Made by a program: the position numbers and the translations under genes
DNA from: Pseudodesulfovibrio sp.
Lineage (GTDB): Bacteria; Desulfobacterota; Desulfovibrionia; Desulfovibrionales; Desulfovibrionaceae
Direction of reading: 5' to 3'
Length of the DNA stretch: 64,000 bases
Assembly (NCBI GenBank): GCA_016342345.1
Contig: JAEINO010000005.1
Location: 1 to 64,000, forward strand
In this document: positions 1 to 64,000 of the stretch, piece after piece
Layout of the letters: the number at the start of each line of letters is the position of its first letter
How positions within the stretch are numbered: position 1 is the stretch's first letter
Notes under the pieces: generated by a model
What the model saw: the letters and a program-made list of their open reading frames with translations, nothing else
Told to the model about the DNA's origin: nothing
The model's database searches: none

Positions 1-611
1 GCAATATTGGGGCGGGGCTGGTTAATCATATAGGAGACAATGACGCACATGGTGGGCCTCATGCGGCGGAGGATCATACTCACCCATCCATTGAGACCGA
101 CTACATCGCAGGCGCGGCCATGACCCCGGCCACCACGAACGGTGCATCGACCGAAATTATCGAGACCACAACCAACAAGCAGGATTTCGCGGTCATGACT
201 TTTGCCGGTGATGCTGATTCTGCCGCCGAGTTTTCCTACCCCATGCCGGAGGCGTGGGACCGTGGAACTATCAAGGCCAAGCTGTTCTGGCTGCCGGAAG
301 ATGGAGCCTCCATCGGCGAGGATGTCGTGTTCGCGCTCCAGGCCTTGGCCTTGTCTGAAGGTGATGCTCTGGACGTAGCTTTTGCCGGTGCGGGTGTCTC
401 CATCGCGGATCAGGCCCTTGGGGATGGGGTGAAGCATCTTTCCCCGGCCTCGGCAGCCTTGACCATCGAAGGCAATCCCGCCCTTGCCGATCTGATTCAT
501 TTCCGATTGACGCGTGACGTCTCTGCCGGGGCTACGCCCATGACTGAAGGCTGCCGGGTCCTTGGTATCTGGATTCAGTACACATGCAATCAGCCTGTGG
601 TCGGCTGGTAG
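1..611 (+). CDS. Phage virion-type protein, 5' end outside the window
   Basis: The frame holding the ATG at 120 stays open back to base 3 with no stop, and the upstream codons read as normal protein (a His/Asp-rich stretch containing NHIGDNDAHGG). The gene therefore probably begins left of the window and Met-120 is internal; about 202 residues are visible. There are no catalytic motifs, signal peptide or membrane segments. The Gly/Ala-rich composition, the tight 12-nt spacing to the next ORF and the Mu-like com/methylase genes downstream point to a tail or other virion accessory protein. I do not recognise the family; the phage origin is inferred mainly from context. Confidence 0.6.
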   Translation, partial: NIGAGLVNHIGDNDAHGGPHAAEDHTHPSIETDYIAGAAMTPATTNGASTEIIETTTNKQDFAVMTFAGDADSAAEFSYPMPEAWDRGTIKAKLFWLPEDGASIGEDVVFALQALALSEGDALDVAFAGAGVSIADQALGDGVKHLSPASAALTIEGNPALADLIHFRLTRDVSAGATPMTEGCRVLGIWIQYTCNQPVVGW

Positions 612-623
612 GAGGGTGAGCAT

Positions 624-1400
624 ATGAGCAGATTTACAATAGGTGGAGTGGGCAACAGCGAAGGGCCGTATAAATTCACGACGCTTCCAACCACGGAAGC
701 AGACGTTGGCAACAACGATCTGGTGTGGGAATTCACAGGAGGGGCTGCGACAAACGAGACGGCGGTTCGCGGCGAGAACGTGTCGCTGACAGGAGCGGAT
801 CTCGTATTAACGCAAAACGGGGGCATCGCTGCCGCGTCCGGTGGAGGCAGGCCCGTTGCAAATGATAGTTATCAATATTTTACGGCCACGCTTCCGTTCT
901 GGAATAAATTCCTGCCCAATCCAGGCGGGTTTTCAATGCTCTGGCAATCGAAAAATCATGCTGAAATTGTCGGCACAGCGCAATTGTGGCTGGCATATCT
1001 GCGCTTTGACTCTGGCGTGTACCATGAGCCAATTATGAACCCTACTCATGGGCTGCTGGAAGTGGGTTGGAAAGGTCTTTCCTCCCGTGCGGCGTGGAAA
1101 TCTGAGAGCACTGGCGATCTTCTGCCCATGACTGGGACAACATGGATTTTGATGTCCCATGATCCGGTGAATAATCTGGGCTTTCTTGGACTTGCGCTCG
1201 GCAATAATCAGCCCGAAAAGTTGGCTAATTTCGGTTGGTTTGACATTATTCGGGGTAATTTGTCCCCCCTCCCTACGATCAACAGTTTCTACAACGGGAC
1301 ACGCAACGCCATTGTTGGCGGCAGCTCGACGCTGAAATCCTTTGGGCAGACCATCTGCTCCATCTCGGCACGCCTCGGCCCCTGCGTATTCAAGGACTAG
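624..1400 (+). CDS. Phage structural-type protein of unknown family
   Basis: 258 residues, starting at an ATG preceded by GGAGGGTGAGCAT, a strong ribosome binding site. The protein is rich in Gly, Asn, Ser, Thr and aromatic residues, as expected for a beta-rich virion surface or receptor-binding module, and has no signal peptide or membrane helix. It is cotranscribed with the flanking ORFs (12 and 9 nt gaps). A lectin-like or tail-fibre-tip role would fit its place near the end of the late region, but this is inference; no motif proves it. Confidence 0.6.
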   Translation: MSRFTIGGVGNSEGPYKFTTLPTTEADVGNNDLVWEFTGGAATNETAVRGENVSLTGADLVLTQNGGIAAASGGGRPVANDSYQYFTATLPFWNKFLPNPGGFSMLWQSKNHAEIVGTAQLWLAYLRFDSGVYHEPIMNPTHGLLEVGWKGLSSRAAWKSESTGDLLPMTGTTWILMSHDPVNNLGFLGLALGNNQPEKLANFGWFDIIRGNLSPLPTINSFYNGTRNAIVGGSSTLKSFGQTICSISARLGPCVFKD

Positions 1401-1409
1401 GAGACAACT

Positions 1410-1757
1410 ATGAAATATAGACTCATCACGATTGTCAACTTGGGATATGCCAGCCCTGACACGGAATCGCCGGAGGTGAATCCCGTCGATATTTGGGGGC
1501 TGGACAATTTGGACGACGAGAAGTTTTCGCATATCGGATACGATTATCCGCCGGAAATCGCCGCCGTAACCGTACACATGCAGATCGAGAAAGGAGGCCC
1601 AACGGGAAACCTGACCGGCTTTGTCGCCTATAAGGGCGAGACGCTCACAATCGGTGAAGACATACTTGATCCGGTTGCCGTGTTGATCGCCGACTTTGGC
1701 TGGTCTGAAAAGACAAGCTTGGATTCTGATGGCCTGCCGGAAATTCCAGAAACTTAG
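1410..1757 (+). CDS. Small phage protein downstream of virion genes
   Basis: 115 residues, acidic, starting at an ATG preceded by AGGAGACAACT. Its place directly after virion-type genes is where Mu- and P2-like phages often carry tail-fibre assembly or small accessory proteins, but I see no diagnostic motif and do not assign a family. The C-terminal half has a compact alpha/beta look. It is the last plus-strand gene of this unit; a hairpin (CCACCGGA/TCCGGTGG, 1803-1823) lies 45 nt after its stop and may end the transcript. Confidence 0.55.
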   Translation: MKYRLITIVNLGYASPDTESPEVNPVDIWGLDNLDDEKFSHIGYDYPPEIAAVTVHMQIEKGGPTGNLTGFVAYKGETLTIGEDILDPVAVLIADFGWSEKTSLDSDGLPEIPET

Positions 1758-1802
1758 CCCAAGTTCTTTGACAATTAAATAAGCTCAATAAAAGACCAAG
1801 GC

Positions 1803-1823
1803 CCACCGGAATCAATCCGGTGG
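1803..1823 (+). terminator. Hairpin after the phage late genes
   Basis: Perfect 8-bp stem CCACCGGA/TCCGGTGG with a 5-nt loop. It lacks a strong T-run, so intrinsic termination is possible rather than proven. Confidence 0.35.
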
Positions 1824-1832
1824 ACCATCATT

Positions 1833-1891
1833 GGGGAACAGGCGGGGGCGTAACAGCGCCCCCACTATCCCGGTGTGGTAAAACAACACCG
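1833..1891. repeat. Double-hairpin intergenic module, copy A
   Basis: Begins GGGGAACAGGCGGGGGCG, contains a GGGGGC/GCCCCC stem, then a CGGTGT/ACACCG stem. A diverged copy lies at 2316-2369 on the other side of the minus-strand gene 1899-2297. Both copies keep the order AACAGGC, GC-rich hairpin, CGGTG hairpin. Confidence 0.55.
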
Positions 1892-1898
1892 TTTGTTC

Positions 1899-2297
1899 TT
1901 AGCGAAGCACAAGGAAAGCTGAAACGATTCCCCCAACAAATAGAATGAATGAAAGTAACCCGCAAATTATTGCCCACCAACGCACCGGTCCTTCATATTT
2001 TTGGTATTTGGGTTGAGACTGACTCTCCCCAACCCGTTCCAGAAAACAAAATTCAGAGAAATAGGCCAAACCAAGTGCTAAAAGAGCAGACGCAGCTCCA
2101 AGGCTAAAAAATAAAATCGCCCAAAAAAGACGGCTTAATATTAGAGAAACGTCGGCTGTTGCAGCTGCAATGATGGCTGCGGCTGCGCCGCCGTTCAAAA
2201 GAGCTGAAGATGTCAGGGCAGAACGTCCAAATTCAATAAGCGAAGTATAAACTTGTTTCCATTCTTCTAGCTGTGTGTTGGTCGATTGATCAGACAC
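1899..2297 (-). CDS. Small membrane protein, probable prophage moron
   Basis: 132 residues from a GTG at 2297, chosen because AAGGAG sits 6 nt upstream; an in-frame upstream ATG at 2399 would add an unlikely Cys/Arg-rich leader that runs through the copy B hairpins. A short soluble N-terminus holds an LLNGGAAAAIIA segment, followed by a hydrophobic pair of helices (about residues 45-85) and a C-terminal membrane segment near 110-130. It lies opposite to the surrounding phage genes and is bracketed by two copies of the same hairpin module, the usual layout of a moron that is expressed independently. Its function is unknown; a host-protection or superinfection role is speculation. Confidence 0.6.
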   Translation of the reverse strand: MSDQSTNTQLEEWKQVYTSLIEFGRSALTSSALLNGGAAAAIIAAATADVSLILSRLFWAILFFSLGAASALLALGLAYFSEFCFLERVGESQSQPKYQKYEGPVRWWAIICGLLSFILFVGGIVSAFLVLR

Positions 2298-2315
2298 GTA
2301 TTGTCTCCTTTTATT

Positions 2316-2369
2316 GAGGAACAGGCAGGGGCGCGTCAACGCCCCCACCGGAGCGGTGCTACAACACCG
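2316..2369. repeat. Double-hairpin intergenic module, copy B
   Basis: Diverged copy of 1833-1891: GAGGAACAGGCAGGGGCG, GGGGCG/CGCCCC pairing, then GCGGTG/CACCGC. It sits just upstream of the start of the minus-strand gene 1899-2297. Confidence 0.5.
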
Positions 2370-2484
2370 CACCACGGCCCCACGGATGGCAGCAACCATT
2401 CCGCAAAGTATCCGCTATTCCATGTACCTGTACAGGCACGAAAGAAATAGCAGAGCCATGGGGCAACCGTAAAGAAATTGAAAG

Positions 2485-2718
2485 ATGAAAAACGAAATTC
2501 GTTGTGGCAATTGCAACCGCCTGCTCGCCAAAGGGCAGGCCGTTAACCTCCAGATCAAGTGCCCTCGTTGCGGCACACTGAACCACCTGAACGCCACGAG
2601 CATCAACACAGAAAGCCAACGAGCCTCCACCGAGGATTCGTATGAAGATACAGATAGGAAATGCAACCATGTGCCAAGGGGAAGCTCTGGCAACACTGAA
2701 AACACTGGAAGATTGTAG
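2485..2718 (+). CDS. com: Com-family zinc-ribbon regulator (Mu-like)
   Basis: 77 residues. The N-terminal half carries two cysteine pairs, CGNC (residues 8-11) and CPRC (30-33), in the arrangement of phage Mu Com, a small zinc protein that binds the mom mRNA and opens its ribosome binding site. The C-terminal tail is short and hydrophilic. The last 77 nt overlap the start of the DNA methyltransferase at 2642 in another frame, mirroring the com-mom overlap in Mu. The likely role is translational activation of that downstream DNA modification gene; this is inferred from the family and the overlap. Confidence 0.75.
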   Translation: MKNEIRCGNCNRLLAKGQAVNLQIKCPRCGTLNHLNATSINTESQRASTEDSYEDTDRKCNHVPRGSSGNTENTGRL

Positions 2719-3379
2719 TGTAGACGCCGTCCTGACAGACCCGCCGTATTCCAGCGGCGGCATGACCATGGCCCAAAGGCAGCAATCCCCGTCAAAGAAA
2801 TACCAAAGCTCGGATGCACAAAAGAAATTCGCTGACTTTCCCGGTGACAACCGAGATCAACGTTCATTCACAACATGGGCAACACTCTGGCTGGCCGAGG
2901 CGTACCGCGTAGCCAAACCCGGCAGCGTCTGCATGGTATTTACCGACTGGCGGCAACTTCCATCAATGACCGATGCCCTGCAAGCAGGCGGCTGGCTCTG
3001 GCGGAACATAGTCATATGGGACAAACCCACAGCCCGCCCAAGCATGGGAGAATTCAAAAAGCAATGCGAGTTCGTCCTCGTAGGAAGCAAAGGCAAGCTC
3101 GCCCCGGCCACGGACCGATGCCTTCCCGGCGTCTACAGGCACTCCATTGTCAGCGGCACCAAACGGATGCACCTGACCGAAAAGCCGATCCCGCTCCTCC
3201 GCGATCTTCTCCAGATCACCCCTGAAGGCGGCACCATCCTTGACCCCTTTGCAGGCTCGGCCACCACGGCCCAGGCCTGCCTAGAAACAGGCCGCAAATT
3301 CATCGGAATGGAACTCTCGGAGGTCTATTTTGAGATAGCCTGCGACCGCCTAAAAAACCTCGCAGGCTGGACGATTTAA
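2642..3379 (+). CDS. Phage DNA (adenine or cytosine-N4) methyltransferase
   Basis: 245 residues. Catalytic motif DPPY lies at about 33-36 and the AdoMet-binding DPFAGSATT motif near 200, followed by GRKFIGMELSE. The order catalytic motif, target recognition region, AdoMet motif is that of beta-class amino-methyltransferases. There is no restriction endonuclease next to it, so it is an orphan, most likely protecting phage DNA from host restriction. Its start lies inside com, suggesting translational control by Com. It is the last recognisable prophage gene before the tRNA. Confidence 0.85.
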   Translation: MKIQIGNATMCQGEALATLKTLEDCSVDAVLTDPPYSSGGMTMAQRQQSPSKKYQSSDAQKKFADFPGDNRDQRSFTTWATLWLAEAYRVAKPGSVCMVFTDWRQLPSMTDALQAGGWLWRNIVIWDKPTARPSMGEFKKQCEFVLVGSKGKLAPATDRCLPGVYRHSIVSGTKRMHLTEKPIPLLRDLLQITPEGGTILDPFAGSATTAQACLETGRKFIGMELSEVYFEIACDRLKNLAGWTI

Positions 3380-3414
3380 GCAAACAAACCAACACGCACG
3401 CGTAGCAGACAGTG

Positions 3415-3489
3415 TGCCACCCAACTTGAGAAAATGGGCCACGCAAGTTTTCTCAACTTACATGGCCCATTTTCTCAAGTTGGGTGGCA
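3415..3489. repeat. 27-bp perfect inverted repeat (element end or MITE-like)
   Basis: Arms 3415-3441 and 3463-3489 are exact reverse complements, starting TGCCACCC and ending GGGTGGCA, with a 21-nt centre that holds a further half-copy (TTTTCTCAACTT). The TTTTCTCAASTT motif thus occurs three times. TG...CA ends with internal repeats recall the termini of IS21-type elements, but no transposase is near. It lies between the prophage remnant and tRNA-Ala. Apart from this repeat, the tRNA and its terminator, 3380-3775 holds nothing I can support. Confidence 0.6.
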
Positions 3490-3575
3490 ACTTACACGGT
3501 GCTTTAATCCTCATTTGGATGGAAGATCAGGGATTGCACAACCATGTCACAATGTGCCCACCTCATGTGCCCAAG

Positions 3576-3610
3576 AAAAAGCGGGCTAGAGATTTTTTCT
3601 CTAACCCGCT
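3576..3610 (-). terminator. Intrinsic terminator of tRNA-Ala
   Basis: Read on the minus strand: stem AGCGGGTTAGAGA/TCTCTAGCCCGCT (one G-U pair), A-rich loop, then TTTTTCTT. It begins 9 nt after the CCA end of the tRNA. Confidence 0.8.
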
Positions 3611-3618
3611 GATTTTTC

Positions 3619-3694
3619 TGGTGGAGACGAAGAGATTTGAACTCTCGACCCCTGCCTTGCGAAGGCAGTGCTCTCCCAGCTGAGCTACGTCCCC
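3619..3694 (-). tRNA. tRNA-Ala (anticodon CGC)
   Basis: 76 nt with an encoded CCA. Acceptor stem GGGGACG pairs with CGTCTCC and contains the G3-U70 wobble that identifies alanine tRNAs. The anticodon stem-loop CTGCC-TTCGCAA-GGCAG gives anticodon CGC; D arm AGCTC..GAGC and T arm GAGAG-TTCAAAT-CTCTT are intact. It is next to a prophage remnant, so its 3' part could have served as an integration site, but no flanking att duplicate was found. Confidence 0.95.
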
Positions 3695-3775
3695 TTGGTG
3701 CAGTGTGATTACCGCTTTTTGAAATTGGCGACAAGTGTTTTTCCGGTGTTTATGCGTGGTTGCATGAGGAAATCA

Positions 3776-5287
3776 TTACAAACCCATGGCTTTCAGTACT
3801 GTGGTAATACGATTATGATAGGTATGTTCGTTCAGAATTAATTCCCGCCATGCTGTGCGCAGATCACTTTTTTCATTGGTTTCCTGACGGAATTGCGCAA
3901 ACAAGGCCGGAATTTCATCGGGTTTTAAAAAACTGATAGACTTGGTCAGATCGTCAGGAAATATCCCGAGACCGGGATTGGCATCGGAAATCAGGAAACC
4001 GCCAGCGCACCAGACGTCAAAATGTCGTTGGGTCAAACCCGCCGGGAGCTGCATTCCCGTGATGTTGAGGCTGACCGATGCCGTGCGGTACACAGCGGGT
4101 AATGCGGCGTAATAATCCAACAAAGGACGCACCTCCGCAGTGATTTCATCGATCTGCCCCCATTTATCGTCACCAAAAACGACCACATTCGGCCCTGCCG
4201 AGGCCAGACAACGGACACGCCAGGCATACCCAGCCACTTCAGCCCCAACGCTCACATGCCGCACCTCGTTTCCGGGCCACGGTTGTGCCATGAGATGATC
4301 CTGCCACCAATGGAAATGCGGCCGTTCACCCTGCCCTAACATATTCACAGCCTCATCAAGCAACCGGTGATTGGGTGTGAGTCCAGCAAAAAATGCATTT
4401 TTTTTCGGGAATTCGGAACGGCCCACAAAGACCAACCTGTCCTCTATTCCATGGGCAAAATCAGGCAGACTCCCGCCCTCGGCAAACAATTCCGGGCAGG
4501 CAGCCAAAGGAAGATGTGTCACCCACCTGGCTCCGATCTCGATAAGCGGACCGATAAAACTGTGATCCGTAACAAAAAGTCTGGCGTCTTTCCAATAGCC
4601 GGACTTGACGGATGTCAGCATATTAAACGGGTTGTCCACCAGCCAAATGGCAACTTTGACACCAGCTTCACGCAGGATGTTAAAAGCCAGCCCAAATGGT
4701 TCCAATCCCTTGAAATTCACACTGAAAAACAGTTCCGGCGTTTCAAGCTTGAGCATCTCCGGCAACTCTGTACCGGGAGAGCGTTCCAGCACTTCGGCCC
4801 CCACGAGTCGGACCCGGTATCCCTTGGCCTCGAATGCCAGGGTCAATTCCTTGCCCAACAGGTCATTGTCTCCTAGCGGGAGCCATACAATCCTGTCTTT
4901 CTCCGCAAGAGGTATCCTGCTGACAGCCGTCCGTGCGGTGAGCGGTCCCCAAAAAGATGGAAAGGCCTTGAGACCGGGGCAATAGCGGATGATCGAGTGG
5001 CCAGCGGCCAGTGCCGGGGAAAATTCCTCCGATGTGATGCGCGTGAAACCATTGGGAATCGAGTCAGACCATCGTTCGACCTGCCGCTTCATGTCCGGGG
5101 ATTCAACAAACCGGACTTTACCAATATTCGGGAACAATTCAGGCAACTTGTCAGGAGATGGGCCCAGCCCCAGAAAGATCGTATCCGGTCCGCCGCGAAC
5201 AATTTCGAACTGACCGATATCATCGGGAAGGGTCTGGGAATTGCCCAATTCATTAACTATGCATGTTCTGCTGGGGCGTTTTACCAT
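3776..5287 (-). CDS. CgeB-type glycosyltransferase
   Basis: 503 residues. The N-terminal 150 residues resemble the domain preceding CgeB-like transferases; the middle carries Rossmann-like segments ([14 protein letters not shown], then [10 protein letters not shown]) and the C-terminal part has the CgeB signature region [21 protein letters not shown] and [11 protein letters not shown], typical of GT-B enzymes that glycosylate a surface or protein acceptor. There are no membrane segments or signal peptide, so it is cytoplasmic. It is monocistronic, convergent with tRNA-Ala and divergent from rlmE. Desulfovibrionaceae often encode several such enzymes for flagellin or envelope glycans; the substrate is not predictable here. 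Confidence 0.75.
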
Positions 5288-5352
5288 GCTTCACTTGGCT
5301 TTTTCGGCATATTCGGCTAGAAATCGCTCCACGCCTGATAAGGAGCGTCACC

Positions 5353-5952
5353 ATGAAACAGTACCAGGACAAATATTTCAAACGAGCCAAAAAAGAAAAC
5401 TATGCGGCCCGTTCAGTTTACAAACTAAAGGAAATGGACAAGCGGTTCAATCTTTTCAAGAAAGGTCAGACCGTTCTTGATCTTGGTGCTGCTCCAGGTT
5501 CCTGGACCCAATTTGCAGGAGAAAAGGTCGGCAAAGAGGGCCGTGTGCTCGGAGTGGACATCCAGTCAACGAAACACACCTTCCCTGATAACATCACATT
5601 CTTGCAAGCGGATGTCTTTTCGGACTCGCCGGAGCTTCTTGAAGCAATAGAACCTCTTGCTCCCTTTGATCATGTTATCAGCGACATGGCCCCAAAGACA
5701 ACCGGAATAAAATTTGCGGATCAGGCCAACAGTTTGGAACTGTGTGAACGGGCCTTTGAGGTCGCTCAAAAACACCTCAAAAAAGGCGGCTCTTTCGCAG
5801 TCAAGATTTTCGAGGGCGGCGAGACAAAGGACTTCACGGATTCGCTTCGACCTCACTTTGGGAAAGTTAAATACTTCAAGCCACACAGCTCTCGCGCTGA
5901 AAGCAAAGAGATATTTATAGTCGCGCTTGGCTTTAAGGGCATAGATGAGTAA
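5353..5952 (+). CDS. rlmE: 23S rRNA (uridine-2'-O)-methyltransferase RlmE/FtsJ
   Basis: 199 residues from the ATG at 5353, preceded by AAGGAGCG; an upstream in-frame ATG at 5263 lacks a site and overlaps the divergent gene. The AdoMet motif [11 protein letters not shown] lies at 41-51. The catalytic tetrad K-D-K-E of the family is present as K24, D111 ([10 protein letters not shown]), K151 (FAVKIF) and E186. The enzyme methylates the 2'-OH of the A-loop uridine of 23S rRNA in late 50S assembly. The length matches the family (about 200-210). It precedes yebC by 52 nt. Confidence 0.92.
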
Positions 5953-6004
5953 CGTTCGCGAACAACAGCTGAAATAATGCATCAATAGATATCCAGGAGG
6001 AAAC

Positions 6005-6745
6005 ATGGCTGGGCATAGTAAATGGGCAAACATTCAACATCGCAAGGGTCGTCAGGACGCCAGAAAGGCTAAATTTTTCACCAAGGCTGCCAAGGACATT
6101 ATCCTGGCCGCCAAGAGTGGCGGCAACCCGGAGGACAACTCCACCTTGCGCCTGGCTATTCAAAAAGCCAAGGCCGTGAACCTGCCCAAAGACAAGATCG
6201 ATAACGCCATCAAGAAAGGCACTGGCGAGCTGGCGGGCGGAGATATTGCTGAAATCCTGTATGAAGGATACGGACCCGGCGGAGTTGCCATGCTCGTTGA
6301 TGTTGCCACCGATAACAAGAACCGCACCGTGGCCGAAATTCGTCACGCCTTCACCAAACATGGCGGGAACATGGCCGAGGCCGGAGCAGTCTCCTATATG
6401 TTCAACAAAAAAGGCGTCATTGTCTTCAACAAGGAAAATTATACCGAAGACGACCTGATGGAAGTAGGCCTGGAAGCGGGAGCCGAAGACATCATCGACG
6501 ACGATGAATCCTTCACTGTCCAGACCGCACTGAGTGATTTCATGACCGTGCAGCAAGCATTTACTGATGCAAAAATGGACTTTGAATCTGCCGAAGTTTG
6601 CCAGATTCCTGAGAATCTCGTTCCAGTGGATGTTCCGGTCGGCAAAAAAGTCATGAACCTGTTTGACACACTGGAAGATAACGAAGACGTGCAAAAAGTA
6701 TATCTCAATGCCGACTTCCCGGACGAACTGTTCGACGAAGAATAA
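6005..6745 (+). CDS. yebC: YebC/TACO1-family regulator
   Basis: 246 residues, full length, with the family N-terminus MAGHSKWANIQHRKGRQD and the acidic mid region. The start is preceded by AGGAGG. YebC proteins act as transcriptional or ribosome-associated translation factors for difficult sequences. It lies 5 nt upstream of ruvC, the classical yebC-ruvCAB arrangement, which here is interrupted after ruvC. Function beyond the family name is not shown by the sequence. Confidence 0.93.
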   Translation: MAGHSKWANIQHRKGRQDARKAKFFTKAAKDIILAAKSGGNPEDNSTLRLAIQKAKAVNLPKDKIDNAIKKGTGELAGGDIAEILYEGYGPGGVAMLVDVATDNKNRTVAEIRHAFTKHGGNMAEAGAVSYMFNKKGVIVFNKENYTEDDLMEVGLEAGAEDIIDDDESFTVQTALSDFMTVQQAFTDAKMDFESAEVCQIPENLVPVDVPVGKKVMNLFDTLEDNEDVQKVYLNADFPDELFDEE

Positions 6746-6750
6746 CACGC

Positions 6751-7263
6751 ATGACCAGAGAAAACGGATTGGTCGTCTTGGGTCTGGACCCAGGATCACG
6801 GGTAACAGGCTATGGGTTTGTCCGGGAAATATCCGGTCAGGCCCAACTCTTGGAGACCGGTACAATCCGTACTCCGGTCAAGAAGGACATGTCCACCAGA
6901 TTGGGAGTCATTTTCGATGAGCTTCAGGTGCTTATCACAAAGCATGATCCGGTTGAAGCCGCCATCGAAAATGTATTCGTGTCAAAAAACCCCTCGTCTG
7001 CCCTAAAACTGGGACAGGCGAGAGGTGCTGCCATGGCTGCCTGCGCAACGCGCGGCATTTCAGTGGCCGAATACGAACCGACCAAGGTAAAAAAAAATCT
7101 GGTCGGTGTCGGAAATGCGCCCAAGGGTCAGGTGGCATTCATGGTCGCCCACTGCCTTGGCATCAAAAAGCCCGAGTGGGCCGAGGATGCCTCGGATGCC
7201 CTGGCCGTCGCCATCTGCCATCTCAATGAACGGCGAATGCGAAAACTGACAGAACGAGCCTAA
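6751..7263 (+). CDS. ruvC: Holliday junction resolvase RuvC
   Basis: 170 residues. The four acidic catalytic residues are present: D12 (LGLDPGS), E73 (AIENVF), D146 and D149 (EDASDALA). It cuts Holliday junctions symmetrically with RuvAB. It is 5 nt after yebC and so translationally close to it. In most relatives ruvA follows directly; here 3.3 kb of gtr-like genes intervene, so ruvA must be transcribed through the cassette or from its own promoter. Confidence 0.96.
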   Translation: MTRENGLVVLGLDPGSRVTGYGFVREISGQAQLLETGTIRTPVKKDMSTRLGVIFDELQVLITKHDPVEAAIENVFVSKNPSSALKLGQARGAAMAACATRGISVAEYEPTKVKKNLVGVGNAPKGQVAFMVAHCLGIKKPEWAEDASDALAVAICHLNERRMRKLTERA

Positions 7264-7315
7264 ACAGTCCTTGGGTGCAATCAAGAAATCTATAAACAGA
7301 TTGATGGAGAATAGT

Positions 7316-8788
7316 GTGACAACAGAAGCTACCAACAAAATTTACAAATGGATCATCTGCATAGCCGGAGTCTTTGCACTGCTCCCTATTCTCTTGTCAT
7401 ATCATGATATATGGGATGGCCACTATGTGTATGAGGCTTTCAAGCTTCAGGACATGAGTCTCCTAAAGAAATGGTTTTTTGAAAGTCGTTGGACGTTACA
7501 ATACTACTTTTATCTTCTGACCGAACTTCTTCAAAACAATCTTGGAATCCCTTACAAGATTACTTCAAACATCGTCAGTTGTGCTGCGGTGGTAGGTATT
7601 TGCGTAGAGACTCGCCGGATTTTAAAACAAAAGCTAGGTGTTGAAAACGAATTTTCCCTGCTTGCAGTCGTTGTCATTCTCGTTTTCCCGCCGTGGGCCA
7701 CTCTAATGACGAGTGTCCTGACCTTTCATATCACATGCGTCTGGCTATTCTTGCTCTCGGTTCGCCTGTGCAAATCAAATCCTGCCGTGGCCTTCGTTCT
7801 CTTCATCTGTTCACTTTCCCTGAATTCAATCTTTGCATTTGCAGTCGGCTATACTTTTTTTGATGGAATTCTGACAATAAACAACAAGAACAAAAAAGAG
7901 AAATTACTCAAAATCATTGCTTTTGGCGCCTCTTTGCTCATCCTGTTCGTCACGTACAGAGTTCTATTTCCGCCCTATGGAGTATATTCAGGATATAATT
8001 CCTTAAAGCCCTGGTACCCAGGATTCTATTACTTCGCAATTACTGCAACAATACTCATGGGAATCTGTTACTTCTTCCTTGCAAAAGGAGAGGATTCCAA
8101 AGAGCGAACCATATTGCTGAAACGTGTTGGCGCATGCCTGATATTAATGTTTTTCGCCTGTGTTGCCTATTGGTATGTAGGAAGAGCTATCAAGGTGCAG
8201 GGAACAAACAGCTTCACACCTCGACATGCCTATTTGGCGGTAATACCCATAGCCATGCTGTTCGCGCTCCTGACACAATATACCATCAGGAAGATCGGAA
8301 GAAAGATAGTCTATGGGGTAACAGCAGTAATTCTGTTGGTGTCCATTTCATATCAATTCGTTGCATACCAACAAAAATACACCCAACTCCTATATGAAAA
8401 CATATTGATAGAATCTCTGAAAACCATTGAAAAACCGCTGCCAGGTGTTGTTTTTATCGTGTCCGAACGAAAAGGTATTCCGAAATATTTACGTGACTTT
8501 CCTAGCTCCACCAACTGGATTATGCTTGCAGCTTATGACCAAGAACTCTGGTATGCAAGATCATGCACAGAAGGCATAAATTGCGAAGCCGCAGAAATAA
8601 CCCGCAAGAATCTTGAAGAAAAATTGGCCCAACATCCCGACGGACCGATTGATGGAAAACATACAACGTATCTTTCTTTTTCTCTTGATAATTTTGACCC
8701 ATTTGGAAATCCATTGTATTTTTATTATTACTTCGCAAAGAGTCACAATCGGTTCAATCCCCGGATTGAATACATGGCTGTTGAATAA
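7316..8788 (+). CDS. Polytopic membrane protein, probable Gtr-type glucosyltransferase
   Basis: About 490 residues from a GTG at 7316 with GGAGA five bases upstream; ATG 7304 and TTG 7271 are in frame but lack good sites. At least nine hydrophobic segments fill residues 10-350 (first WIICIAGVFALLPILLS), followed by a C-terminal hydrophilic domain of about 130 residues. This is the layout of the serotype-specific, polytopic Gtr enzymes that transfer glucose from an undecaprenyl carrier to O-antigen on the outer face of the inner membrane. It stands before a gtrB and a gtrA homologue. Codon and base use are clearly AT-richer than ruvC or ruvB. The exact sugar and acceptor are unknown. Confidence 0.65.
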   Translation: MTTEATNKIYKWIICIAGVFALLPILLSYHDIWDGHYVYEAFKLQDMSLLKKWFFESRWTLQYYFYLLTELLQNNLGIPYKITSNIVSCAAVVGICVETRRILKQKLGVENEFSLLAVVVILVFPPWATLMTSVLTFHITCVWLFLLSVRLCKSNPAVAFVLFICSLSLNSIFAFAVGYTFFDGILTINNKNKKEKLLKIIAFGASLLILFVTYRVLFPPYGVYSGYNSLKPWYPGFYYFAITATILMGICYFFLAKGEDSKERTILLKRVGACLILMFFACVAYWYVGRAIKVQGTNSFTPRHAYLAVIPIAMLFALLTQYTIRKIGRKIVYGVTAVILLVSISYQFVAYQQKYTQLLYENILIESLKTIEKPLPGVVFIVSERKGIPKYLRDFPSSTNWIMLAAYDQELWYARSCTEGINCEAAEITRKNLEEKLAQHPDGPIDGKHTTYLSFSLDNFDPFGNPLYFYYYFAKSHNRFNPRIEYMAVE

Positions 8789-8929
8789 TGACAGAATACT
8801 CCCAGCACGCAGGAAAACATTGCCTGTTTCCATTTTTCAACCACAAACTCAAAATCTTTGCTGAACATGTTAACATTATTTTCAACAACTCATTTATCTC
8901 TGTAATCAAAATAAAATGATGGAGAAGTC

Positions 8930-9889
8930 ATGAACACCATCGCCCCTTCGAATTCACCGACACTCAGTTTTGTCGTGCCCATGTATAACGAAAACGCCGC
9001 TATCCCAATTTTCCTGAAACGGGTGAGGGCAGTCATGGAATCATTAGGGGAAAGCTACGAAATTGTCTGTGTGAACGATGGAAGCACGGATGAAACATTA
9101 TCGCAACTGATTGAAGCCCAAAAAACGGATGCACGCCTCAAAGTCGTCGATCTAAGTCGTAATTTTGGTAAGGAAGTCGCCCTGACCGCAGGCATTGACC
9201 ACGCTTCGGGCAAAGCCGTGATTCCTATTGATGCAGACTTGCAAGATCCGCCTGAAATCATTGGCGAGATGGTCAATAAATGGAGGGAAGGCTACGAGGT
9301 TGTCATTGCCATTCGCAGTGATCGCAGCGTGGACAGTTTTCTCAAACGAAACGCCGCTAAGTGGTTCTATTCCGTAATGAAACGAATGGGCGAAATTTCC
9401 ATCCCACCTAATGCCGGTGACTTTCGCCTCATGGACCGAAAGGTCGTTGACTCCCTCAAACGAGTGACCGAACGAACCAGATTCATGAAAGGCCTCTTTG
9501 CGTGGCTTGGTTACAAAAAAGCTGTCGTCTATTTTGTCAGGGAGAAACGTGCGGCTGGTCAAACTAGTTGGCGGTATTGGAAATTGTGGAATTTTGCATT
9601 GGAAGGAATCGTTTCCTTCAGTTCCTTGCCGCTCAGAATATGGAGTTACCTTGGCGTATTCACATCCTTGGGAGCGTTACTCTACATGTTCGTTATTATC
9701 GGGCGCACACTGTTCTCCGGTGTCGATGTTCCCGGATATGCATCCTTAATGGTCGTGATACTTTTCTTTAGCGGCATAAACCTGATTTGCCTCGGGGTCA
9801 TGGGTGAATATTTGAGCCGTATATTTATCGAAGTCAAACAACGCCCACTCTACCTGGTTCGTGAGAAATATGGATTTGAGTCGGAATAA
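8930..9889 (+). CDS. gtrB: GtrB-like undecaprenyl-phosphate glycosyltransferase (GT2)
   Basis: 319 residues. The N-terminal GT-A domain has SFVVPMYNEN, the VNDGSTDET nucleotide-binding segment and the metal-binding DADLQDPP (D101, D103). Two C-terminal membrane segments lie at about 235-255 and 265-290. This is the DPM1/GtrB architecture: transfer of a sugar from its nucleotide donor to undecaprenyl phosphate at the inner face of the membrane. The start is preceded by GGAGAAGTC. The 3' end overlaps gtrA by 20 nt, so the two are coupled. Confidence 0.85.
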   Translation: MNTIAPSNSPTLSFVVPMYNENAAIPIFLKRVRAVMESLGESYEIVCVNDGSTDETLSQLIEAQKTDARLKVVDLSRNFGKEVALTAGIDHASGKAVIPIDADLQDPPEIIGEMVNKWREGYEVVIAIRSDRSVDSFLKRNAAKWFYSVMKRMGEISIPPNAGDFRLMDRKVVDSLKRVTERTRFMKGLFAWLGYKKAVVYFVREKRAAGQTSWRYWKLWNFALEGIVSFSSLPLRIWSYLGVFTSLGALLYMFVIIGRTLFSGVDVPGYASLMVVILFFSGINLICLGVMGEYLSRIFIEVKQRPLYLVREKYGFESE

Positions 9890-10283
9890 CATCTATCTAT
9901 TTTTATTGCAGTTAAGCAAATTCGGTATTGTTGGCCTCTTGGCCACGGCAGTGCACGTGGGTTTGTTCACAGTGTTTGTCGAAACTGATATAGCGCGCCC
10001 CATGGTCGCCAATATCCTCGGTTTTATCCCGGCCTTTCTACTATCTTTTTACAGTCATTTTGCATGGACATTCCAATATCGGCAGCACGGAGGGCAACAC
10101 CATATTGTTCGGACAATCCTCAAGTTTCTTGGCGTAGCCTTATTCGGTTTTGCCCTCAACAGCCTGGGAATATTTATTGTCACTGACATAATGCAGGCCG
10201 AGTATTATCTTTCCATATTCGTCCTCCTGTTTTTTACTCCGATTGTGTTGTTTCTGTTGAATAAATTTCTTGTTTTCAAATAG
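9870..10283 (+). CDS. gtrA: GtrA-like flippase
   Basis: 137 residues with four hydrophobic segments (for example FGIVGLLATAVHVGLFTVF and a last one before LLNKFLVFK), the length and topology of the GtrA family, which flips undecaprenyl-linked sugar across the inner membrane. It starts inside the 3' end of gtrB; GTG 9861 is an alternative start three codons upstream. With the two genes before it, it completes a three-part glucosylation cassette. Confidence 0.82.
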   Translation: MDLSRNNIYLFLLQLSKFGIVGLLATAVHVGLFTVFVETDIARPMVANILGFIPAFLLSFYSHFAWTFQYRQHGGQHHIVRTILKFLGVALFGFALNSLGIFIVTDIMQAEYYLSIFVLLFFTPIVLFLLNKFLVFK

Positions 10284-10530
10284 TCTCCTGAAAAAAACAC
10301 TAAAAAAAAGACTCCTTTTAGCCTGATAATAATCGCTTCTCTTTTTCACAAATATTTTTTTATTAAACATACGGCAGCCACCGAACAACTGACTAATTTT
10401 ATTAAATAATTATGACAGTCCATACCGACAGAAATGCCACTTGGAACAACCAATTGATAAAACGAATGGAACCTGAAAAGATACGGTGGCACATCAAATT
10501 TAACGCGACGGATGTTGCCGGAGGCACTTC

Positions 10531-11145
10531 ATGATCGGATATCTGCACGGAACTCTTCTGTCCGCCAATGAGAAAGGCCTTGTGTTACTGACACCGGGTG
10601 GCGTTGGGTATGATGTGGCCGCTCCGACTTCGGTCATTGCCAAACTGCCGGGCAAAGGCGGCGAGGTCGAACTGTTCGTTCATACCCAGGTGGCGGAAAA
10701 AGCCATCGATCTCTACGGCTTTCTGATGAGCGACGATCTAGACCTCTTCCGTACCCTCATATCCATCGACAAACTTGGGCCCAAAAAGGCCCTGGCAATT
10801 TTGTCCATGTTCGATGCCGCACACTTGCGCGAAATAGCTTTCCGGGAAGACGCGACCATGCTCTCCACCGTACCGGGTATAGGACCAAAATCGGCCAAAC
10901 AAATTTTATGGAATCTCAAGGACAAAGTAGGCAAATTGCAAATGGTCACAAATCAGAGCACGGCCAACATGCCGCAAGGACCGCATGGCGAATACCTGGA
11001 CACCCTTGCAGGACTCAAGGGGCTGGGGTACTCTGAAAATGAAGTTCGCTCCATGATCATGGACGTATTTGACGCGGAACCGGATATGGACGCTGCCGGG
11101 GCAATCCGGGCGGTCCTCAAGAAAATAGCAATGGCACGCTCATGA
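10531..11145 (+). CDS. ruvA: Holliday junction DNA helicase subunit RuvA
   Basis: 204 residues. An N-terminal OB fold (MIGYLHG) is followed by two helix-hairpin-helix motifs, [11 protein letters not shown] and [14 protein letters not shown], and a C-terminal domain III that contacts RuvB. It binds the four-way junction and recruits RuvB. The start is preceded by CCGGAGGCACTTC. It overlaps ruvB by 4 nt (ATGA). The 247 nt upstream separate it from the gtr cassette and may hold its own promoter, though I could not place one confidently. Confidence 0.95.
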
Positions 11146-12131
11146 GCAAATGCACCCTTCCAGAAGAAAACGTCCGGCCCAAAAGGCTCAAGGACTTCAT
11201 CGGTCAGGTTGATCTACGCAGCAACCTCAATGTCTTCATTCAGGCTGCCACCGAACGTGAACGATCTCTGGACCATACACTTTTCTACGGGAATCCCGGT
11301 TTGGGGAAAACCACGCTGGCACGCATCATGGCGTCTGAACTCGGTGTGAACATGGTTTCCACTTCCGGTCCGGTCATGGAACGATCCGGCGATCTTGCCG
11401 CCATTCTCACCAATCTGGATCGCGGCGACATCCTGTTCATCGACGAGATTCATCGCATGCCTCCCACAGTCGAAGAAGTACTGTATCCGGCCATGGAGGA
11501 TTTCCAGATTGATCTGGTTATCGGTTCCGGTCCCGGAGCACGAACAGTGAAACTTGATCTTGAGCCGTTCACACTTGTAGGCGCAACCACCCGTCTGGGG
11601 CTGCTCACCTCTCCCCTGCGTGATCGTTTCGGGTGCATCTTTCGCATCGAATTCTACACACCCGAAGAACTTGGCCGCATTGTCGAGCGTTCAGCGAAAA
11701 TCCTTGAGGTCAAGGTTGAACCCGATGGGGCATTGGCCATCGGCAGACGAGCCCGAGGCACTCCGCGTATTGCCAACCGCCTGCTCAGACGCGTGCGGGA
11801 TTATGCGTTGGTACACGGCGACGGTATCGTGACCAAGGAAATTGCCGAATCCTCTCTGGAACGGCTTGATGTCGATCAGTACGGCTTGGACAACATGGAT
11901 CGCAAAATCCTGACCCTTATGGTGGAAAATTTCGAAGGAGGACCAGTGGGACTGAAAACCATTGCTGCGGCCTGCGCCGAGGAAGTCCGTACCATCGAGG
12001 ATATCTACGAACCCTACCTCATCCAATGCGGATTTCTGAAACGCACCCCACGCGGACGTGTGGCGACAGCCAAGGCATATCAGCATCTAAAAATGCGGAT
12101 GGGCAATGGAGATCAACTTAATTTGATATAG
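11142..12131 (+). CDS. ruvB: Holliday junction ATP-dependent helicase RuvB
   Basis: 329 residues. Walker [10 protein letters not shown] at 50-58, Walker B FIDEIHR near 104, sensor region GATTRLGLL, and a C-terminal winged helix ([13 protein letters not shown] and [10 protein letters not shown]). It is the AAA+ motor that drives branch migration with RuvA. Its start codon overlaps the ruvA stop. It is followed by a strong bidirectional terminator. Confidence 0.96.
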
Positions 12132-12150
12132 CATTCCAGCAAGTTATTTA

Positions 12151-12179
12151 AAAAGCCGATTGAAAAATCGGCTTTTTTG
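12151..12179. terminator. Bidirectional intrinsic terminator
   Basis: Stem AAAAGCCGATT/AATCGGCTTTT with a short loop. T-runs occur on both sides, so it can end ruvAB on the plus strand and the convergent gene 12194-12526 on the minus strand. Confidence 0.9.
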
Positions 12180-12193
12180 TTTGACAAAAGAGA

Positions 12194-12526
12194 CTATTTC
12201 TTTTTCATGGAAAAATTTACTTCCTTTTTTTTCCCCTTTCCCAGAAAGATATTCTTTTCACCCGGCTTGTAGGTCCCATCCGGCTTAGCAAGTGCCCGAA
12301 CAATATATTCATCGGCAGAAAGGCCCTCGATCACATAAATTCCACGACTGTCAGTGACAACGGATTTACTGGTGTAGGTGGCTTCACCAATAACAGTGAC
12401 AAGCGCATTTTCCATAGGAACGCCGTTAAAATCAACGGCACCGTAAATGATGGAGGTCCCACCTGCCAGCACAGGAACAACAAGGGACAGGACAAGAATG
12501 ATCGTGAATACCGTTTTGCGCAGCAT
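12194..12526 (-). CDS. Exported protein with carboxypeptidase-regulatory-like beta-sandwich
   Basis: 110 residues. A signal peptide (residues 1-21, ending VPVLAGG) is followed by a single CarboxypepD-regulatory-like fold: YGAVDFNGVPMENALVTV, then SRGIYVIEGL and a Lys-rich tail. Such domains are found in exported proteins and have structural or binding roles. It stands alone between ruvB (convergent) and the rubredoxin gene (divergent). The specific function is unknown. Confidence 0.75.
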   Translation of the reverse strand: MLRKTVFTIILVLSLVVPVLAGGTSIIYGAVDFNGVPMENALVTVIGEATYTSKSVVTDSRGIYVIEGLSADEYIVRALAKPDGTYKPGEKNIFLGKGKKKEVNFSMKKK

Positions 12527-12681
12527 GGCTAAATGCCTCCCGAGATAGTGTTTTTGTAAAGTATTAGATCATACGTAAATTCTCAAAAGCATCCAAACAG
12601 AAAATAAATCCCTTAATGATCGCCCAGATTCATGGGACCAATCCGCCCCCTCCATCCACCGGCCTCTTGGAATTTTACCTT

Positions 12682-12695
12682 AAAGGTTAACCTTT
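12682..12695. promoter_or_regulatory. 14-bp palindrome upstream of rubredoxin
   Basis: AAAGGTTAACCTTT is a perfect palindrome 73 nt before the rubredoxin start. It is a possible operator; no regulator is assigned. Confidence 0.35.
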
Positions 12696-12768
12696 TTCCT
12701 CGAAATCAGTTGAAACCCATGAAAATGTTGGTAAGGTTGACTGAACTAAAAACCATGGAGGTTTCATC

Positions 12769-12924
12769 ATGGATAAATGGGAATGTTCGTGCGGCTATGT
12801 GTATGATCCGGCTGAAGGAGATCCTGCAAACAACATCGCCATTGGCACCAAGTTCGAGGACTTGCCCGAGGACTGGGTCTGCCCGCAGTGCGGTGCCGAT
12901 AAGGAATATTTCGAAAAACTCTAA
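12769..12924 (+). CDS. Rubredoxin with an atypical CXC first half-site
   Basis: 51 residues, preceded by ATGGAGG. The fold is clearly rubredoxin: [11 protein letters not shown] (9-19), the [12 protein letters not shown] segment (31-42) and overall length. The second metal half-site is canonical C38-x2-C41, but the first reads C6-S-C8-G9, one residue shorter than the usual C-x2-C-G. I re-read the codons TGT TCG TGC GGC; a deletion of one codon relative to typical rubredoxins would explain it. Rubredoxin carries single electrons, for example to oxygen-detoxifying proteins. Whether this shortened site still binds Fe is open. Confidence 0.88.
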
Positions 12925-12933
12925 CAGGCCGAC

Positions 12934-12972
12934 TGCTTGCGATGTCCCTGACCAGTGGGGACATCGCAAGCA
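12934..12972 (+). terminator. Stem-loop after rubredoxin
   Basis: Perfect 15-bp stem (12934-12948 with 12958-12972) and a 9-nt loop, starting 9 nt after the stop. The T-run is weak (CTGTTTT), so it may stabilise or terminate the short mRNA. Confidence 0.6.
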
Positions 12973-13081
12973 TGAACTCTCTGTTTTAGCAAAGAGTACA
13001 GTATGCCGAGCCAGAATAGATCAACAACACTGAAACAGATGGTAAACCGACAAATCGGTTCCAGCCACAAGGGAGCGACTC

Positions 13082-13324
13082 ATGGGAATCATTGCATATT
13101 TATTGATAGGTCTGTGTGCGGGGTTCCTAGCTGGAAAGATACTCAAAGGTGGCGGATTCGGCTTGATCGGCAACTTGGTTGTGGGCATAGTCGGCGCTGT
13201 TGTGGGTGGCTTCATATTCGACTTTCTTGGATTTCAGGCCACAGGCATGATTGGCTCGCTGCTGACAGCCACTGCTGGTGCGATCATCCTGCTGTTTCTC
13301 ATAGGTCTTGTAAAAAAGAACTGA
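13082..13324 (+). CDS. GlsB/YeaQ/YmgE-family small membrane protein
   Basis: 80 residues, nearly all hydrophobic, with three membrane segments and the family Gly pattern GFLAGKILKGGGFGLIGNLVVGIVG given here as two halves around residues 14-38, then VGGFIFDFLGF. The start is preceded by GGGAGCG. Members are stress-associated inner-membrane proteins (often called transglycosylase-associated, without enzymatic evidence). It is monocistronic. Confidence 0.85.
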   Translation: MGIIAYLLIGLCAGFLAGKILKGGGFGLIGNLVVGIVGAVVGGFIFDFLGFQATGMIGSLLTATAGAIILLFLIGLVKKN

Positions 13325-13527
13325 ACCAGTTGGCAATTTTGCTTGCAATAGCCTGACAGTGGCGTATTATTAAAACAAGTCAAAGGACCGTTTCAAGTTA
13401 ACGCCCTACAAACCTTAAGATTCATCGAATCGGCCAGTGTTTTCAGGCAACGCTCAGCAAACATTAAATCCTTTGGTAGAGGGCCTGTTGATTGGCAACC
13501 TCCTTACTAAACGAAGTCTTTAGTGAC

Positions 13528-13555
13528 AGCCCCCGGTTCCGGGGGCTTTTCTTTT
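13528..13555 (+). terminator. Intrinsic terminator
   Basis: Stem AGCCCCCGG/CCGGGGGCT with a TT loop, followed by TTTCTTTT. It ends the plus-strand transcript, either read-through from 13082 or a separate small RNA. Confidence 0.85.
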
Positions 13556-13660
13556 GGCTAAACAGTCCATTGGCCATGAGGATGAAAAGAAAAACCAAAG
13601 ATTTTTTTCATAAATATCTAATCATTCTGCCAATCATTTTTTCAGGACAAGCTCTCCCTC

Positions 13661-13697
13661 AAAAAAAGAAATGACCGGCAGGGGGTTCCTGCCGGTC
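13661..13697 (-). terminator. Terminator of the large minus-strand catabolic operon
   Basis: On the minus strand: GACCGGCAGG/CCTGCCGGTC (10-bp stem, 5-nt loop), followed by ATTTCTTTTTTTG. It lies 100 nt after the stop of the gene at 13799. Smaller hairpins (CTCAAGACA/TGTCTTGAG, GTGATG/CATCAC) lie between. Confidence 0.8.
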
Positions 13698-13798
13698 GGG
13701 GGTGAGCTGTTCCTGCCAAAGAGTTGGAGGTGTGTACTCAAGACACGGTTAAGGTAATGTCTTGAGAGGGTGATGGGGGCATCACTCTTTGGGGTCAG

Positions 13799-16615
13799 CT
13801 ATTTGTTGGTAGTACACTCATCGATCAGATAAAGTATGTTTCTATATGGCTTTCCGCCATGAAGGGTCAGACCGATCTCACAAGTACGAGAGGTGCTATA
13901 CCCTTCGGAGCAACTCCGCGTGCTTTCCTCAAGAGTACGCAATGCCGAGGCGTTGAGTTCCGGGTGAGTAAAGCCCTTGTCACCCGCGAATCCACAGCAA
14001 TGAATTTCTTCGGGAATGACCACTTCGGTCACGCATTTCTCTGCTACCTGACGAAGGGTCTCGACCAATCCCATTTCGCGGGTGGAACAGGTTGGATGCA
14101 AGGCAACGCTACGGGTTTTCTTGTTGAAACAGAGCTTGTCGGCAAGGAATTTCATGACGAATTCGGCTGGCTCATACAGGCCAAGCCTCTTGTCGAGCGT
14201 CTTTCTCATGCGAGCAAGACAAGGGCTGGTGTCACAAAGAACCGGAATGGTTCCATTGACTGTTTCGCGAAGCAGGACTCTTCCCAATTCATCGGACTTG
14301 AAATCAGCCTGCTCAAACATTCCCTTGGTCTCAAAGGCTTTTCCGCAGCACAGTCCCTTGGTCTTCTTAGGAATGATGACCGTGAATCCCGCTCTTTCCA
14401 GCAAACGAAGGGTCACGTCGATGAGCGGTTCATTCTTGTGAACACCATCATCGGCATAGCCCATTGTGCGGACTGCACAGGACGGAAAGTAAACAACCTT
14501 GTTCAGGCAACCAGTTGCACTGGGAGTCGGGATGGAAGAACCACCGGTCAAGTTGATATCTCGCAGACCAGGAACAGTCATGCCCGTGATACCCTTGACC
14601 ATAGGAGTTGTCTTGGTAACCAGAGTACGGCCCATGAGCTTTTGCGCGGCAGATGCCACATGCAACATGGAAGATGCCGTTTTTTCCACGAGTTTGAAAT
14701 GCTTTGCAACCTTGTCGGCACGGGAACGCTCGGTTTCCGTCAGAGCTTCTTTGCGCAACTTTTTCATGTATCCGGCAATATCAAGTCCAAGGGGACAACG
14801 CATGGAACACAGTCCGTCAGTGGCGCACAGGTCACGCCCCTTCTTGTCGAACAGTTTCTGCCATTTTTCAGCTTTGGACAGATCTCCAGAGACGCGCAAA
14901 CTCGCTATGGCACGCAGAATATAAATGCGTTGACGGGAAGAAAGACCGACTTCCTTGGAAGGACACACGTATTCGCAGAATCCGCAATCCACACAGGTAT
15001 CGACAATCTTGTCCACCGGACCGGCGTATTTCAAATTGGTCAAATGGCAACGAGGATCATCGTTCAGAATGACCTTGGGATTGAGCAGATTCTCAGGATC
15101 AATGACCTGTTTGAGATCCTGCATTACCTTGTAAAGATCATCGCCCCACTCCAAACGAACGAACGGAGCAACAGCCCGGCCAGTGCCATGCTCGGCCTTG
15201 AGCGCGCCGCCCAGAGACAGAACAACATCACCGACTTCGGCAATAAGTTCGCCCATTCTGAGCACATCTTCTTCCACGTTAAGTCTGAGCGGAATCGAGA
15301 AATGAATGTTACCGTGCAGGGCATGACCATGCACGCCTGATTCGGTAAACCCATGCTTTGCAAGAATCTCAACAAAAGAGCTACAGGCTTGGGGCAGATT
15401 TTCAATGGGGACACAGTAGTCCTCGGAATACGCATATTCGTCAGGAGCACGGGTTCCGGCAAGAATGGGGAACAAGGCGCGACGGATATTCCAAAGGGAT
15501 TCGCACACGGCATGATCCGTCACAAACTCAGGCTGCACGGCAACGTCCACTCCGCTCAATGCTTCGAGCACCAGGTCAACATTGGTCTGCAGGATCGCGT
15601 CATCCTCACCTCTGGTTTCCAGAAGCAGTGCGCAACCATCATCACCCAACCCCTGAAGGGAATTCGGAAATTCAGGCAGCTGCATCAATGCGCTCAAAGA
15701 GACACAGTTGAGAAATTCGACAGCATACATGTCACAACTTTTCTCAAGACGCAGTACCCCCTGTATCGCCTCATCAAGAGAAGTAAAACCGACCAATGCA
15801 GTAGCGCGCTTGGGTTTGAGGATACCTGTACGGAACGTGATGGAATGGATAAAGGCAAGAGTTCCCTCGGAACCGATGATGAGATGTTGCAGCAACTCGA
15901 CGGCATCGTCATAATCGGTGAACGCATTGAGACTATATCCGGCTGTATTTCTGATAGAAAATTTGCGCCTGACCTTCTCGTCCATTACTTCATTATTGAG
16001 AATCCGCTCGCGTATATCCAAAAGTTCCTGAAGCATCTTGGCATGGCTTTTCCTGAAAGCGGCCACACTGTCTTCATCTTCGGTATTCACGGTAGTTCCG
16101 TCCACCAAAGTAAAATGCAGACCTGTCATCATGTGAAACAGGTTCTTGTCTATGGTGCAACTCAAACCGGCTGCATTCGTTGCTGCCATGCCGCCGATGA
16201 ATGCACTGTTAACTGAAGAAGGGTCAGACGTCATGAGACGTTTATAGGGAACCAGGGCAGTATTGATATCGCCGCCCACAACGCAGCAGCCTGCGCGCAC
16301 ACGCTCTCCGCCATCCAGAATTTCAAGACGCTTCCAATGCGGACCAACAAGGCGAACGGTAACTTCCTCGGCAATGGTCTGCCCGCTCACGCCAGTACCC
16401 GCACCTCGAAAGGTCAAACTGACCTTGTGAGCATGGGCATAACCAAGTAAAGCCTGCAATTCTTCCGGCGTCTTGACGTCAACAACCGCCTTGGCAATCG
16501 GCTCGAAAGGACTGCCATCAACCGAATAGGCTTTTACAAGTAATTCCTCTGTATGGACTCTTTCTTCAGGGAACGTATTCTTGACATCCGCAATAAATAC
16601 ATCAATAGGACACAT
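13799..16615 (-). CDS. FAD/Fe-S 2-hydroxyacid dehydrogenase, Dld-II/GlcD-GlcF fusion type
   Basis: 938 residues. The N-terminal FAD-binding_4 domain (about 40-220) has RGAGTGVSGQ and a long FAD-oxidase C domain to about 530. Two ferredoxin cysteine sets follow, CVDCGFCEYVCP (near 555) and CATDGLCSMRCP, then two CCG modules (PSCAVRTMG, GLCCGKAF; HPTCSTREMG, HCCGFAGDKG). This is the layout of the large respiratory D-lactate dehydrogenases. It would oxidise a D-2-hydroxy acid to the 2-oxo acid at the cytoplasmic membrane face. It is the last gene of the operon, after the 2-oxoacid oxidoreductase, so a 2-hydroxy acid other than lactate is possible. A strong hairpin separates it from the preceding gene. 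Confidence 0.85.
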   Translation of the reverse strand: MCPIDVFIADVKNTFPEERVHTEELLVKAYSVDGSPFEPIAKAVVDVKTPEELQALLGYAHAHKVSLTFRGAGTGVSGQTIAEEVTVRLVGPHWKRLEILDGGERVRAGCCVVGGDINTALVPYKRLMTSDPSSVNSAFIGGMAATNAAGLSCTIDKNLFHMMTGLHFTLVDGTTVNTEDEDSVAAFRKSHAKMLQELLDIRERILNNEVMDEKVRRKFSIRNTAGYSLNAFTDYDDAVELLQHLIIGSEGTLAFIHSITFRTGILKPKRATALVGFTSLDEAIQGVLRLEKSCDMYAVEFLNCVSLSALMQLPEFPNSLQGLGDDGCALLLETRGEDDAILQTNVDLVLEALSGVDVAVQPEFVTDHAVCESLWNIRRALFPILAGTRAPDEYAYSEDYCVPIENLPQACSSFVEILAKHGFTESGVHGHALHGNIHFSIPLRLNVEEDVLRMGELIAEVGDVVLSLGGALKAEHGTGRAVAPFVRLEWGDDLYKVMQDLKQVIDPENLLNPKVILNDDPRCHLTNLKYAGPVDKIVDTCVDCGFCEYVCPSKEVGLSSRQRIYILRAIASLRVSGDLSKAEKWQKLFDKKGRDLCATDGLCSMRCPLGLDIAGYMKKLRKEALTETERSRADKVAKHFKLVEKTASSMLHVASAAQKLMGRTLVTKTTPMVKGITGMTVPGLRDINLTGGSSIPTPSATGCLNKVVYFPSCAVRTMGYADDGVHKNEPLIDVTLRLLERAGFTVIIPKKTKGLCCGKAFETKGMFEQADFKSDELGRVLLRETVNGTIPVLCDTSPCLARMRKTLDKRLGLYEPAEFVMKFLADKLCFNKKTRSVALHPTCSTREMGLVETLRQVAEKCVTEVVIPEEIHCCGFAGDKGFTHPELNASALRTLEESTRSCSEGYSTSRTCEIGLTLHGGKPYRNILYLIDECTTNK

Positions 16616-16725
16616 AGGAACTCCTTACGAAACGTATCGGATTGGAGTTTCCGACACTTTTCTGTACATGAAATGAGGTGTCTGCATCTAATTTCATTGT
16701 ATGGTTCAGGCGATAACCGCCTCAA

Positions 16726-16763
16726 GGGCCCCCAGACAGATGTCGCGATCCGTCTGGAGGCCC
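16726..16763 (-). promoter_or_regulatory. Intercistronic 16-bp stem-loop
   Basis: Arms 16726-16741 and 16748-16763 pair over 16 positions with two G-U pairs on the minus-strand RNA and a 6-nt loop. It lacks a T-run, so RNA processing or differential stability between the gamma subunit and the dehydrogenase is more likely than termination. A smaller AGGCG/CGCCT hairpin (16709-16723) follows it. Confidence 0.5.
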
Positions 16764-16772
16764 GCTCGCAAC

Positions 16773-17309
16773 TTAAACCGCGTTAAACCCACATTCGAAA
16801 GCCTTCATGTTTGCAGCTTCGAATTTTTCTTTTCCTTTTTTCCTGAACATGTCGTTCATGCCCTGGATTCCGTCTTCCATGGAGAAATCGCCTGCCAGCT
16901 TGATGATGGCTGCGGCTGCGATGATGTTCGCACCGCGCGGCTGTTTGATCTCCTGAGCCAAAGTGGAGCATGCCAGCTTGTAGACCTTGACGTCGTCGCG
17001 GACGTTCACATCACAATCAACCATGTCACTGTTGACCAGGATAATTCCACCGGACTTGACCATGGGATAGAACATCTCGAAAGACGGACCGTTCATGGCC
17101 AGCAAAAGATCGGGATCTTCCTGTGCCGGGTTATAGATGGTGTCCTTGCCGTACTTTACGGTGCAGTTTGCAGTACCGCCGCGCATGGCAGAGCCGTAAG
17201 AAGGAATCCATGTTGCATTCTGGCCCTTGAATATAGCGACCTGCGACATGACCAGACCGGAAGTCAGCACTCCCTGCCCACCAAAACCTGCGTATACTAT
17301 TTCACGCAT
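16773..17309 (-). CDS. 2-oxoacid:ferredoxin oxidoreductase, gamma subunit
   Basis: 178 residues from the ATG at 17309 (MREIVYAGFGGQGVL), which follows AAGGAGAAC and sits 1 nt after the beta-subunit stop; the longer frame from 17339 overlaps beta and is not needed. GFGGQGV and the SYGSAMRGGTANC segment are gamma-subunit signatures that help bind CoA. Together with the alpha, beta and delta genes upstream it forms a four-subunit enzyme of the Vor/Kor type that makes acyl-CoA, CO2 and reduced ferredoxin. Confidence 0.9.
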   Translation of the reverse strand: MREIVYAGFGGQGVLTSGLVMSQVAIFKGQNATWIPSYGSAMRGGTANCTVKYGKDTIYNPAQEDPDLLLAMNGPSFEMFYPMVKSGGIILVNSDMVDCDVNVRDDVKVYKLACSTLAQEIKQPRGANIIAAAAIIKLAGDFSMEDGIQGMNDMFRKKGKEKFEAANMKAFECGFNAV

Positions 17310-17310
17310 T

Positions 17311-18051
17311 CTAGTTCTCCTTCCTTTCCTTGAATACACCCAACGGATAGTAGGGAATGAGCTCTTCTTCGATCCGTTTCATGGAGTTCAAGGGACTCAA
17401 CTTCCAGTTGGTCGGGCACGGTGACAGCACTTCAATGACCGAATAACCTTCACCATTTATCTGTGCCTCAAGACCATTCTTGATGTACTTTTTCAGTTTG
17501 TTGATATTCTTGGGAGAAGTCACAGCACCACGAGCGGCAAAGGCCACATCGAATTGACTGGCTACCAGTTCCGGGAACTTGAGGGGATTACCTGTGATTT
17601 CACAATCACGGCCCAGAGGCGAAGTAGTCGTCACCTGTCCAGGCATGGTTGTCCAGCTCATTTGTCCACCGGTCATACCGTAGTTGGTATTGTTGATGGC
17701 AACCATGGTGAAGTTCTCATTGCGATAAGCCGCATTGATTGTTTCAGCAATTCCGATGCTGTAGGCATCTCCATCGCCCTGATATGCGACAATGGTATTT
17801 TCAGGCTGAACCCGTTTCATGCCTGTGGCAACGGCAGAAGCACGACCGTGTGGACAATGCAATCTGTCGGTCACCAGTCCTCCACCCAGCAGGCTGGAAC
17901 AGCCAACGCCAAGAGCAAAGATAAGGTTCTGGTCCTGCTCCAACTCTTCGAGGCATTCCGCTATGAGCCTGATCACGATGCCATGGCCGCAACCGGGACA
18001 AAATGACATCGGGTTATCAATGATGGCAGGCACTTTTCTCGCTTTAGCCAT
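17311..18051 (-). CDS. 2-oxoacid:ferredoxin oxidoreductase, beta (TPP) subunit
   Basis: 246 residues. N-terminal FCPGCGHG at 17-24, and the thiamine diphosphate motif GDGDAYSIG at 92-100 ending in the AINNTNYGMTGGQ segment. It carries the TPP and proximal cluster chemistry. The start ATG overlaps the alpha stop (TAATG), so the two are translationally coupled. Length matches VorA/KorB subunits. Substrate choice cannot be read directly from the sequence; the neighbouring phosphotransbutyrylase and butyrate kinase favour branched or C4 acyl-CoA products. Confidence 0.9.
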   Translation of the reverse strand: MAKARKVPAIIDNPMSFCPGCGHGIVIRLIAECLEELEQDQNLIFALGVGCSSLLGGGLVTDRLHCPHGRASAVATGMKRVQPENTIVAYQGDGDAYSIGIAETINAAYRNENFTMVAINNTNYGMTGGQMSWTTMPGQVTTTSPLGRDCEITGNPLKFPELVASQFDVAFAARGAVTSPKNINKLKKYIKNGLEAQINGEGYSVIEVLSPCPTNWKLSPLNSMKRIEEELIPYYPLGVFKERKEN

Positions 18052-19112
18052 TAGTAAGCCTCCTTGATCTCGCCACTGATAATCTTGTGCAACCCTTCCT
18101 TGGTGAATTTCATGGAAGGAATGCCGTACACACAGGGAAGGCAGAACGTGGGTACGTTGCGATCCTTGATTACTTTCTTGATAGTCAGAGCGACATCATC
18201 AATGAGTTGCCCAGTGGCATTGGCTTCAACCGAGATGAGACCTTTCACATCCTTGTTGACGTTTTCAAAGGCCTTCTCCGGGAACGGCCAGGTCGTGATG
18301 GGACGAATAAATCCGACCTTGTGACCTTCAGCTCTCAATTCCTTGACGGCACCTTGCACGGAACGTCCGGGCAGTCCAAAAGCAACGAACACGTAGTCCG
18401 CATCTTCCAGCCCTTCTTCTTCCCAACGCTGTTCTTCGGCCTTGATGGCTTCGTGCTTCTTGTTCAGCTCGACAGCTTCATCCATGGAATTGCGATCAAA
18501 GATGCCAATTTTCTTGTAGGTATATTTACCGTCAAATCCCCAAGGGTGCTTTTTCGGCTCAATGAAATCGGGCAATTCGCACGGTTCCATCATCTGGCCA
18601 AGGGCACCTTCAGTCATCATGACAGTGACAATCCTGTATTTTTCAGCCAGCTCGTAAGCAGTGGCCATGAGGTCGACTGCTTCCTGAATACTGCCGGGAC
18701 ACAGAACGATGCAACGATAGTCACCGTTGCCGCCACCACGAGTCTCACGATGGTAGTCGCACTGGGCGGAATACAAGGTGCCAAGGCCATTGCCGTACCG
18801 CACGACGTTGATGACAACGCATGCCAGCTCTTCATCCGAAATGCAGGAAATACCTTCCTGCTTGAGGCTAATGCCGGGACCGGATGAAGCTGTCAGAGCA
18901 CGAACACCACACGCGGCAGCACCCATAACCATATTGATGCCTGCAAGTTCACTTTCCGCCTGGACAAAACTGGCACCCACTTCGGGCAGACGCTTGGACA
19001 GGTATTCCATGATCTCCGTGGAAGGAGTGATGGGGTAACCTGCATACAGCTTGATTCCAGCTCTCACCGCAGCTTCGGCAATTGCAATATTTCCCTTTAT
19101 CATGTCGCCCAT
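18051..19112 (-). CDS. 2-oxoacid:ferredoxin oxidoreductase, alpha subunit (VorB-like)
   Basis: 353 residues. KGNIAIAEAAVRAG, the YPITPSTEIMEYL loop and EAESELAGINM-type segment (here FVQAESELAGINMVMG) are alpha-subunit signatures; the central SSGPGISL and C-terminal FIRPITTWPFPEKAF are also typical. The size fits the VorB branch (about 350) rather than fused pyruvate enzymes. It follows the ferredoxin subunit by zero spacing (stop-start adjacent), so the four genes form one translational block. Confidence 0.9.
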   Translation of the reverse strand: MGDMIKGNIAIAEAAVRAGIKLYAGYPITPSTEIMEYLSKRLPEVGASFVQAESELAGINMVMGAAACGVRALTASSGPGISLKQEGISCISDEELACVVINVVRYGNGLGTLYSAQCDYHRETRGGGNGDYRCIVLCPGSIQEAVDLMATAYELAEKYRIVTVMMTEGALGQMMEPCELPDFIEPKKHPWGFDGKYTYKKIGIFDRNSMDEAVELNKKHEAIKAEEQRWEEEGLEDADYVFVAFGLPGRSVQGAVKELRAEGHKVGFIRPITTWPFPEKAFENVNKDVKGLISVEANATGQLIDDVALTIKKVIKDRNVPTFCLPCVYGIPSMKFTKEGLHKIISGEIKEAY

Positions 19113-19337
19113 TTAGTCCTCTCCTCCAGACTCGCCATTGTGCGAGATCTCGTACACTCCGTCAGGACACATTGTGTAGCAGATGCCACACTTGATGCAT
19201 TTGGCATCATCAACTTGTACAGGCTTGTAACCTGCACTGTTCAACCTGTCGGAAAAGGAAAGTGCTTCATTTGGACAGTGAGCAATGCACAGTCCGCATT
19301 CCTTGCATCTCTCTTCCTTGACTGTGATAACATCCAT
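19113..19337 (-). CDS. 2-oxoacid:ferredoxin oxidoreductase, delta (2x4Fe-4S) subunit
   Basis: 74 residues with two complete cysteine motifs, CKECGLCIAHCP and CIKCGICYTMCP. It is the ferredoxin-like delta subunit that passes electrons from the TPP centre to external ferredoxin. It is the first gene of the delta-alpha-beta-gamma block. Confidence 0.92.
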   Translation of the reverse strand: MDVITVKEERCKECGLCIAHCPNEALSFSDRLNSAGYKPVQVDDAKCIKCGICYTMCPDGVYEISHNGESGGED

Positions 19338-19383
19338 AATTGGTTCAAACCTCTATGTTATATAATTAAAACAGCGAACTTTT

Positions 19384-20658
19384 CTAGTTAGCTGCCTTTT
19401 CAACCATCTTTGAAAGACTCTTCTTGTACTTGAACGTGAGCAACGCACTGATAACACCAACAACGGACATCACGATGTCGTAAGTAAAGATCATGGTGTA
19501 GGCTTCGTTGCCATAGGTATCGATCCAGTTACCAAAGAGAATAAACTGGAACAGGTCAGGAGAGTAGCCGATGGCACAGACAATACCGCCGGTGATAGCC
19601 GCATACTTCAGGGGAATCTGCACTTCGGAAGGAACAGCGAACATGGCACCACGTGCGGTGAATACGAACGCGCTCAGCAACATCATCAAAGTAATGGCAA
19701 TGCCGATGGCAGTATGTTCAGGCAGGAACATGATGGTCAGAATCACGCCAATGCATGCGAGCCAGGAGGCAAGCAGGACCTTGGTGACGGAATTCATCTT
19801 ATCGCCCAAATAACCACCGACCGGGCACAAAAAGAATCTGAGACCATAGGTTCTGATAATGGCAAGCCCACCGGAGAAAACCACGGAGACACCGAGAACA
19901 TTGGTGAAGTAAGGTGTGAAGTAAGACAGGGAACAGTACAGAGTATAGGTAGAAAATACGGCAATACCTGCGAACCAAGTACCAGGACACTTCAGAACGA
20001 GGAAGAAATCCTTAAGGGTGATCTTGTCAGAAGCTTTGCCGGAAGCAGATTCACTTTTTTCCTTTTTGGGATCGTCAATGAGATAATACAGAACCGCTGT
20101 GCAAAGAACACCACACACTGCGAAGAAGATCAGAACAGCCTTGAAACCAAAGATTTCATTCGCATATTTGGCGAAAATGACCAAAGCAATGGCGTTGACA
20201 ATGGTGCTGCCAATGCCAGCAAAAGACTCGGCAAAACCAAAAACCTTACCCTGTTTGGATTCATCAACCAGAGAGCGAACAATCTTGATATGTGCGGGGA
20301 AAAGCAGGAACAATCCGGTCACTGCCAAGCCAGCAAACACAAAGATAGAAAAACCGTAGTTAAGATTGAAAGCCCACAGGAGAGACAACATGGACGTTCC
20401 GAACAAACCAGCAAGATATACCAACTTGTGATTGTACTTGTCCGAAATGATACCGCCAATGGGGGCACCAGCAATGTTACCTATGCCGAAGATGGCAACC
20501 AGTGTACCGAGTTGTGCATTGGTCGCATCCAGTGCGTGCAACGTGGTATCATAGAATACGTACTGCACGAATGGAACTGCGTAGGTAATGGCATACCCCA
20601 TGCCAATAAAGAAGAGGACAATAAACGTTTTTACGTTAAATCCTTTAGCTTCCTGCAT
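19384..20658 (-). CDS. Major facilitator superfamily transporter
   Basis: 424 residues from the ATG at 20658, with GAGGAGAA upstream. Twelve hydrophobic segments; the loop after helix 2 reads GGIISDKYNHK, the MFS signature, and the equivalent later loop reads GGYLGDKMNS. Position between the acyl-phosphate enzymes and the 2-oxoacid oxidoreductase suggests uptake of the organic acid substrate or export of the acid product. The family alone does not define the substrate. Confidence 0.85.
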   Translation of the reverse strand: MQEAKGFNVKTFIVLFFIGMGYAITYAVPFVQYVFYDTTLHALDATNAQLGTLVAIFGIGNIAGAPIGGIISDKYNHKLVYLAGLFGTSMLSLLWAFNLNYGFSIFVFAGLAVTGLFLLFPAHIKIVRSLVDESKQGKVFGFAESFAGIGSTIVNAIALVIFAKYANEIFGFKAVLIFFAVCGVLCTAVLYYLIDDPKKEKSESASGKASDKITLKDFFLVLKCPGTWFAGIAVFSTYTLYCSLSYFTPYFTNVLGVSVVFSGGLAIIRTYGLRFFLCPVGGYLGDKMNSVTKVLLASWLACIGVILTIMFLPEHTAIGIAITLMMLLSAFVFTARGAMFAVPSEVQIPLKYAAITGGIVCAIGYSPDLFQFILFGNWIDTYGNEAYTMIFTYDIVMSVVGVISALLTFKYKKSLSKMVEKAAN

Positions 20659-20692
20659 CAATTTCTCCTCATGTTAAAGAATAGTTAAACCT

Positions 20693-21589
20693 CTAGGACT
20701 GTGCCAAAAGGCAGGCGAGAGCAATGGAATTGATCTTCACCTCTGCGGTGTCCGAGCGAGACCCGAGCACCACAGGATGAGTCGTTCCGAGCACAACTCC
20801 TGCCCATTTCGCTTTGCTGAGAGTCAACCAGGATTTGCCAAGTGCATTCCCGGTCTCGATGTTGGGAGCGAGGATCAGATCAACCTCGCCACTGATTTTG
20901 CTGGCAATCCCCTTGTGCTCTGCGGCATGGCGATCAAAAGCCACGTCAAAAGCAATCGGCCCTTCGATGACACAATTCGGGAGTTCACCCTTTCCGGACA
21001 TCTTTACCAACATATCCGCATCAACAGATGCCTGAATTTTGGGATGGACGGTTTCACTCGCGGTCAATGCGGCAACATTGGGACAATCCATGCCAAGCCG
21101 CTTCATAGCCCCAAGGGCATTGACGAGAATTGCCTGTTTCTGTTCCAAAACAGGGGCAGTATTAATGCCGCTATCGCTACAATAAATCAGCTTGTGATAT
21201 TCCTTGAGTTCATAGACGGCCAAGGCACTAATAAGGCCCCCACTTCGCAGGCCGGTTTCCTTGTTCAGAATGGCACGCATGTAAGTGGTGGTGCTGATAA
21301 CGCCCTTCATGAGCACATCAGCCTGACCGGATTTGACGATTTCCACGGCCACAGCAGCGCATTCGTCCGTATCTTCACAGGCGACCAGTTCAAAATCAGT
21401 CAGACCGACCTCGGCTGCCAGATCACGAACCTTTTTTTCATTGCCAACCAGAATCGGACGCATGAATCCCATATCAACAGCCAGCTTGACAGCATGCAGC
21501 AATTCCGCGTCCTGGGCTGCGGCCACACAGACTTTGTACTGTCTACCGGATTTGGCTTTTGCGATTAATTCATTGAAATCTTTCAACAC
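20693..21589 (-). CDS. ptb: Phosphate butyryltransferase (Ptb-like)
   Basis: 298 residues from a GTG at 21589 behind GTGGAGAA. Family segments include DVLMKGVISTTTYMRAIL, SDSGINTAP and GPIAFDVAFD, as in phosphotransbutyrylases and phosphotransacetylases; the length of about 300 and pairing with a butyrate kinase favour Ptb. It converts an acyl-CoA and Pi to acyl phosphate and CoA. It follows the kinase gene by 21 nt. Confidence 0.85.
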   Translation of the reverse strand: MLKDFNELIAKAKSGRQYKVCVAAAQDAELLHAVKLAVDMGFMRPILVGNEKKVRDLAAEVGLTDFELVACEDTDECAAVAVEIVKSGQADVLMKGVISTTTYMRAILNKETGLRSGGLISALAVYELKEYHKLIYCSDSGINTAPVLEQKQAILVNALGAMKRLGMDCPNVAALTASETVHPKIQASVDADMLVKMSGKGELPNCVIEGPIAFDVAFDRHAAEHKGIASKISGEVDLILAPNIETGNALGKSWLTLSKAKWAGVVLGTTHPVVLGSRSDTAEVKINSIALACLLAQS

Positions 21590-21610
21590 AGCAAATTCTC
21601 CACTTACGTG

Positions 21611-22669
21611 TTAATATGTTTTTACTTTTTCGGTTCCGTTCATCACTCGAAGCGCACCGAGTGCCAGAGCCGTCATTTCCTTTTCTCCGGGAATGACCTC
21701 GAATTTTGCCAGATAGCGGACCCTCTCCTTGAGCTTTTTGACAATCAGATCGGAGTGCGCAATGCCTCCGGTAATGATAATGCGATCCACATCACCGCAA
21801 AGAGCTGCGCCATACATGGCAATTTCCTTGGCCGTCTGATAAACGAAGGCATCCAGTATCATCACGACCTTTTTGTCATTGGTCAGATACCGGTTTTCTA
21901 TTTCCATCATGTCCTTGGTGCCGAGGTAGTCAAACATGCCAGCCTTGGTGCTGATCTTGTCCACCATCTCCTTGCATGTGTATTTTCCGCTGTAACAAAG
22001 TTCAACCAGTGGAAAGCTCGGCAGGCCACCACACCGCTCAGGAGAAAACGGACCATCGCAACGGCCGCCACTCCCATCAATCATGTTTCCCTTGAGATGC
22101 GCGGCAATCGATATTCCCGATCCCAAATGCGCAACGATGAAATTGAAATCCTGATATTCTCCATTGAGACGCTGAGCGGTCTCACGGCAAACAGCTTTCT
22201 GATTGAGGGCGTGCATCCAACTGGATCGTTCCAAATCCGAAATTCCGGAAATTTTGGCGATGTCGAGGAATTCGTCCACGGATACGGGGTCCACGATGAA
22301 TGCAGGAACATCAATGGAGCTTGCGATGTCCTTGGCAATAACCGGTCCGAGATTTGAGGGATGTTCACCGTTGATGGCCTTACGCAAATCACCTATCATT
22401 GCGTCATTCACTTCATAAGTGCCACCTTCAACTGGCTTGAGCAGACCACCTCGTCCGACCACACAATCAAAATCCTCAAGCATATATCCATTTTTCAGCA
22501 GTATCTCGACGATAACGTCCTTGCGATAGCGAAATTGGTCAAACACAGTATCAAAGTCATGCAACTCGGATTCCTTGTGTATGACATTCTCGCTGAAAAG
22601 CTCCTCCTGGTTGTTGAAAACAGCGATTTTGGTGGACGTTCCCCCGGGGTTGATGGCGAGTATCTTCAC
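21611..22669 (-). CDS. buk: Butyrate kinase (Buk-like)
   Basis: 352 residues of the acetate/sugar kinase fold: N-terminal INPGGTSTKIAVF phosphate motif, VVGRGG, HLGSGISIAAH, SGGRCDGPFSPERCGGLP and the C-terminal GGIAHS adenosine motif. The length and the RCDGPF signature are those of butyrate/branched-chain fatty acid kinases rather than acetate kinase. It makes ATP from an acyl phosphate. Ptb and Buk together give substrate-level phosphorylation from the acyl-CoA made by the downstream oxidoreductase. Confidence 0.88.
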   Translation of the reverse strand: MKILAINPGGTSTKIAVFNNQEELFSENVIHKESELHDFDTVFDQFRYRKDVIVEILLKNGYMLEDFDCVVGRGGLLKPVEGGTYEVNDAMIGDLRKAINGEHPSNLGPVIAKDIASSIDVPAFIVDPVSVDEFLDIAKISGISDLERSSWMHALNQKAVCRETAQRLNGEYQDFNFIVAHLGSGISIAAHLKGNMIDGSGGRCDGPFSPERCGGLPSFPLVELCYSGKYTCKEMVDKISTKAGMFDYLGTKDMMEIENRYLTNDKKVVMILDAFVYQTAKEIAMYGAALCGDVDRIIITGGIAHSDLIVKKLKERVRYLAKFEVIPGEKEMTALALGALRVMNGTEKVKTY

Positions 22670-22714
22670 AATTATTTCTCTTCAATTTTGCTGTTATTCG
22701 ATGCGACGTGATGC

Positions 22715-23467
22715 CTAAACCAATTCCATTATTTCACTCGTAACCTGCTTCAATCTGGCTACGACATTCTCAATATTAATATGCTGTATGCGCTGGGATG
22801 GGCCGGAAACACTCATGGCCGCGATGGTCTCTCCTTTCTTGTTGAAAACGGGAACCCCCACGCATATAAGGCCGACTTCCTGCTCTTCATTATCAAGGGC
22901 ATATCCATCGCGTTTGACCTTTGCCAATTCCGTAATCAGCTCGTCGTAACTGCCAATGGTATTCGGAGAATATTTCTTGAATTCATAGGTCTTCAGATTC
23001 TCGCTGGATATGTCCGAAGAAAAGGCGAGCAAACTCTTGCCAACCGAAGAACAATAACAATCATTCTTAGAACCCACCTGCGGACTGACAGACAGGACAT
23101 TGTCAACCGCATCTTCCTTGACAACGACAACGCTCTGGTATGGTCCGGATATTGTCCTATCCAGGACAGATACGTTGATCGTCTCCTTAAATTCCATATT
23201 CAATTGCTTGGCGAACGGGACAAAAACGTCATAGAGCGTGATTTTGTTGGCCATGGAAAACAAGCTGACTCCCAGTGTGTATTTGCCCGTTTCCGGGTCC
23301 TGCTGCACAAAGTGCCTGTCTTCCAGCGTGGCAAGGGTACGAAAAATAGTACTTTTGTAAATACCCATATCCTTGCTGATGGTTGATATTCCAACAGGCC
23401 CTTTTTGGTTGTTTATATACAAAAGGACATCAAGTGCTCTTGCCACAGCGTTAATTATATTAGACAT
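22715..23467 (-). CDS. IclR-family transcriptional regulator
   Basis: 250 residues. N-terminal winged helix (VARALDVLLYI, GISTISKDMGIYKSTIFRTLATLE) and a C-terminal IclR effector domain (CYCSSVGKSLLAF, EEQEVGLICVGVPVF, AAMSVSGPSQRI). It lies inside the operon, 21 nt after the BCCT gene, and is the obvious pathway-specific regulator. A site resembling the E. coli IclR operator (TGGAA-N5-TTCYA) occurs upstream of the operon at 25194-25208. The effector is probably the organic acid substrate. Confidence 0.9.
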   Translation of the reverse strand: MSNIINAVARALDVLLYINNQKGPVGISTISKDMGIYKSTIFRTLATLEDRHFVQQDPETGKYTLGVSLFSMANKITLYDVFVPFAKQLNMEFKETINVSVLDRTISGPYQSVVVVKEDAVDNVLSVSPQVGSKNDCYCSSVGKSLLAFSSDISSENLKTYEFKKYSPNTIGSYDELITELAKVKRDGYALDNEEQEVGLICVGVPVFNKKGETIAAMSVSGPSQRIQHINIENVVARLKQVTSEIMELV

Positions 23468-23488
23468 TTTTCTCCCCTTCGTTTTTTA

Positions 23489-25054
23489 TTATTGGAGGGC
23501 GTCAAGCTGTTTTCGCATCTGGATAAGCTTTATCAAAGAAAACACGGAACCAATTATTACCAGAGTAATTGGCGCGCCTCCCAGGTAAGTGAGGGTCTTC
23601 ATGCCGTCGAGACCGGAAGATACCAACATGATGAATGCGAGGGTTCCTATCATTACTCCCCACGCAATCTTGAGAAACGCCGGTGCTTCCTGATTGTTTT
23701 CCGACAGGTTCTTTGTGGTCAGGGAAGCCATGGCGTTCGTCGTCGAATCTGCAGCTGTGATAAAGGAAATGAACACTACAAATAAGAAAACCGGGATAAT
23801 CAAATTGGCCAAAGGCAAATGCTCAAGCATGATGTAAACTGCGTCATCTATGCCGGTTGCAATACTTGCCTGAAGATTCACCCCACCTATAAGTTGCTGC
23901 CAGATTGCAGTACTGCTGAAAATAGATGCATGAACAAAAACACAGGCCATCGGCAAGATCACATTGACTGAAATGAATTCACGAACAGTGTATCCCTTGG
24001 CAATTCGCCCAAGAAACAATGCGGAAATCGGGGCCCATATCATATAGTTGGCAAATGAAAACACGGTCCATTTCTGAGGCCAGGAGTCAACGCGGAACGA
24101 ATCAGTAAACAAGCAGCGTTCAAAGAAATGACTCATGAAAGACCCGAAAGACTCAACACTGAAATCAAGTATGAAAACAGTCGGCCCCACAATGAAAACA
24201 ACCGCCATCAAACCGAACAACAGTTTCGCATTAAGCTCGGAAAGAATGCGCATCCCCTTCAGCACGCCACTGATGGATGAGACAATGCAAATCATCATCA
24301 CTACGGCGATGATGACACCCCAAGTTTGAGGAGCGCTTTGAATGAAAGGGAACATCCTTGAAAGCCCCCTGGACAGCATGAGCACACCGGTACCAAGTGA
24401 CGTTCCCATGCCCAATGCCAAGGCATAGAGAGATATGATGTCCACAGCCTTGCCCATGCCTCCGTTGGCCTTTTCTCCGAAAATCGGAAACAGGATGGAC
24501 CCCAGGCTGAACGGACGCTTCAGATTGTAATAACAAACCGCAAACACAAGCGCGGGCAAAGCATTGATGGAATAGGGGACAAGACCCCAATTCATATACA
24601 TGGAGGCAAGAGAAAATTTGGCTGAACCATATGTATTTGCTGCAAATCCAAGTGCCTGGGGGGGGGCAAGCATGTCCTGCAACGGTTCAACTATAGGCCA
24701 GAACAATATGTTGATCGCAATTGTAGTACACAGTGTTATTGAAAACCACTGCCACTTATTCAATATAGGTTTTGATTTTTTACCACCAATTATAATTCTT
24801 CCAAACTTTGAAAAATAAGCAACACTGATAACTATCAAACAGAACAAACCAGTAATAGAAAAAAGCCAGCTGAAATTCGCAAGAATAAACATTTGCCCTG
24901 TTGTAACAATTAATTTGAAAATGTCAGGCATAATCAAACCAACAACTACAGAAATGGTAATAAGAGTAAATGGTGTCCAGAATACAAAGTGATTTAATTC
25001 TTTATGTGTATTCAATTTGCTACAGTCTGTCGCTGGCATGCTTTCGGTATCCAA
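23489..25054 (-). CDS. Divergent BCCT-family transporter
   Basis: 521 residues from a TTG at 25054, chosen because AAGGAG lies 6 nt upstream; TTG 25072 is the alternative. Twelve membrane segments and BCCT landmarks are clear: PPQALG, YMNWGLVPYSINAL, VDIISLYALALGMGTSLG, FITAADSTTNAMASL. However, the helix-8 signature that is normally rich in Trp reads WTVFSFANYMIWAPISA and the usual GMGIG stretch before the EP motif reads TIAINILFWP. These residues form the trimethylammonium box in betaine and carnitine carriers, so a quaternary amine is an unlikely substrate. As first gene of the operon it probably imports the acid that the operon degrades. Confidence 0.8.
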   Translation of the reverse strand: MDTESMPATDCSKLNTHKELNHFVFWTPFTLITISVVVGLIMPDIFKLIVTTGQMFILANFSWLFSITGLFCLIVISVAYFSKFGRIIIGGKKSKPILNKWQWFSITLCTTIAINILFWPIVEPLQDMLAPPQALGFAANTYGSAKFSLASMYMNWGLVPYSINALPALVFAVCYYNLKRPFSLGSILFPIFGEKANGGMGKAVDIISLYALALGMGTSLGTGVLMLSRGLSRMFPFIQSAPQTWGVIIAVVMMICIVSSISGVLKGMRILSELNAKLLFGLMAVVFIVGPTVFILDFSVESFGSFMSHFFERCLFTDSFRVDSWPQKWTVFSFANYMIWAPISALFLGRIAKGYTVREFISVNVILPMACVFVHASIFSSTAIWQQLIGGVNLQASIATGIDDAVYIMLEHLPLANLIIPVFLFVVFISFITAADSTTNAMASLTTKNLSENNQEAPAFLKIAWGVMIGTLAFIMLVSSGLDGMKTLTYLGGAPITLVIIGSVFSLIKLIQMRKQLDALQ

Positions 25055-25181
25055 AACAATCTCCTTGAGCAATTTTCTTTAAATAACTAACAACGATAAT
25101 TATAATTTGAATTGTAAATTGCTATTTTATCCTTTCTTTATGCAATATGTTTATCTTTATTGTTGCTTGTTCAACACACTT

Positions 25182-25208
25182 CGTTCTACTGTGTGGAACG
25201 CCGTTCTA
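25182..25208. promoter_or_regulatory. IclR-like operator, three half-sites
   Basis: CGTTCTA (25182-25188), TGGAACG (25194-25200) and CGTTCTA (25202-25208) alternate in orientation. The inner pair forms the 15-mer TGGAACGCCGTTCTA, matching the form of the E. coli IclR site (TGGAAAT N ATTTCCA) at both ends. It lies about 130 nt upstream of the BCCT start. Confidence 0.5.
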
Positions 25209-25706
25209 TATTTTCGCGTTGCCCCTTTGCAATGCCCCATGCAAACAAACTAGTCAACCTGATTTATGGTTTTTGTAGAATGAATTTATTCTGATACAAG
25301 GCTTTCTGAATATCACAGGCATATAATTGAAAACAATTTCAGCAGATTAGAATGCATCGATCACGGCTGGAAGAATGCTTTTCAAAAGACAAACTTCCAG
25401 CCACCGGGACTGAAGGAGAACATCATAACAATGGGGGGAGGGACAAAAACAGATTCTACAATTCAAACTGAGCTTACATCATCCCCAAAAGTGAGGAAAT
25501 CGCTTTGGCATTTTAGTGAGAATCGTTCAAGTACAAAGAATAACAATTGAAGACCGATGCATGTCTCCTGTACGCTAGGATATGATTCTTTGAGACAGCA
25601 ACGCAGAAATCAGCCCTTATTCTTTGACAGGCCGTCTCTCCATGTGAGGAAAGGCACCAAGTGCGTGCAAAATATAACCGGAAAATCGGGATGATACAGA
25701 TTCCAA

Positions 25707-25743
25707 TCAGTCGCAGGCTTCTCAAGGTGAAGCCTGCGACTGA
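25707..25743. repeat. Perfect 15-bp stem-loop
   Basis: TCAGTCGCAGGCTTC pairs exactly with GAAGCCTGCGACTGA around a 7-nt loop. There is no T-run on either strand. It may be a transcript end or protein site; unassigned. Confidence 0.5.
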
Positions 25744-25909
25744 CATTAAAAAAGCTGTCTCTCTCATTGTCAAATGCAGAAAATTAGCAAGACAGCAAAC
25801 AGAATGAAAAAAACTACCCAAATGGCGCAAAGTTCAATCCCATGCAACCGAAACAATGCAGGACTCGCGATTGAACGGGCTGCTTTCCAGCAACCGGGGA
25901 TGCCGTTAG

Positions 25910-26061
25910 GGAAGCACTGCATAATTGCCCTCTGGCTTTGTTGCTGCAAAAAAATCAAACCCTAGCGTGCAGGAAGCACGCGTCAGTCTTGACTTTTTTG
26001 CGCGCCTTGCCAGCGAACAATTCTACAGCACTTCCTGAAGATTGAATTAATCAGCGTTTCC
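25910..26061. mobile_element. 152-bp MITE-like element with TTAG target duplication
   Basis: Ends are imperfect inverted repeats, GGAAGCACTGCATAATT at the left and, on the other strand, GGAAACGCTGATTAATT at the right (13 of 17 identical). TTAG flanks both sides (25906-25909, 26062-26065), fitting the YTAR duplication of IS5-group elements. There is no transposase inside. The right end is 17 nt from the stop of the response regulator gene at 26079. Confidence 0.6.
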
Positions 26062-26078
26062 TTAGCTTGTCACTTTGA

Positions 26079-26504
26079 TCAATCGCCGTGACTGGTCAGC
26101 AAATCATGAATACCGATCTGGCCGTTGCGAAGAAGCTTCCGATTCAGGGCCTGTTGCACGGCCTTCAATATTTCCGGTATGGATGCTGGCTTCAAAAGAT
26201 AATCAAACGCACCATGGCGAATATTCTTTATGACATCCTCGGCAGAGACGTGGCCCGTAAGACAGATTATCTCAACATCATGATTTTGTTCCAAAATTTT
26301 CTGCAACGTCTCTTCACCACTCAGACCAGGCATTTTCATGTCGAGCAAAACCACATCAAAATCCCCGTCCTCAAGCTTTTCAAGGGCAGCCAACCCGTCC
26401 GGGGCTCCATCGACCTGAAAACCGCTTTCCTGCAAGAGCCGGATCAGGGTTTTGCGAAAACGTTCCTCGTCATCAACAACAAGAACTCTTGCCTTGGTTT
26501 CCAT
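26079..26504 (-). CDS. Response regulator, receiver-only with short tail
   Basis: 141 residues. Receiver with acidic pocket VVDDEE (10-14), phosphoacceptor D55 (VLLDMKMPG), LTGH and K-P switch residues (LLKPAS). The roughly 20-residue tail has no DNA-binding motif, so it works as a phosphotransfer or protein-interaction partner. Last gene of the eleven-gene minus-strand operon, 9 nt after a histidine kinase. Confidence 0.88.
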   Translation of the reverse strand: METKARVLVVDDEERFRKTLIRLLQESGFQVDGAPDGLAALEKLEDGDFDVVLLDMKMPGLSGEETLQKILEQNHDVEIICLTGHVSAEDVIKNIRHGAFDYLLKPASIPEILKAVQQALNRKLLRNGQIGIHDLLTSHGD

Positions 26505-26513
26505 ATCAACCTC

Positions 26514-27419
26514 TTACCTTTCTATGGGAATGCGAACAGTAAAAACCGCTCCCTTTCCTGGTTCAGAACGCAACAATATGTCTCCCCCAAGCTGATTGAT
26601 GATCCTCAGGCTGACAGACAGCCCAAGTCCTGTCCCTTCTCCCGGGGGCTTTGTCGTATAAAAAGGATCAAACACACGTTCGATTTGGGCTGCGGAAATC
26701 CCTGGCCCAGTGTCACGAATCTCGGCACATACCATTCCATCGTTGCACTGTGTCGTGACAAATATCAGCCCCCCGCCATCCAAAGCCTGAACCGCATTAA
26801 TCAAAAGATTGAGAAACACCTGTCGCAAAAGTGGTGGGTCGGTCTTGATTTTCGGCAAATCATTGCTGAATACCTTGACTATCTGAATATGCTTGGCATC
26901 AGTCTCACGCTCGACAAGCGTTAACATGTCCACAAGAAGTCTGTTCATATCGGCAGTCTGAGTAACGGGACGCCTGCTTCGCGCAAAATCAAGCAACTTA
27001 TGCGTAATGTCGGAGCATCGCTCCACCTGCTGCAGAATAACATCCAGACTTTCCTGAATCTCAGAAACTTCCTCCTCGGTCAAATCCTGCTGGAAGTTCA
27101 TCCGCATCAATTCCGCTTCCTGCATTATTATATTCAGAGGGTTATTAATTTCATGGGCTATGCCCGTAGAGATTTCTCCCAGAGCCAATAATTTCTGCGA
27201 CTGTATGAGTTGCTCCTTGAGTTCCATACGCTCATCGCTGGCATGACCAATCCATCGAGAAAAAGACAAAAGTGAACCCCATAAGCAAAGGATGGCAACA
27301 AAAGCGGCAACAACTCCCGGCAAAGGCCATTTTACAACGACAACCAATATAATCAGAAATGATGCCGGATATACGTACTGACCAAACAGCACGGTCCGTC
27401 TGGCTCGGACCAGATTCAT
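26514..27419 (-). CDS. Membrane histidine kinase, NtrB-type
   Basis: 301 residues. Two N-terminal hydrophobic segments (about 17-50) with almost no periplasmic loop, then a HisKA domain with H-box GEISTGIAHEINNPLN and a HATPase domain with NLLINAVQAL (N box), DTGPGI and GEGTGLGLS. Because it lacks an external sensor domain, it may receive its signal through the membrane or from a partner protein. Its start overlaps the stop of the receiver gene 27416 by ATGA. Confidence 0.9.
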   Translation of the reverse strand: MNLVRARRTVLFGQYVYPASFLIILVVVVKWPLPGVVAAFVAILCLWGSLLSFSRWIGHASDERMELKEQLIQSQKLLALGEISTGIAHEINNPLNIIMQEAELMRMNFQQDLTEEEVSEIQESLDVILQQVERCSDITHKLLDFARSRRPVTQTADMNRLLVDMLTLVERETDAKHIQIVKVFSNDLPKIKTDPPLLRQVFLNLLINAVQALDGGGLIFVTTQCNDGMVCAEIRDTGPGISAAQIERVFDPFYTTKPPGEGTGLGLSVSLRIINQLGGDILLRSEPGKGAVFTVRIPIER

Positions 27420-27814
27420 GAGACTTTCCTGGCATTACGCTTCAACACAGCATGCTCATGGGCATCACGTATCCTTTCGAGCAGATCTTCGATGGAAAAA
27501 GGCTTGAGAATGTAGTCGTACGCTCCATGACTGATACCTTCTATTCCTGATTGCATCGATCCATGTCCCGTAAGCATGATGACTTCAACCTCCTGATGCC
27601 TTTTGCGAATCTCCTTGAGTGTCTCTATACCGCCAAGTCCTGGCATCCTGACATCGAGAATGACCACATCCACAGGAATCACATCCAATGCCTGCAGCGC
27701 TTCCTGGCCGCTCGCGGCCACACTTACATCCACATTCCTTTTCCCCAATCTCCGCTGGATAAGCTTCAGAAAATCAGGTTCATCATCCACCACAAGTATT
27801 CTTATTCTGGACAT
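27416..27814 (-). CDS. Response regulator, receiver-only
   Basis: 132 residues; VVDDEP pocket, D54 in VILDVRMPG, LTGHGS and LKPFS switch. No output domain. The start follows CCAGGAGGAACC and overlaps the 3' end of the kinase gene 27802. Placed between two kinases, it may relay phosphate between them. Confidence 0.88.
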   Translation of the reverse strand: MSRIRILVVDDEPDFLKLIQRRLGKRNVDVSVAASGQEALQALDVIPVDVVILDVRMPGLGGIETLKEIRKRHQEVEVIMLTGHGSMQSGIEGISHGAYDYILKPFSIEDLLERIRDAHEHAVLKRNARKVS

Positions 27815-29481
27815 GGTTCCTCCTGGTCAGGGATAGCGCCAGAGAACGGCAGGTAGAATGTGAAGGTCGCCCCATGGCCCAACTCACTCTGCACTGTGAT
27901 CCTGCCGCCAAGCTTGTTGAGAGTGCTATATATGATGGAAAGTCCCAACCCGGTCCCCTCACCTGTCGGCTTGGTCGTAAAGAACGGGTCAAAAACCTTG
28001 GAAAGCTGATCCGACGGTATTCCCATGCCTGTGTCTTTGACATCCATTGCCACAAATGAACCCTCGACACGGGTCACCAAAGTGATACGCCCATCCTCGC
28101 CGATTGCGTCAATGGCATTTTCCAACAGATTCAAAATGATCTGCTGCACCTGATTCGAATCGGTCGTAAGAAGTGGAAGGCTTTGGTTAAACTTGCATAC
28201 AACCTCAATGCTGCGATGCAAAACTTCATTTTCCAAAAATGAAACTGTCTGTTTGGCGAGCATGTTCAGATCAACATTCTCATGAACAGGTTCCATTCGA
28301 CGAGCAAATCCGAGCATCCGATGTGTCACGGTACGGGCTCGCTCCACATGCCGATCAATGTCGCCTATTGCCTCCACAAGCTCGCCCAGAACTTCGTATC
28401 CATCCAATTCACCGTCATTTATGAGGTCTCGGATCCACCCGGCACTCTCGCGAATGATAGACAACGGATTATTAATCTCATGCGCAACCCCTGCCGCCAT
28501 TTTCCCAAGAGAGGCCATTTTGCTTGATTGCATAACGGCGGCATCCATGACAGCCCGCTCCGCATCTGCCGCCATGAGCTTCCTGACCACGGACGTCACG
28601 GTAAGATACGTCCCTGCAAAAATCATCACCGCACAAACAAGAAACAAGGCATAAACCAGATACTGAGATCGTAGCAAAGGAGTCAGTTCCTCTCTGGGAC
28701 TTTCCACGACAACGAGTCTCCAATCAGTAAGTGCCAAGGACGTTATCCCGGCAACCCGAGTCGCCCCGCGTTCTTCCCATTTGCAAATCTCGACATCACT
28801 TCCTTCCGGATTGGCAAATATCTTTGCCTGAGACAGAACCTTGCCACTAAAGCGCGATGGCGTTTGAAGTTTGCAATCACTGTTGACAAGATATGCATCC
28901 CCCAGCTTTCCGGTACGCGCATTATGAACAAGGGACGTAAAGACATCCGAATCGATAGTGGCTCTGAGTATCCAGGTTCTGCCCGCTTCACGTCTCTTCA
29001 CCGCTATGATGAAATGCGGAAAATTACGAAATCCCATGAAGACATCACTGATATAAAGCCCTTTGAGCATGACCTGATTGAACCAAGCTTCATTCTTGTA
29101 ATTGACATCCCTGAGATCGAACGGGCCACTATATGCTTCATGACACCCGTCCGGCCCTATGACGCCAAGGTCGATAAAAGAACTTGATGTGTTGTGGATG
29201 ATGTCAAAAAGAGCGTTCAGGTACACTTGGTCCGTCATCTCCGCAATTGTATGAGTATTGGCCAGATTCTGAAGCTGCACGACTCTTTCATTGAGAAACA
29301 TGTCAATGGAATCGCGCTTGTTGTTAACGACAAGCCTGAGATTGCTGGTCAACTTCTCTTCGTATGAATGACTGAACTGATCGTGAATGACATACCCCAG
29401 AACAAAGAGAGGTATGAGAGAAAAACTCAAGGTTATTCCAATGAGCTTCCACCTGAGTTTCGTATATGAAGTCGCTATCAT
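27802..29481 (-). CDS. Histidine kinase with dCache-type sensor domain
   Basis: 559 residues from the ATG at 29481, which overlaps the stop of the preceding gene (ATGA). TM1 at about 14-32; periplasmic Cache domain to about 280 with DLGVIGPDGCHEAYSG, YISDVFMGFRNFPHF and LRATIDSDVF; TM2 near 290-310; HisKA with GKMAAGVAHEINNPLS and a HATPase with [10 protein letters not shown]. The sensor region is clearly paralogous to that of the kinase at 40323 (same G-x-RN-x-PHF and LRATI-S-VF motifs), so the two probably bind related small ligands such as carboxylates. Confidence 0.9.
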   Translation of the reverse strand: MIATSYTKLRWKLIGITLSFSLIPLFVLGYVIHDQFSHSYEEKLTSNLRLVVNNKRDSIDMFLNERVVQLQNLANTHTIAEMTDQVYLNALFDIIHNTSSSFIDLGVIGPDGCHEAYSGPFDLRDVNYKNEAWFNQVMLKGLYISDVFMGFRNFPHFIIAVKRREAGRTWILRATIDSDVFTSLVHNARTGKLGDAYLVNSDCKLQTPSRFSGKVLSQAKIFANPEGSDVEICKWEERGATRVAGITSLALTDWRLVVVESPREELTPLLRSQYLVYALFLVCAVMIFAGTYLTVTSVVRKLMAADAERAVMDAAVMQSSKMASLGKMAAGVAHEINNPLSIIRESAGWIRDLINDGELDGYEVLGELVEAIGDIDRHVERARTVTHRMLGFARRMEPVHENVDLNMLAKQTVSFLENEVLHRSIEVVCKFNQSLPLLTTDSNQVQQIILNLLENAIDAIGEDGRITLVTRVEGSFVAMDVKDTGMGIPSDQLSKVFDPFFTTKPTGEGTGLGLSIIYSTLNKLGGRITVQSELGHGATFTFYLPFSGAIPDQEEPCPE

Positions 29482-32093
29482 GACTCTCTTCTCCAATTGG
29501 ATGAACACTCATTGTCGTTTTGCATAAGATTCAGAATAACCATGATATCCGTATCAAACTTGTCCCTGTATTTCTGACAGGCCTTGTTGTCGAACATGAC
29601 CATGTCAATCTGCCTGGTATGAACCAGCAGATATCCTGTCACGGCAAGGGCTCGTTCCACGGCCTCTTTAGAAACACCCTCGATCCTGGCAAAAAGCGCA
29701 TCATCCCTGACCTCGGCAATGAATCCCTGTCGTTCCAGCACATCGGCAATCAGCCTTGCACGGATCATGCGACGCGACTTGTCGGCAGCCCCTCCCTTGA
29801 ACTGGAAAAAAGCGTAGTTTCTGTCCGGTTCGTCTCCGGCAAAACCCTCGACAGTACAGAAATGGAATCCAAAACGGGACTGAAGATTGCAATAATTCCT
29901 GCTAACGATGAAATAGTTGCGCTCCGCCATCTCGTTCGCCATTCCCGGTGCCAATGACGGATTTTGAGCCGCTTCGGAAATAATGGACATGAATCCACCA
30001 GGATCAACAGGGGGAGGCCCTTCCCAGGGAATTGTCGTCATTCCGACCCAAAGGGCCCTCATGGCATTGGAAGTAACGCACCGAAGATCAACATATTCGT
30101 CTTCATTTGAAACCGAAGTCCCGCCGCCAAGGTCAACCAGCCAATATTGCAAAGGCCCCTTGTCCACCAGTCTGCGGGCTTTTGCTCCGGGCCTGTCACC
30201 ATCCCGGAACATCTCAGCCACAGCCTTTTCATGACAAAATCTCGTAATGTCATGCAGCGAGACACAGTTCTCCGGAGCAAACTCCGGCGAATCTGGATTC
30301 GTCAACGTAAGTGGCGTAATGAATTGAAGAGTACGACACAGTGCAGTGACAACTTCATTGTTTCGCGGCGCAACCTGAATCCTGTTCGACCCGGGCATCT
30401 GATCATCCCGGCGGCCAAGATACACTGTACCAGTCTTCGCATTAACTGTGACTACGCCAACCCGTGAAAGTCTATCAACAGCACCGGGCGCACCCACGAG
30501 AGCCGGAATGCCGAATTCCCTGGCAATGTTTGCCAGATGACCAGTCGCATTGCCAAATTCGGCAATAAGAGCTGCGGCCTTTGGAAGCAGGGCCGACAGC
30601 CTCGGTTTGGCTGTACGCACCAACAAGATTGCACCTTCCGGGAAACGGAGCATGTCCTCATCCGTTTCGACCATGAACACATGCCCGCTGGCAATGCCGG
30701 GACTTGATGGAATACAGTCGGTCAAGATTGCAAAAGGAGCATTCTTGTCTATTTCCGGCAAGGATTCAGGCTCGCCCTGCACCTCGCAGACAGCCAAGGG
30801 ACGGCACTGAAGAATAAAGATTCTCCCGTCATGATCCTGCGCCCATTCTATGTCCTGAGGACAATCGAAATGGGCCTCAATACGCAATGCAATTCCGGCA
30901 ATCCAGGCCACGACATCATTGGAAATGGACGGTGCAGAACATTCATTCCCAAGCAATCTTTCCTTGTTGGTGCCACCTGTTGCAGAAACCACATGCCGCC
31001 ATTTTTTGTCCACGATAACGGCTTTGCGAATAAAGAGTGATTCCCGATCAAGCACCCATGTATCGGCATTCTCGGTGCCATCAACTATTGCGCATGGAAG
31101 CCCAGGCACTGCACTGACAATAAGCGCATCTTCATGTTTTCCCACAGGATCTCGGGTGTATATGACCCCGCCAGCCGTTGCATCAATCATTTCCATGCAA
31201 CCGACACACATGATCACCCCGTCCTCTCGCAATCCACGGCTCAAACGATAGGTCATGGCTGTAGCCGAATACATGCTCGCCACAACGCTCCTGTAGGATT
31301 CCAGAACATTGTCAGGACGCACCCCGAGAACGGAGAGGAACTGCCCCGCGAAACTGGCTTCACTGGAATCTTCGCCCAACGCACTGCTTCGTATGGCCAA
31401 TCGAACGGTATCCTTGTCTGCGGAGAACGCATTACAGCCGGTCTCAATGGCCTCCTTCAATTCTTGCGGCATGGCAGCAAGATCGATCGCGTGATGTATA
31501 CTCGCTTCAAGAGCATAGAGTTCGTCGAGTTCTATACTATCCGTAATCTGTATAAGACGATTAATTTCGTCATCGAGTCCCGTGCTGTCCATAAAAAGTC
31601 GAAACGCGGAAGCCGTTATGGAGAACCCCAGCGGAACTCTGACTCCCAGTTCTCCGCAAACCTCTCCAAGCAGAGCCATCTTCGACCCTGCTTCTGATAT
31701 CGATTCAGCATTTATCTCGTCCAAGGCCAAAACAAGCGGCCCCTGCTGCCGATCGGCATGATCAACAACCGCTGTTTCCATCTCCAGAACAATGCGGTTG
31801 AACGTGTCCTTGAGAGCATCATACTTGCCAGGATTCATTCGACACAAACGTTCGATCATTTGCCGAACACCTGCCGCAACCTTGAGGCTCTGCCCTCTGA
31901 CATGAGACATTCCAAACAGACTGCCGGATTGCGATTCTTCGGTCATTTCTGCCATTATTTCGAGCGCCTTGTTATTGGCAGCAAGCAGAAGACGAAAATT
32001 ATCGCATCTGGCGAGGAATCGTTCAGAGGAATCATCCTTTCCATCAGTTGGCTTACTGATAAAGCGTGATATTGCATTAAAGATAGCTTGCAT
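29478..32093 (-). CDS. PEP-synthase-like phosphohistidine protein, no PEP-binding barrel
   Basis: 871 residues. About 130-460 is a pyruvate phosphate dikinase N-type ATP-grasp domain (AESISEAGSKMALLGEV, AIRSSALGEDSSEASFAGQF, ATAGGVIYTRDP, QDIEWAQD, ILQCRPL). About 480-560 is the swivelling phosphohistidine domain; the active His is kept at about residue 519 (GNATGHLANIAREFGIPA). The C-terminal TIM barrel that binds PEP or pyruvate is absent; instead there are 300 residues of unknown fold. A role in phosphorylating a partner or unusual substrate is inferred, since it sits between receiver and kinase genes in a transporter operon. Confidence 0.8.
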   Translation of the reverse strand: MQAIFNAISRFISKPTDGKDDSSERFLARCDNFRLLLAANNKALEIMAEMTEESQSGSLFGMSHVRGQSLKVAAGVRQMIERLCRMNPGKYDALKDTFNRIVLEMETAVVDHADRQQGPLVLALDEINAESISEAGSKMALLGEVCGELGVRVPLGFSITASAFRLFMDSTGLDDEINRLIQITDSIELDELYALEASIHHAIDLAAMPQELKEAIETGCNAFSADKDTVRLAIRSSALGEDSSEASFAGQFLSVLGVRPDNVLESYRSVVASMYSATAMTYRLSRGLREDGVIMCVGCMEMIDATAGGVIYTRDPVGKHEDALIVSAVPGLPCAIVDGTENADTWVLDRESLFIRKAVIVDKKWRHVVSATGGTNKERLLGNECSAPSISNDVVAWIAGIALRIEAHFDCPQDIEWAQDHDGRIFILQCRPLAVCEVQGEPESLPEIDKNAPFAILTDCIPSSPGIASGHVFMVETDEDMLRFPEGAILLVRTAKPRLSALLPKAAALIAEFGNATGHLANIAREFGIPALVGAPGAVDRLSRVGVVTVNAKTGTVYLGRRDDQMPGSNRIQVAPRNNEVVTALCRTLQFITPLTLTNPDSPEFAPENCVSLHDITRFCHEKAVAEMFRDGDRPGAKARRLVDKGPLQYWLVDLGGGTSVSNEDEYVDLRCVTSNAMRALWVGMTTIPWEGPPPVDPGGFMSIISEAAQNPSLAPGMANEMAERNYFIVSRNYCNLQSRFGFHFCTVEGFAGDEPDRNYAFFQFKGGAADKSRRMIRARLIADVLERQGFIAEVRDDALFARIEGVSKEAVERALAVTGYLLVHTRQIDMVMFDNKACQKYRDKFDTDIMVILNLMQNDNECSSNWRRES

Positions 32094-32110
32094 GGTTTTC
32101 CTCCGACCTA

Positions 32111-32494
32111 TTAATCTGATTCAACGAGTCGGTTCTTGATCGCATCCAGCACCTTGAAATATAGTTCATCAGTCCCGACAGGTTTCAGCATGTAGTCGAA
32201 TGCCCCACCCCCCATACCTTGAATGAGTGCTTCGGAATTCGCATGTCCGGTCAAAATGATCACAGGAATATCCGGCGCAATGGCCTTGATCTTCTTGAGA
32301 GTCTCGATACCGCTCATGCCTGGCATCATGACATCAAGGACCACAGCATCGAACCGGGTCGATTTTACAGCTTCAATAGCCTGCTTGCCCGTGGCTGCGG
32401 TACTGACATCCACATTCCTGCGTGCAAATCTTCGCGTATAAACGCTCAGAAAATCGCTTTCATCATCCACCAGCAACAACCGAATTTTTTTCAT
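32111..32494 (-). CDS. Response regulator, receiver-only
   Basis: 127 residues from the ATG at 32494 behind GGAGGAATGAG; the longer frame to 32536 lacks a site. Pocket VDDES, D54 in VVLDVMMPG, LTGHAN, and LKPVG switch. It is close in sequence to the receiver at 27416 (both have NVDVS and ASG/ATG-K/Q segments), suggesting duplication. No DNA-binding domain. Confidence 0.88.
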   Translation of the reverse strand: MKKIRLLLVDDESDFLSVYTRRFARRNVDVSTAATGKQAIEAVKSTRFDAVVLDVMMPGMSGIETLKKIKAIAPDIPVIILTGHANSEALIQGMGGGAFDYMLKPVGTDELYFKVLDAIKNRLVESD

Positions 32495-32526
32495 CTCATT
32501 CCTCCAGGGAACGATTCTCATGAGGA

Positions 32527-32548
32527 CCGGGGCCATGCAAAGCCCCGG
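32527..32548 (-). promoter_or_regulatory. Intercistronic hairpin
   Basis: CCGGGGC/GCCCCGG stem with an 8-nt loop in the 130-nt gap between the YIP1 gene and the receiver gene. It could trim or stabilise the operon mRNA. Confidence 0.4.
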
Positions 32549-32624
32549 CCCGGACTGAGGAGGATAAGGCGGCTGGGGGCATGCCTTATACCATTTGCAC
32601 TAAACCGATACCTAAAAATGGCAC

Positions 32625-33173
32625 TCAATAAAGCACATGACGCAGCTCGGCAACCAACGGAGCAGCGGTCCAGAAAAACAATAAAAGCAAAACAGCGGTC
32701 ATGATAACGAGAAGAACTGACCGAATCTTCCCTATGCCAAAAGTTTTCACGAGCCCGATTCCCACCAATATTGCTCGAAACGGTTCCATGATCATGGCAA
32801 GACCCGGAATCCATGAAATGACCATGACTGCGCCACTAGCGTAGGCAAAGACATTAAAGACCTTGCCGTAAGGCACCTTGTTCTGAGTTGTCATGCCAAG
32901 AAGACTGAATGTAAAAACAGCACCGAGCGCAGGCATGACGATGGCATTGACCATCATGATCACACCCATTTTAAGGGAATTTTCAAAAAAATATGTCATG
33001 CTGACTGAACAATAGAAAATGCCGGAAATCATGAGAAACAACAGTGCTCGCCTTGATCCGGTTTCCGAAGCAACGCTTTCATAAAATTTCGCAGGCGATC
33101 GAATGATGGCACTAATGGTTTCGAGGTATTCCCTGATGCCCATCTTGCAGTTGGGTTCACAAACAGCTTCCAT
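32625..33173 (-). CDS. YIP1-family membrane protein
   Basis: 182 residues with five hydrophobic segments and a cytoplasmic N-terminus (IREYLETISAIIRSPAKFYESV) typical of bacterial YIP1/DUF1282 proteins. The start follows AGGAGATAATC. The function of bacterial members is unknown; in this operon it lies beside the small membrane protein and the transporter, so it may form part of a membrane complex with them. Confidence 0.75.
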   Translation of the reverse strand: MEAVCEPNCKMGIREYLETISAIIRSPAKFYESVASETGSRRALLFLMISGIFYCSVSMTYFFENSLKMGVIMMVNAIVMPALGAVFTFSLLGMTTQNKVPYGKVFNVFAYASGAVMVISWIPGLAMIMEPFRAILVGIGLVKTFGIGKIRSVLLVIMTAVLLLLFFWTAAPLVAELRHVLY

Positions 33174-33182
33174 GATTATCTC

Positions 33183-33335
33183 CTAGCCTAAATATTCTTT
33201 CATTCCCTCGGCAATGCCCCAACAGAGCATGACGACCGTGAAGATGAAAAGGATTCGTCTTTCAGTTCTCTTTGAAAAATACGTTGCACCGTTTTTGTAA
33301 ACGAACATCCGTTCTTTGCTTTCATTCTGTTCCAT
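33183..33335 (-). CDS. 50-residue single-pass membrane protein
   Basis: Hydrophilic N-terminus (MEQNESKERMFVYKNG) then one membrane helix (RILFIFTVVMLCWGIAEGM). The start is preceded by AGGAGAACGGTC. It lies between the DASS transporter and the YIP1 gene, all on one strand, and may be a small transporter subunit or regulator. It is too short for standard ORF filters, but the good ribosome binding site and operon position support it. Confidence 0.72.
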   Translation of the reverse strand: MEQNESKERMFVYKNGATYFSKRTERRILFIFTVVMLCWGIAEGMKEYLG

Positions 33336-33353
33336 GACCGTTCTCCTGTATGG

Positions 33354-33384
33354 CCCGACGGCCCGCCCGAAGCGGACCGCCGGG
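33354..33384 (-). promoter_or_regulatory. Intercistronic 13-bp GC-rich hairpin
   Basis: Arms 33354-33366 and 33372-33384 pair over 13 positions (two G-U) with a 5-nt loop, directly after the transporter gene. No T-run, so probably an mRNA stabiliser or processing site that raises transporter output over downstream genes. Confidence 0.5.
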
Positions 33385-33410
33385 GATTATATTGGTTCAG
33401 TTTAGAGTCG

Positions 33411-35261
33411 TCAGAAGCTTGGTAGACTGCCAAAACCGATACCCGTCCAATACAGGGCTGTCAGCAGCACAATCATTATGTTGGCAACGAACCACATGGG
33501 AATTCCGACCCTTAGGTAATCCTTGGGCTCAAGGTACCCTGACGCATAGACAATTGCGTTTGGCGGAGTACCGATGATGAGGCAATATGCAAAGGAAGAC
33601 GAAATTGCCGTTGCCATCGCCATGAATGGCAGGAATGTCGTTCCAGGGTGGACGATGCTCGCCAGGTTCAATGTGATCGGACCGACTGCGGCTGCGGCAG
33701 GACCGTCAGCCATCAGATTGGTCAAAACTGCGGTCAACCCATTGGAGGTGAGCATGAGGGGGATACCCTCGCTCATGCCCAAAGGCGCGAGCATGTCAAT
33801 AACGGACTGAGCCATCCAGAAGGCAGCACCGGTCTTGTCCAGAGTACGACCAAAGATGATCGCACCGGCGTACAACCAGACGACACCCCAATCGACCTTT
33901 TCCTGATAGTCGCGCCAGTTAACAACACCAGCCAGGAGATAGGCCACAGCACCAGCAACCGCTATGACACCTATGCCAAGACGGATCGGGTATATGCCAA
34001 GGTTGTAAAAGGACTTTTCGGTAAACCAGCCAAACACCATGACTGCAAAGATGATCATGGCCCATATCTGGTGCTTGTTCCACTTGCCCATCTTGCTTAT
34101 TTCACCTTCAAGAAGACGCATGGCCGGAGCCAGGGAACGGATACGCGGCTTGAAAACCATATTGGTAACAATCCATGTAATCGGAATCATTACGATAACG
34201 AATGGCATACAATACATGATCCACTGGGTATAACCAATGTCCATGCCAAACATGTCAGTCAAATAGGTCATCATGATGACGTTACGAGCACCGCCGGAGG
34301 GAGCACCAGGGCCACCAATGTTACAGGCCATTGCGATGGTTATCATCAGCATTTTAGCCAGTTCCTTGTCCTCGGGAACCTCGTCGGTCAGGCTGTTCTG
34401 GTAAAGCAGCATGCCGATTGGCAGGAACATTGCTGCCAGCGCGTGGTCCGAAATGAATGCTGCCAGCGGACTGATGACCACAAAGAAAATAAGTGTGATC
34501 CAACGGACATTGGGTACAGCCAGCTTCTTGAACATGAGCAGACACATGCGCTTGTCAACGCCCGTTTTGACGAAGGCGGCTGCAAACATGAGTGAACCCA
34601 TGATAAACCAACAGGCGTCAGACCAATAAAGACCCGCGACTTCACTTCGGGAAACAACCCCGGAGAAAACCAAAATGAGACCAATACAGAAGGCAACGCC
34701 AGGAAGCGGCATGCACTCTGTCATGAAGCAAAAGACCACGAAGACAACCATGGCAATGGCGACCTTGATCTTCCACGCGCCCTTGTCCGCATTCTTCTTG
34801 TCGGAATCAGAGAGGTCTTCGTATGAAAGGTTCTTGTTTCTCAAATTAAAGGCATTCTTCATCACGAGCTTGTAGTCATCCGTGGAGACATTCTCCTTGA
34901 CGTACTGGATTGCCTTCTTGAAGTTTGCGGAATCAGCTGGGATATTGTACTTTTTAGTCCACTTAGCATCACGCTTGAGAAAGCGATCCTTTGTCAGGGC
35001 TCCCATGCGCATGCTCCGTTCCATCATGCGAGCAGTAAGAATTTGCCACTGCTCGGCACTGGCACTATCTTTCGCAAAAAGCTGCTGACTTATAAAACTG
35101 GTCACAACCTTGGGGCCAACCGAATACTGCATACCGACATTTTTCATCCCCTTAGGCGTAGGAAGAAGAAGGATTGCAGTAAATATTACTACCGGAATTA
35201 TGAGCAGCTTCCAGTTGACGAACTTGTCGTAACCGGTCGCTTGTTTTTCTGCTTGAGCCAT
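33411..35261 (-). CDS. SLC13/DASS anion:sodium symporter with a hydrophilic insert
   Basis: 616 residues. TM1 at about 18-37 is followed by a hydrophilic Lys-rich stretch of about 125 residues, then the usual DASS body (from about 165): FMTECMPLPG, SDHALAAMFLPIG, the NIGGPGAPSGGARNV hairpin region, and the second repeat SNGLTAVLTNLMADGPAAAA with YCLIIGTPPNA. Family members carry sulfate, dicarboxylates or similar oxyanions with sodium. In a sulfate reducer, sulfate is plausible, but linkage to Cache kinases allows a carboxylate. The TM1-TM2 insert is unusual for the family. Confidence 0.85.
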   Translation of the reverse strand: MAQAEKQATGYDKFVNWKLLIIPVVIFTAILLLPTPKGMKNVGMQYSVGPKVVTSFISQQLFAKDSASAEQWQILTARMMERSMRMGALTKDRFLKRDAKWTKKYNIPADSANFKKAIQYVKENVSTDDYKLVMKNAFNLRNKNLSYEDLSDSDKKNADKGAWKIKVAIAMVVFVVFCFMTECMPLPGVAFCIGLILVFSGVVSRSEVAGLYWSDACWFIMGSLMFAAAFVKTGVDKRMCLLMFKKLAVPNVRWITLIFFVVISPLAAFISDHALAAMFLPIGMLLYQNSLTDEVPEDKELAKMLMITIAMACNIGGPGAPSGGARNVIMMTYLTDMFGMDIGYTQWIMYCMPFVIVMIPITWIVTNMVFKPRIRSLAPAMRLLEGEISKMGKWNKHQIWAMIIFAVMVFGWFTEKSFYNLGIYPIRLGIGVIAVAGAVAYLLAGVVNWRDYQEKVDWGVVWLYAGAIIFGRTLDKTGAAFWMAQSVIDMLAPLGMSEGIPLMLTSNGLTAVLTNLMADGPAAAAVGPITLNLASIVHPGTTFLPFMAMATAISSSFAYCLIIGTPPNAIVYASGYLEPKDYLRVGIPMWFVANIMIVLLTALYWTGIGFGSLPSF

Positions 35262-35293
35262 GTTTCACCTCTATGCATTGAGCTTCTGTTTAA

Positions 35294-36193
35294 TCAGCTT
35301 GATGAAATGATCCGGGCGATCTCGTAGAAAACTTCCTGTTCCCTTACGATACCGATATCCTTACCGTTCCCTTGCACCACCATACGTCTTGCAGGCAGTG
35401 TCACCATTGCGTTCGCAACTTCCATGAGATTTGCTTTCGCGTCGATTTCAGGAACCGATTGGGTCATGAACTCCCGTACCGATTTGGTCATGATTTCTTT
35501 TACGCGAGTAGTGAATAACCCCTGCCAGAACATGGCTGAATATTGCAGACTGTCGGCCATTGATGGCTTGGGAGCAGACATATATTCCGGCCTGACCCCA
35601 TTTATGAGATTAAGTGGATTCAATATGCCTGCAACGCTGCCATCGGAATTGGTAATGACTACCGATCGATGTCCAGTGTCCATGAGCCTGTCTGTAGCAA
35701 CGAGTTCGCGCATGGCTTTTTCCAACGCATCAATGGCGTCATGAACAGTGCTATCAATGGAAATCATGGTATAATCATCCAGGGGAATCATGATGTCCTT
35801 TGCAAGCTTCTCCTCGTATGGAATCTTGGTAGCATACGCGTGAGCGTCCTGAATTTTGGTCGCCAAAAGATCAATGTCACAGGGTTTTGCGAGGTAATCA
35901 TACGCCCCGGTTTCATAAGCCTTTCTGGCACCGGGAATGTCCCCGTGCCCGGTCAGCATTATTACCGGAATATCAGGCGTTTGTGCCTTGATCTGTTTCA
36001 AGACATCATGCCCGTCCATTCCACTCATTTTAACGTCCAGAATAACAACGTCAGGCTTCTCAGCCATTTTTTCCAAAGCTTCCTCACCACTTGCAGCCAG
36101 GATTGTTTCAAATCCCCTGCGCGACAATATTTTTGCAGTAGTGGTACGGAACCGTTCCTCATCGTCGACCATGAGGATCTTGACTTTAACCAT
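35294..36193 (-). CDS. Receiver protein with CBS-domain pair
   Basis: 299 residues from the ATG at 36193 behind AAGGAGGTTGATA. Receiver 1-120 with VDDEE, D53 (ILDVKMSG), LTGHGD and KPCD; two CBS-like motifs follow (about 135-205 with TMISIDSTVHDAIDALE and HRSVVITNSDGSVAGIL; about 235-295 with REFMTQSVPEIDAKANLMEV and RRMVVQG). CBS pairs bind adenosine nucleotides, so the protein could join phosphorylation with cell energy state. It lies directly upstream of the transporter. Confidence 0.87.
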   Translation of the reverse strand: MVKVKILMVDDEERFRTTTAKILSRRGFETILAASGEEALEKMAEKPDVVILDVKMSGMDGHDVLKQIKAQTPDIPVIMLTGHGDIPGARKAYETGAYDYLAKPCDIDLLATKIQDAHAYATKIPYEEKLAKDIMIPLDDYTMISIDSTVHDAIDALEKAMRELVATDRLMDTGHRSVVITNSDGSVAGILNPLNLINGVRPEYMSAPKPSMADSLQYSAMFWQGLFTTRVKEIMTKSVREFMTQSVPEIDAKANLMEVANAMVTLPARRMVVQGNGKDIGIVREQEVFYEIARIISSS

Positions 36194-36228
36194 TATCAAC
36201 CTCCTTGATGTTCCAACGCATTTCAATT

Positions 36229-36651
36229 TCATCTCTCGACCGCATCAGCCATGCGGGCGGAAAGAATTTTTTGCTTGTGCAAAATCACCTTCTCAAAAGC
36301 CTCTTCCGCTTTTCTGAGAAAATCCTTCATGCTCACCGGCTTGATAAGAAAATCCAAAGCCCCGAGCTTGAGTCCCTCAACAGCGGATTCCGTGGTCGCG
36401 TGTCCCGTGAGGATGACAACCTCGATCAACGGATGATTCTTTTTAATGCACTGCAACGTTTCCATTCCGTCCATGCCGGGCATCTTTATATCGAGAAATA
36501 TTACGTGCACTTCTTCGGTTTTCAACAATTCGAGAGCCTCTTTACCGGACGTTGACGTGAGCACATCAATGCCGAGTTTATCGAATAATTTTTTTGTGGT
36601 GCTGAGCAAACGCTCTTCATCATCTACAAGCATTATCTTCATTTGTTCCAT
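36229..36651 (-). CDS. Response regulator, receiver with C-terminal helix
   Basis: 140 residues; VDDEE pocket, D54 in IFLDIKMPG, LTGHATTES, IKPVS switch, and a 25-residue Lys-rich helix at the end. First gene of the minus-strand operon. A near-perfect sigma-54 promoter lies 117 nt upstream (36768-36783). Confidence 0.88.
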   Translation of the reverse strand: MEQMKIMLVDDEERLLSTTKKLFDKLGIDVLTSTSGKEALELLKTEEVHVIFLDIKMPGMDGMETLQCIKKNHPLIEVVILTGHATTESAVEGLKLGALDFLIKPVSMKDFLRKAEEAFEKVILHKQKILSARMADAVER

Positions 36652-36767
36652 GGCTCTCTCGCATTGTGGCTAACGTTTTCTTAAGGACCAAGCTCACTCA
36701 TTTAAAATTCATGGTTTCGCCTTTTCTGCAGCTTCGCCAAAGTTTCTTGAGCTTTCATGCAAATCTT

Positions 36768-36783
36768 AGCAACTGGCGTGCCA
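36768..36783 (-). promoter_or_regulatory. Sigma-54 promoter of the eleven-gene operon
   Basis: On the minus strand TGGCACGCCAGTTGCT, an exact match to the consensus TGGCAC-N5-TTGCW with GG-N10-GC spacing. The predicted start is about 105 nt before the first start codon (36651). Confidence 0.85.
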
Positions 36784-37140
36784 ATCATAACTTTCTTATT
36801 TTAATGGATATAATCTTGCAATATAGGGTATTGCCAGATAACTTTTACGTGTATCGAAAGGAATCTGGCCCATCATGCGAAAATCATACGAAAATAAACA
36901 GGCAGCTTAAAAATCGAAAGACTTGAAGCTTTCAGAAACACCAATTTTATGCAGTCAGTACTCACTTGTATTATTGACTTTTTGAGAACTTCATGAGCAT
37001 AAAATACATGAATCCCCGAATAGATTGGTCCACCCAGCAGAAAACGAAACTCCAATTGAACGCATTATTCAAAAAAGACATGATTAAAATGCAGGAATTC
37101 TAACAGAACAAAAAAACTCAATCCCTGTTTTCAAAATCCC

Positions 37141-37156
37141 GGCACAGTTTATGCTG
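37141..37156 (+). promoter_or_regulatory. Sigma-54 promoter of the 1011-residue gene
   Basis: CGGCACAGTTTATGCT: GG (37142-37143) and GC (37154-37155) separated by exactly 10 nt; the -24 block GGCAC is perfect and the -12 block reads ATGC. It lies 42 nt before the start codon. Confidence 0.7.
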
Positions 37157-37197
37157 TAGCCATTGATCACGCCACAAAAAAGAAAGAAGAGGTCGCC

Positions 37198-40100
37198 TTG
37201 CCAAAACATCATCTTTACTACGATAAAAACGATTACAAACTTATTGAAATACTTAATGATGTTTTGACAAGAAAGCTGGACCACTCCCACTTCAAAACAC
37301 TTCTGACGCCATATCTCAGACCCCATGGAATCAAGGAACTGGCTGCATCCAGAAGAATTCGTATTGCGTATGCAATCATGCACCTGCTCAGTTCGCTCAC
37401 ATCCGATCAGGCATCAGAACGAATCAAGGCTCTCGTGGCTTTGCGCGACGATGTGCTGACTGCCGCGCGCAGCAACATGCGCAATAATCGCGCCCGCGTG
37501 TTGATTCAAATCATCAAGGAACTCATTCGTGCAAAAGGAAACAGCAGAGCGCAACTCGAATTGGCTCATGACTTCCGCACTGCGGCCTTGGGAAAAACCA
37601 TTTTCCTACGAGAACAGCTCAAAAAATACCATCTCCTCGAAATGCCCGAAGAATGGAACCAGGTCGCTTTCGATGACAGAGTGCATGACGCCAACAGCAA
37701 GGGGCGAAAATCCGCCACCCACCTCATCATGGACGCTTGGGTCAAAGGCATCCGAAATTTAACGGTTGTCTATTATGATATATTGGAGCCGACTGTAGCC
37801 AAGGAGTTGTTTGCCGCAGCCAGAATTTTAGGAATAAGAGTACGAATCGGCATTGAATACCGAGCACAATTCCGTGGGAAATATGTTAAAATTGTCTGGA
37901 ACCCAGGTGCACTACAAGACGATTCTGACATCCGTGGTTTTTTCCAAAGAGATGCCGTTATGGAGTTGATGGCCCAAGGCAAAGAGGTTCAGGAATACAG
38001 AACAAAATATGTTGAAGCTGTCACAAATGAATTCAATGATGTCCATCGCAAATCAATTTTTCTGGAGTTTGGCGTGCAGTTGCCGCCCATCAAATACTGT
38101 GACGTTGCTCGGACGGTTGGGACCGGCCAGCCATCCCTTTTGCATCTCGGCAAACATATCCATGAGATTGCGCTCCCTCTATTCAAGGATCGAGTCGCCA
38201 TACTTGGAGAAGATTATTCTACGGCAGACTATGACGGAATGGCATCCATTGCGATGCAAGTGGAATCATTGGATTCACTTGATGCAGACACTTTTATCGC
38301 ACGTTATCTCGTGCCAGAAGAAAACCCCGGAATTCATGATCCTGATATTCCTGGCAATGATTCAAACAAGCCAAACCTGCTTCAACTGACACCGTCAGAA
38401 CTGACAACTCGTCTTCGCAGCGCATACCACACGAGTCGACTGACACTCAATCTTGCCGATCTCAAATTGGAAGATGCGGTTGAAATTCTTTATGATTGCA
38501 ACGGCAGAATCACTCACTTCGAAATGTTCAATCTCAAAACCATGACAGATGGTCAGGTCCATCGACGCAAACCTCTCAGTCTGCTGCAACAGGCCATCAA
38601 CGAACAAAATGCCGTTGCACTCAAGCGAATGATCCGCAACTGCATTGAACACGTAAGCCAATCCGACACTCCTGACACAATAGATAGAACGGAAAAACTA
38701 TCTGAAATATTAAATAATTTTGATATTTTAAGAAACAACTACAAAAGAACTACACTCAAAACAAAAATCGGAAGCGGTTCCACGGGACAATCCACCAGAA
38801 CCCATGGCATGGGGTTTGTCGTTGTAGAAACACTTCCCGTGAGGGAACAAAGACAAATCCGCAACCGGCCTTCGGGATATTGTCTTCCTGTTTCGGCCAG
38901 TGCCACTCAAACAGTAGAATTCATTCCTCCACCAAAAAAAACCGGCATTATCAATACTATAGTGCAACGCGCAAGTCGATTGCCAGGGCTGCGTGTTCTT
39001 TTTTGCCAGAAAATAAACTGTTGGCGTATCGCCGGATTCAATGTCGAAGACGAATCTTGCGGCAATGTGATCACATTGGGAGGCGTGAATCGAGATGCCG
39101 CCAATGAACTGAGTCTTTACACAGAGTATAAGACGGACCAACAACGTCCTTCTCTGGAATACCTTAATAGCACCATGAAAAACTTCCTCAAGGTATTGAT
39201 CGGATTCATCCCTGCATTTCTCACTTTCTACCTGACTAAAGACTGGTGGGTTTTGGCATACCTCGGTGGTATTATATGGTTTTCAATTACAGGCCTCAGA
39301 AATATCATCCAATCCGTACTCGGAGGAGGAGGCCTGCACCGCTCCCCGTATTTGCGATGGAATGATTACGTCAGTTGGGACAGAATTTCAGATTCCCTTC
39401 TTTACACAGGCTTTTCGGTTCCCTTGCTCGACTGGTTATGCAAATCTGTATTTCTTGATCAGGGATTCGACATCAACACCGGAACAAATCCGATACTGTT
39501 GTATACCATCATGGCCATAACAAACGGTATATACATCTCAAGCCACAATCTCTTCAGAGGACTTCCCAAAAAAGTAGCCTTTGGGAACTTTTTCCGAAGT
39601 GCATCATCCATCCCCATTGCCATCGTCTTCAACTTTGGCATCAGTATGATTCTGGGATTCTTTGAAGTTTCAGGCATAAATGGCATCCTGCAACTTTGGG
39701 CCGCCGTCATTTCAAAACTTGCCTCGGACTGCGTTGCCGGAGTCATTGAAGGGCTCGTTGATCGAAGTGATAATATTGCCATGCGTCACTGGGATTACTC
39801 GGAAAAAATGAAACAGGTATTCGAGACTTTTTCTCATCTCGAAATATTATTCCCGAACAAGGACATGCTCAAGACCTTGAATGAACCAGGGAAATTCATC
39901 GAGATGTCTCAGGAAGCCAGAACAAATTACGTCCCCATCATTATCGCCAATGCATTGGATTTACTCTATATAAAGATGTACCAACCACGAGCAACAGAAG
40001 CACTTCGACAAGCTATAACAAGCATGACCAAGGATGAACGCGAAGTTTTTCTGGCATCGCAACGCATTCTGGCTGAAGAAAAGGAAGTCGCTCGCCTCTT

Positions 40101-40233
40101 CGTGGACGGGCTCGTTGGTCGAGAATTTTCCAAGGCCCTTTCCTTCTATTTGCTCAGGCATCGGACATACCTGATACAAATTGAAAAAATGGTTTCGACT
40201 ATTCAGCAACGTCAAGACAGAAAGCTTGCCTAG
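37198..40233 (+). CDS. 1011-residue membrane protein of unrecognised family
   Basis: Starts at a TTG with AAGAGG upstream; the next in-frame Met is 59 codons later. About 1-560 is soluble and mainly helical, with a compact segment IRVRIGIEYRAQFRGKYVKI near 215-235; 560-660 is basic and includes FCQKINCWRIAGF. Hydrophobic segments fall at about 664-705, 738-752, 763-782, 805-825 and 829-850, followed by a 160-residue soluble C-terminus rich in charged helices. I do not recognise the family. It has its own sigma-54 promoter and is divergent from the signalling/transport operon, so it probably belongs to the same regulon. Confidence 0.8.
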   Translation: MPKHHLYYDKNDYKLIEILNDVLTRKLDHSHFKTLLTPYLRPHGIKELAASRRIRIAYAIMHLLSSLTSDQASERIKALVALRDDVLTAARSNMRNNRARVLIQIIKELIRAKGNSRAQLELAHDFRTAALGKTIFLREQLKKYHLLEMPEEWNQVAFDDRVHDANSKGRKSATHLIMDAWVKGIRNLTVVYYDILEPTVAKELFAAARILGIRVRIGIEYRAQFRGKYVKIVWNPGALQDDSDIRGFFQRDAVMELMAQGKEVQEYRTKYVEAVTNEFNDVHRKSIFLEFGVQLPPIKYCDVARTVGTGQPSLLHLGKHIHEIALPLFKDRVAILGEDYSTADYDGMASIAMQVESLDSLDADTFIARYLVPEENPGIHDPDIPGNDSNKPNLLQLTPSELTTRLRSAYHTSRLTLNLADLKLEDAVEILYDCNGRITHFEMFNLKTMTDGQVHRRKPLSLLQQAINEQNAVALKRMIRNCIEHVSQSDTPDTIDRTEKLSEILNNFDILRNNYKRTTLKTKIGSGSTGQSTRTHGMGFVVVETLPVREQRQIRNRPSGYCLPVSASATQTVEFIPPPKKTGIINTIVQRASRLPGLRVLFCQKINCWRIAGFNVEDESCGNVITLGGVNRDAANELSLYTEYKTDQQRPSLEYLNSTMKNFLKVLIGFIPAFLTFYLTKDWWVLAYLGGIIWFSITGLRNIIQSVLGGGGLHRSPYLRWNDYVSWDRISDSLLYTGFSVPLLDWLCKSVFLDQGFDINTGTNPILLYTIMAITNGIYISSHNLFRGLPKKVAFGNFFRSASSIPIAIVFNFGISMILGFFEVSGINGILQLWAAVISKLASDCVAGVIEGLVDRSDNIAMRHWDYSEKMKQVFETFSHLEILFPNKDMLKTLNEPGKFIEMSQEARTNYVPIIIANALDLLYIKMYQPRATEALRQAITSMTKDEREVFLASQRILAEEKEVARLFVDGLVGREFSKALSFYLLRHRTYLIQIEKMVSTIQQRQDRKLA

Positions 40234-40322
40234 AACTTTCAGGCGCACCATTGGTGGAGTGATCTGAAGAGCATTGCTATCGCACAGGTGATCACCGGTT
40301 TGCTCTTTACACAACGACTCAC

Positions 40323-41999
40323 TCAGGAACGGATGCCAGGCAGGTGTATGGTAAAAACCGACCCCTTGCCCTTTTTGCTTTCCACCGTAAGCTCTCCGCC
40401 AAGTGAATCAATGATGCTATGGCAAACCGAGAGTCCCAATCCAGTACCCTGCCCAGGGCTCTTGGTTGAGAAAAACGGAAGAAATATTTTTTCCAGGTTG
40501 GCCGAATTGATACCTGTACCATTGTCGGAAACCTTGATGACCGCGTTCCCGTGCTCATCAACGTCTCCGTTCACGCAGACCTCTCCCCCCTCAGACCCGT
40601 GCCGTTCAATTACGGCATGAATGGCGTTGTTCAGGAGGTTGACCATAACCTGCTGTAATTGCCCAGGATCAACTTCAATATCAGGAGTTTCTGGCTCGAC
40701 GTCACAACGCATGGATATACCGTGAACCTTGGCCTTCTTATCTACCAAAGCACCAACTTCTGACAAATAGGAAGCCAGCGCAACTGTTTGAAGTTCAGGA
40801 GCCTTGGCCCTTCCGAAACTAAGAATTTCTCTGGTTATACCGGCACATCGATCAATTTGCAGCTTAAGTTGGTCTGTAATTTCAATGACTTCATCTCTGG
40901 CAGCAGGATCTCCTCCATCAGCAAGCGAATCCTCCAGGACCAAATCCAACAAAGCCAGATCACTTTTCATGATTTGAAGCGGATTATTTATTTCATGTGC
41001 GAACCCTGCAGACATCTCTCCAAGCTCCGCAAGGCGGGCCGCCCGCATAAGTTGGCTTTCAAGCAACTGCACGGCACTTGCCTGACTTTGAAGCGTCTCG
41101 CAAATTCGTCGACTGACAATGAGTGCAAGGACAACAATGAGTGCTCCACCGCTGATCAATATCAGGAGAATCGTATATCCGGCCATGGTTGTAGAGCGAA
41201 AGGCGTCTTCCCGCTTTTGCCTGACAATAAGACGCCATTCCCCGTCATTCATCAAGGCAGACGCAAAAAGGAAATCAACACCGTTATCCTCCCCCATGAA
41301 CGTCATAATACTTTTGGTTTGCACCGGGTATGCATACGAGTCCGACTCAAGAAGCTCTCCGCCAGAACGACGTTCGGTCTGAAAATGTGCACCGGAATCA
41401 AGAATGTAGGCCTCGCCAGTATCCCCTATATTTACTCTTTCAACAAGTTTTCTGAAAACACTGGAATTGATTGTCGCCCTGAGCACCCAGGATTTTCCAC
41501 CAATACGTCGCGAAATCGCCACCACAAAATGTGGAACATTGCGATACCCAAGAAAGACATCACTAACATAGTATCCGTGTTTCAACGCTCGACGATACCA
41601 AAAAGCGTCACCATAGTTTTTCCCTGCCAATTCATATTCTCCGACATATGAAACCTGCACCCCATCTGGTGCTATAAGACCAATATCATTGAAGACATTT
41701 TCAGAGGCTTGTAGCATCAGTGTAATCGCCTTGTGACCCGATTGACGCGTCAACTGCTCAGATGGAATAATATCAAGATATGTTTCAAGGTCTGCCCTTC
41801 GCTCCTGAAGAAAAGAGGCTATCATGTCCCTATGATCTACTGCCGACTGCTGAATGGCACTAACAGCCAATCTTTCTGTCGTGTTCGAATAGGAATAATA
41901 TCCCATGGTGACAGCCAGCAACAATGGAATAGCCGGAACAGCAATCATGGACACAAGAAGCAATTTATGAACTCCGCGATACAACTCTTCTTTCTTCAT
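40323..41999 (-). CDS. Histidine kinase with dCache-type sensor domain (second paralogue)
   Basis: 558 residues from the ATG at 41999 behind AGAGGGTGTC; the longer frame to 42119 would overlap the sigma-54 promoter. TM1 at about 15-33, periplasmic Cache domain with DIGLIAPDGVQVSYVG, YYVSDVFLGYRNVPHF and LRATINSSVF, TM2 near 290-310, then H-box GEMSAGFAHEINNPLQ and HATPase motifs NLLNNAIHAV, DNGTGI, GQGTGLGLSV. The sensor domain matches the kinase at 27802. It is transcribed from its own sigma-54 promoter (42115-42130). Confidence 0.9.
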   Translation of the reverse strand: MKKEELYRGVHKLLLVSMIAVPAIPLLLAVTMGYYSYSNTTERLAVSAIQQSAVDHRDMIASFLQERRADLETYLDIIPSEQLTRQSGHKAITLMLQASENVFNDIGLIAPDGVQVSYVGEYELAGKNYGDAFWYRRALKHGYYVSDVFLGYRNVPHFVVAISRRIGGKSWVLRATINSSVFRKLVERVNIGDTGEAYILDSGAHFQTERRSGGELLESDSYAYPVQTKSIMTFMGEDNGVDFLFASALMNDGEWRLIVRQKREDAFRSTTMAGYTILLILISGGALIVVLALIVSRRICETLQSQASAVQLLESQLMRAARLAELGEMSAGFAHEINNPLQIMKSDLALLDLVLEDSLADGGDPAARDEVIEITDQLKLQIDRCAGITREILSFGRAKAPELQTVALASYLSEVGALVDKKAKVHGISMRCDVEPETPDIEVDPGQLQQVMVNLLNNAIHAVIERHGSEGGEVCVNGDVDEHGNAVIKVSDNGTGINSANLEKIFLPFFSTKSPGQGTGLGLSVCHSIIDSLGGELTVESKKGKGSVFTIHLPGIRS

Positions 42000-42114
42000 G
42001 ACACCCTCTTGCGCGATACTTGCTAAATAGCTTTTTAAATTAATCCATAATTTCAGGATAATACCAATATCTTGCAACAAACTCATACTGCTCAACGCGG
42101 CACAACCCCTATTT

Positions 42115-42130
42115 AGCAAACCTTATGCCA
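42115..42130 (-). promoter_or_regulatory. Sigma-54 promoter of the 40323-41999 kinase
   Basis: On the minus strand TGGCATAAGGTTTGCT: GG and GC exactly 10 nt apart, with perfect TTGCT at -12. It lies 116 nt upstream of the kinase start codon. Confidence 0.8.
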
Positions 42131-42138
42131 GAAATGTG

Positions 42139-42166
42139 TTGACAAGAAAGCTCGTGGGGACATAAC
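42139..42166 (+). promoter_or_regulatory. Sigma-70-like promoter of the AAA+ activator gene
   Basis: TTGACA (42139-42144), 16-nt spacer, CATAAC (42161-42166). About 70 nt before the start codon. No -24/-12 element was seen on this strand. Confidence 0.5.
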
Positions 42167-42233
42167 GGCAAAGGTATAGTGTCATTTCATGTAATCATGG
42201 CAACCACAAACACCTTGGCTCTAAGAGGACAGC

Positions 42234-44780
42234 ATGCCTGAAATTCATAGAGAAAATACTCCCTGGAAAAAAAGGTTCATTTTATTTTTCCCCGCCATGT
42301 CAAGAAAATTGGGACTCCGGGGAAAATTACTGCTTGCTCTTTTGCCCTCCATTGTGGGGATACTTCTTGTCGCCGGATATGCCTCGCACAGGGTGTCCGA
42401 AGAATTCGTTGATATCGCGCTTGCACGCACTGCCAAAATGCACACTTTGGCCATCGTCCATGAAGTGGAGCAATACATGAAAGGATGCAAAGCCGACCTG
42501 CTTTTCTTCGCCCACGAGGATATGCGGTCGGAATCGCTTCGCTCTGCGCTGAAAAACAAACTGCAATCCGGCGGTAATTCCTATTTTGAAATGGCATACC
42601 TCCCAGCGACAGGCGGAAAACCTGTTGTTCTGGTACAACGAAATGGGAAAATCCATGAAATCAGCGTCACCGACTATGGCAGAATACAACCGAATCCTCT
42701 TCTTGAACTTGACAGAATAAAAGACCTCAAAAAAGGTGAAGTGCTCCCTTCCCAGGTTTTGGAAGTGACCTATCCCCTGCCAACGGAACAAGCATCAAAC
42801 CTTCACATCCGCACACATGTCATCCGGTTTTATACATATTTCCCAGGCAACAACGATACTCCTCCAGGCATTCTCTTTCTTTCCATCCAAGCATCCCAAA
42901 TTCGCAACATACTGTCCCTGTATAACTCAGAACTATCGCCATTATGGGCTTTTCCCAGAAGCGACGAACTCCGGTTCAGCTATCTTCTGGACAAAACTGG
43001 CTGGATTCTTTTTCAATCAGAGGACTACGAAGACAAGAACAAGGAACTAACTACGTTCCTCGCCCGAAAAGACTATTACGGCACACTGGGCAGACAAGGA
43101 CAACCTGCGGCCTTCAGACCCAATGAAAATCACACCCGGTACTGGAAAGCCTTCAAAGAAATAACAAATAATAGAAGCGGCTTGGAAAAAATTGCTGAAA
43201 ACAATTCCTCTGGATCGTCCGTAAAATCATTCCTTTTTTCCTATTCTCCCATCAAATTCCAGAGCACGCCCTCTGGCGACCCGTTGATTTACGGAGGCAT
43301 CGTTTTCGTGGACCGAAGTCAGCTTCCCATCATTGCTGGATACAAATTTTTTGACGTAATGCTCCTTGTCACAGTCGGGTCCATCACCCTGATTTCCATT
43401 CTTATATTCTGGTTCGGAAGGATTCTGACCAAGCCCATCCGAATCCTCGCAACAAGAATGAACGATCTGACGACACTGGACGCTCTGGAGGAAATCGACC
43501 TTCCTTACAGCGGATTCGACATAGACATGCTCCAACGAGCCATCAACAATATCATAAGACGTGTCAAAAAGCAGGTCGTTGAAATCATGGCAAAGGACGA
43601 GGCCATTTTCAATGTCAACAAACGAGAACAGATTCCTCTCACACGCGAATTGGAAATTCTCGCCGAAGGTGAACTGAGTCTCATTCCCGAGATAATAGGA
43701 CAAGGCTCCGTCATATCTAGCCTGAAAACCAGCATCCTGAAAGCGGCTCAAGCCAATGTGGATGTCCTCGTTTCCGGCGAAACAGGCACAGGCAAGCAAC
43801 TAGTGGCTGAAGCGATTCACAACCACGGCAATCGAAAGGGTCAGCCCTTTGTTTCCATCAACTGCGGTGCTTTGGATGAGAACCTCCTGCTCGACGCATT
43901 ATTCGGACACGTCCAGGGCGCTTTTTCGGAAGCCAAGACAGACCGAAATGGTGCGTTCATCGAAGCCAACGGGGGTACCTTGTTTCTGGATGAAATCCAG
44001 TCAGCTTCTCCCAAGGTCCAGCAATCCCTTCTCAGAGCCATTGCATCGAGAAAAATAAAGCCACTTGGCAGCGACAGGGAACAGGATGTCAATGTCAGAA
44101 TCATCGCCGCCACCAACGTCGACATACCATCGTTGATCGAACAAAAAGTGTTTCGTGAAGACCTGTATTACAGGCTCAAGGTCATATCAATTGCAACCCC
44201 GGCTTTACGGGAACACCCGGAAAACATCCCCCTGCTCAGTATTTACTACCTCAAACAAGCCGAGCAACTGGCCGAACGAAACGGCCTCGGCCTGAGTAAG
44301 GGAGCCCTCAACAAGCTGATATCCTATCGCTGGCCCGGCAACGTCCGCGAACTGGTCAACAACATCACGAGAGCGGCAGTCATGACAGAAACCGATGTCA
44401 TCCAGGCAGAGGACATCCGGCTCGAATCTGATGCCACTTCTGGAAATGAATCCTCTATTGCTCCGGTTACTCCCCAGTCAACAACAACTGATAATGACCA
44501 AAACGAAATCGCAAAATCCATACCTGAGGGAAAACACAATGCCACGGTATCCGAAGCCTACGCACACAACGACTCCCTGCTCAATGAAAGACAAGGCACG
44601 GCTTGGCCACAAATTCGCAAGACGGGTACAGTCACACGCAAGGAATATCAGGAAATCGTCGGAGACAGACTCCCCACACGCACCGCCATATATGACCTAC
44701 AGGACTTTGTAAGACGCGGACTTCTGATCAAACAGGGAAAGGGGCCTTCCACGAGATATGAAGTCACTAAAAAGGAATGA
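42234..44780 (+). CDS. Membrane-bound sigma-54-type AAA+ activator with degenerate GAFTGA loop
   Basis: 848 residues. TM1 at about 30-48, a periplasmic sensor of some 310 residues (Cache-like), TM2 at about 367-390, HAMP, then an AAA+ domain with Walker A GETGTGKQ (about 515), Walker B GGTLFLDEI (about 580) and the arginine-bearing FREDLYYRLKV. The sigma-54-contacting L1 loop reads GAFSEA instead of GAFTGA. The C-terminus is not a Fis helix; it is a winged-helix-like segment (VTRKEYQEIVGD, TRTAIYDLQDFVRRGLL). Membrane-anchored activators with their own sensor are rare. Its surroundings suggest it controls the three nearby sigma-54 promoters, but the changed loop makes this uncertain. Confidence 0.82.
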   Translation: MPEIHRENTPWKKRFILFFPAMSRKLGLRGKLLLALLPSIVGILLVAGYASHRVSEEFVDIALARTAKMHTLAIVHEVEQYMKGCKADLLFFAHEDMRSESLRSALKNKLQSGGNSYFEMAYLPATGGKPVVLVQRNGKIHEISVTDYGRIQPNPLLELDRIKDLKKGEVLPSQVLEVTYPLPTEQASNLHIRTHVIRFYTYFPGNNDTPPGILFLSIQASQIRNILSLYNSELSPLWAFPRSDELRFSYLLDKTGWILFQSEDYEDKNKELTTFLARKDYYGTLGRQGQPAAFRPNENHTRYWKAFKEITNNRSGLEKIAENNSSGSSVKSFLFSYSPIKFQSTPSGDPLIYGGIVFVDRSQLPIIAGYKFFDVMLLVTVGSITLISILIFWFGRILTKPIRILATRMNDLTTLDALEEIDLPYSGFDIDMLQRAINNIIRRVKKQVVEIMAKDEAIFNVNKREQIPLTRELEILAEGELSLIPEIIGQGSVISSLKTSILKAAQANVDVLVSGETGTGKQLVAEAIHNHGNRKGQPFVSINCGALDENLLLDALFGHVQGAFSEAKTDRNGAFIEANGGTLFLDEIQSASPKVQQSLLRAIASRKIKPLGSDREQDVNVRIIAATNVDIPSLIEQKVFREDLYYRLKVISIATPALREHPENIPLLSIYYLKQAEQLAERNGLGLSKGALNKLISYRWPGNVRELVNNITRAAVMTETDVIQAEDIRLESDATSGNESSIAPVTPQSTTTDNDQNEIAKSIPEGKHNATVSEAYAHNDSLLNERQGTAWPQIRKTGTVTRKEYQEIVGDRLPTRTAIYDLQDFVRRGLLIKQGKGPSTRYEVTKKE

Positions 44781-44810
44781 AGCATTCTAAAGATACGACT
44801 CTCCGCATCA

Positions 44811-44842
44811 TTATAAAAAATATTAAAAAATATTTTTTATAA
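44811..44842. terminator. AT-only 14-bp hairpin
   Basis: TTATAAAAAATATT pairs exactly with AATATTTTTTATAA around an AAAA loop, 30 nt after the activator stop. It may act as a weak transcript end. Confidence 0.4.
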
Positions 44843-45049
44843 AACTGCACCAAGCTGTCATTTATTTTTTCCCTGCACGAATGTGATAATTCATGCAGAG
44901 CAAGCTCCGCCACAATCCATTTGAATTCTGCTCAAACATGCGCAATTCCAAGCCTTAACGCTTATCTGTCATAAATAAAACCAAATCGGCACAAACCGTT
45001 CCCCACAATTTCAACGAGGGATAGCCTACAACTGACTACTCACCTTTTG

Positions 45050-45063
45050 TGAGCATATGCTCA
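45050..45063. promoter_or_regulatory. 14-bp palindromic operator, site 1
   Basis: TGAGCATATGCTCA, a perfect palindrome 9 nt upstream of the -35 box of the Orp-like operon. A related copy is at 45105-45118. Confidence 0.55.
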
Positions 45064-45072
45064 TTTTTCCCC

Positions 45073-45100
45073 TTGACAAATATCCTGATGGTCATATTGT
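45073..45100 (+). promoter_or_regulatory. Sigma-70-like promoter of the Orp-like operon
   Basis: TTGACA (45073-45078), 16-nt spacer, TATTGT (45095-45100). It is framed by the two palindromes, as expected for a repressed promoter. Confidence 0.55.
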
Positions 45101-45104
45101 TAAT

Positions 45105-45118
45105 TGAGCATAGGTTCA
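45105..45118. promoter_or_regulatory. 14-bp operator, site 2
   Basis: TGAGCATAGGTTCA, 12 of 14 identical to site 1, overlapping the expected transcription start. Candidate binding site for the DUF134 protein encoded directly downstream. Confidence 0.45.
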
Positions 45119-45134
45119 CAAGAGGGGAGGCATA

Positions 45135-45521
45135 TTGGGTAGGCGAAAGAAAAAACGGATGGTGGAACAGGCACCCTGTGCAAGCTTTTACAAGCCACAG
45201 GGAATTCCCATGCGAGAGCTGGAAATACTGGTGTTAACCGTTGAAGGACTTGAAGCCATGCGTCTCGTTGACTGCGAAGGAATGCAGCAGATCGCAGCCG
45301 CAGACAGAATGGGCGTATCTCGCCCCACCCTGGGCCGAGTTCTCAGCGAAGCCAGAAAAATAGTTGCGACAGCATTGTCTGGAGGAAAGGCCATTCGCGT
45401 TGAAGGTGGAGAATATTTTTTGGCTTCGGAAAGAACCGCATGCGGGAAATTAAAAAGACAACGCGCATGGATGCTGGACGAAACCAGGAGTCGACAGACT
45501 GAAACCGTTGATGATCAATAA
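45135..45521 (+). CDS. DUF134/UPF0251-family DNA-binding protein
   Basis: 128 residues from a TTG at 45135, 5 nt after GGGGAGG. The family N-terminus GRRKKKRMVEQAPCASFYKP and a sigma-like helix-turn-helix (GLEAMRLVDCEGMQQIAAADRMGVSRPTLGRVL, residues about 38-70, given here in part) are present. DUF134 genes commonly stand beside NifX-fold/MinD-ferredoxin genes, as here. It heads the operon and is the likely regulator of the promoter with the two TGAGCATA operators. Confidence 0.85.
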   Translation: MGRRKKKRMVEQAPCASFYKPQGIPMRELEILVLTVEGLEAMRLVDCEGMQQIAAADRMGVSRPTLGRVLSEARKIVATALSGGKAIRVEGGEYFLASERTACGKLKRQRAWMLDETRSRQTETVDDQ

Positions 45522-45537
45522 CTAATGGAGGATCGTC

Positions 45538-46320
45538 ATGTTTACATTCGGTAGATTCGGATCAGGACAACAGATTCAAAACAGTGGATGCCGGGGTATG
45601 GGCGGAAGCGGTCGTGGCATGGCCTACGGCCGACGCAACATGGCTGGCACAGGCAGCGGCGGTGGTCGCGGCGTAGGTGGCGGCGGTCGCGGCATGGGCG
45701 GCGGCGGAGGCCAAGGCATGGGCGGCGGCGGTGGTCGCGGCATGGGTGGCGGCGGTCGCGGCATGGGCGGCGGCGGTGGTCAAGGCATGGGCGGCGGCGG
45801 TCGCGGCATGGGCGGCGGCGGTGGTCAAGGCATGGGCGGCGGCGGTCGTGGCATGGGTGGTAGCGGTCGCGGCATGGGCGGCGGCGGTGGCCAAGGTATG
45901 GGCGGCGGCATGCCTGCCCAGACACAACAACTAAATAAAGAGAATAACGTGAACAAAGTAGCAGTATCCAGTGAAGGTCCGACCTTAGAAGACAGAGTTG
46001 ATCCCCGTTTTGGCCGTGCCGCAGGATTCGTTGTCGTTGACCTTGAAACCATGGCATTTGAATACGTGAATAACGGTTCATCCCAGGCTATGGCTCAAGG
46101 TGCCGGAATCCAGGCAGCCGAAACCGTTGCCAACACCGGCGCAGGCACTGTTCTGACTGGTTCTGTCGGCCCCAAGGCATTCACAGCCCTGACCGCTGCC
46201 GGTCTGAAAATAGGCCAGGAAGTCGGCGGAATGACTGTTGGTGAAGCCATCGAAAAATTCAAGAACGGCAATGTGGTCATGGCAGACAATCCCAATGCTC
46301 AGCAAGGAGGCAACAAGTGA
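45538..46320 (+). CDS. NifX-fold protein with long Gly/Met tandem-repeat N-terminus
   Basis: 260 residues, start behind ATGGAGGATCGTC. Residues 1-125 are low complexity: units RGMGGGGGQGMGGGG and RGMGGGG alternate (Gly about two thirds, with regular Met, Arg and Gln). Residues 135-245 form a dinitrogenase iron-molybdenum cofactor (NifX/Orange-protein) domain: VSSEGPTLEDRVDPRFGRA, GAGTVLTGSVGPKAFTALT, GMTVGEAIEKFKNG. Such domains bind Mo- or Fe-containing clusters. The repeats are in frame, 45- and 21-nt DNA units that could change in number. The start codon of the next gene overlaps its stop. Confidence 0.85.
   Translation: MFTFGRFGSGQQIQNSGCRGMGGSGRGMAYGRRNMAGTGSGGGRGVGGGGRGMGGGGGQGMGGGGGRGMGGGGRGMGGGGGQGMGGGGRGMGGGGGQGMGGGGRGMGGSGRGMGGGGGQGMGGGMPAQTQQLNKENNVNKVAVSSEGPTLEDRVDPRFGRAAGFVVVDLETMAFEYVNNGSSQAMAQGAGIQAAETVANTGAGTVLTGSVGPKAFTALTAAGLKIGQEVGGMTVGEAIEKFKNGNVVMADNPNAQQGGNK
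45685..45908 (+). repeat. In-frame tandem repeat array (21/45-nt units)
   Basis: About ten iterations of GGCATGGGCGGCGGCGG followed by a variable Q/R linker (CAAGG or CGCGG), in coding frame within the NifX-type gene. Units are nearly identical at the DNA level, which favours slippage and copy-number change. Confidence 0.8.
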
Positions 46321-47186
46321 TCTACGCCATTGCGAGTGGCAAAGGCGGCACCGGTAAGACAACCGTAGCCGCCTCGCTGCTCTCTCTCTGGGATAGACCT
46401 GTCACAGCCATTGACCTTGATGTCGAAGAGCCCAATCTTCACCTCTTTCTCAATCCTGAGTTTGACAGTGTGGAAAAAGCGTACATTGAGGTTCCCGAAG
46501 TAGACGAATCAAAATGCACTCTTTGTGGGGCCTGCACAGAACTCTGCCAGTTCAAGGCTATCTCTATCATGGCCAGCACACTCCTAGTCTTTCCCGAGAT
46601 GTGCCACGGCTGCGGCGGTTGTCTGGCTGTTTGCCCGGAAAAAGCTCTGTCCCCGTCCCAACGGGAACTTGGCGAAATTTGCCTAGGAAAATCGGGTGAT
46701 ATCCGGTTCATCATGGGGAAATTACGCATCGGGGAAGCCATGAGCCCTCCGCTCATGCGGCAGGTCAAGGAACGCTTCATAACCCACGACTCCGAAGAGG
46801 ACATTATTGTCGATGCTCCTCCAGGCGTGAGTTGCCCGGCTGTCAGTGCGGTCATTGACACGGATTGCATCGTTCTGGTCACTGAACCGACTCCTTTTGG
46901 ATTTCACGACTTCAAACTTGCCTGGGAAGCCTTCTCGCCATTTGGCAAACCCATGGGAGCGGTTATCAACCGCGCCGGAATTGGAGACGACACCGTCAAC
47001 CGTTTCTGCAAAGAAAAAGGCATTCCGATCTGGGCAGAAATACCCTACGATCGGGCCATTGCCGAAGCCTACTCGCGGGGAGCCGTGGTTGCTGAAGCAG
47101 TTGAATCCTTACAAGAAACGTTTCATGAACTGCGCCGAAACATGCGTAAAGCCACCGAAACAAGCCGGGAGATGAACAATGCATGA
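46317..47186 (+). CDS. MinD/Mrp-type ATPase with inserted 2x4Fe-4S ferredoxin domain (1)
   Basis: 289 residues. P-loop SGKGGTGKTT at 7-16, DLDVEEPNLH switch, then a ferredoxin insert with CTLCGACTELCQF and CHGCGGCLAVCP (about 62-105), and the DAPPGVSCP Walker B-like motif. These deviant-Walker ATPases carry or transfer Fe-S or mixed-metal clusters in the Orp/Mrp group. It overlaps both neighbours (4 and 8 nt), so it is translationally coupled to the NifX gene upstream and the paralogue downstream. Confidence 0.88.
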   Translation: MIYAIASGKGGTGKTTVAASLLSLWDRPVTAIDLDVEEPNLHLFLNPEFDSVEKAYIEVPEVDESKCTLCGACTELCQFKAISIMASTLLVFPEMCHGCGGCLAVCPEKALSPSQRELGEICLGKSGDIRFIMGKLRIGEAMSPPLMRQVKERFITHDSEEDIIVDAPPGVSCPAVSAVIDTDCIVLVTEPTPFGFHDFKLAWEAFSPFGKPMGAVINRAGIGDDTVNRFCKEKGIPIWAEIPYDRAIAEAYSRGAVVAEAVESLQETFHELRRNMRKATETSREMNNA

Positions 47187-48054
47187 AATAGTCATCATCA
47201 GCGGCAAAGGTGGCGCAGGCAAAACGTCCATCACAGGTGCATTTGCCCAACTGGCACAAGGAGCTGTCCTGTGCGATCTGGACGTGGACGCCCCTGACCT
47301 GCATCTGCTTCTGGACCCGAAGAAGGAATCGGAACACGAGTTCTGGTCTGGAAACGAGGCAATCATTGATCCCGCAAAATGCGAAAAATGCGGCTTGTGC
47401 TTCGACATGTGCCGATTCAATGCCATCGAGGAAACCGAGGACAGCTTTCAAGTGGCTCCTTTCCGTTGCGAAGGCTGCAAAGTCTGCGTGGAATTCTGCC
47501 CGGCAGATGCCATCTCCTTTCCCAAAAGGCATTGTGGTCAATGGTACATTTCCACAACCCGTTTCGACACGATGGTTCACGCCCAGCTCTTTCCGGGTGA
47601 AGAAAACTCCGGTCGACTGGTCACGCTCCTGAAGCAGGAAGCTAAAAAAATCGCCGAAGCAAAGGGATTTGATCTTGTTCTGTGCGATGGAGCTCCCGGC
47701 ATAGGTTGCCCTGTCATCAGCTCCCTGGCCGGAACAGATCTGGCCCTGCTGGTCACTGAACCCACACCGTCAGGCATACACGACCTCAAACGTGTTGCCG
47801 AACTGTGCGATGGTTTCAAGATACAAGTCGCAGTGCTCATCAACAAATGGGACGTCAACCCAGAACTTTCGGACAACATTGAAAAATATTGCCAAAGCAA
47901 AGGGTATTCAGTCATATGCCGGTTCCCTCATGATCGCGCCGTCACAGACGCCATGGTCAACAGGAAGGTCATAACCGAATACGATAATGGTGCACTCAAG
48001 AAAACCCTTGAAACAGCATGGGCTGATACGGTATCCCTACTCAAAAGCAAATAA
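47179..48054 (+). CDS. MinD/Mrp-type ATPase with inserted 2x4Fe-4S ferredoxin domain (2)
   Basis: 291 residues, a paralogue of the preceding gene: SGKGGAGKTS P-loop, DLDVDAPDLH, CEKCGLCFDMCRF and CEGCKVCVEFCP, then DGAPGIGCPV. The two are probably a heterodimer, like the paired ATPases of Orp operons. A UUCG-capped hairpin follows the gene. Confidence 0.88.
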   Translation: MHEIVIISGKGGAGKTSITGAFAQLAQGAVLCDLDVDAPDLHLLLDPKKESEHEFWSGNEAIIDPAKCEKCGLCFDMCRFNAIEETEDSFQVAPFRCEGCKVCVEFCPADAISFPKRHCGQWYISTTRFDTMVHAQLFPGEENSGRLVTLLKQEAKKIAEAKGFDLVLCDGAPGIGCPVISSLAGTDLALLVTEPTPSGIHDLKRVAELCDGFKIQVAVLINKWDVNPELSDNIEKYCQSKGYSVICRFPHDRAVTDAMVNRKVITEYDNGALKKTLETAWADTVSLLKSK

Positions 48055-48062
48055 ATGCACTC

Positions 48063-48091
48063 CGGTGCGCCTTCGGGCGCACCGACACTTT
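48063..48091 (+). terminator. UUCG-capped hairpin
   Basis: CGGTGCGCC-TTCG-GGCGCACCG, 9-bp perfect stem, then ACACTTTT. It may end or attenuate the operon before the second NifX gene. Confidence 0.65.
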
Positions 48092-48163
48092 TCGGCTGCT
48101 GGTGTGCGGATGCGCCAAAAGCAATTTTTTTTTAAAACAACAACCAGGCAAGGAGAAGACGAT

Positions 48164-48541
48164 ATGAATACTTTGGTAGCCATACCCTCATCAAATCCAG
48201 GCGGTCTTGAAGCGACTATTGGAGAGCATTTCGGTCATTGTGATCTCTATACTCTTGTCGAGATCACTGACGGCGAAGTCAAAGATGTTCGGACCGTTCC
48301 CAATGTCCCTCACGAACAAGGCGGTTGCATGGCCCCGGTGAACTATCTGGCAGGCCACAACGTCAAAACACTCATCGCAGGCGGCATGGGTATGCGCCCG
48401 CTCATGGGCTTCAACCAGGTGGGAATCGAAGTCTATCATGGCAGCGATGCGCCGACTGTCGGTGTCGCAATCGAAGCCTTCCTGCACAAAAGCCTGCCCC
48501 TGTTCTCTCAGGAACACACCTGCGGAGGCGGCAAAGCCTAA
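48164..48541 (+). CDS. NifX/Orange-protein-fold protein
   Basis: 125 residues from the ATG at 48164 behind AAGGAGAAGACGAT; the longer frame to 47987 overlaps the ATPase gene. The NifX fold is shown by TIGEHFGHCDLYTLVEI, NVKTLIAGGMGMRPL and the C-terminal VGVAIEAFLHKSLPLF; CGGGK near the end and HFGHC could bind metal. It fits a cluster-carrying Orp partner of the two ATPases. Confidence 0.85.
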   Translation: MNTLVAIPSSNPGGLEATIGEHFGHCDLYTLVEITDGEVKDVRTVPNVPHEQGGCMAPVNYLAGHNVKTLIAGGMGMRPLMGFNQVGIEVYHGSDAPTVGVAIEAFLHKSLPLFSQEHTCGGGKA

Positions 48542-48696
48542 AGTACTCCAGGCGCGAAGACGAGCGTGACGATCAGAGCCTGCATCCTGTTTCAAACATT
48601 TTTGATTCAGAATGTACTGTACGCACGCCGTTTTCACGTTTGGGTCAAAAAAATATCCATTTTTTCAATAATTAGAATTAGAGAAATGAGTGTTGA

Positions 48697-49113
48697 ATGA
48701 CATTGAAACATGCTTCCACAGACAAAGTAAGCAAACGTTTTCTCGAATACATGCATAAACCTGTCAATGTCGGCGAACTGGATAATCCAGGCGGAAAAGC
48801 CCAGATGAAAGGACAGTGCGGTGACACCATTGGTGTCCATGTCGCCATTGATAACGATATACTCAAACAGATTCGCGTACAAACCAATGGCTGTGCGTAC
48901 ACTTTGGTTTGTGCCGAAGCCATGAGTGTTCTTGCCCAAAAGCTTTCCGTGGAAGAAGCCTTGAAGCTTGAGCCAAAGGATATCGCCGATGAGCTTGGCG
49001 GATTACCGGAAGACCACCTTCATTGCGCCCGTCTAGCATTGAATTCCCTAGGTGAGGCCATGGCGAACTACTACACGAACCTCAATGCCAACATTCGGGA
49101 AAAAGAAGAATAA
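48697..49113 (+). CDS. IscU/NifU-N-type Fe-S scaffold
   Basis: 138 residues. The full IscU ligand set is present in order: C41-G-D43, C66 and H109-C110, as in the C37/D39/C63/H105/C106 set of IscU. NGCAYTLVCAEAMS replaces the usual GCAISxASSS-type segment and has an extra Cys72. There is no cysteine desulfurase nearby, so it may be a dedicated scaffold for the metal centre built by this operon. The FmdB gene starts at the next base after the stop. Confidence 0.85.
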   Translation: MTLKHASTDKVSKRFLEYMHKPVNVGELDNPGGKAQMKGQCGDTIGVHVAIDNDILKQIRVQTNGCAYTLVCAEAMSVLAQKLSVEEALKLEPKDIADELGGLPEDHLHCARLALNSLGEAMANYYTNLNANIREKEE

Positions 49114-49368
49114 ATGCCAATATTCGAAATCCTTTGCAACGATTGCAAACATGAAGGTGAAGTGATTGTGCTCGGCAGCGAGCAGGATTTGAAATGCCCT
49201 GAATGCGGCAGCACAAACACTGAAAGGATCATGTCACCAACAAGCTCCCTGACGGGAAAGAATGGACCGACAATACCCGGCCCAGGAGATACAGGATGCT
49301 GCGGTTCGACACCCGGTCATTCCGGGTGTGCTGGCCCTGGGTCTTGCTGCGGACGAAATTTCGATTAA
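49114..49368 (+). CDS. FmdB-type zinc-ribbon protein
   Basis: 84 residues. CNDC and CPECGS form a zinc ribbon of the FmdB family (residues 8-30, with the typical PIFEILC start). The C-terminal third is unusual: a Gly/Cys-rich tail with GCCGS, GCAG and SCCGR giving further possible metal ligands. It is directly downstream of, and adjacent to, the scaffold gene. Role: small metal-binding regulator or chaperone; unproven. Confidence 0.8.
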   Translation: MPIFEILCNDCKHEGEVIVLGSEQDLKCPECGSTNTERIMSPTSSLTGKNGPTIPGPGDTGCCGSTPGHSGCAGPGSCCGRNFD

Positions 49369-49472
49369 TTTTTTTCAGATTCCACTACAGTGCCTATTGT
49401 AAGATGATTAGGCCGCAAAGGCTGTTGATAACATTTAGGCGTCCACGCCTGGAACACTTTTGGAGATAAAGT

Positions 49473-49835
49473 ATGCTTATTATTATTGCGACGAATCGTG
49501 CCCAGGAAATACAGGATTTCATCACTCCTCTGAAACAGATGAATGACGCTGAAATTGCCATTGTCCAGACCGGAGCAATTACACTTGAAAAAGTCAAATC
49601 AGAATCTCCGACCTTTGTCATCGTAGACGAAGGACTGGCTGACTTCGAACCACTGGCACTTGTCAACGAAATCGTAAAAATCAATGCCATGATCAATACG
49701 GCTGTAGTCAGTCCATTGAACCACGATGACTTCCACGAAGCCAGCGAAGGACTCGGAGTTCTGGCCCCTATTCCGACAGCCCCCAAAGGCGAGGACGGCA
49801 TTCAACTGGCTGAACTCTTCGCACGATTCATTTAA
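49473..49835 (+). CDS. Degenerate receiver-like protein
   Basis: 120 residues with the alternating beta/alpha pattern of a receiver. The putative phosphoacceptor D52 (VIVDEGLAD) is kept, but the N-terminal acidic pocket is replaced by ATN, and the conserved Thr/Ser and Lys-Pro switch are missing (APIPTAP). It may therefore act as a phosphorylation-independent adaptor. The start follows TTGGAGATAAAGT. It shares a short transcript with the next gene. Confidence 0.6.
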   Translation: MLIIIATNRAQEIQDFITPLKQMNDAEIAIVQTGAITLEKVKSESPTFVIVDEGLADFEPLALVNEIVKINAMINTAVVSPLNHDDFHEASEGLGVLAPIPTAPKGEDGIQLAELFARFI

Positions 49836-49892
49836 ATTGGAACCACGGCTTACAACCGAAACATATAACCCACTTACCCACAGGAGAATGAC

Positions 49893-50258
49893 ATGGAAAA
49901 GATACTGATTATCGGCTGCAAGAAAACCATGGATGACGTCTGCATCGGATGCTCCCGGTGCCTGGTTGCGTTCAACCGAAGGGTAAGTGCTTTTGAAAGA
50001 TACAAAGACATGGATGCCGAAATCATGGGGATTCTGAACTGTGGCGACTGCCCCGGAGCGAGCATCGTTCCTCGACTGATACAGGTCAAATTGTGGAACA
50101 TGCCCTTGGATGAGCAGCCTACCAAGATCCACATCGGCCCATGCATCGCCGACAATTGCCCGTATTACGATGACCTTGTAACCAAGATTCAAGTCAAATC
50201 AGGAATCGAGGTCATTGAAGGCACTCATTCCTATACACCGTCCAGCATATTTTCCTGA
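49893..50258 (+). CDS. CGGC-domain-like metal-binding protein
   Basis: 121 residues. The fold follows the CGGC domain: N-terminal IIGCKK, DDVCIGCSRC, a central LNCGDCPGASIV (CGDC where most relatives have CGGC), and C-terminal HIGPCIADNCPYYDDL. At least eight Cys are in conserved-looking positions, suggesting a metal site. It follows AGGAGAATGAC. Function unknown in the family. Confidence 0.75.
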   Translation: MEKILIIGCKKTMDDVCIGCSRCLVAFNRRVSAFERYKDMDAEIMGILNCGDCPGASIVPRLIQVKLWNMPLDEQPTKIHIGPCIADNCPYYDDLVTKIQVKSGIEVIEGTHSYTPSSIFS

Positions 50259-50568
50259 GCGCAGAAAAACAAGTCAGGGCAGCGGTGCCAGATTGTTGTG
50301 AATCATTTCATGCAGACTTTCAACAACGACACGGGAAAAATTAAAGCCAGACAACTCCCTGAACGTTTAGTGTACTTGGAACATTGAAGTTAAAAGAAAC
50401 CAGATCAAACGCTTTGCAATAAACGCGTTTAATCTGGTTTCTTTATTCATCTTCTTGAAGCAGCAAAACACACAACAACAACTGGCGCATTTTGCTGCAC
50501 TCTGGTATATTCCAAATCAAGAACAATTTTTCGTCCATTTCTTATGCTGTATTTGGAGGCGTAAATCA
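50259..50568. other. Gene-free stretch before the sigma-54 activator
   Basis: Contains the 50393-50444 terminator and leads into the activator's ribosome binding site (GGAGG at 50555). I saw no -24/-12 element in it. Confidence 0.5.
50393..50444. terminator. Strong bidirectional terminator
   Basis: AAAGAAACCAGAT-CAAACGC pairs with GCGTTT-AATCTGGTTTCTTT, a stem of nearly 20 bp, followed by a T-rich stretch. It ends the Orp-like region. Confidence 0.85.
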
Positions 50569-51921
50569 GTGAAACGGGCTGGATTACCTAAAAATATTTC
50601 CCTTGAATCCGTTGTCGACTCTGTCGCGGAGGGGATATTCACGGTCGATCTGGACTGGAACATCACGTTCTTCAATCAAGCAGCTGCCCAAATCACCAAC
50701 ATTTCTCCTGTCGAGGCCGTGGGGCAAAAATGCTGGGAAGTCTTCGCTTCCAGCCTCTGTGACGGTGCCTGCCCAATGCAACCGTGCCTGAAAAACGGCA
50801 AGTCTGTTCTCAACAAATCGGGGTTCATTCTCGGTGCGGACGGTGAAAAAATCCCCATCGGCATGAGTTCTTCCCCTCTCAAGGACAAGGACGGCGTTGT
50901 CATCGGTGGTGTTGAAAGTTTTCGTGACTTGAGCTCCCTGCACCAACTCATGCTGAAGGTCGAAGAGCGGTACTCCGTAGAAGACATCCGCACCAACAAC
51001 GCACACATGATCCGCATGCTCCAGATCCTGCCGCCCATCGCACAAAGCACATCCACGGTCTTGCTGCTAGGCGAATCAGGGACTGGCAAGGAACTTTTCG
51101 CCCGAGCCATTCACAACCAGAGCATGAGAAAAGAAAAACCTTTCGTGGCCGTCAACTGCGGGGCATTACCCGGAAACCTGCTGGAATCAGAACTCTTTGG
51201 TTATAAGGCCGGAGCGTTCACTGACGCCCGCAAGGACAAACCGGGACGATTGGAATTGGCTCAGGGCGGCACGCTTTTCCTTGATGAAATCGGCGACATG
51301 CCCCTGCCCCTCCAGGTAAAACTGCTACGCGTATTGCAGGAAAAAACATATGAACCGCTGGGCTCTGTGGCTCCCATTCAGGCAGATGTCAGATTCGTTG
51401 CCGCTACCAACCGCGATCTGGAAACAATGGTCAGTGAGGGCACCTTCCGTCAGGATTTATTCTTTCGCCTGAATGTTGTCCGTATAGACATCCCTCCACT
51501 ACGAGAACGCACTGAAGATATTACGCTTTTAACCAACCATTTCATACGCCAGCAAAACTCGCTCAAAGGCAAGAACATCAATGCTGTTTCCGAACGCGTT
51601 CATCATGTACTGTTCCAATACGATTTCCCCGGCAATGTGCGAGAACTTGAGAACATCATCGAATATGCCTTCATCCTCTGCCCCGGCAAAATGATCGAAA
51701 TGGCACACCTTCCCGAACATCTGAAACCGCAAATCAGAGAACAGCACACCCCCTGCGACTATGCAATCCCTACAGACGCAGCAGGCATGGCCCAACACAA
51801 GCACCATGCAGTGCTCCAAGCCCTTGATAAACACAACGGCAACAAGAGCGCGGCAGCCCGCGAACTGGGCATCTCTCGCGATACCATCAGACGGATACTG
51901 AAACGACATGAAGCAAAATAA
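50569..51921 (+). CDS. PAS sigma-54-dependent activator (GAFTDA variant)
   Basis: 450 residues from a GTG at 50569, 9 nt after GGAGG; the longer frame to 50455 has no site. PAS domain (about 10-120) with a cysteine cluster CWEVFASSLCDGACPMQPC; AAA+ domain with Walker A GESGTGKE (about 168), GAFTDA (about 215) and Walker B GGTLFLDEI (about 233); C-terminal Fis helix (NKSAAARELGISRDTIRRIL). It lies 100 nt upstream of a sigma-54 promoter that drives the tmc operon, and is its obvious activator. The Cys cluster suggests redox or Fe-S sensing. Confidence 0.9.
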   Translation: MKRAGLPKNISLESVVDSVAEGIFTVDLDWNITFFNQAAAQITNISPVEAVGQKCWEVFASSLCDGACPMQPCLKNGKSVLNKSGFILGADGEKIPIGMSSSPLKDKDGVVIGGVESFRDLSSLHQLMLKVEERYSVEDIRTNNAHMIRMLQILPPIAQSTSTVLLLGESGTGKELFARAIHNQSMRKEKPFVAVNCGALPGNLLESELFGYKAGAFTDARKDKPGRLELAQGGTLFLDEIGDMPLPLQVKLLRVLQEKTYEPLGSVAPIQADVRFVAATNRDLETMVSEGTFRQDLFFRLNVVRIDIPPLRERTEDITLLTNHFIRQQNSLKGKNINAVSERVHHVLFQYDFPGNVRELENIIEYAFILCPGKMIEMAHLPEHLKPQIREQHTPCDYAIPTDAAGMAQHKHHAVLQALDKHNGNKSAAARELGISRDTIRRILKRHEAK

Positions 51922-52021
51922 CGCACATACAGCAAATAGTGCAGCAAAACAAGTCAGTCATACGCTCTCGACACTAGGTCCCTTTAGAGATAACCGACTG
52001 ATTTAAAAGATAAAACTAAAG

Positions 52022-52037
52022 TGGCATGAACTGTGCT
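52022..52037 (+). promoter_or_regulatory. Sigma-54 promoter of the tmc operon
   Basis: TGGCATGAACTGTGCT: GG (52023-52024) and GC (52035-52036) separated by exactly 10 nt. It lies about 60 nt before the first gene (52098) and just downstream of the activator gene. Confidence 0.82.
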
Positions 52038-52097
52038 TAAAGCGATTACGTCGCCAACCAGTTCAATGGATAAGGCCTTTTAACACGTTGCAGGATC

Positions 52098-52442
52098 ATG
52101 GATATCTGTATCACAGGCTATCAAAACCGGGTGGCGACCCTGCTGGAAACAGCAACGGAACTGAGGTTGTACTCGTTGGAAGGATTACGTGTAGTCCGAA
52201 GCGGAATGACAGCAATGCCAACCGCCGGAGCCTGCATCCTCCCAACCTACCTCAAGTCCATGGGTGTCGAAATCGTCATCTGCGGCGGTCTGAGTAAGGC
52301 CGTTCAAGACGGGTTTGAAGCCTTGGGTATACAGGTCATCTCCTGGGTAAAGGGTCCCATAGAGGTTGTACTTACAGCCTACCTTGAGGACAAGTTAGAC
52401 ACGATGATCATGCCTGGACGAACCAATCGAAACGCTTTTTGA
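52098..52442 (+). CDS. NifX-fold protein heading the tmc operon
   Basis: 114 residues. The NifX/Mo-Fe cofactor fold is shown by VEIVICGGLSKAVQDGFEAL, GIQVISWVKGPIEVVLTAYL and the acidic end. It starts with ATG after GCAGGATC. It is the first gene after the sigma-54 promoter and separated from tmcD by 183 nt. Its link to the Orp-like cluster upstream suggests a shared metal-cluster or redox-related role; this is inference. Confidence 0.75.
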   Translation: MDICITGYQNRVATLLETATELRLYSLEGLRVVRSGMTAMPTAGACILPTYLKSMGVEIVICGGLSKAVQDGFEALGIQVISWVKGPIEVVLTAYLEDKLDTMIMPGRTNRNAF

Positions 52443-52625
52443 CGACCGACCCCCATATTGACAAGCGCAGCTTTGTCCTTCAGCTTTTCCCGAAAACTCA
52501 GCACTGCTGAGTCCGTACAGTCGACGCAGCAGATCGCTGTCTGCCCGACTCCCCCGGAAAAGGAATGTTGAAGCGACAAGGCGCATCAGCCGCCTGATAG
52601 CGGTGCCACAACATAAGGGGGTGCT

Positions 52626-53882
52626 ATGGGACGAATATCCACATGGGATTGGGAGATCGGCGAAAAAATCGTCGTAAAATCACTCTCTCCTCTCCAAGAT
52701 CACGGATGGCAGGAGGAACCTCATGTTTCACCTGATGGTGAAACTCTGGCCGCAGTCGTCAATTTGGCCGCAATGGAATTTTCGGTCAGAACCAATGACT
52801 CGGTCTGGGACGTTACCTACGAACGCATCTGGTATCCGCGTTTCTCTCCGGATGGCAGAATGACAGCCATAGGTCAGCAGGACGGCGAATCAGCCCTTCT
52901 TGTCGACGCCGAACAAATGGGCGAAACATATGAATACGCATGGGAAACAAAATTCTCAGACGATGGGTCAACCATTGCGATCATGATGAAGAATGAGGGC
53001 CTCTACGGAGTAGCCCTGAACGGAACGCCTTGGGAAAATCTCTTCGAAAACGCCAACAACTACGTCCTCAGCAGCGATGGAAAACATTCCTCTGCAATCG
53101 TCCAGACTGTCTCCATGGGACAGGCTGAAATTGAAGTCTTCGCAAAAGGCATTCACTCTCTGGCCGTGGACGGCAATGCTTTTCCTGGCAAGTACCTGAA
53201 CCTCTGGACGCCTGTTTTCGATTCGGAATTCAAACGTGTAGCGGCTCAAGCCAGAGTCAGCATGCTCGACTACACCATTACCGTTGACGATAAGCCATGG
53301 TCCACTGTTTACGGTCAGGTCTGGGAGCCCATATTCCATCCACTGGGTGAATATGTTGCCGCACCTGTCCGCGATAAAGGCAAATGGGGCGTGGCCAGCG
53401 ATGGTGCACCATTATGGGAGCCCCGCTACGCACAGTGTACTCAGCTTCAATTCTCCCCCAAGGGAGATCGCCTCTGGGCAATCGTTGCACCTGCATACGG
53501 AAAATTCACCGTGGCCTGCAACAACATACCCTGGTCCACCCTGTCTCCTGCTGTCACTGACATCGTCCTCAATCCCGAAGGCGATCGCGCAGGAGTAATC
53601 ATGAGCAACAACAATCGCGATTTCAAAATCGTCGTTGACGACAAGGCATGGGAAGGAACCTGGGACATGGTCTGGCCCGTAGCCTTCGCTCCCAAAGGTC
53701 TCAATGTTGCTGCCGTAGTCGAAAAGAATGGCAAACAGCAAGTCCTGATGAACGGCAAGCCTTTTGGCAGAGAATTTGACCGCATCTGGGAGCCTGTTTT
53801 TAACGAAGACGGCACCAAGGTCATGATCCGGGCAATCGAAAACAACAGCTATGTTCGCATTGTCGCGAACGTAACCAGCTAG
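52626..53882 (+). CDS. tmcD: TmcD, Trp-rich beta-propeller subunit of the Tmc complex
   Basis: 418 residues. At least eight repeats with W-x(2-3)-[VI] cores (for example SVWDVTYERIWYPRFSPDG, PWSTVYGQVWEPIFHPLGE) form a WD40-like propeller rich in Trp. In Desulfovibrio the Tmc complex joins a periplasmic tetrahaem cytochrome (TmcA) to a cytoplasmic HdrD-like protein (TmcB) through a membrane cytochrome b (TmcC); TmcD is the cytoplasmic propeller. No signal peptide is seen. The gene order here, D-C-B-A, is the reverse of the usual A-B-C-D. Confidence 0.85.
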   Translation: MGRISTWDWEIGEKIVVKSLSPLQDHGWQEEPHVSPDGETLAAVVNLAAMEFSVRTNDSVWDVTYERIWYPRFSPDGRMTAIGQQDGESALLVDAEQMGETYEYAWETKFSDDGSTIAIMMKNEGLYGVALNGTPWENLFENANNYVLSSDGKHSSAIVQTVSMGQAEIEVFAKGIHSLAVDGNAFPGKYLNLWTPVFDSEFKRVAAQARVSMLDYTITVDDKPWSTVYGQVWEPIFHPLGEYVAAPVRDKGKWGVASDGAPLWEPRYAQCTQLQFSPKGDRLWAIVAPAYGKFTVACNNIPWSTLSPAVTDIVLNPEGDRAGVIMSNNNRDFKIVVDDKAWEGTWDMVWPVAFAPKGLNVAAVVEKNGKQQVLMNGKPFGREFDRIWEPVFNEDGTKVMIRAIENNSYVRIVANVTS

Positions 53883-53897
53883 TCAGGGGGAGAAGCA

Positions 53898-54557
53898 ATG
53901 CACGAATTATATAACTTCGTCAGCGGCCCTCTGGCCTGGGTCGCCGGAGCGTTCTTCGTTCTGGGATCCATCTATCGACTGGTAAGCATGTACATCCTTG
54001 CCAAAAGAAAAGACGGCTCCTCTCTGGAATACATGAGCCTGCACTACAGCCTTCGTTCCATCATACGCTGGCTCATTCCATTCAGCACCATGGGATGGAA
54101 GGCCGACCCGCTCATGACGGTCACAACATTTGCCTTCCACATCTGTTTCATTGCTGTTGCCGTCTTCCTCAGTGGTCACGTGGTGGTCTGGAACACAGCA
54201 TTCGGCTTTGACATGTGGAGTCTGCCCACTCAGGCCGGTGACATCATCAGCTTCGTGGTCATCGCAGCCTGTGCGATTTTTGCCCTGCGCCGGTTCATGC
54301 TGCCGCACGTCAAGAACGTAACCAAGCCCAAAGACTGGTTCGCATTGACGCTGGTTGTTCTGCCATTCCTCACCGGAGTTCTGGCTTATCACCAGATGGG
54401 TCCGTCACTTCTGATGACAACCCTTCATATACTCTCGGGCGAACTGCTGCTTGCACTGATTCCATTCACACGCCTGAGCCACGCCCTGTTTACAGTATTC
54501 ACCAGAGCGTACATGGGATCGGAATTTGGTGCAGTGCGCCATACCCGAGACTGGTAG
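53898..54557 (+). CDS. tmcC: TmcC, membrane cytochrome b-type subunit
   Basis: 219 residues with five hydrophobic segments in the pattern of NarI/DsrM-like haem b proteins: GPLAWVAGAFFVLGSIYRL, then FHICFIAVAVFLSGHVVVW, with paired His residues (for example H91, H99 region and HILSGELLLALI) suitable as haem ligands. It receives or delivers electrons between TmcA outside and TmcB inside, linked to the menaquinone pool. The start follows GGGGGAGAAGC. Confidence 0.87.
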   Translation: MHELYNFVSGPLAWVAGAFFVLGSIYRLVSMYILAKRKDGSSLEYMSLHYSLRSIIRWLIPFSTMGWKADPLMTVTTFAFHICFIAVAVFLSGHVVVWNTAFGFDMWSLPTQAGDIISFVVIAACAIFALRRFMLPHVKNVTKPKDWFALTLVVLPFLTGVLAYHQMGPSLLMTTLHILSGELLLALIPFTRLSHALFTVFTRAYMGSEFGAVRHTRDW

Positions 54558-54593
54558 GGTCGACCTAACCACAGCAATACGAGGTATAACAAC

Positions 54594-55916
54594 ATGAGTC
54601 ATATATCAGACAGAATAATATCCGACCCCGGGCTTGAACTCGGGGTGGCCAACCTCACAACCGAACGAATTGAGGAAGTGGTCAACCAAGCTCTCAAAGG
54701 TGAAACCGGTGCCAAGCTTAAAGCGTACCAGGAAACCTGCATGCGTTGCGGACTGTGCGCCCAAGGCTGCCATTTCTACGTTTCTCACGATGGAGATCCC
54801 AGTTATTCGCCGGTAAGCAAGGCAACTGAATCCATCTACGAACTGATGGAAAAGAAAGGCCGGGTTTCCCCCAAACGCATCTACGAAATGGCGCAGATTG
54901 CCTACACCGAATGCAACCTGTGCAAACGGTGTGCTCACTATTGCCCCGTCGGCATAGACACTGGCTACTCCATGCTCGTGATGCGACGCATCTGTCATCT
55001 TCTGGGCGTAGTGCCACAGTATATCCTTGATACCGGCAACTCTCATGCAACCACAATGAATCAGATGTGGGTCAAGGACGACGAGTGGATTGACACCCTG
55101 CAGTGGCAGGAAGACGAAGCCCGCGATGAATTCAGCAACATACGTATTCCGCTGGATAAAGAGGGAGCCGATATCTACTACTCGGTCATCGCACCAGAAC
55201 CCAAATTCCGAACACAGCTCATCTATCAGGCTGCGGCCATCTTCCACGAGGCCGGTGTCGACTGGACAATGCCCTCAACTCCCGGTTGGGACAACAGCGA
55301 CATGAGCATGTACATTGGTGACTTTGAAAACATGGGACGTCTCAAACGGTCCCACTACGAATCAGCTCAAAAGTTGCGCGTCAAGCGTATCGTCATGGGC
55401 GAATGTGGCCATGCCTACCGCTCGGTCTATGACATGGGCAACCGCTGGCTCGGCTATCGCGACATGCCTATCCCGGTTATCCACTCCGTGGAATACTTCT
55501 GGGAACTGCTGACCGAAGGCAAGATCAAAATTCCAAAGAAATTCGAGCATCCCGTCACCATTCATGATCCTTGCAACATCATCCGCGGCATGGGCCTCAT
55601 GGACAAACTGCGTGATGTAACCCACATGATCTGTGAAAACGTGGTCGAAATGACTCCCAACCGCGAACACAACTACTGCTGTAGTGCAGGCGGAGGCGTC
55701 ATCAACTGCGGTCCTCCATTCAGGGGAACCCGGGTCAAGGGCAACAAGGCCAAAGCTGATCAGTTAAGAAATACGGGCGTCTCGCATGTCGTCTGTCCCT
55801 GCCACAACTGTCATGGAGGTCTTGAAGACATCATTGACCACTATGAGCTTGGCATGCACCCGAAATTCCTGGGAGATATTATATATGAAATCATGGAAAA
55901 GACAGACGCGCTGTAA
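54594..55916 (+). CDS. tmcB: TmcB, HdrD-like iron-sulfur subunit
   Basis: 440 residues. Two [4Fe-4S] sets, CMRCGLCAQGCHF (about 44-56) and CNLCKRCAHYCPVG (about 107-120), then two CCG-type modules with HDPCNIIRG, YCCSAGGGVINCG and VCPCHNCHGG near the C-terminus. This is the HdrD/DsrK layout of proteins that carry out disulfide or thiol-linked electron transfer. It follows tmcC by 36 nt. No signal peptide, so cytoplasmic. Confidence 0.9.
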   Translation: MSHISDRIISDPGLELGVANLTTERIEEVVNQALKGETGAKLKAYQETCMRCGLCAQGCHFYVSHDGDPSYSPVSKATESIYELMEKKGRVSPKRIYEMAQIAYTECNLCKRCAHYCPVGIDTGYSMLVMRRICHLLGVVPQYILDTGNSHATTMNQMWVKDDEWIDTLQWQEDEARDEFSNIRIPLDKEGADIYYSVIAPEPKFRTQLIYQAAAIFHEAGVDWTMPSTPGWDNSDMSMYIGDFENMGRLKRSHYESAQKLRVKRIVMGECGHAYRSVYDMGNRWLGYRDMPIPVIHSVEYFWELLTEGKIKIPKKFEHPVTIHDPCNIIRGMGLMDKLRDVTHMICENVVEMTPNREHNYCCSAGGGVINCGPPFRGTRVKGNKAKADQLRNTGVSHVVCPCHNCHGGLEDIIDHYELGMHPKFLGDIIYEIMEKTDAL

Positions 55917-55928
55917 GGGAGACTAGTC

Positions 55929-56330
55929 ATGCACAAGAAAAAACTGACACGGACACTTGCACCCCTTGCCGCGATCATTGCGGTAATGCTTATCTACATG
56001 GCACCCATGGCCTTCTCGCAGGAGGACATGGTCGTAGTTCCGACATCGGACTTCAATGCCCCGGAACGGCCTGCAGCCATGTTCAAACATGACGCCCACA
56101 ATGAACTTGCAGGGCTCGAAGACTGTGTGGTCTGCCATCATGGCAAGACCGATGCAGGACTCATTGACCTGGAAAACTCCAGTGATGGCGAATCCTGTAG
56201 CTCATGCCACCCGGTCAAGCCTGAAAATGGCGCGACCCCGTTGATGAGAGCTTATCACTTGCAATGCACTACCTGCCATGCAGACGCCCTCAAGGGACCG
56301 GTTGCATGCGGTGAGTGCCACAAGAAATAA
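55929..56330 (+). CDS. tmcA: TmcA, acidic type II tetrahaem cytochrome c3
   Basis: 133 residues. A signal peptide (1-30, ending MAFS) exports the protein. Four CXXCH haem motifs follow: CVVCH, CSSCH, CTTCH and CGECH, with extra His residues (FKHDAHNEL, YHLQC) for axial ligation. Type II cytochrome c3 accepts electrons from type I c3, which is reduced by periplasmic hydrogenases, and passes them to TmcBCD. The gene is directly downstream of tmcB. Confidence 0.93.
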   Translation: MHKKKLTRTLAPLAAIIAVMLIYMAPMAFSQEDMVVVPTSDFNAPERPAAMFKHDAHNELAGLEDCVVCHHGKTDAGLIDLENSSDGESCSSCHPVKPENGATPLMRAYHLQCTTCHADALKGPVACGECHKK

Positions 56331-56350
56331 AGAAAAGACTGGAAACGATC

Positions 56351-56887
56351 ATGAACACCGTATTGCTGACACAAAACGGAATGATCCTCTCGGATCACGA
56401 AACCGAGACAGTGGTCCCCCTGTCCAATCTTGCCGATAAGGTACGTTTGGAAAACGGGTACACACTGCGGTCATTCCTTGCTATGGTGCAGCGTTACCCG
56501 GTGTTTCAGACTCTCAGCGTGTTCATTCCGAACCTGCTGGAAGAATGTGATCAATTTCCGACCTCGGGATGCATCACCGAGATGCTTTCTCATATGGAAT
56601 TGATCAAACGAGTGGAAATGATTGGTTTCCCGGGTGAACCAAGGTTCAACATCCTGTGCGCTCTTGGCGGAAAGTACAAAGGACAGGAACAGGAATTAAG
56701 ACTGTTCCAATTGGACAAACTGCTGGACATGCCCATCACGCTCGGACCTTTGAAGCACTCTGTCTTTGGTGACACAGTGAATATCATGGAATTCGAGACA
56801 AACTATTCCCTCTTTGAATTCATTGAGGGGGTAGCTTGGGAGTTTGGCTTCCAGCGGTTCCCGGAACATTGTAGCATTAGGGGGTAG
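56351..56887 (+). CDS. Conserved protein of the tmc operon, function unknown
   Basis: 178 residues from the ATG at 56351, preceded by GGAAACGATC; the longer frame from 56315 overlaps tmcA. Soluble alpha/beta protein with no cysteine motif or membrane helix; central CITEMLSHMELIKRVEMIG and a C-terminal FEFIEGVAWEFGFQRFP. In Desulfovibrio tmc loci a similar-sized unknown gene stands between the complex and a Usp protein. I do not recognise a fold. Confidence 0.75.
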   Translation: MNTVLLTQNGMILSDHETETVVPLSNLADKVRLENGYTLRSFLAMVQRYPVFQTLSVFIPNLLEECDQFPTSGCITEMLSHMELIKRVEMIGFPGEPRFNILCALGGKYKGQEQELRLFQLDKLLDMPITLGPLKHSVFGDTVNIMEFETNYSLFEFIEGVAWEFGFQRFPEHCSIRG

Positions 56888-56890
56888 GCC

Positions 56891-57811
56891 ATGTTTAACA
56901 AGATCCTGTTTGCGACCAGCGGAACGCCTGTCTGTGACAGCCCGGCAAAGATCGCCTTTGATCTCGCCGAACGCGAAGACGCTGAACTTCTCCTCTTTCA
57001 CGTTCTTGGCGTCCCTTCCAGGGGCTTCAGCGTGGAAGTAACGGATGTTCGCACTGGTGAAAAGGAAGGCCTAGGGACAGACTACGAAGCATGGGTGAAG
57101 GAAGAGTTGAACACCACCTATGAAAATCAACTGAAGCAATACGAATACAAGACACGCATCCAGACAGCAGTCGGCGTTCCTTCCACGGAAATCCTGCGCT
57201 TGGCACGCAAGGAAGAAGTCGACATGATCGTCATGGGTGCCAACACCAGATCAGGAGACACCAGCGAACGCCACAGATCCATCATGGGTAACACCATGCT
57301 GACAGTGGCCAAGCGTGCCCGGTGCCCGGTTCTGATAATCAATCGTCCGTGCAACACATGCTGGAATCTGTTTTCCAACATTATCTTCTGCACAGACTTC
57401 TCCAAAGCTGCGGACTCGGCATTCCAGTTCGCACTCAAGGCGGCCAAGGATATTGGATGTCCTCTGTACATCTTCCACGCCGTGAATCTGCAATCCGATG
57501 AACTGGGAAGCAAGACTACCCAGGAAACGATCGAAGCTGAAATCGAACGCGCTCACAAGCGCATCGAAGAGAAGTACATTCCCCAGATGGGCGACTTCAA
57601 GACCTACGAAGTGGAATGCCGCGAAGGAATTCCGCACGTTGAGATCCTCAAGTATGCCCGCGAAAAGGAAGGCGATCTGATCGCCATGGCCCATCACTCA
57701 AAGGAGATTCCTCTGGATGAAGCCGAAATCGGCACGACTCTTGAGGAAGTGGTTTTACGCTCGGCCTGTCCTGTGGCGAGTATCAACCACCCGGATTGGA
57801 TAGCGAACTAA
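56891..57811 (+). CDS. Tandem universal stress protein (UspA family)
   Basis: 306 residues with two Usp domains (about 1-150 and 160-306). The first has the ATP-loop signature in VMGANTRSGD..SIMGNTML; the second diverges at the same place (AMAHHSKEIP..EIGTTLEEVVL). It lies in the tmc operon, 3 nt after the preceding gene. Likely a nucleotide-binding stress or energy-state responder; target unknown. Confidence 0.85.
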   Translation: MFNKILFATSGTPVCDSPAKIAFDLAEREDAELLLFHVLGVPSRGFSVEVTDVRTGEKEGLGTDYEAWVKEELNTTYENQLKQYEYKTRIQTAVGVPSTEILRLARKEEVDMIVMGANTRSGDTSERHRSIMGNTMLTVAKRARCPVLIINRPCNTCWNLFSNIIFCTDFSKAADSAFQFALKAAKDIGCPLYIFHAVNLQSDELGSKTTQETIEAEIERAHKRIEEKYIPQMGDFKTYEVECREGIPHVEILKYAREKEGDLIAMAHHSKEIPLDEAEIGTTLEEVVLRSACPVASINHPDWIAN

Positions 57812-57824
57812 ATGGATTTATGCC

Positions 57825-58232
57825 ATGACCAGTCATAAGAAAAGAGTGCTGGTGGTGGATGACGAGATGAATATCCGCTTGTTCCTCAAGACATTGCTTG
57901 AAACAAGCGGGTATTCTCCCCACCTGGCAAAAAACGCCCGTGAAGGACTGGAAATGGCTCTAGAACTCAAGCCTGACCTGATCATTCTGGACGTAATGAT
58001 GCCCGGTGAAGGTGGCCTGGTCATGTATCAAGGACTACAGGAAGACGAAAAGTTGAAAAAAGTGCCCGTGATCATGCTCTCAGCAGTGGGAGCGGCGACA
58101 TTCAAACATGCGCTGAAAATCATGGGTATCGGCAAATCGAACTACCCGGACCCTTTTGCATACGTCCAGAAACCTCCCAAGGTGGAAGAGATAAAAAATA
58201 TCATCGACCATGCACTCAAAGCAGCTACTTGA
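57825..58232 (+). CDS. Response regulator, receiver-only
   Basis: 135 residues; VVDDEM pocket, D56 in IILDVMMPG, LSA, and QKPPK switch. A short insert (MGIGKSNYPDPFAY) precedes the conserved Lys. No output domain. In the tmc operon, 13 nt after the Usp gene. Confidence 0.87.
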   Translation: MTSHKKRVLVVDDEMNIRLFLKTLLETSGYSPHLAKNAREGLEMALELKPDLIILDVMMPGEGGLVMYQGLQEDEKLKKVPVIMLSAVGAATFKHALKIMGIGKSNYPDPFAYVQKPPKVEEIKNIIDHALKAAT

Positions 58233-58347
58233 TGAGACACTGTATGAAACAGGTCGAATATGACACAGGAAACAATGGGATTTTCCCAGGCGGTCTTCGG
58301 GCACATTCCAACGACTGGCCACATAACGACACGAGGAGGTCGACCCC

Positions 58348-58704
58348 ATGCCAAGTAAGATTCTCATAATTGATGACGATCCATATATCGTCAAATATCT
58401 CGTGGACATTCTTCAAGACGACGGGTTCCAGACCTGCACGGCCTCAAATGTCGAGGACGCCATGGAACAACTCAAAAAGGAAAAACCTGATCTTATCACG
58501 CTTGATCTCGAAATGCCCAATGAATGGGGTCCGAGATTCTACAAGAAGATGATTCAGGAAAAAGAGCACAAGGACACCCCTGTCATTGTAGTCAGTGGCC
58601 TCTCCGGCATTCATCTGGCCATCAAAAACGCAGTGGCGTCCTTCAAAAAGCCCTTCAACCCCACGGAACTTCTGGCGGCCATCCACAAGGCCCTGGAAGC
58701 CTAG
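58348..58704 (+). CDS. Response regulator, receiver-only
   Basis: 118 residues; IDDDP pocket, D53 in ITLDLEMPN, VVSG and KKPFN switch. Last gene of the tmc operon, behind GAGGAGGTCGACCCC-type site (GAGGAGGTCG), followed by a strong terminator. Probable partner of the kinases downstream. Confidence 0.87.
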   Translation: MPSKILIIDDDPYIVKYLVDILQDDGFQTCTASNVEDAMEQLKKEKPDLITLDLEMPNEWGPRFYKKMIQEKEHKDTPVIVVSGLSGIHLAIKNAVASFKKPFNPTELLAAIHKALEA

Positions 58705-58723
58705 GGGGAAGACATAACGCATT

Positions 58724-58760
58724 CCCCGGCGGTTACACACAACCGCCGGGGTCTTCCTTT
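58724..58760 (+). terminator. Terminator of the tmc operon
   Basis: CCCCGGCGGTT/AACCGCCGGGG, 11-bp stem with ACACAC loop, then TCTTCCTTT. Confidence 0.9.
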
Positions 58761-58837
58761 GGTTGTGATATACGTTCTACTTGTGTAAGGTCGCCTCTCG
58801 AAATCCATGTGAAAACATGTCTGGAGGCCTACACTAA

Positions 58838-59071
58838 ATGCGCCAACCCCCTATTCTCATTGTGGATGATGAAGAGGGCATACGTACAGTTCTGTCCATC
58901 TCCCTGATTGACAGCGGATATACTGTGCACTCTGCACCAGATGTCGACTCGGCTCTTGATCTGTTCAAGGCCAACCGCCATCTCATCGTTATCACCGACA
59001 TCAAGATGCCCGGAAAAACCGGTATAGACCTGCTCCGTGAGATAAAAAAATCAGCCCGGAAACAGAAGTAA
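58838..59071 (+). CDS. N-terminal receiver half of a frameshift-split kinase
   Basis: 77 residues: a receiver start (VDDEEG, D54 in VITDIKMPG) that ends at a TAA right after LREIKKSARKQK. The missing part of the receiver, including ETEVIMISGHGD and the KPIN switch, continues in the -1 frame at the next ORF. The reading frame passes through A7 at 59044-59050, positioned as A-AAA-AAA in the zero frame. One extra A would fuse both into one protein of about 639 residues, like the receiver-kinase hybrid at 60915. It may be a sequencing or assembly error, a recent mutation, or slippage. Confidence 0.7.
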   Translation: MRQPPILIVDDEEGIRTVLSISLIDSGYTVHSAPDVDSALDLFKANRHLIVITDIKMPGKTGIDLLREIKKSARKQK

Positions 59072-59073
59072 TC

Positions 59074-60756
59074 ATGATCTCCGGGCATGGGGATATCGAC
59101 CTCGCAATCCAGAGTCTGAAAAACGATGCTTCGGATTTCATAACAAAACCCATAAACGAAGATGTACTTGCCTTTGCCCTCAAACGGGCAATGGAACGTA
59201 TCCACATGCGCCAGGAACTCAAGACATACACGCAGAATCTGGAACAAATGGTAGCCGAAAAAACGACACATCTGGTAAGAGTGGAACGCAAAGTCGCGGC
59301 ATGCCAACTTTTCAAGGGTTTGACATCAAACCTGCACGACTTCACATCAAAACTCGACAACATCAGTGTATTCAACCAGATGCCTATGTTCGTGTCCATC
59401 CACAACCGGGACATGAAAGTTGTCGCAGTCAACCACCACTACAAAAAGAGGCTGGGCGATTATAGTGGCAAGGATAGCTGGGCCATGTACGAGGAACTCG
59501 CCGACGGGACCGACAGCCCGGTAGCCCGGACCGTCATGACAGGCGAAACTTCCCGCACCAATCACGTTGTTCGCTGCATCAACAAAAACAAGCTCTCGGT
59601 CATCGTGGACACAGTCCCTATCACCGGAGCCGACAACAACGTGGAAATGGTTCTGGAATTCATGGTGGACCTGCACGAAGCCAAGCAACTACGCGAAGAA
59701 TTGCGCACCACCCGACATAAATACCAGCAACTGTTCGACCAGTCGCCCTGTTACATCTCCGTTCAGGACAGGGACCTGAACATACTCTCCACCAACGCCC
59801 GATTCAGGGAATCCTTCGGCAATCTGGAAAACAACCACTGTTATGAAAAACTCATGCACCGTTCAAGTCCGTGCACTGACTGCCCTCTGAACAAAACTTT
59901 TGAGGACGGAGAAACACACCAACACGAAACCGTAGTCACCAACCTCGATGGAGAGCAAGTCAATATTCTCATATGGTGCGCTCCCATCCATGATGCAGAT
60001 GGCAACATCATCCAGGCCATCGAAATGTTCACGGACATCACCCACATCCGTAAACTGCAAGGACGGTTGACATCGCTCGGCCTCCTGCTCGGTTCCACAG
60101 CCCATGGCATCAAGGGGTTGCTGACCGGAATTGATGGGGCCATATACAGACTTGGGGCAGGACTGAAGAACAAGGATTTCGAAAGGGTTCAAGACGGTTT
60201 TAATGATCTTCAATTCCTTACTGATCGTGTAAAAAAGACCGTCCTTGACATCCTTTACTACACCAAGAAGCGCGAACTCAACTGGAAGATTGCAGATGGT
60301 GCCAACTTTGCCACAAGCACCTACGAATCCATCATTGCCAAGGCTGAAACCAAAAATATCGATCTGACACTGGAAATGAGTGAATCCCTCGGCACATTCA
60401 AGGCAGACATCTCCATTCTGGCCTCTGCTCTTGGGAACCTCCTGGAAAATGCGGTTGATGCATGTTGCCGCAACGGACTTGACAACCCCGGAAGGGTCCT
60501 GTTCAAGGTTTACGCCAATCCAAATCAGATAACCTTTCAGATCACTGACAACGGCGTGGGCATGGACCGCGAGACCCGCGAAAAACTCTTCACCCTTTTC
60601 TTTTCCTCCAAGGGAACTTCCGGCACCGGCCTCGGCCTGTATATCGCCAACGAAATCGTTCAGCAACACGGGGGAACCATCTCGGTCGAATCCCAAATGG
60701 AACAGGGATCAACCTTTACAGTCTGCATCCCACGCGAACTCAGTGTGCAATTGTAA
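59074..60756 (+). CDS. PAS histidine kinase, C-terminal part of the split gene
   Basis: 560 residues if started at ATG 59074, which lies within receiver sequence (MISGHGDIDLAIQSLKND..ITKPINED), so this start is probably not the native one. After a coiled coil come two PAS domains (about 100-200; 225-335), the second with the cysteine cluster CYEKLMHRSSPCTDCP. The kinase core has an atypical H-box STAHGIKGLLTG and HATPase motifs NLLENAVDAC, DNGVGM and GTSGTGLGLY. It is the likely sensor of the receivers in the tmc operon. See the note on the frameshift. Confidence 0.75.
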   Translation: MISGHGDIDLAIQSLKNDASDFITKPINEDVLAFALKRAMERIHMRQELKTYTQNLEQMVAEKTTHLVRVERKVAACQLFKGLTSNLHDFTSKLDNISVFNQMPMFVSIHNRDMKVVAVNHHYKKRLGDYSGKDSWAMYEELADGTDSPVARTVMTGETSRTNHVVRCINKNKLSVIVDTVPITGADNNVEMVLEFMVDLHEAKQLREELRTTRHKYQQLFDQSPCYISVQDRDLNILSTNARFRESFGNLENNHCYEKLMHRSSPCTDCPLNKTFEDGETHQHETVVTNLDGEQVNILIWCAPIHDADGNIIQAIEMFTDITHIRKLQGRLTSLGLLLGSTAHGIKGLLTGIDGAIYRLGAGLKNKDFERVQDGFNDLQFLTDRVKKTVLDILYYTKKRELNWKIADGANFATSTYESIIAKAETKNIDLTLEMSESLGTFKADISILASALGNLLENAVDACCRNGLDNPGRVLFKVYANPNQITFQITDNGVGMDRETREKLFTLFFSSKGTSGTGLGLYIANEIVQQHGGTISVESQMEQGSTFTVCIPRELSVQL

Positions 60757-60914
60757 TTGTGCTCCAGCGGCCAAAACTTTTGTATAGATGGAAAGATCTT
60801 CTTCACAAAAAAATCCGCATGCAGGGTATTTCACCTCCATTGCGGAATTCTCATTCTTTACGAAATCACTTAAGATCCAGAACACTAGCCTGAAATTCAA
60901 GAAAAAATAGAATA

Positions 60915-62051
60915 CTACGTCACAATATGAGCGGTCGGAATGGTAATTGTGAAGGTCGCACCCGAGTCAGAGCCGGAATTGGCCATGATAGCCCCACCCA
61001 TTTCCTTGACCAATTTCTTGGTTGCCATGAGACCTATACCAGTTCCCCGACTACCCTTGGTCGTAAAAAACGAATTGAAAATTTTCGTGAGAATTTCTGG
61101 TGCTATCCCGTGACCACTATCTGAAATTTCATATCGAACAGACATGCCACCACCGTCTCTGGTCCTGATCCAGACCTTCTTGTCACCTTCAAAAGTGTCT
61201 TGGCAGGCATGAATTGCATTGGAAACGAGATTGGTCAGACATTCGTGAATGGCCTCGGTATCCAATCGCATGGACGGAAGGTTATCAGCAAGATCAAGAA
61301 CCAATTCCACTCCACCACTTTTCGCCTTGGAAGCCATGAGATCATAGACCTGACTGGCAGGAGCATTGGGATTGGCCTCAACCGGAACGATAACGACCGG
61401 CTTGGCATAATCAAGGAGATCCATGGACAGATTCTTGATACGCTCGATATCGCGGCGCACCATCTCCCACCCCTGACGCAGGTACTCCTGATTTTCCAAC
61501 TCCAGTCCCTTTTCCAGAACAAACATGCCACCCTCAAGTCCACCGGCCACGTTTTTTATGGCGTGAGACATGCTGGCAACGGTCTGCCCGACAGCAGCCA
61601 TACGTTCAGCCTCAACCAATTCCTTGCTCTTTTCAAGGACCAGATGCTCCAAATTTTCCGTATACTCCCGCAACTGTTCACGAAGATTTATCTTCTCCAA
61701 TGCTCGATACAGAGCAACTTCAAGCGCATCTTCATGAATCGGCTTGGTGATAAAATCGGCGGCCCCACGGCGAAGGCTCTCAATGGCCGAGCCCACGTCA
61801 CCATGCCCGGTGATCATGATCACTTCCGAATCTGGCCAACTCATCTTGATTCTCTGTAACAACTCAAGCCCGTCAATACCTGGCATCCTGATATCGGCCA
61901 CGATCAGGTTAATTGTGTTGTTACCAAGAATATCAAGGGCTTCTGCCCCGTTCTCAGCGGTTATGACAGTATACCCGGCATCGGCAATGGCGATGCTCAG
62001 TACATTACGAATTCCAGCTTCGTCATCAACCAATAAGACTGTTTCATTCAT
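60915..62051 (-). CDS. Receiver-histidine kinase hybrid
   Basis: 378 residues from the ATG at 62051. Receiver 1-120 with VDDEA, D53 (IVADIRMPG), ITGHGD and KPIHED; coiled coil to about 155; dimerisation helix with SMSHAIKNVAGG and a HATPase with NLVSNAIHAC, DSGHGI and GSRGTGIGLM. No PAS or membrane segment. Very similar in plan to the split kinase 58838-60756. It overlaps the upstream kinase by 8 nt and is coupled to it. Confidence 0.88.
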   Translation of the reverse strand: MNETVLLVDDEAGIRNVLSIAIADAGYTVITAENGAEALDILGNNTINLIVADIRMPGIDGLELLQRIKMSWPDSEVIMITGHGDVGSAIESLRRGAADFITKPIHEDALEVALYRALEKINLREQLREYTENLEHLVLEKSKELVEAERMAAVGQTVASMSHAIKNVAGGLEGGMFVLEKGLELENQEYLRQGWEMVRRDIERIKNLSMDLLDYAKPVVIVPVEANPNAPASQVYDLMASKAKSGGVELVLDLADNLPSMRLDTEAIHECLTNLVSNAIHACQDTFEGDKKVWIRTRDGGGMSVRYEISDSGHGIAPEILTKIFNSFFTTKGSRGTGIGLMATKKLVKEMGGAIMANSGSDSGATFTITIPTAHIVT

Positions 62052-64000
62052 CTCGACTGCCCGCAACTGGTAGTTTTATGGTAAATAGGGCTCCGGTTTC
62101 ACTATTATTCGCATGAATAGTTCCGCCAAAGTCCTTGATCAAGCCGTAACTGATGGAAAGCCCGAGACCGGTCCCTTTGCCTACCTTCTTGGTGGTAAAA
62201 AAAGGTTCGAATATCCGGTGGATAAGACCCTCAGGTATACCGCCGCCATTGTCATCGACCTCGATAATCACGTCCTTTCCTTCTACATACGTCCTGACGC
62301 TTATCCATGGCCTATCAGAATCGCTGCCCCATGTCTTCTCTTCAAGTATGTCCCGGGCATTGACCAGAAGATTAATGATCACCTGTTCCAACTGATCTGA
62401 AGACCCCATGACAGGCACAAGATTCTCGGCCAGATCCCAACTCACCTGAATACCGCGTGCAGCAAATTGCTTGTTAAGCAACGTAAAGGCCCTGTCCACA
62501 CTCATATTAACGTCAACCAACTCCACGACTTGATCGACCTTTCTGCCGAATTCCCTCATGTGGTTGATGATCTTGGCGGCCCGATCCACATAGCTGTCAA
62601 CCTCCCTGGCCAGGGTGGCAATTGTATCAGGAGGAATAATCTCCTTTGCATTCACTTTCTTCAGAAAAAAATTATTGGCAGACTTGATAACGGTCAGGGG
62701 CTGATTGAGTTCATGGGCAACGCCAGTTGCCATCTCGCCCAGCGTAGCCATTTTTCCTGCATGAAAAAGCAGCTGTTCCGCCTCCAGCCTTTCGGTAATA
62801 TCCGTGGTGCTGACAAGAAGATACTCCGCATTCGAATAGGCAGATTCAGCCAGCATGATGTCCACAAAAAAAGTTTCTCCATCCTTGCGCAGGCTTTTCA
62901 CCTGATTGACAACCGTAAAAGCCCGCATTTGCGACACGATTCGATCAATTTCGTCCGGATGGATCACGGAAGCAAAAGGCTTTCCTATCAAATCACCAAC
63001 ATCATAACCATACACGGAACAGGCGGTATTGTTACAATCAAGGATAGCAAGAGACTTGTCGTCCAGCACGAAAATGGAATTAGGTACATTATTGAAAATG
63101 GTGTGATATTTCTTTTCTGATTCCTTGAGTTTTTCTTCGAGCTTCTTCCTTTCGGTTATATCCAGACACATCTCCATGGCCTTGGTCACCTTGCCATTTT
63201 TGTCAACAATGGGGGCAGTATGCACAATCCAATGAGAATACGTACCATCTGGATTCCGCCTGTGTTCCTCGCTACAATGAGCCAAACCGGTTTCAAAAGT
63301 ACGCTCCACCGGACATTCTTCGCACTTCTCGTCAATACCTTTATATGCCTGATAGCAATAGGCACCGGGGAATGGATTGAATCGCTCCCGACTCTCCTTG
63401 TTGTATTGCAGCAATTTGAAACTTCTATCCTGAACAGTAACAATGCAAGGAACATTATCGAACAAAAGCCCATACTCCTCCATCTTCTCATTCAAAGCGT
63501 CCTGCTTTGCCTGAAGAGCCGAGACCATGGCTTCATGCGACCGAGCCAGTTTACCCAACTCATCGCTCCGAGAAGCAATGGAATCAACCGCGCTGGAAGT
63601 CTTGCCATGAGCAATATCCTGTGAACTCTTGATCAACATTGAAAGAGGTCTGGTGATGATCTGACGCAACCCCATGAATATGCAGCCGGAAGTGATGATG
63701 AAGAAAATCGTGCCTAAAACAATGAGTTGTGTCTGATAATCAGACACCTCTATCTCATTGGATTCAAATGCAAAAACAAGATCCAATGTGCCAAGTATTG
63801 CCTGATCAGCCTGATGGAAATGACACGGGCCGCCCGAACATTCCGCAGGATTGCCAATCGGGGTCAGAACGCTGAAAAAATGTCCCCCCTCAGGCGAATA
63901 GAACTCTCTGGTCCGCTCCTCAAGAGTGAGAGATTTCCTGGGCTCATCGGCATCATGACAGGATTGGCAAGCTTGGTGAGTCGTATCAATAACAGAATTT
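62044..64000 (-). CDS. Haem-binding sensor histidine kinase, 5' end outside window
   Basis: The frame is open from the stop at 62044 to the right edge (at least 651 residues); an internal TTG at 63786 is not the start. The visible N-terminal part is periplasmic and holds ACQSCHD (a CXXCH haem c site) and CSGGPCHFH (CX4CH, a second haem site). Then TM ([18 protein letters not shown]), HAMP, PAS with [16 protein letters not shown], a second PAS, a HisKA with [16 protein letters not shown] and a HATPase with [10 protein letters not shown]. It is likely a redox or ligand sensor. Coupled to the hybrid kinase at 60915. Confidence 0.88.

Follow-up and report, generated by a model that had tools for sequence, protein, structure and literature searches.

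The 64-kb stretch of DNA analysed here (the window), from a host that is probably a sulfate-reducing bacterium, raises a key question: do the many signalling genes that surround a single anion carrier form one regulated unit, and what would such a unit control? On the evidence below, a predicted sigma-54-controlled signalling and transport island, built around one activator and serving anion uptake, is well supported. Its genes are as follows.

36229..36651, minus: RR1, single-domain receiver, gene 1 of the operon (Pfam Response_reg 2.3e-29)
35294..36232, minus: RR-CBS, receiver followed by a CBS region (Pfam Response_reg and CBS)
33411..35261, minus: DASS-family anion carrier (TIGR00785 225.1 bits, cut-off 198.6)
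33183..33335, minus: 50-residue single-helix membrane protein (translation; one hydrophobic segment)
32625..33173, minus: Yip1-like membrane protein with four hydrophobic segments (Pfam Yip1 at 30.2 bits, cut-off 28.6)
32111..32494, minus: RR3, single-domain receiver, start set at ATG 32494 (Pfam 9.2e-29)
29478..32093, minus: PEP-synthase-like protein (Pfam PPDK_N 4.1e-75, PEP-utilizers 3.6e-15)
27802..29481, minus: dCache-type operon histidine kinase, start set at ATG 29481 (Pfam HATPase_c, HisKA)
27416..27814, minus: RR4, single-domain receiver (Pfam 1.1e-32)
26514..27419, minus: second operon histidine kinase, short membrane anchor (Pfam HATPase_c, HisKA)
26079..26504, minus: RR5, single-domain receiver, last operon gene (Pfam 4.7e-30)
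37198..40233, plus: 1011-residue protein (predicted model; Foldseek)
40323..41999, minus: HK3, dCache histidine kinase (Pfam dCache_1 46.3 bits, cut-off 45; HATPase_c)
42234..44780, plus: sigma-54 activator (Pfam Sigma54_activat 7.9e-60)

The eleven-gene operon of the original prediction is thus recovered as ten minus-strand genes within 26079-36651, identified by open frames and Pfam, and an eleventh of 50 codons read from the sequence, homologous segments of which are present in some relatives. To the right of the operon lie the 1011-codon gene (plus), the dCache kinase HK3 (minus) and the sigma-54 AAA+ activator (plus). The Cache kinase that had been announced is confirmed in HK3, whose dCache_1 match exceeds its cut-off; in the operon kinase at 27802-29481, which has two hydrophobic segments, the same domain scores 31.1 bits, under the cut-off of 45, and in the kinase at 26514-27419 Pfam matched no sensor domain and no Cache domain. 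The listed HK3 frame begins at TTG 42119, ahead of the transcript start predicted for it (~42104), and contains in-frame ATGs at 42086 and 41999; we chose 41999 as the start, since it follows a GAGGG-like sequence and the alignment with relatives sets in there. The five receivers are 127-312 residues long, and Pfam matched no DNA-binding or output domain in any of them, as predicted, except that the CBS receiver had been listed twice and is itself one of the five.

Another important question is whether the proposed promoters are real or are chance matches. The predicted sites are as follows.

36768..36783, minus: sigma-54 promoter of the operon, TGGCACGCCAGTTGCT (exact match; 20/20 relatives)
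37140..37155, plus: sigma-54 promoter of the 1011-residue gene, CGGCACAGTTTATGCT (GG-N10-GC site in 20/20 relatives)
42115..42130, minus: sigma-54 promoter of HK3, TGGCATAAGGTTTGCT (site in 20/20 relatives)
42139..42166, plus: sigma-70-like promoter of the activator, TTGACA-N16-CATAAC (AATAAC-like; sequence, conserved in relatives)

The window contains a single mismatch-free TGGCACN5TTGCW, at 36768-36783. When two mismatches are allowed there are 38 sites versus 41.7 expected, so a loose -24/-12 match alone is uninformative. The 4.15-Mb genome contains 17 copies of the pattern TGGCAYN5TTGCT versus three of the reversed control, and two of the 17 lie within the island. The plus-strand promoter has a score of 13.2 in the window, and its counterparts in relatives score 12.2-13.2; in mononucleotide shuffles the regional best score reached at least 12.5 in 3.8% and at least 11.5 in 24%, and taken by itself this promoter is weak. 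We accept the promoters as real because of their conserved placement rather than the window match alone: a -24/-12 site precedes the same three genes in all 20 same-genus relatives scanned. The site-to-gene spacing is 51-74 bases for the 1011-residue gene in these 20 (57 in the window), about 120-127 for HK3 (about 125 in the window) and about 65-70 for RR1, the leader of which is ~ 60 bases longer in the window. Among loci from other genera, scored without a shuffle control, a site with a score of at least 13 lies ahead of HK3 in 12/16 and ahead of RR1 in 14/16. The claim of three predicted -24/-12 promoters therefore holds through sites at constant positions, two of them at exactly the coordinates first given (the plus-strand one was off by one), and the TTGACA-N16 promoter claimed for the activator is likewise present and conserved.

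Is the gene set itself conserved? The order and orientation of the 13 larger genes are kept in 19 of the 20 same-genus relatives. Conservation of the neighbourhood had been named in advance as a point on which the prediction could fail, and it was found in 23 of 35 same-genus genomes; of the remaining 12, eight lack the carrier and four were not examined for it. We also fetched 60 loci chosen for the carrier (39 from Desulfovibrionales and 21 from 17 genomes elsewhere in the phylum), and in 60/60 a receiver and CBS region share one reading frame. Judged from these loci, the DASS carrier beside a receiver-CBS protein is the invariant core. The 17 genomes from other families share it, with carrier identities of 51-80%. 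RR1 accompanies the DASS gene in all 39 Desulfovibrionales loci, as does the Yip1-like protein, and HK3 is found in 37; the 1011-residue gene is present in only 27/39, which we count against the explanation preferred below. Among 247 Desulfovibrionales genomes, just 38 encode this carrier at 74% or more, and those with a hit of any kind at E 1e-60 number 50, so it is not the general sulfate uptake system, a further point against the preferred explanation.

The carrier core aligns to VcINDY over residues 166-605 (E 1.3e-30) and shares with it and other DASS/SLC13 proteins (PDB 4f35, 5ul7) the TPPN motif, kept in 58/59 carriers with one gap; it also has a conserved Arg in hairpin 1. These motif counts refer to distinct sequences, after matches under 60% coverage or with stops were dropped. 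In VcINDY, two SNT motifs hold Na+ and the dianion substrate. The island carrier differs in an N-terminal extension of ~ 160 residues, in the replacement of GSPPN by GGARN or GAARN, and at both SNT positions, the first being SDH in 59/59 proteins and the second ADG in 58/59 (one gap). The Na+-coupled signature of two SNT motifs is thus absent from the 59 island-type carriers examined, and neither Na+ coupling nor sulfate as substrate is a safe assumption. In one relative locus (L247) the DASS domain carries a fused receiver; such fusions are unbroken frames of 697 codons in genome G436 and 696 codons in G573, and receiver-DASS matches of the same length in G390 and G626 contain stops.

The PEP-synthase-like protein shares an ATP-grasp and a phosphohistidine domain with PEP synthase (PDB 9dae, 2ols). 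It differs in that no PEP/pyruvate-binding domain was matched and in an unmatched C-terminal domain: the last 301 residues gave no family match even at E 1, and a low-confidence model of them found no PDB match at E 0.001. Relatives of this domain occur in 78/198 genomes of the phylum.

The 1011-residue protein matched no Pfam family over cut-off. In the PDB, its predicted model (pLDDT 82.5) is matched at E <=0.001 by just four structures, all PHP-type phosphoesterases or RNase AM (3o0f, 3e0f, 9etk, 2yb1), of which the PHP phosphoesterase 3o0f is matched partially (Foldseek E 3.5e-06, target TM-score 0.63, rmsd 7.2). The model resembles a degenerate PHP fold, which would sit in the N-terminal half; long helices at ~ 658-860 are taken as membrane helices. 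PHP phosphoesterases carry complete metal-binding His/Asp motifs, whereas here these motifs appear decayed and the protein has a large helical half in addition: by eye, the first motif His is R161 in the window (H in 44/51), and the TDH position reads YYD (YYN in 40/51).

The activator has hydrophobic segments at 32-50 and 375-393 that flank an unmatched domain, followed by a weak HAMP match and the AAA+ domain, and from this arrangement it looks membrane-spanning. Pfam matched no receiver domain in it, and no Fis or other domain over cut-off after the lid; the C-terminal segment is conserved in nine relatives and winged-helix-like by eye. The AAA+ loop reads GAFSEA where GAFTGA is usual, a point against the preferred explanation; among 34 activators from the 39 loci the loop is GAFSEA (20), GAFSDA (9), GAFTEA (3), GAFHEA (1) and GAFTQA (1). 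Two places carry candidate sites for it.

36813..36839: candidate activator site, an imperfect inverted repeat ATCTTGCAA-N9-TTGCCAGAT located upstream of the operon promoter
42009..42077: candidate activator half-sites TTGCGCGAT (42009) and ATCTTGCAA (42069)

Relative to the predicted start of the HK3 transcript both half-sites are downstream, which again counts against that explanation. TTGCSNGAT reaches 2.9 per kb in 21 regions upstream of operon promoters versus 0.11 elsewhere in the loci, a comparison biased by its use of the discovery set; candidate sites are 26- to 28-fold enriched in the regions where the motif was found. In twelve loci from other genera, some of them inspected before the pattern was fixed, the densities are 1.67 and 0.20 per kb (8-fold; 10/24 regions).

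The activator resembles the DVU0151 family. In the available part of a 2015 study (PMC4641369), DVU0151 is the only enhancer-binding protein of D. vulgaris in which no Fis helix is annotated, its predicted regulon, DVU0150-DVU0146, is labelled 'transmembrane transport', and Dbac_2039 is its named ortholog. The latter appears to be the activator of locus L238, two genes from a DASS gene, and genome G079 holds a relative at 41-43%. Common features are the sigma-54 AAA+ domain, GAFSEA loop, lack of an annotated Fis helix, divergence from a sigma-54 promoter and a transport regulon, and a C-terminal winged helix may be another; in contrast, the island activator faces 13 further signalling and transport genes and has putative membrane segments, none being mentioned for DVU0151 in that part of the study.

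A 2025 report, likewise available in part (PMC11887813), covers clusters, from 26 species in total, in which DASS sulfate transporters are accompanied by many two-component systems and CBS proteins. The cluster of Desulfosarcina variabilis and its relatives, wide among sulfate reducers, combine DASS carriers, numerous two-component systems, Cache kinases and CBS proteins, as the island does. Sigma-54 control, a PEP-synthase-like protein and a receiver-DASS fusion are not named in that part, and the cluster regulators are called WalR type, with promoter binding drawn, in contrast to five island receivers without a matched output domain. The Desulfosarcina transporters are reported to be formed abundantly and constitutively, so tight induction is not suggested; this and the WalR-type regulators count against the explanation preferred below. 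The island looks like a distinctive Desulfovibrionaceae version of these clusters. The overall interpretation as an anion-uptake island thus stands, backed by conservation and the receiver-DASS fusions, but the statement that no such system had been described is outdated by these clusters and the DVU0151-type activator. Within the literature searched, the new elements are the union of both in one sigma-54 island, the membrane-spanning-looking activator, the five output-less receivers, the receiver-DASS fusions in relatives, the SNT replacements, the PEP-synthase-like C-domain and the PHP-like 1011-residue protein.

How might such an island work? The two Cache kinases would detect a solute outside the cytoplasm and phosphorylate the receivers, and RR1 and RR-CBS would act as gating subunits on the carrier without binding DNA, with the CBS region responding to an adenylate (AMP, ATP or APS, for example). 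The activator would span the membrane, sense its own ligand outside, bind TTGCSNGAT through its winged helix and drive the three sigma-54 promoters. The PEP-synthase-like protein may pass ATP-derived phosphate into the module via phosphohistidine or read energy charge, and the substrate would be an anion, with sulfate the first choice. The explanation as a whole, in which phosphorylation and CBS ligands gate the carrier and the activator sets expression, seems to us evenly poised between right and wrong. It draws on promoter conservation, the one-frame receiver-CBS protein, the receiver-DASS fusions, the output-less receivers, the candidate-site enrichment, the two activator hydrophobic segments and the published clusters of the same make-up (PMC11887813). 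More tentatively, we suggest a phosphorelay that ends at a transporter, with output-less receivers and RR-CBS gating an atypical, possibly H+-coupled carrier through phosphorylation and adenylate binding, an energy-charge link through the PEP-synthase-like protein, and expression of the whole by a one-component membrane sigma-54 activator with direct sensing of the outside.

Sulfate may be the wrong substrate. An organic anion (C4-dicarboxylate, citrate or sulfonate), with the island serving carbon or electron-acceptor uptake, is somewhat unlikely, yet it fits the patchy distribution of the carrier and the nine of 12 solved sequences, VcINDY first, that are di- or tricarboxylate carriers. Against it, two of the 12 are SLC13A1, a sulfate carrier, and one is a phosphate carrier; moreover, PMC11887813 annotates the carriers in clusters of this composition as sulfate transporters, and PMC5840216 regards Dbac_2041, the DASS protein of a related cluster, as a putative sulfate transporter.

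The receivers may instead act on transcription, with kinases that sense external sulfate and receivers that pass phosphate to a DNA-binding regulator, so that carrier amount changes. This is proposed for the relatives in the available part of PMC11887813, and NtrC-looking kinase/receiver/AAA+ sets lie near loci L298, L306, L311 and L313, outside Desulfovibrionales; however, no island receiver has a matched output domain, the activator lacks a receiver domain, and relatives fuse a receiver to the carrier itself, which makes it unlikely in our estimate. We consider it more doubtful still that the carrier is a transceptor, reporting substrate to the kinases and receivers instead of being gated. 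There is a precedent within one polypeptide in the transporter-kinase CbrA (PMC13022988, available in part), the receiver-CBS protein is paired with the carrier in every fetched locus, and the loss of both VcINDY-type SNT motifs could have abolished or altered transport; nevertheless, the TPPN motif and DASS core are kept (58/59, one gap; TIGR00785 over cut-off), and the conserved Arg suggests an anion site.

Sulfate reducers have long been known to turn on high-affinity sulfate uptake only when sulfate is low (PMC5840216), and its regulator is so far a proposal (PMC11887813), as far as the available parts of these sources go. The island offers a bounded gene set with sharp predictions on promoters, the activator site and two carrier-contacting proteins. 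It is a test case for a membrane-spanning sigma-54 activator and a direct one for whether receivers can gate a secondary transporter, a control principle that deserves testing even if the carrier moves something other than sulfate.

The segment 26079-44780 of the window contains fourteen genes, as identified from open frames, Pfam and sequence. Eleven are read leftward from 36651 on the minus strand, and the genes are arranged as follows.

Leftward from 36651, minus strand, first half: RR1 (single-domain receiver), receiver-CBS protein, DASS-family anion carrier (33411-35261), 50-residue membrane protein, Yip1-like membrane protein, RR3 (receiver)
Continuing leftward, minus strand, second half: PEP-synthase-like protein, dCache-type kinase, RR4 (receiver), second kinase, RR5 (receiver)
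37198-40233, plus strand: 1011-residue protein
40323-41999, minus strand: dCache histidine kinase HK3
42234-44780, plus strand: sigma-54 AAA+ activator

Adjoining this island, 45538-47186 encodes a dinitrogenase FeMo-cofactor-type protein and a ParA/MRP-like NTPase with ferredoxin motifs, and on the opposite flank 23489-25072 encodes a BCCT betaine/choline-type transporter. A further sigma-54 AAA+ domain lies at 50992-51486, and the 4.15-Mb draft genome contains 27 sigma-54 activator domain matches, 25 of them strong.

The island is real and conserved. The search for the same gene set in related genomes, suggested along with the original prediction, revealed nineteen loci of the genus (L139-L157) in which the 13 larger genes have the same order and orientation, and a twentieth (L178) interrupted by a contig end. 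Carrier loci came from 23 of the 35 same-genus genomes, while eight lacked the carrier and the remaining four fell outside the carrier test. Among 247 Desulfovibrionales genomes, 38 encode a carrier of at least 74% identity. In 39 loci selected because they contain the carrier, RR1, the receiver-CBS gene and the Yip1-like gene were each present in 39, HK3 in 37, the PEP-synthase-like gene in 36, the dCache-type kinase and RR5 in 35 each, RR3 and the activator in 34 each, RR4 in 33, the second kinase in 30 and the 1011-residue protein in 27, with receivers assigned by best match and thus possibly swapped among themselves. Rearranged versions also occur: in L158 and L159, HK3, RR1, the receiver-CBS, DASS, Yip1-like, RR3, PEP-synthase-like, kinase, RR5 and 1011-residue genes lie on one strand (L159 includes only part of HK3, the remainder and the activator being in L249), and L175 has the operon but lacks the 1011-residue gene, and its HK3 and activator genes are located approximately 6 kb away (L248).

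Loose matches to the -24/-12 consensus occur in the window at the frequency expected by chance (38 observed versus 41.7 expected), and therefore the conservation of the sites was tested instead. In 20 same-genus relatives, scanned with weights based on the -24/-12 consensus (maximum score 15.2), a GG-N10-GC element was found in every case upstream of RR1 (scores 14.2-15.2), the 1011-residue gene (12.2-13.2) and HK3 (13.2-15.2). The distances from site to gene are steady, at ~65-70, 51-74 and ~120-127 bases, respectively, and the RR1 leader in the window is ~60 bases longer than in the relatives. Aligning the window with 14 of these relatives shows nearly invariant promoter elements and a variable spacer between them, as is characteristic of a functional promoter. 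A dyad count run without a preset motif on 21 regions (20 relatives and the window) ranked GGCA-N6-TTGC, together with dyads overlapping it in the same element, first in both intergenic regions in 21 of 21 cases. The genome contains 17 exact matches to the pattern TGGCAYN5TTGCT, two of which fall in the island. In 16 loci of other genera, scanned without a shuffle control, a site scoring at least 13 precedes HK3 in 12 and RR1 in 14, and such a site precedes the 1011-residue gene in three of the five loci that have it. Thus, conservation in all 20 relatives bears out the predicted -24/-12 promoters before the three units, and the sigma-70-like promoter proposed for the activator gene is likewise conserved in the aligned relatives.

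The same intergenic alignments contain TTGC[CG]NGAT half-sites, which may represent a candidate binding site of the activator. The two intergenic regions hold 21 copies in 7.1 kb (17 of 21 regions) and 15 in 4.7 kb (14 of 21), compared with 0.11 per kb elsewhere in the same loci, an enrichment biased by the discovery of the motif in those very regions. In twelve loci of other genera, which were outside motif discovery although several were viewed before the pattern was fixed, the densities were 1.67 versus 0.20 per kb, with the motif present in 10 of 24 upstream regions. In the window, the copy before the operon forms an imperfect inverted repeat that starts 30 bases ahead of the -24 element. 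One half of this repeat, and one half-site of the pair near HK3, match only the looser TTGCNNGAT; both members of that pair fall downstream of the predicted HK3 transcript start.

The activator itself would apparently span the membrane: hydrophobic segments at residues 32-50 and 375-393 flank a domain of ~320 residues, followed by a weak HAMP match, an AAA+ domain containing GAFSEA and, at the C-terminus, a conserved segment without a Pfam match over the cut-off. Relatives at E ≤ 1e-120 occur in 130 of 247 Desulfovibrionales genomes, and since the further loci often lack DASS genes, the activator family is not exclusive to this island. Among 16 such loci (L230-L245), eight (L231-L234 and L241-L244) have a directly adjoining PEP-synthase-like gene and no DASS gene nearby, L236 has a PEP-synthase-like gene ~6 kb away, and three (L237, L238 and L245) have DASS genes near the activator; in L230, L235, L239 and L240, the activator has either no probed island gene nearby or only distant kinase and receiver matches. 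L230 (G000:C71:48166-50903) contains another member of the activator family (45%), encoded in the window's own genome; a strong -24/-12 promoter at 50888-50903 separates it from the TauE/SafE exporter gene that it faces. According to PMC4641369, DVU0151 stands alone among the D. vulgaris activators in lacking an annotated Fis helix, having instead a winged helix supported through orthologs, together with GAFSEA and a long uncharacterised N-terminal region; its predicted regulon is DVU0150-DVU0146 ('transmembrane transport'), and Dbac_2039 is named as its ortholog. In L238, from a genome taken as D. baculatum (G079), a DASS gene is found two genes away from the activator, and Dbac_2041 is among the DASS sequences in PMC5840216.

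The carrier is assigned to DASS above the curated cut-off, and its alignment with the reference carrier VcINDY covers residues 166-605. Among distinct carrier sequences (matches with less than 60% coverage or with stops being removed), the two SNT motifs of VcINDY are replaced by SDH in 59 of 59 proteins and by ADG in 58 of 59 (one gap), whereas GSPPN of VcINDY corresponds to GGARN (50) or GAARN (9). These clusters contain two other groups of DASS carriers (36 and 9 sequences); both deviate at the SNT positions too, each differently, and have arginine at the same hairpin place. The altered motifs may be read as a changed coupling ion or substrate, which calls for caution against a plain Na+:sulfate label. 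In PMC5840216, the DASS genes HRM2_38230 and HRM2_38300 of D. autotrophicum HRM2 are described as highly expressed at low sulfate, and another sentence describes HRM2_38300 as preferred in excess sulfate. We rate the chance that sulfate is the substrate somewhat below even.

Beyond the order, carriers at E ≤ 1e-150 and 52-78% identity were found in 16 of 395 genomes of the phylum, including that of the window. All 19 other carrier matches (15 + 4) and two loci from a family search comprise a set of 21 loci in 17 genomes, in which the L305 carrier frame is interrupted and L325 ends at a contig edge. In 60 of 60 loci (these 21 and the 39 of Desulfovibrionales), one reading frame close to the carrier and on its strand encodes both a receiver and a CBS region. 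Near the outside-order carriers, HK3-like kinases were found in 11 of 15 loci of one set and 6 of 6 of the other, and Yip1-like genes in 7 of 15 and 6 of 6. Extra DASS genes that have kinase, receiver and CBS genes of their own adjoin the carrier in all six loci of the smaller set, most of which were selected for this feature, and in 2 of the 15 loci of the larger set. L302-L305 are superclusters with at least three DASS genes within ~25 kb and interspersed kinase, receiver, CBS or PEP-synthase-like genes.

In L247 (9826-11931), a single 701-residue protein combines a receiver (35-144) with a DASS domain (258-697). The fusion is unbroken in two further genomes, G436 (C82, 697 codons) and G573 (C22, 696 codons), and in G390 (C95) and G626 (C52) the match extends over the same length with stops inside. 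Because a receiver is fused to DASS in these relatives, the receivers of the island may act on the carrier itself; judged from sequence, the fusion is the best evidence for such action.

The PEP-synthase-like protein has ATP-grasp and phosphohistidine domains, with NATGH in the window's copy; no PEP/pyruvate-binding domain was found within Pfam and NCBIfam coverage. Relatives of its C-terminal domain occur in 78 of 198 phylum genomes, with up to 11 matches per genome, and a low-confidence model of this domain (six sequences, pLDDT 65.5) had no significant PDB match. The phylum has a large family of PEP-synthase-like proteins with this unmatched domain, for example in genome G298. The role of this protein is the part of the mechanism with the least support.

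The 1011-residue protein belongs to a large PHP-like family with long hydrophobic helices that is widespread in Desulfobacterota (window 37198-40233; L063-L138), for which no Pfam family scored over the cut-off. Its model (51 sequences, pLDDT 82.5) matched four PDB entries at E ≤ 0.001, each of them a PHP phosphoesterase or RNase AM. A DDHVHD-like motif and the strands at 157-235 place the match provisionally in the N-terminal half; the PHP metal motifs, placed by eye, look incomplete. Relatives are encoded in at least 519 stretches, and the 80 kept are mainly deltaproteobacterial or Desulfobacterota by title, with a few others. A 2013-codon open frame in genome G043 suggested a fusion with a receiver or kinase; this was rejected because the extension is GC-rich and without a Pfam match and the receiver match lies in another frame. 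The possibility that the protein serves signalling everywhere was also rejected, since a receiver lies within 1.5 kb in only 9 of the 76 loci L063-L138, nearly all of them outside the genus and several on short contigs; no neighbour cluster within 5 kb was common to more than 13 of these loci. The gene is thus widespread on its own and has probably joined the island more than once, because it is divergent in the genus and in L214-L216 and lies downstream on one strand in L158, L159, L222 and L224.

PMC11887813 reports a 30.5-kb cluster of Desulfosarcina variabilis in which CBS proteins and numerous two-component systems accompany DASS sulfate transporters that are abundant and formed constitutively; related clusters bring the total to 26 species. 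The paper proposes that Cache kinases sense sulfate, with regulators of the WalR type and a second level of CBS proteins. The claim that no described system has such a gene set thus fails, as this kind of DASS/two-component/CBS cluster has already been published. The available text of that paper names sigma-54 only for activators of catabolic modules and contains no mention of PEP synthase, pyruvate phosphate dikinase, phosphoenolpyruvate synthase or a receiver domain. Among the entries listed in a literature search of open-access main texts, there was no description of the island or of a receiver-DASS fusion. For the proposed mechanism as a whole, we see roughly even odds. Of the new points, the most useful are the fusion of receiver and carrier, the receivers without output domains, the altered carrier motifs and an activator that, from its sequence, apparently spans the membrane and has a candidate site.
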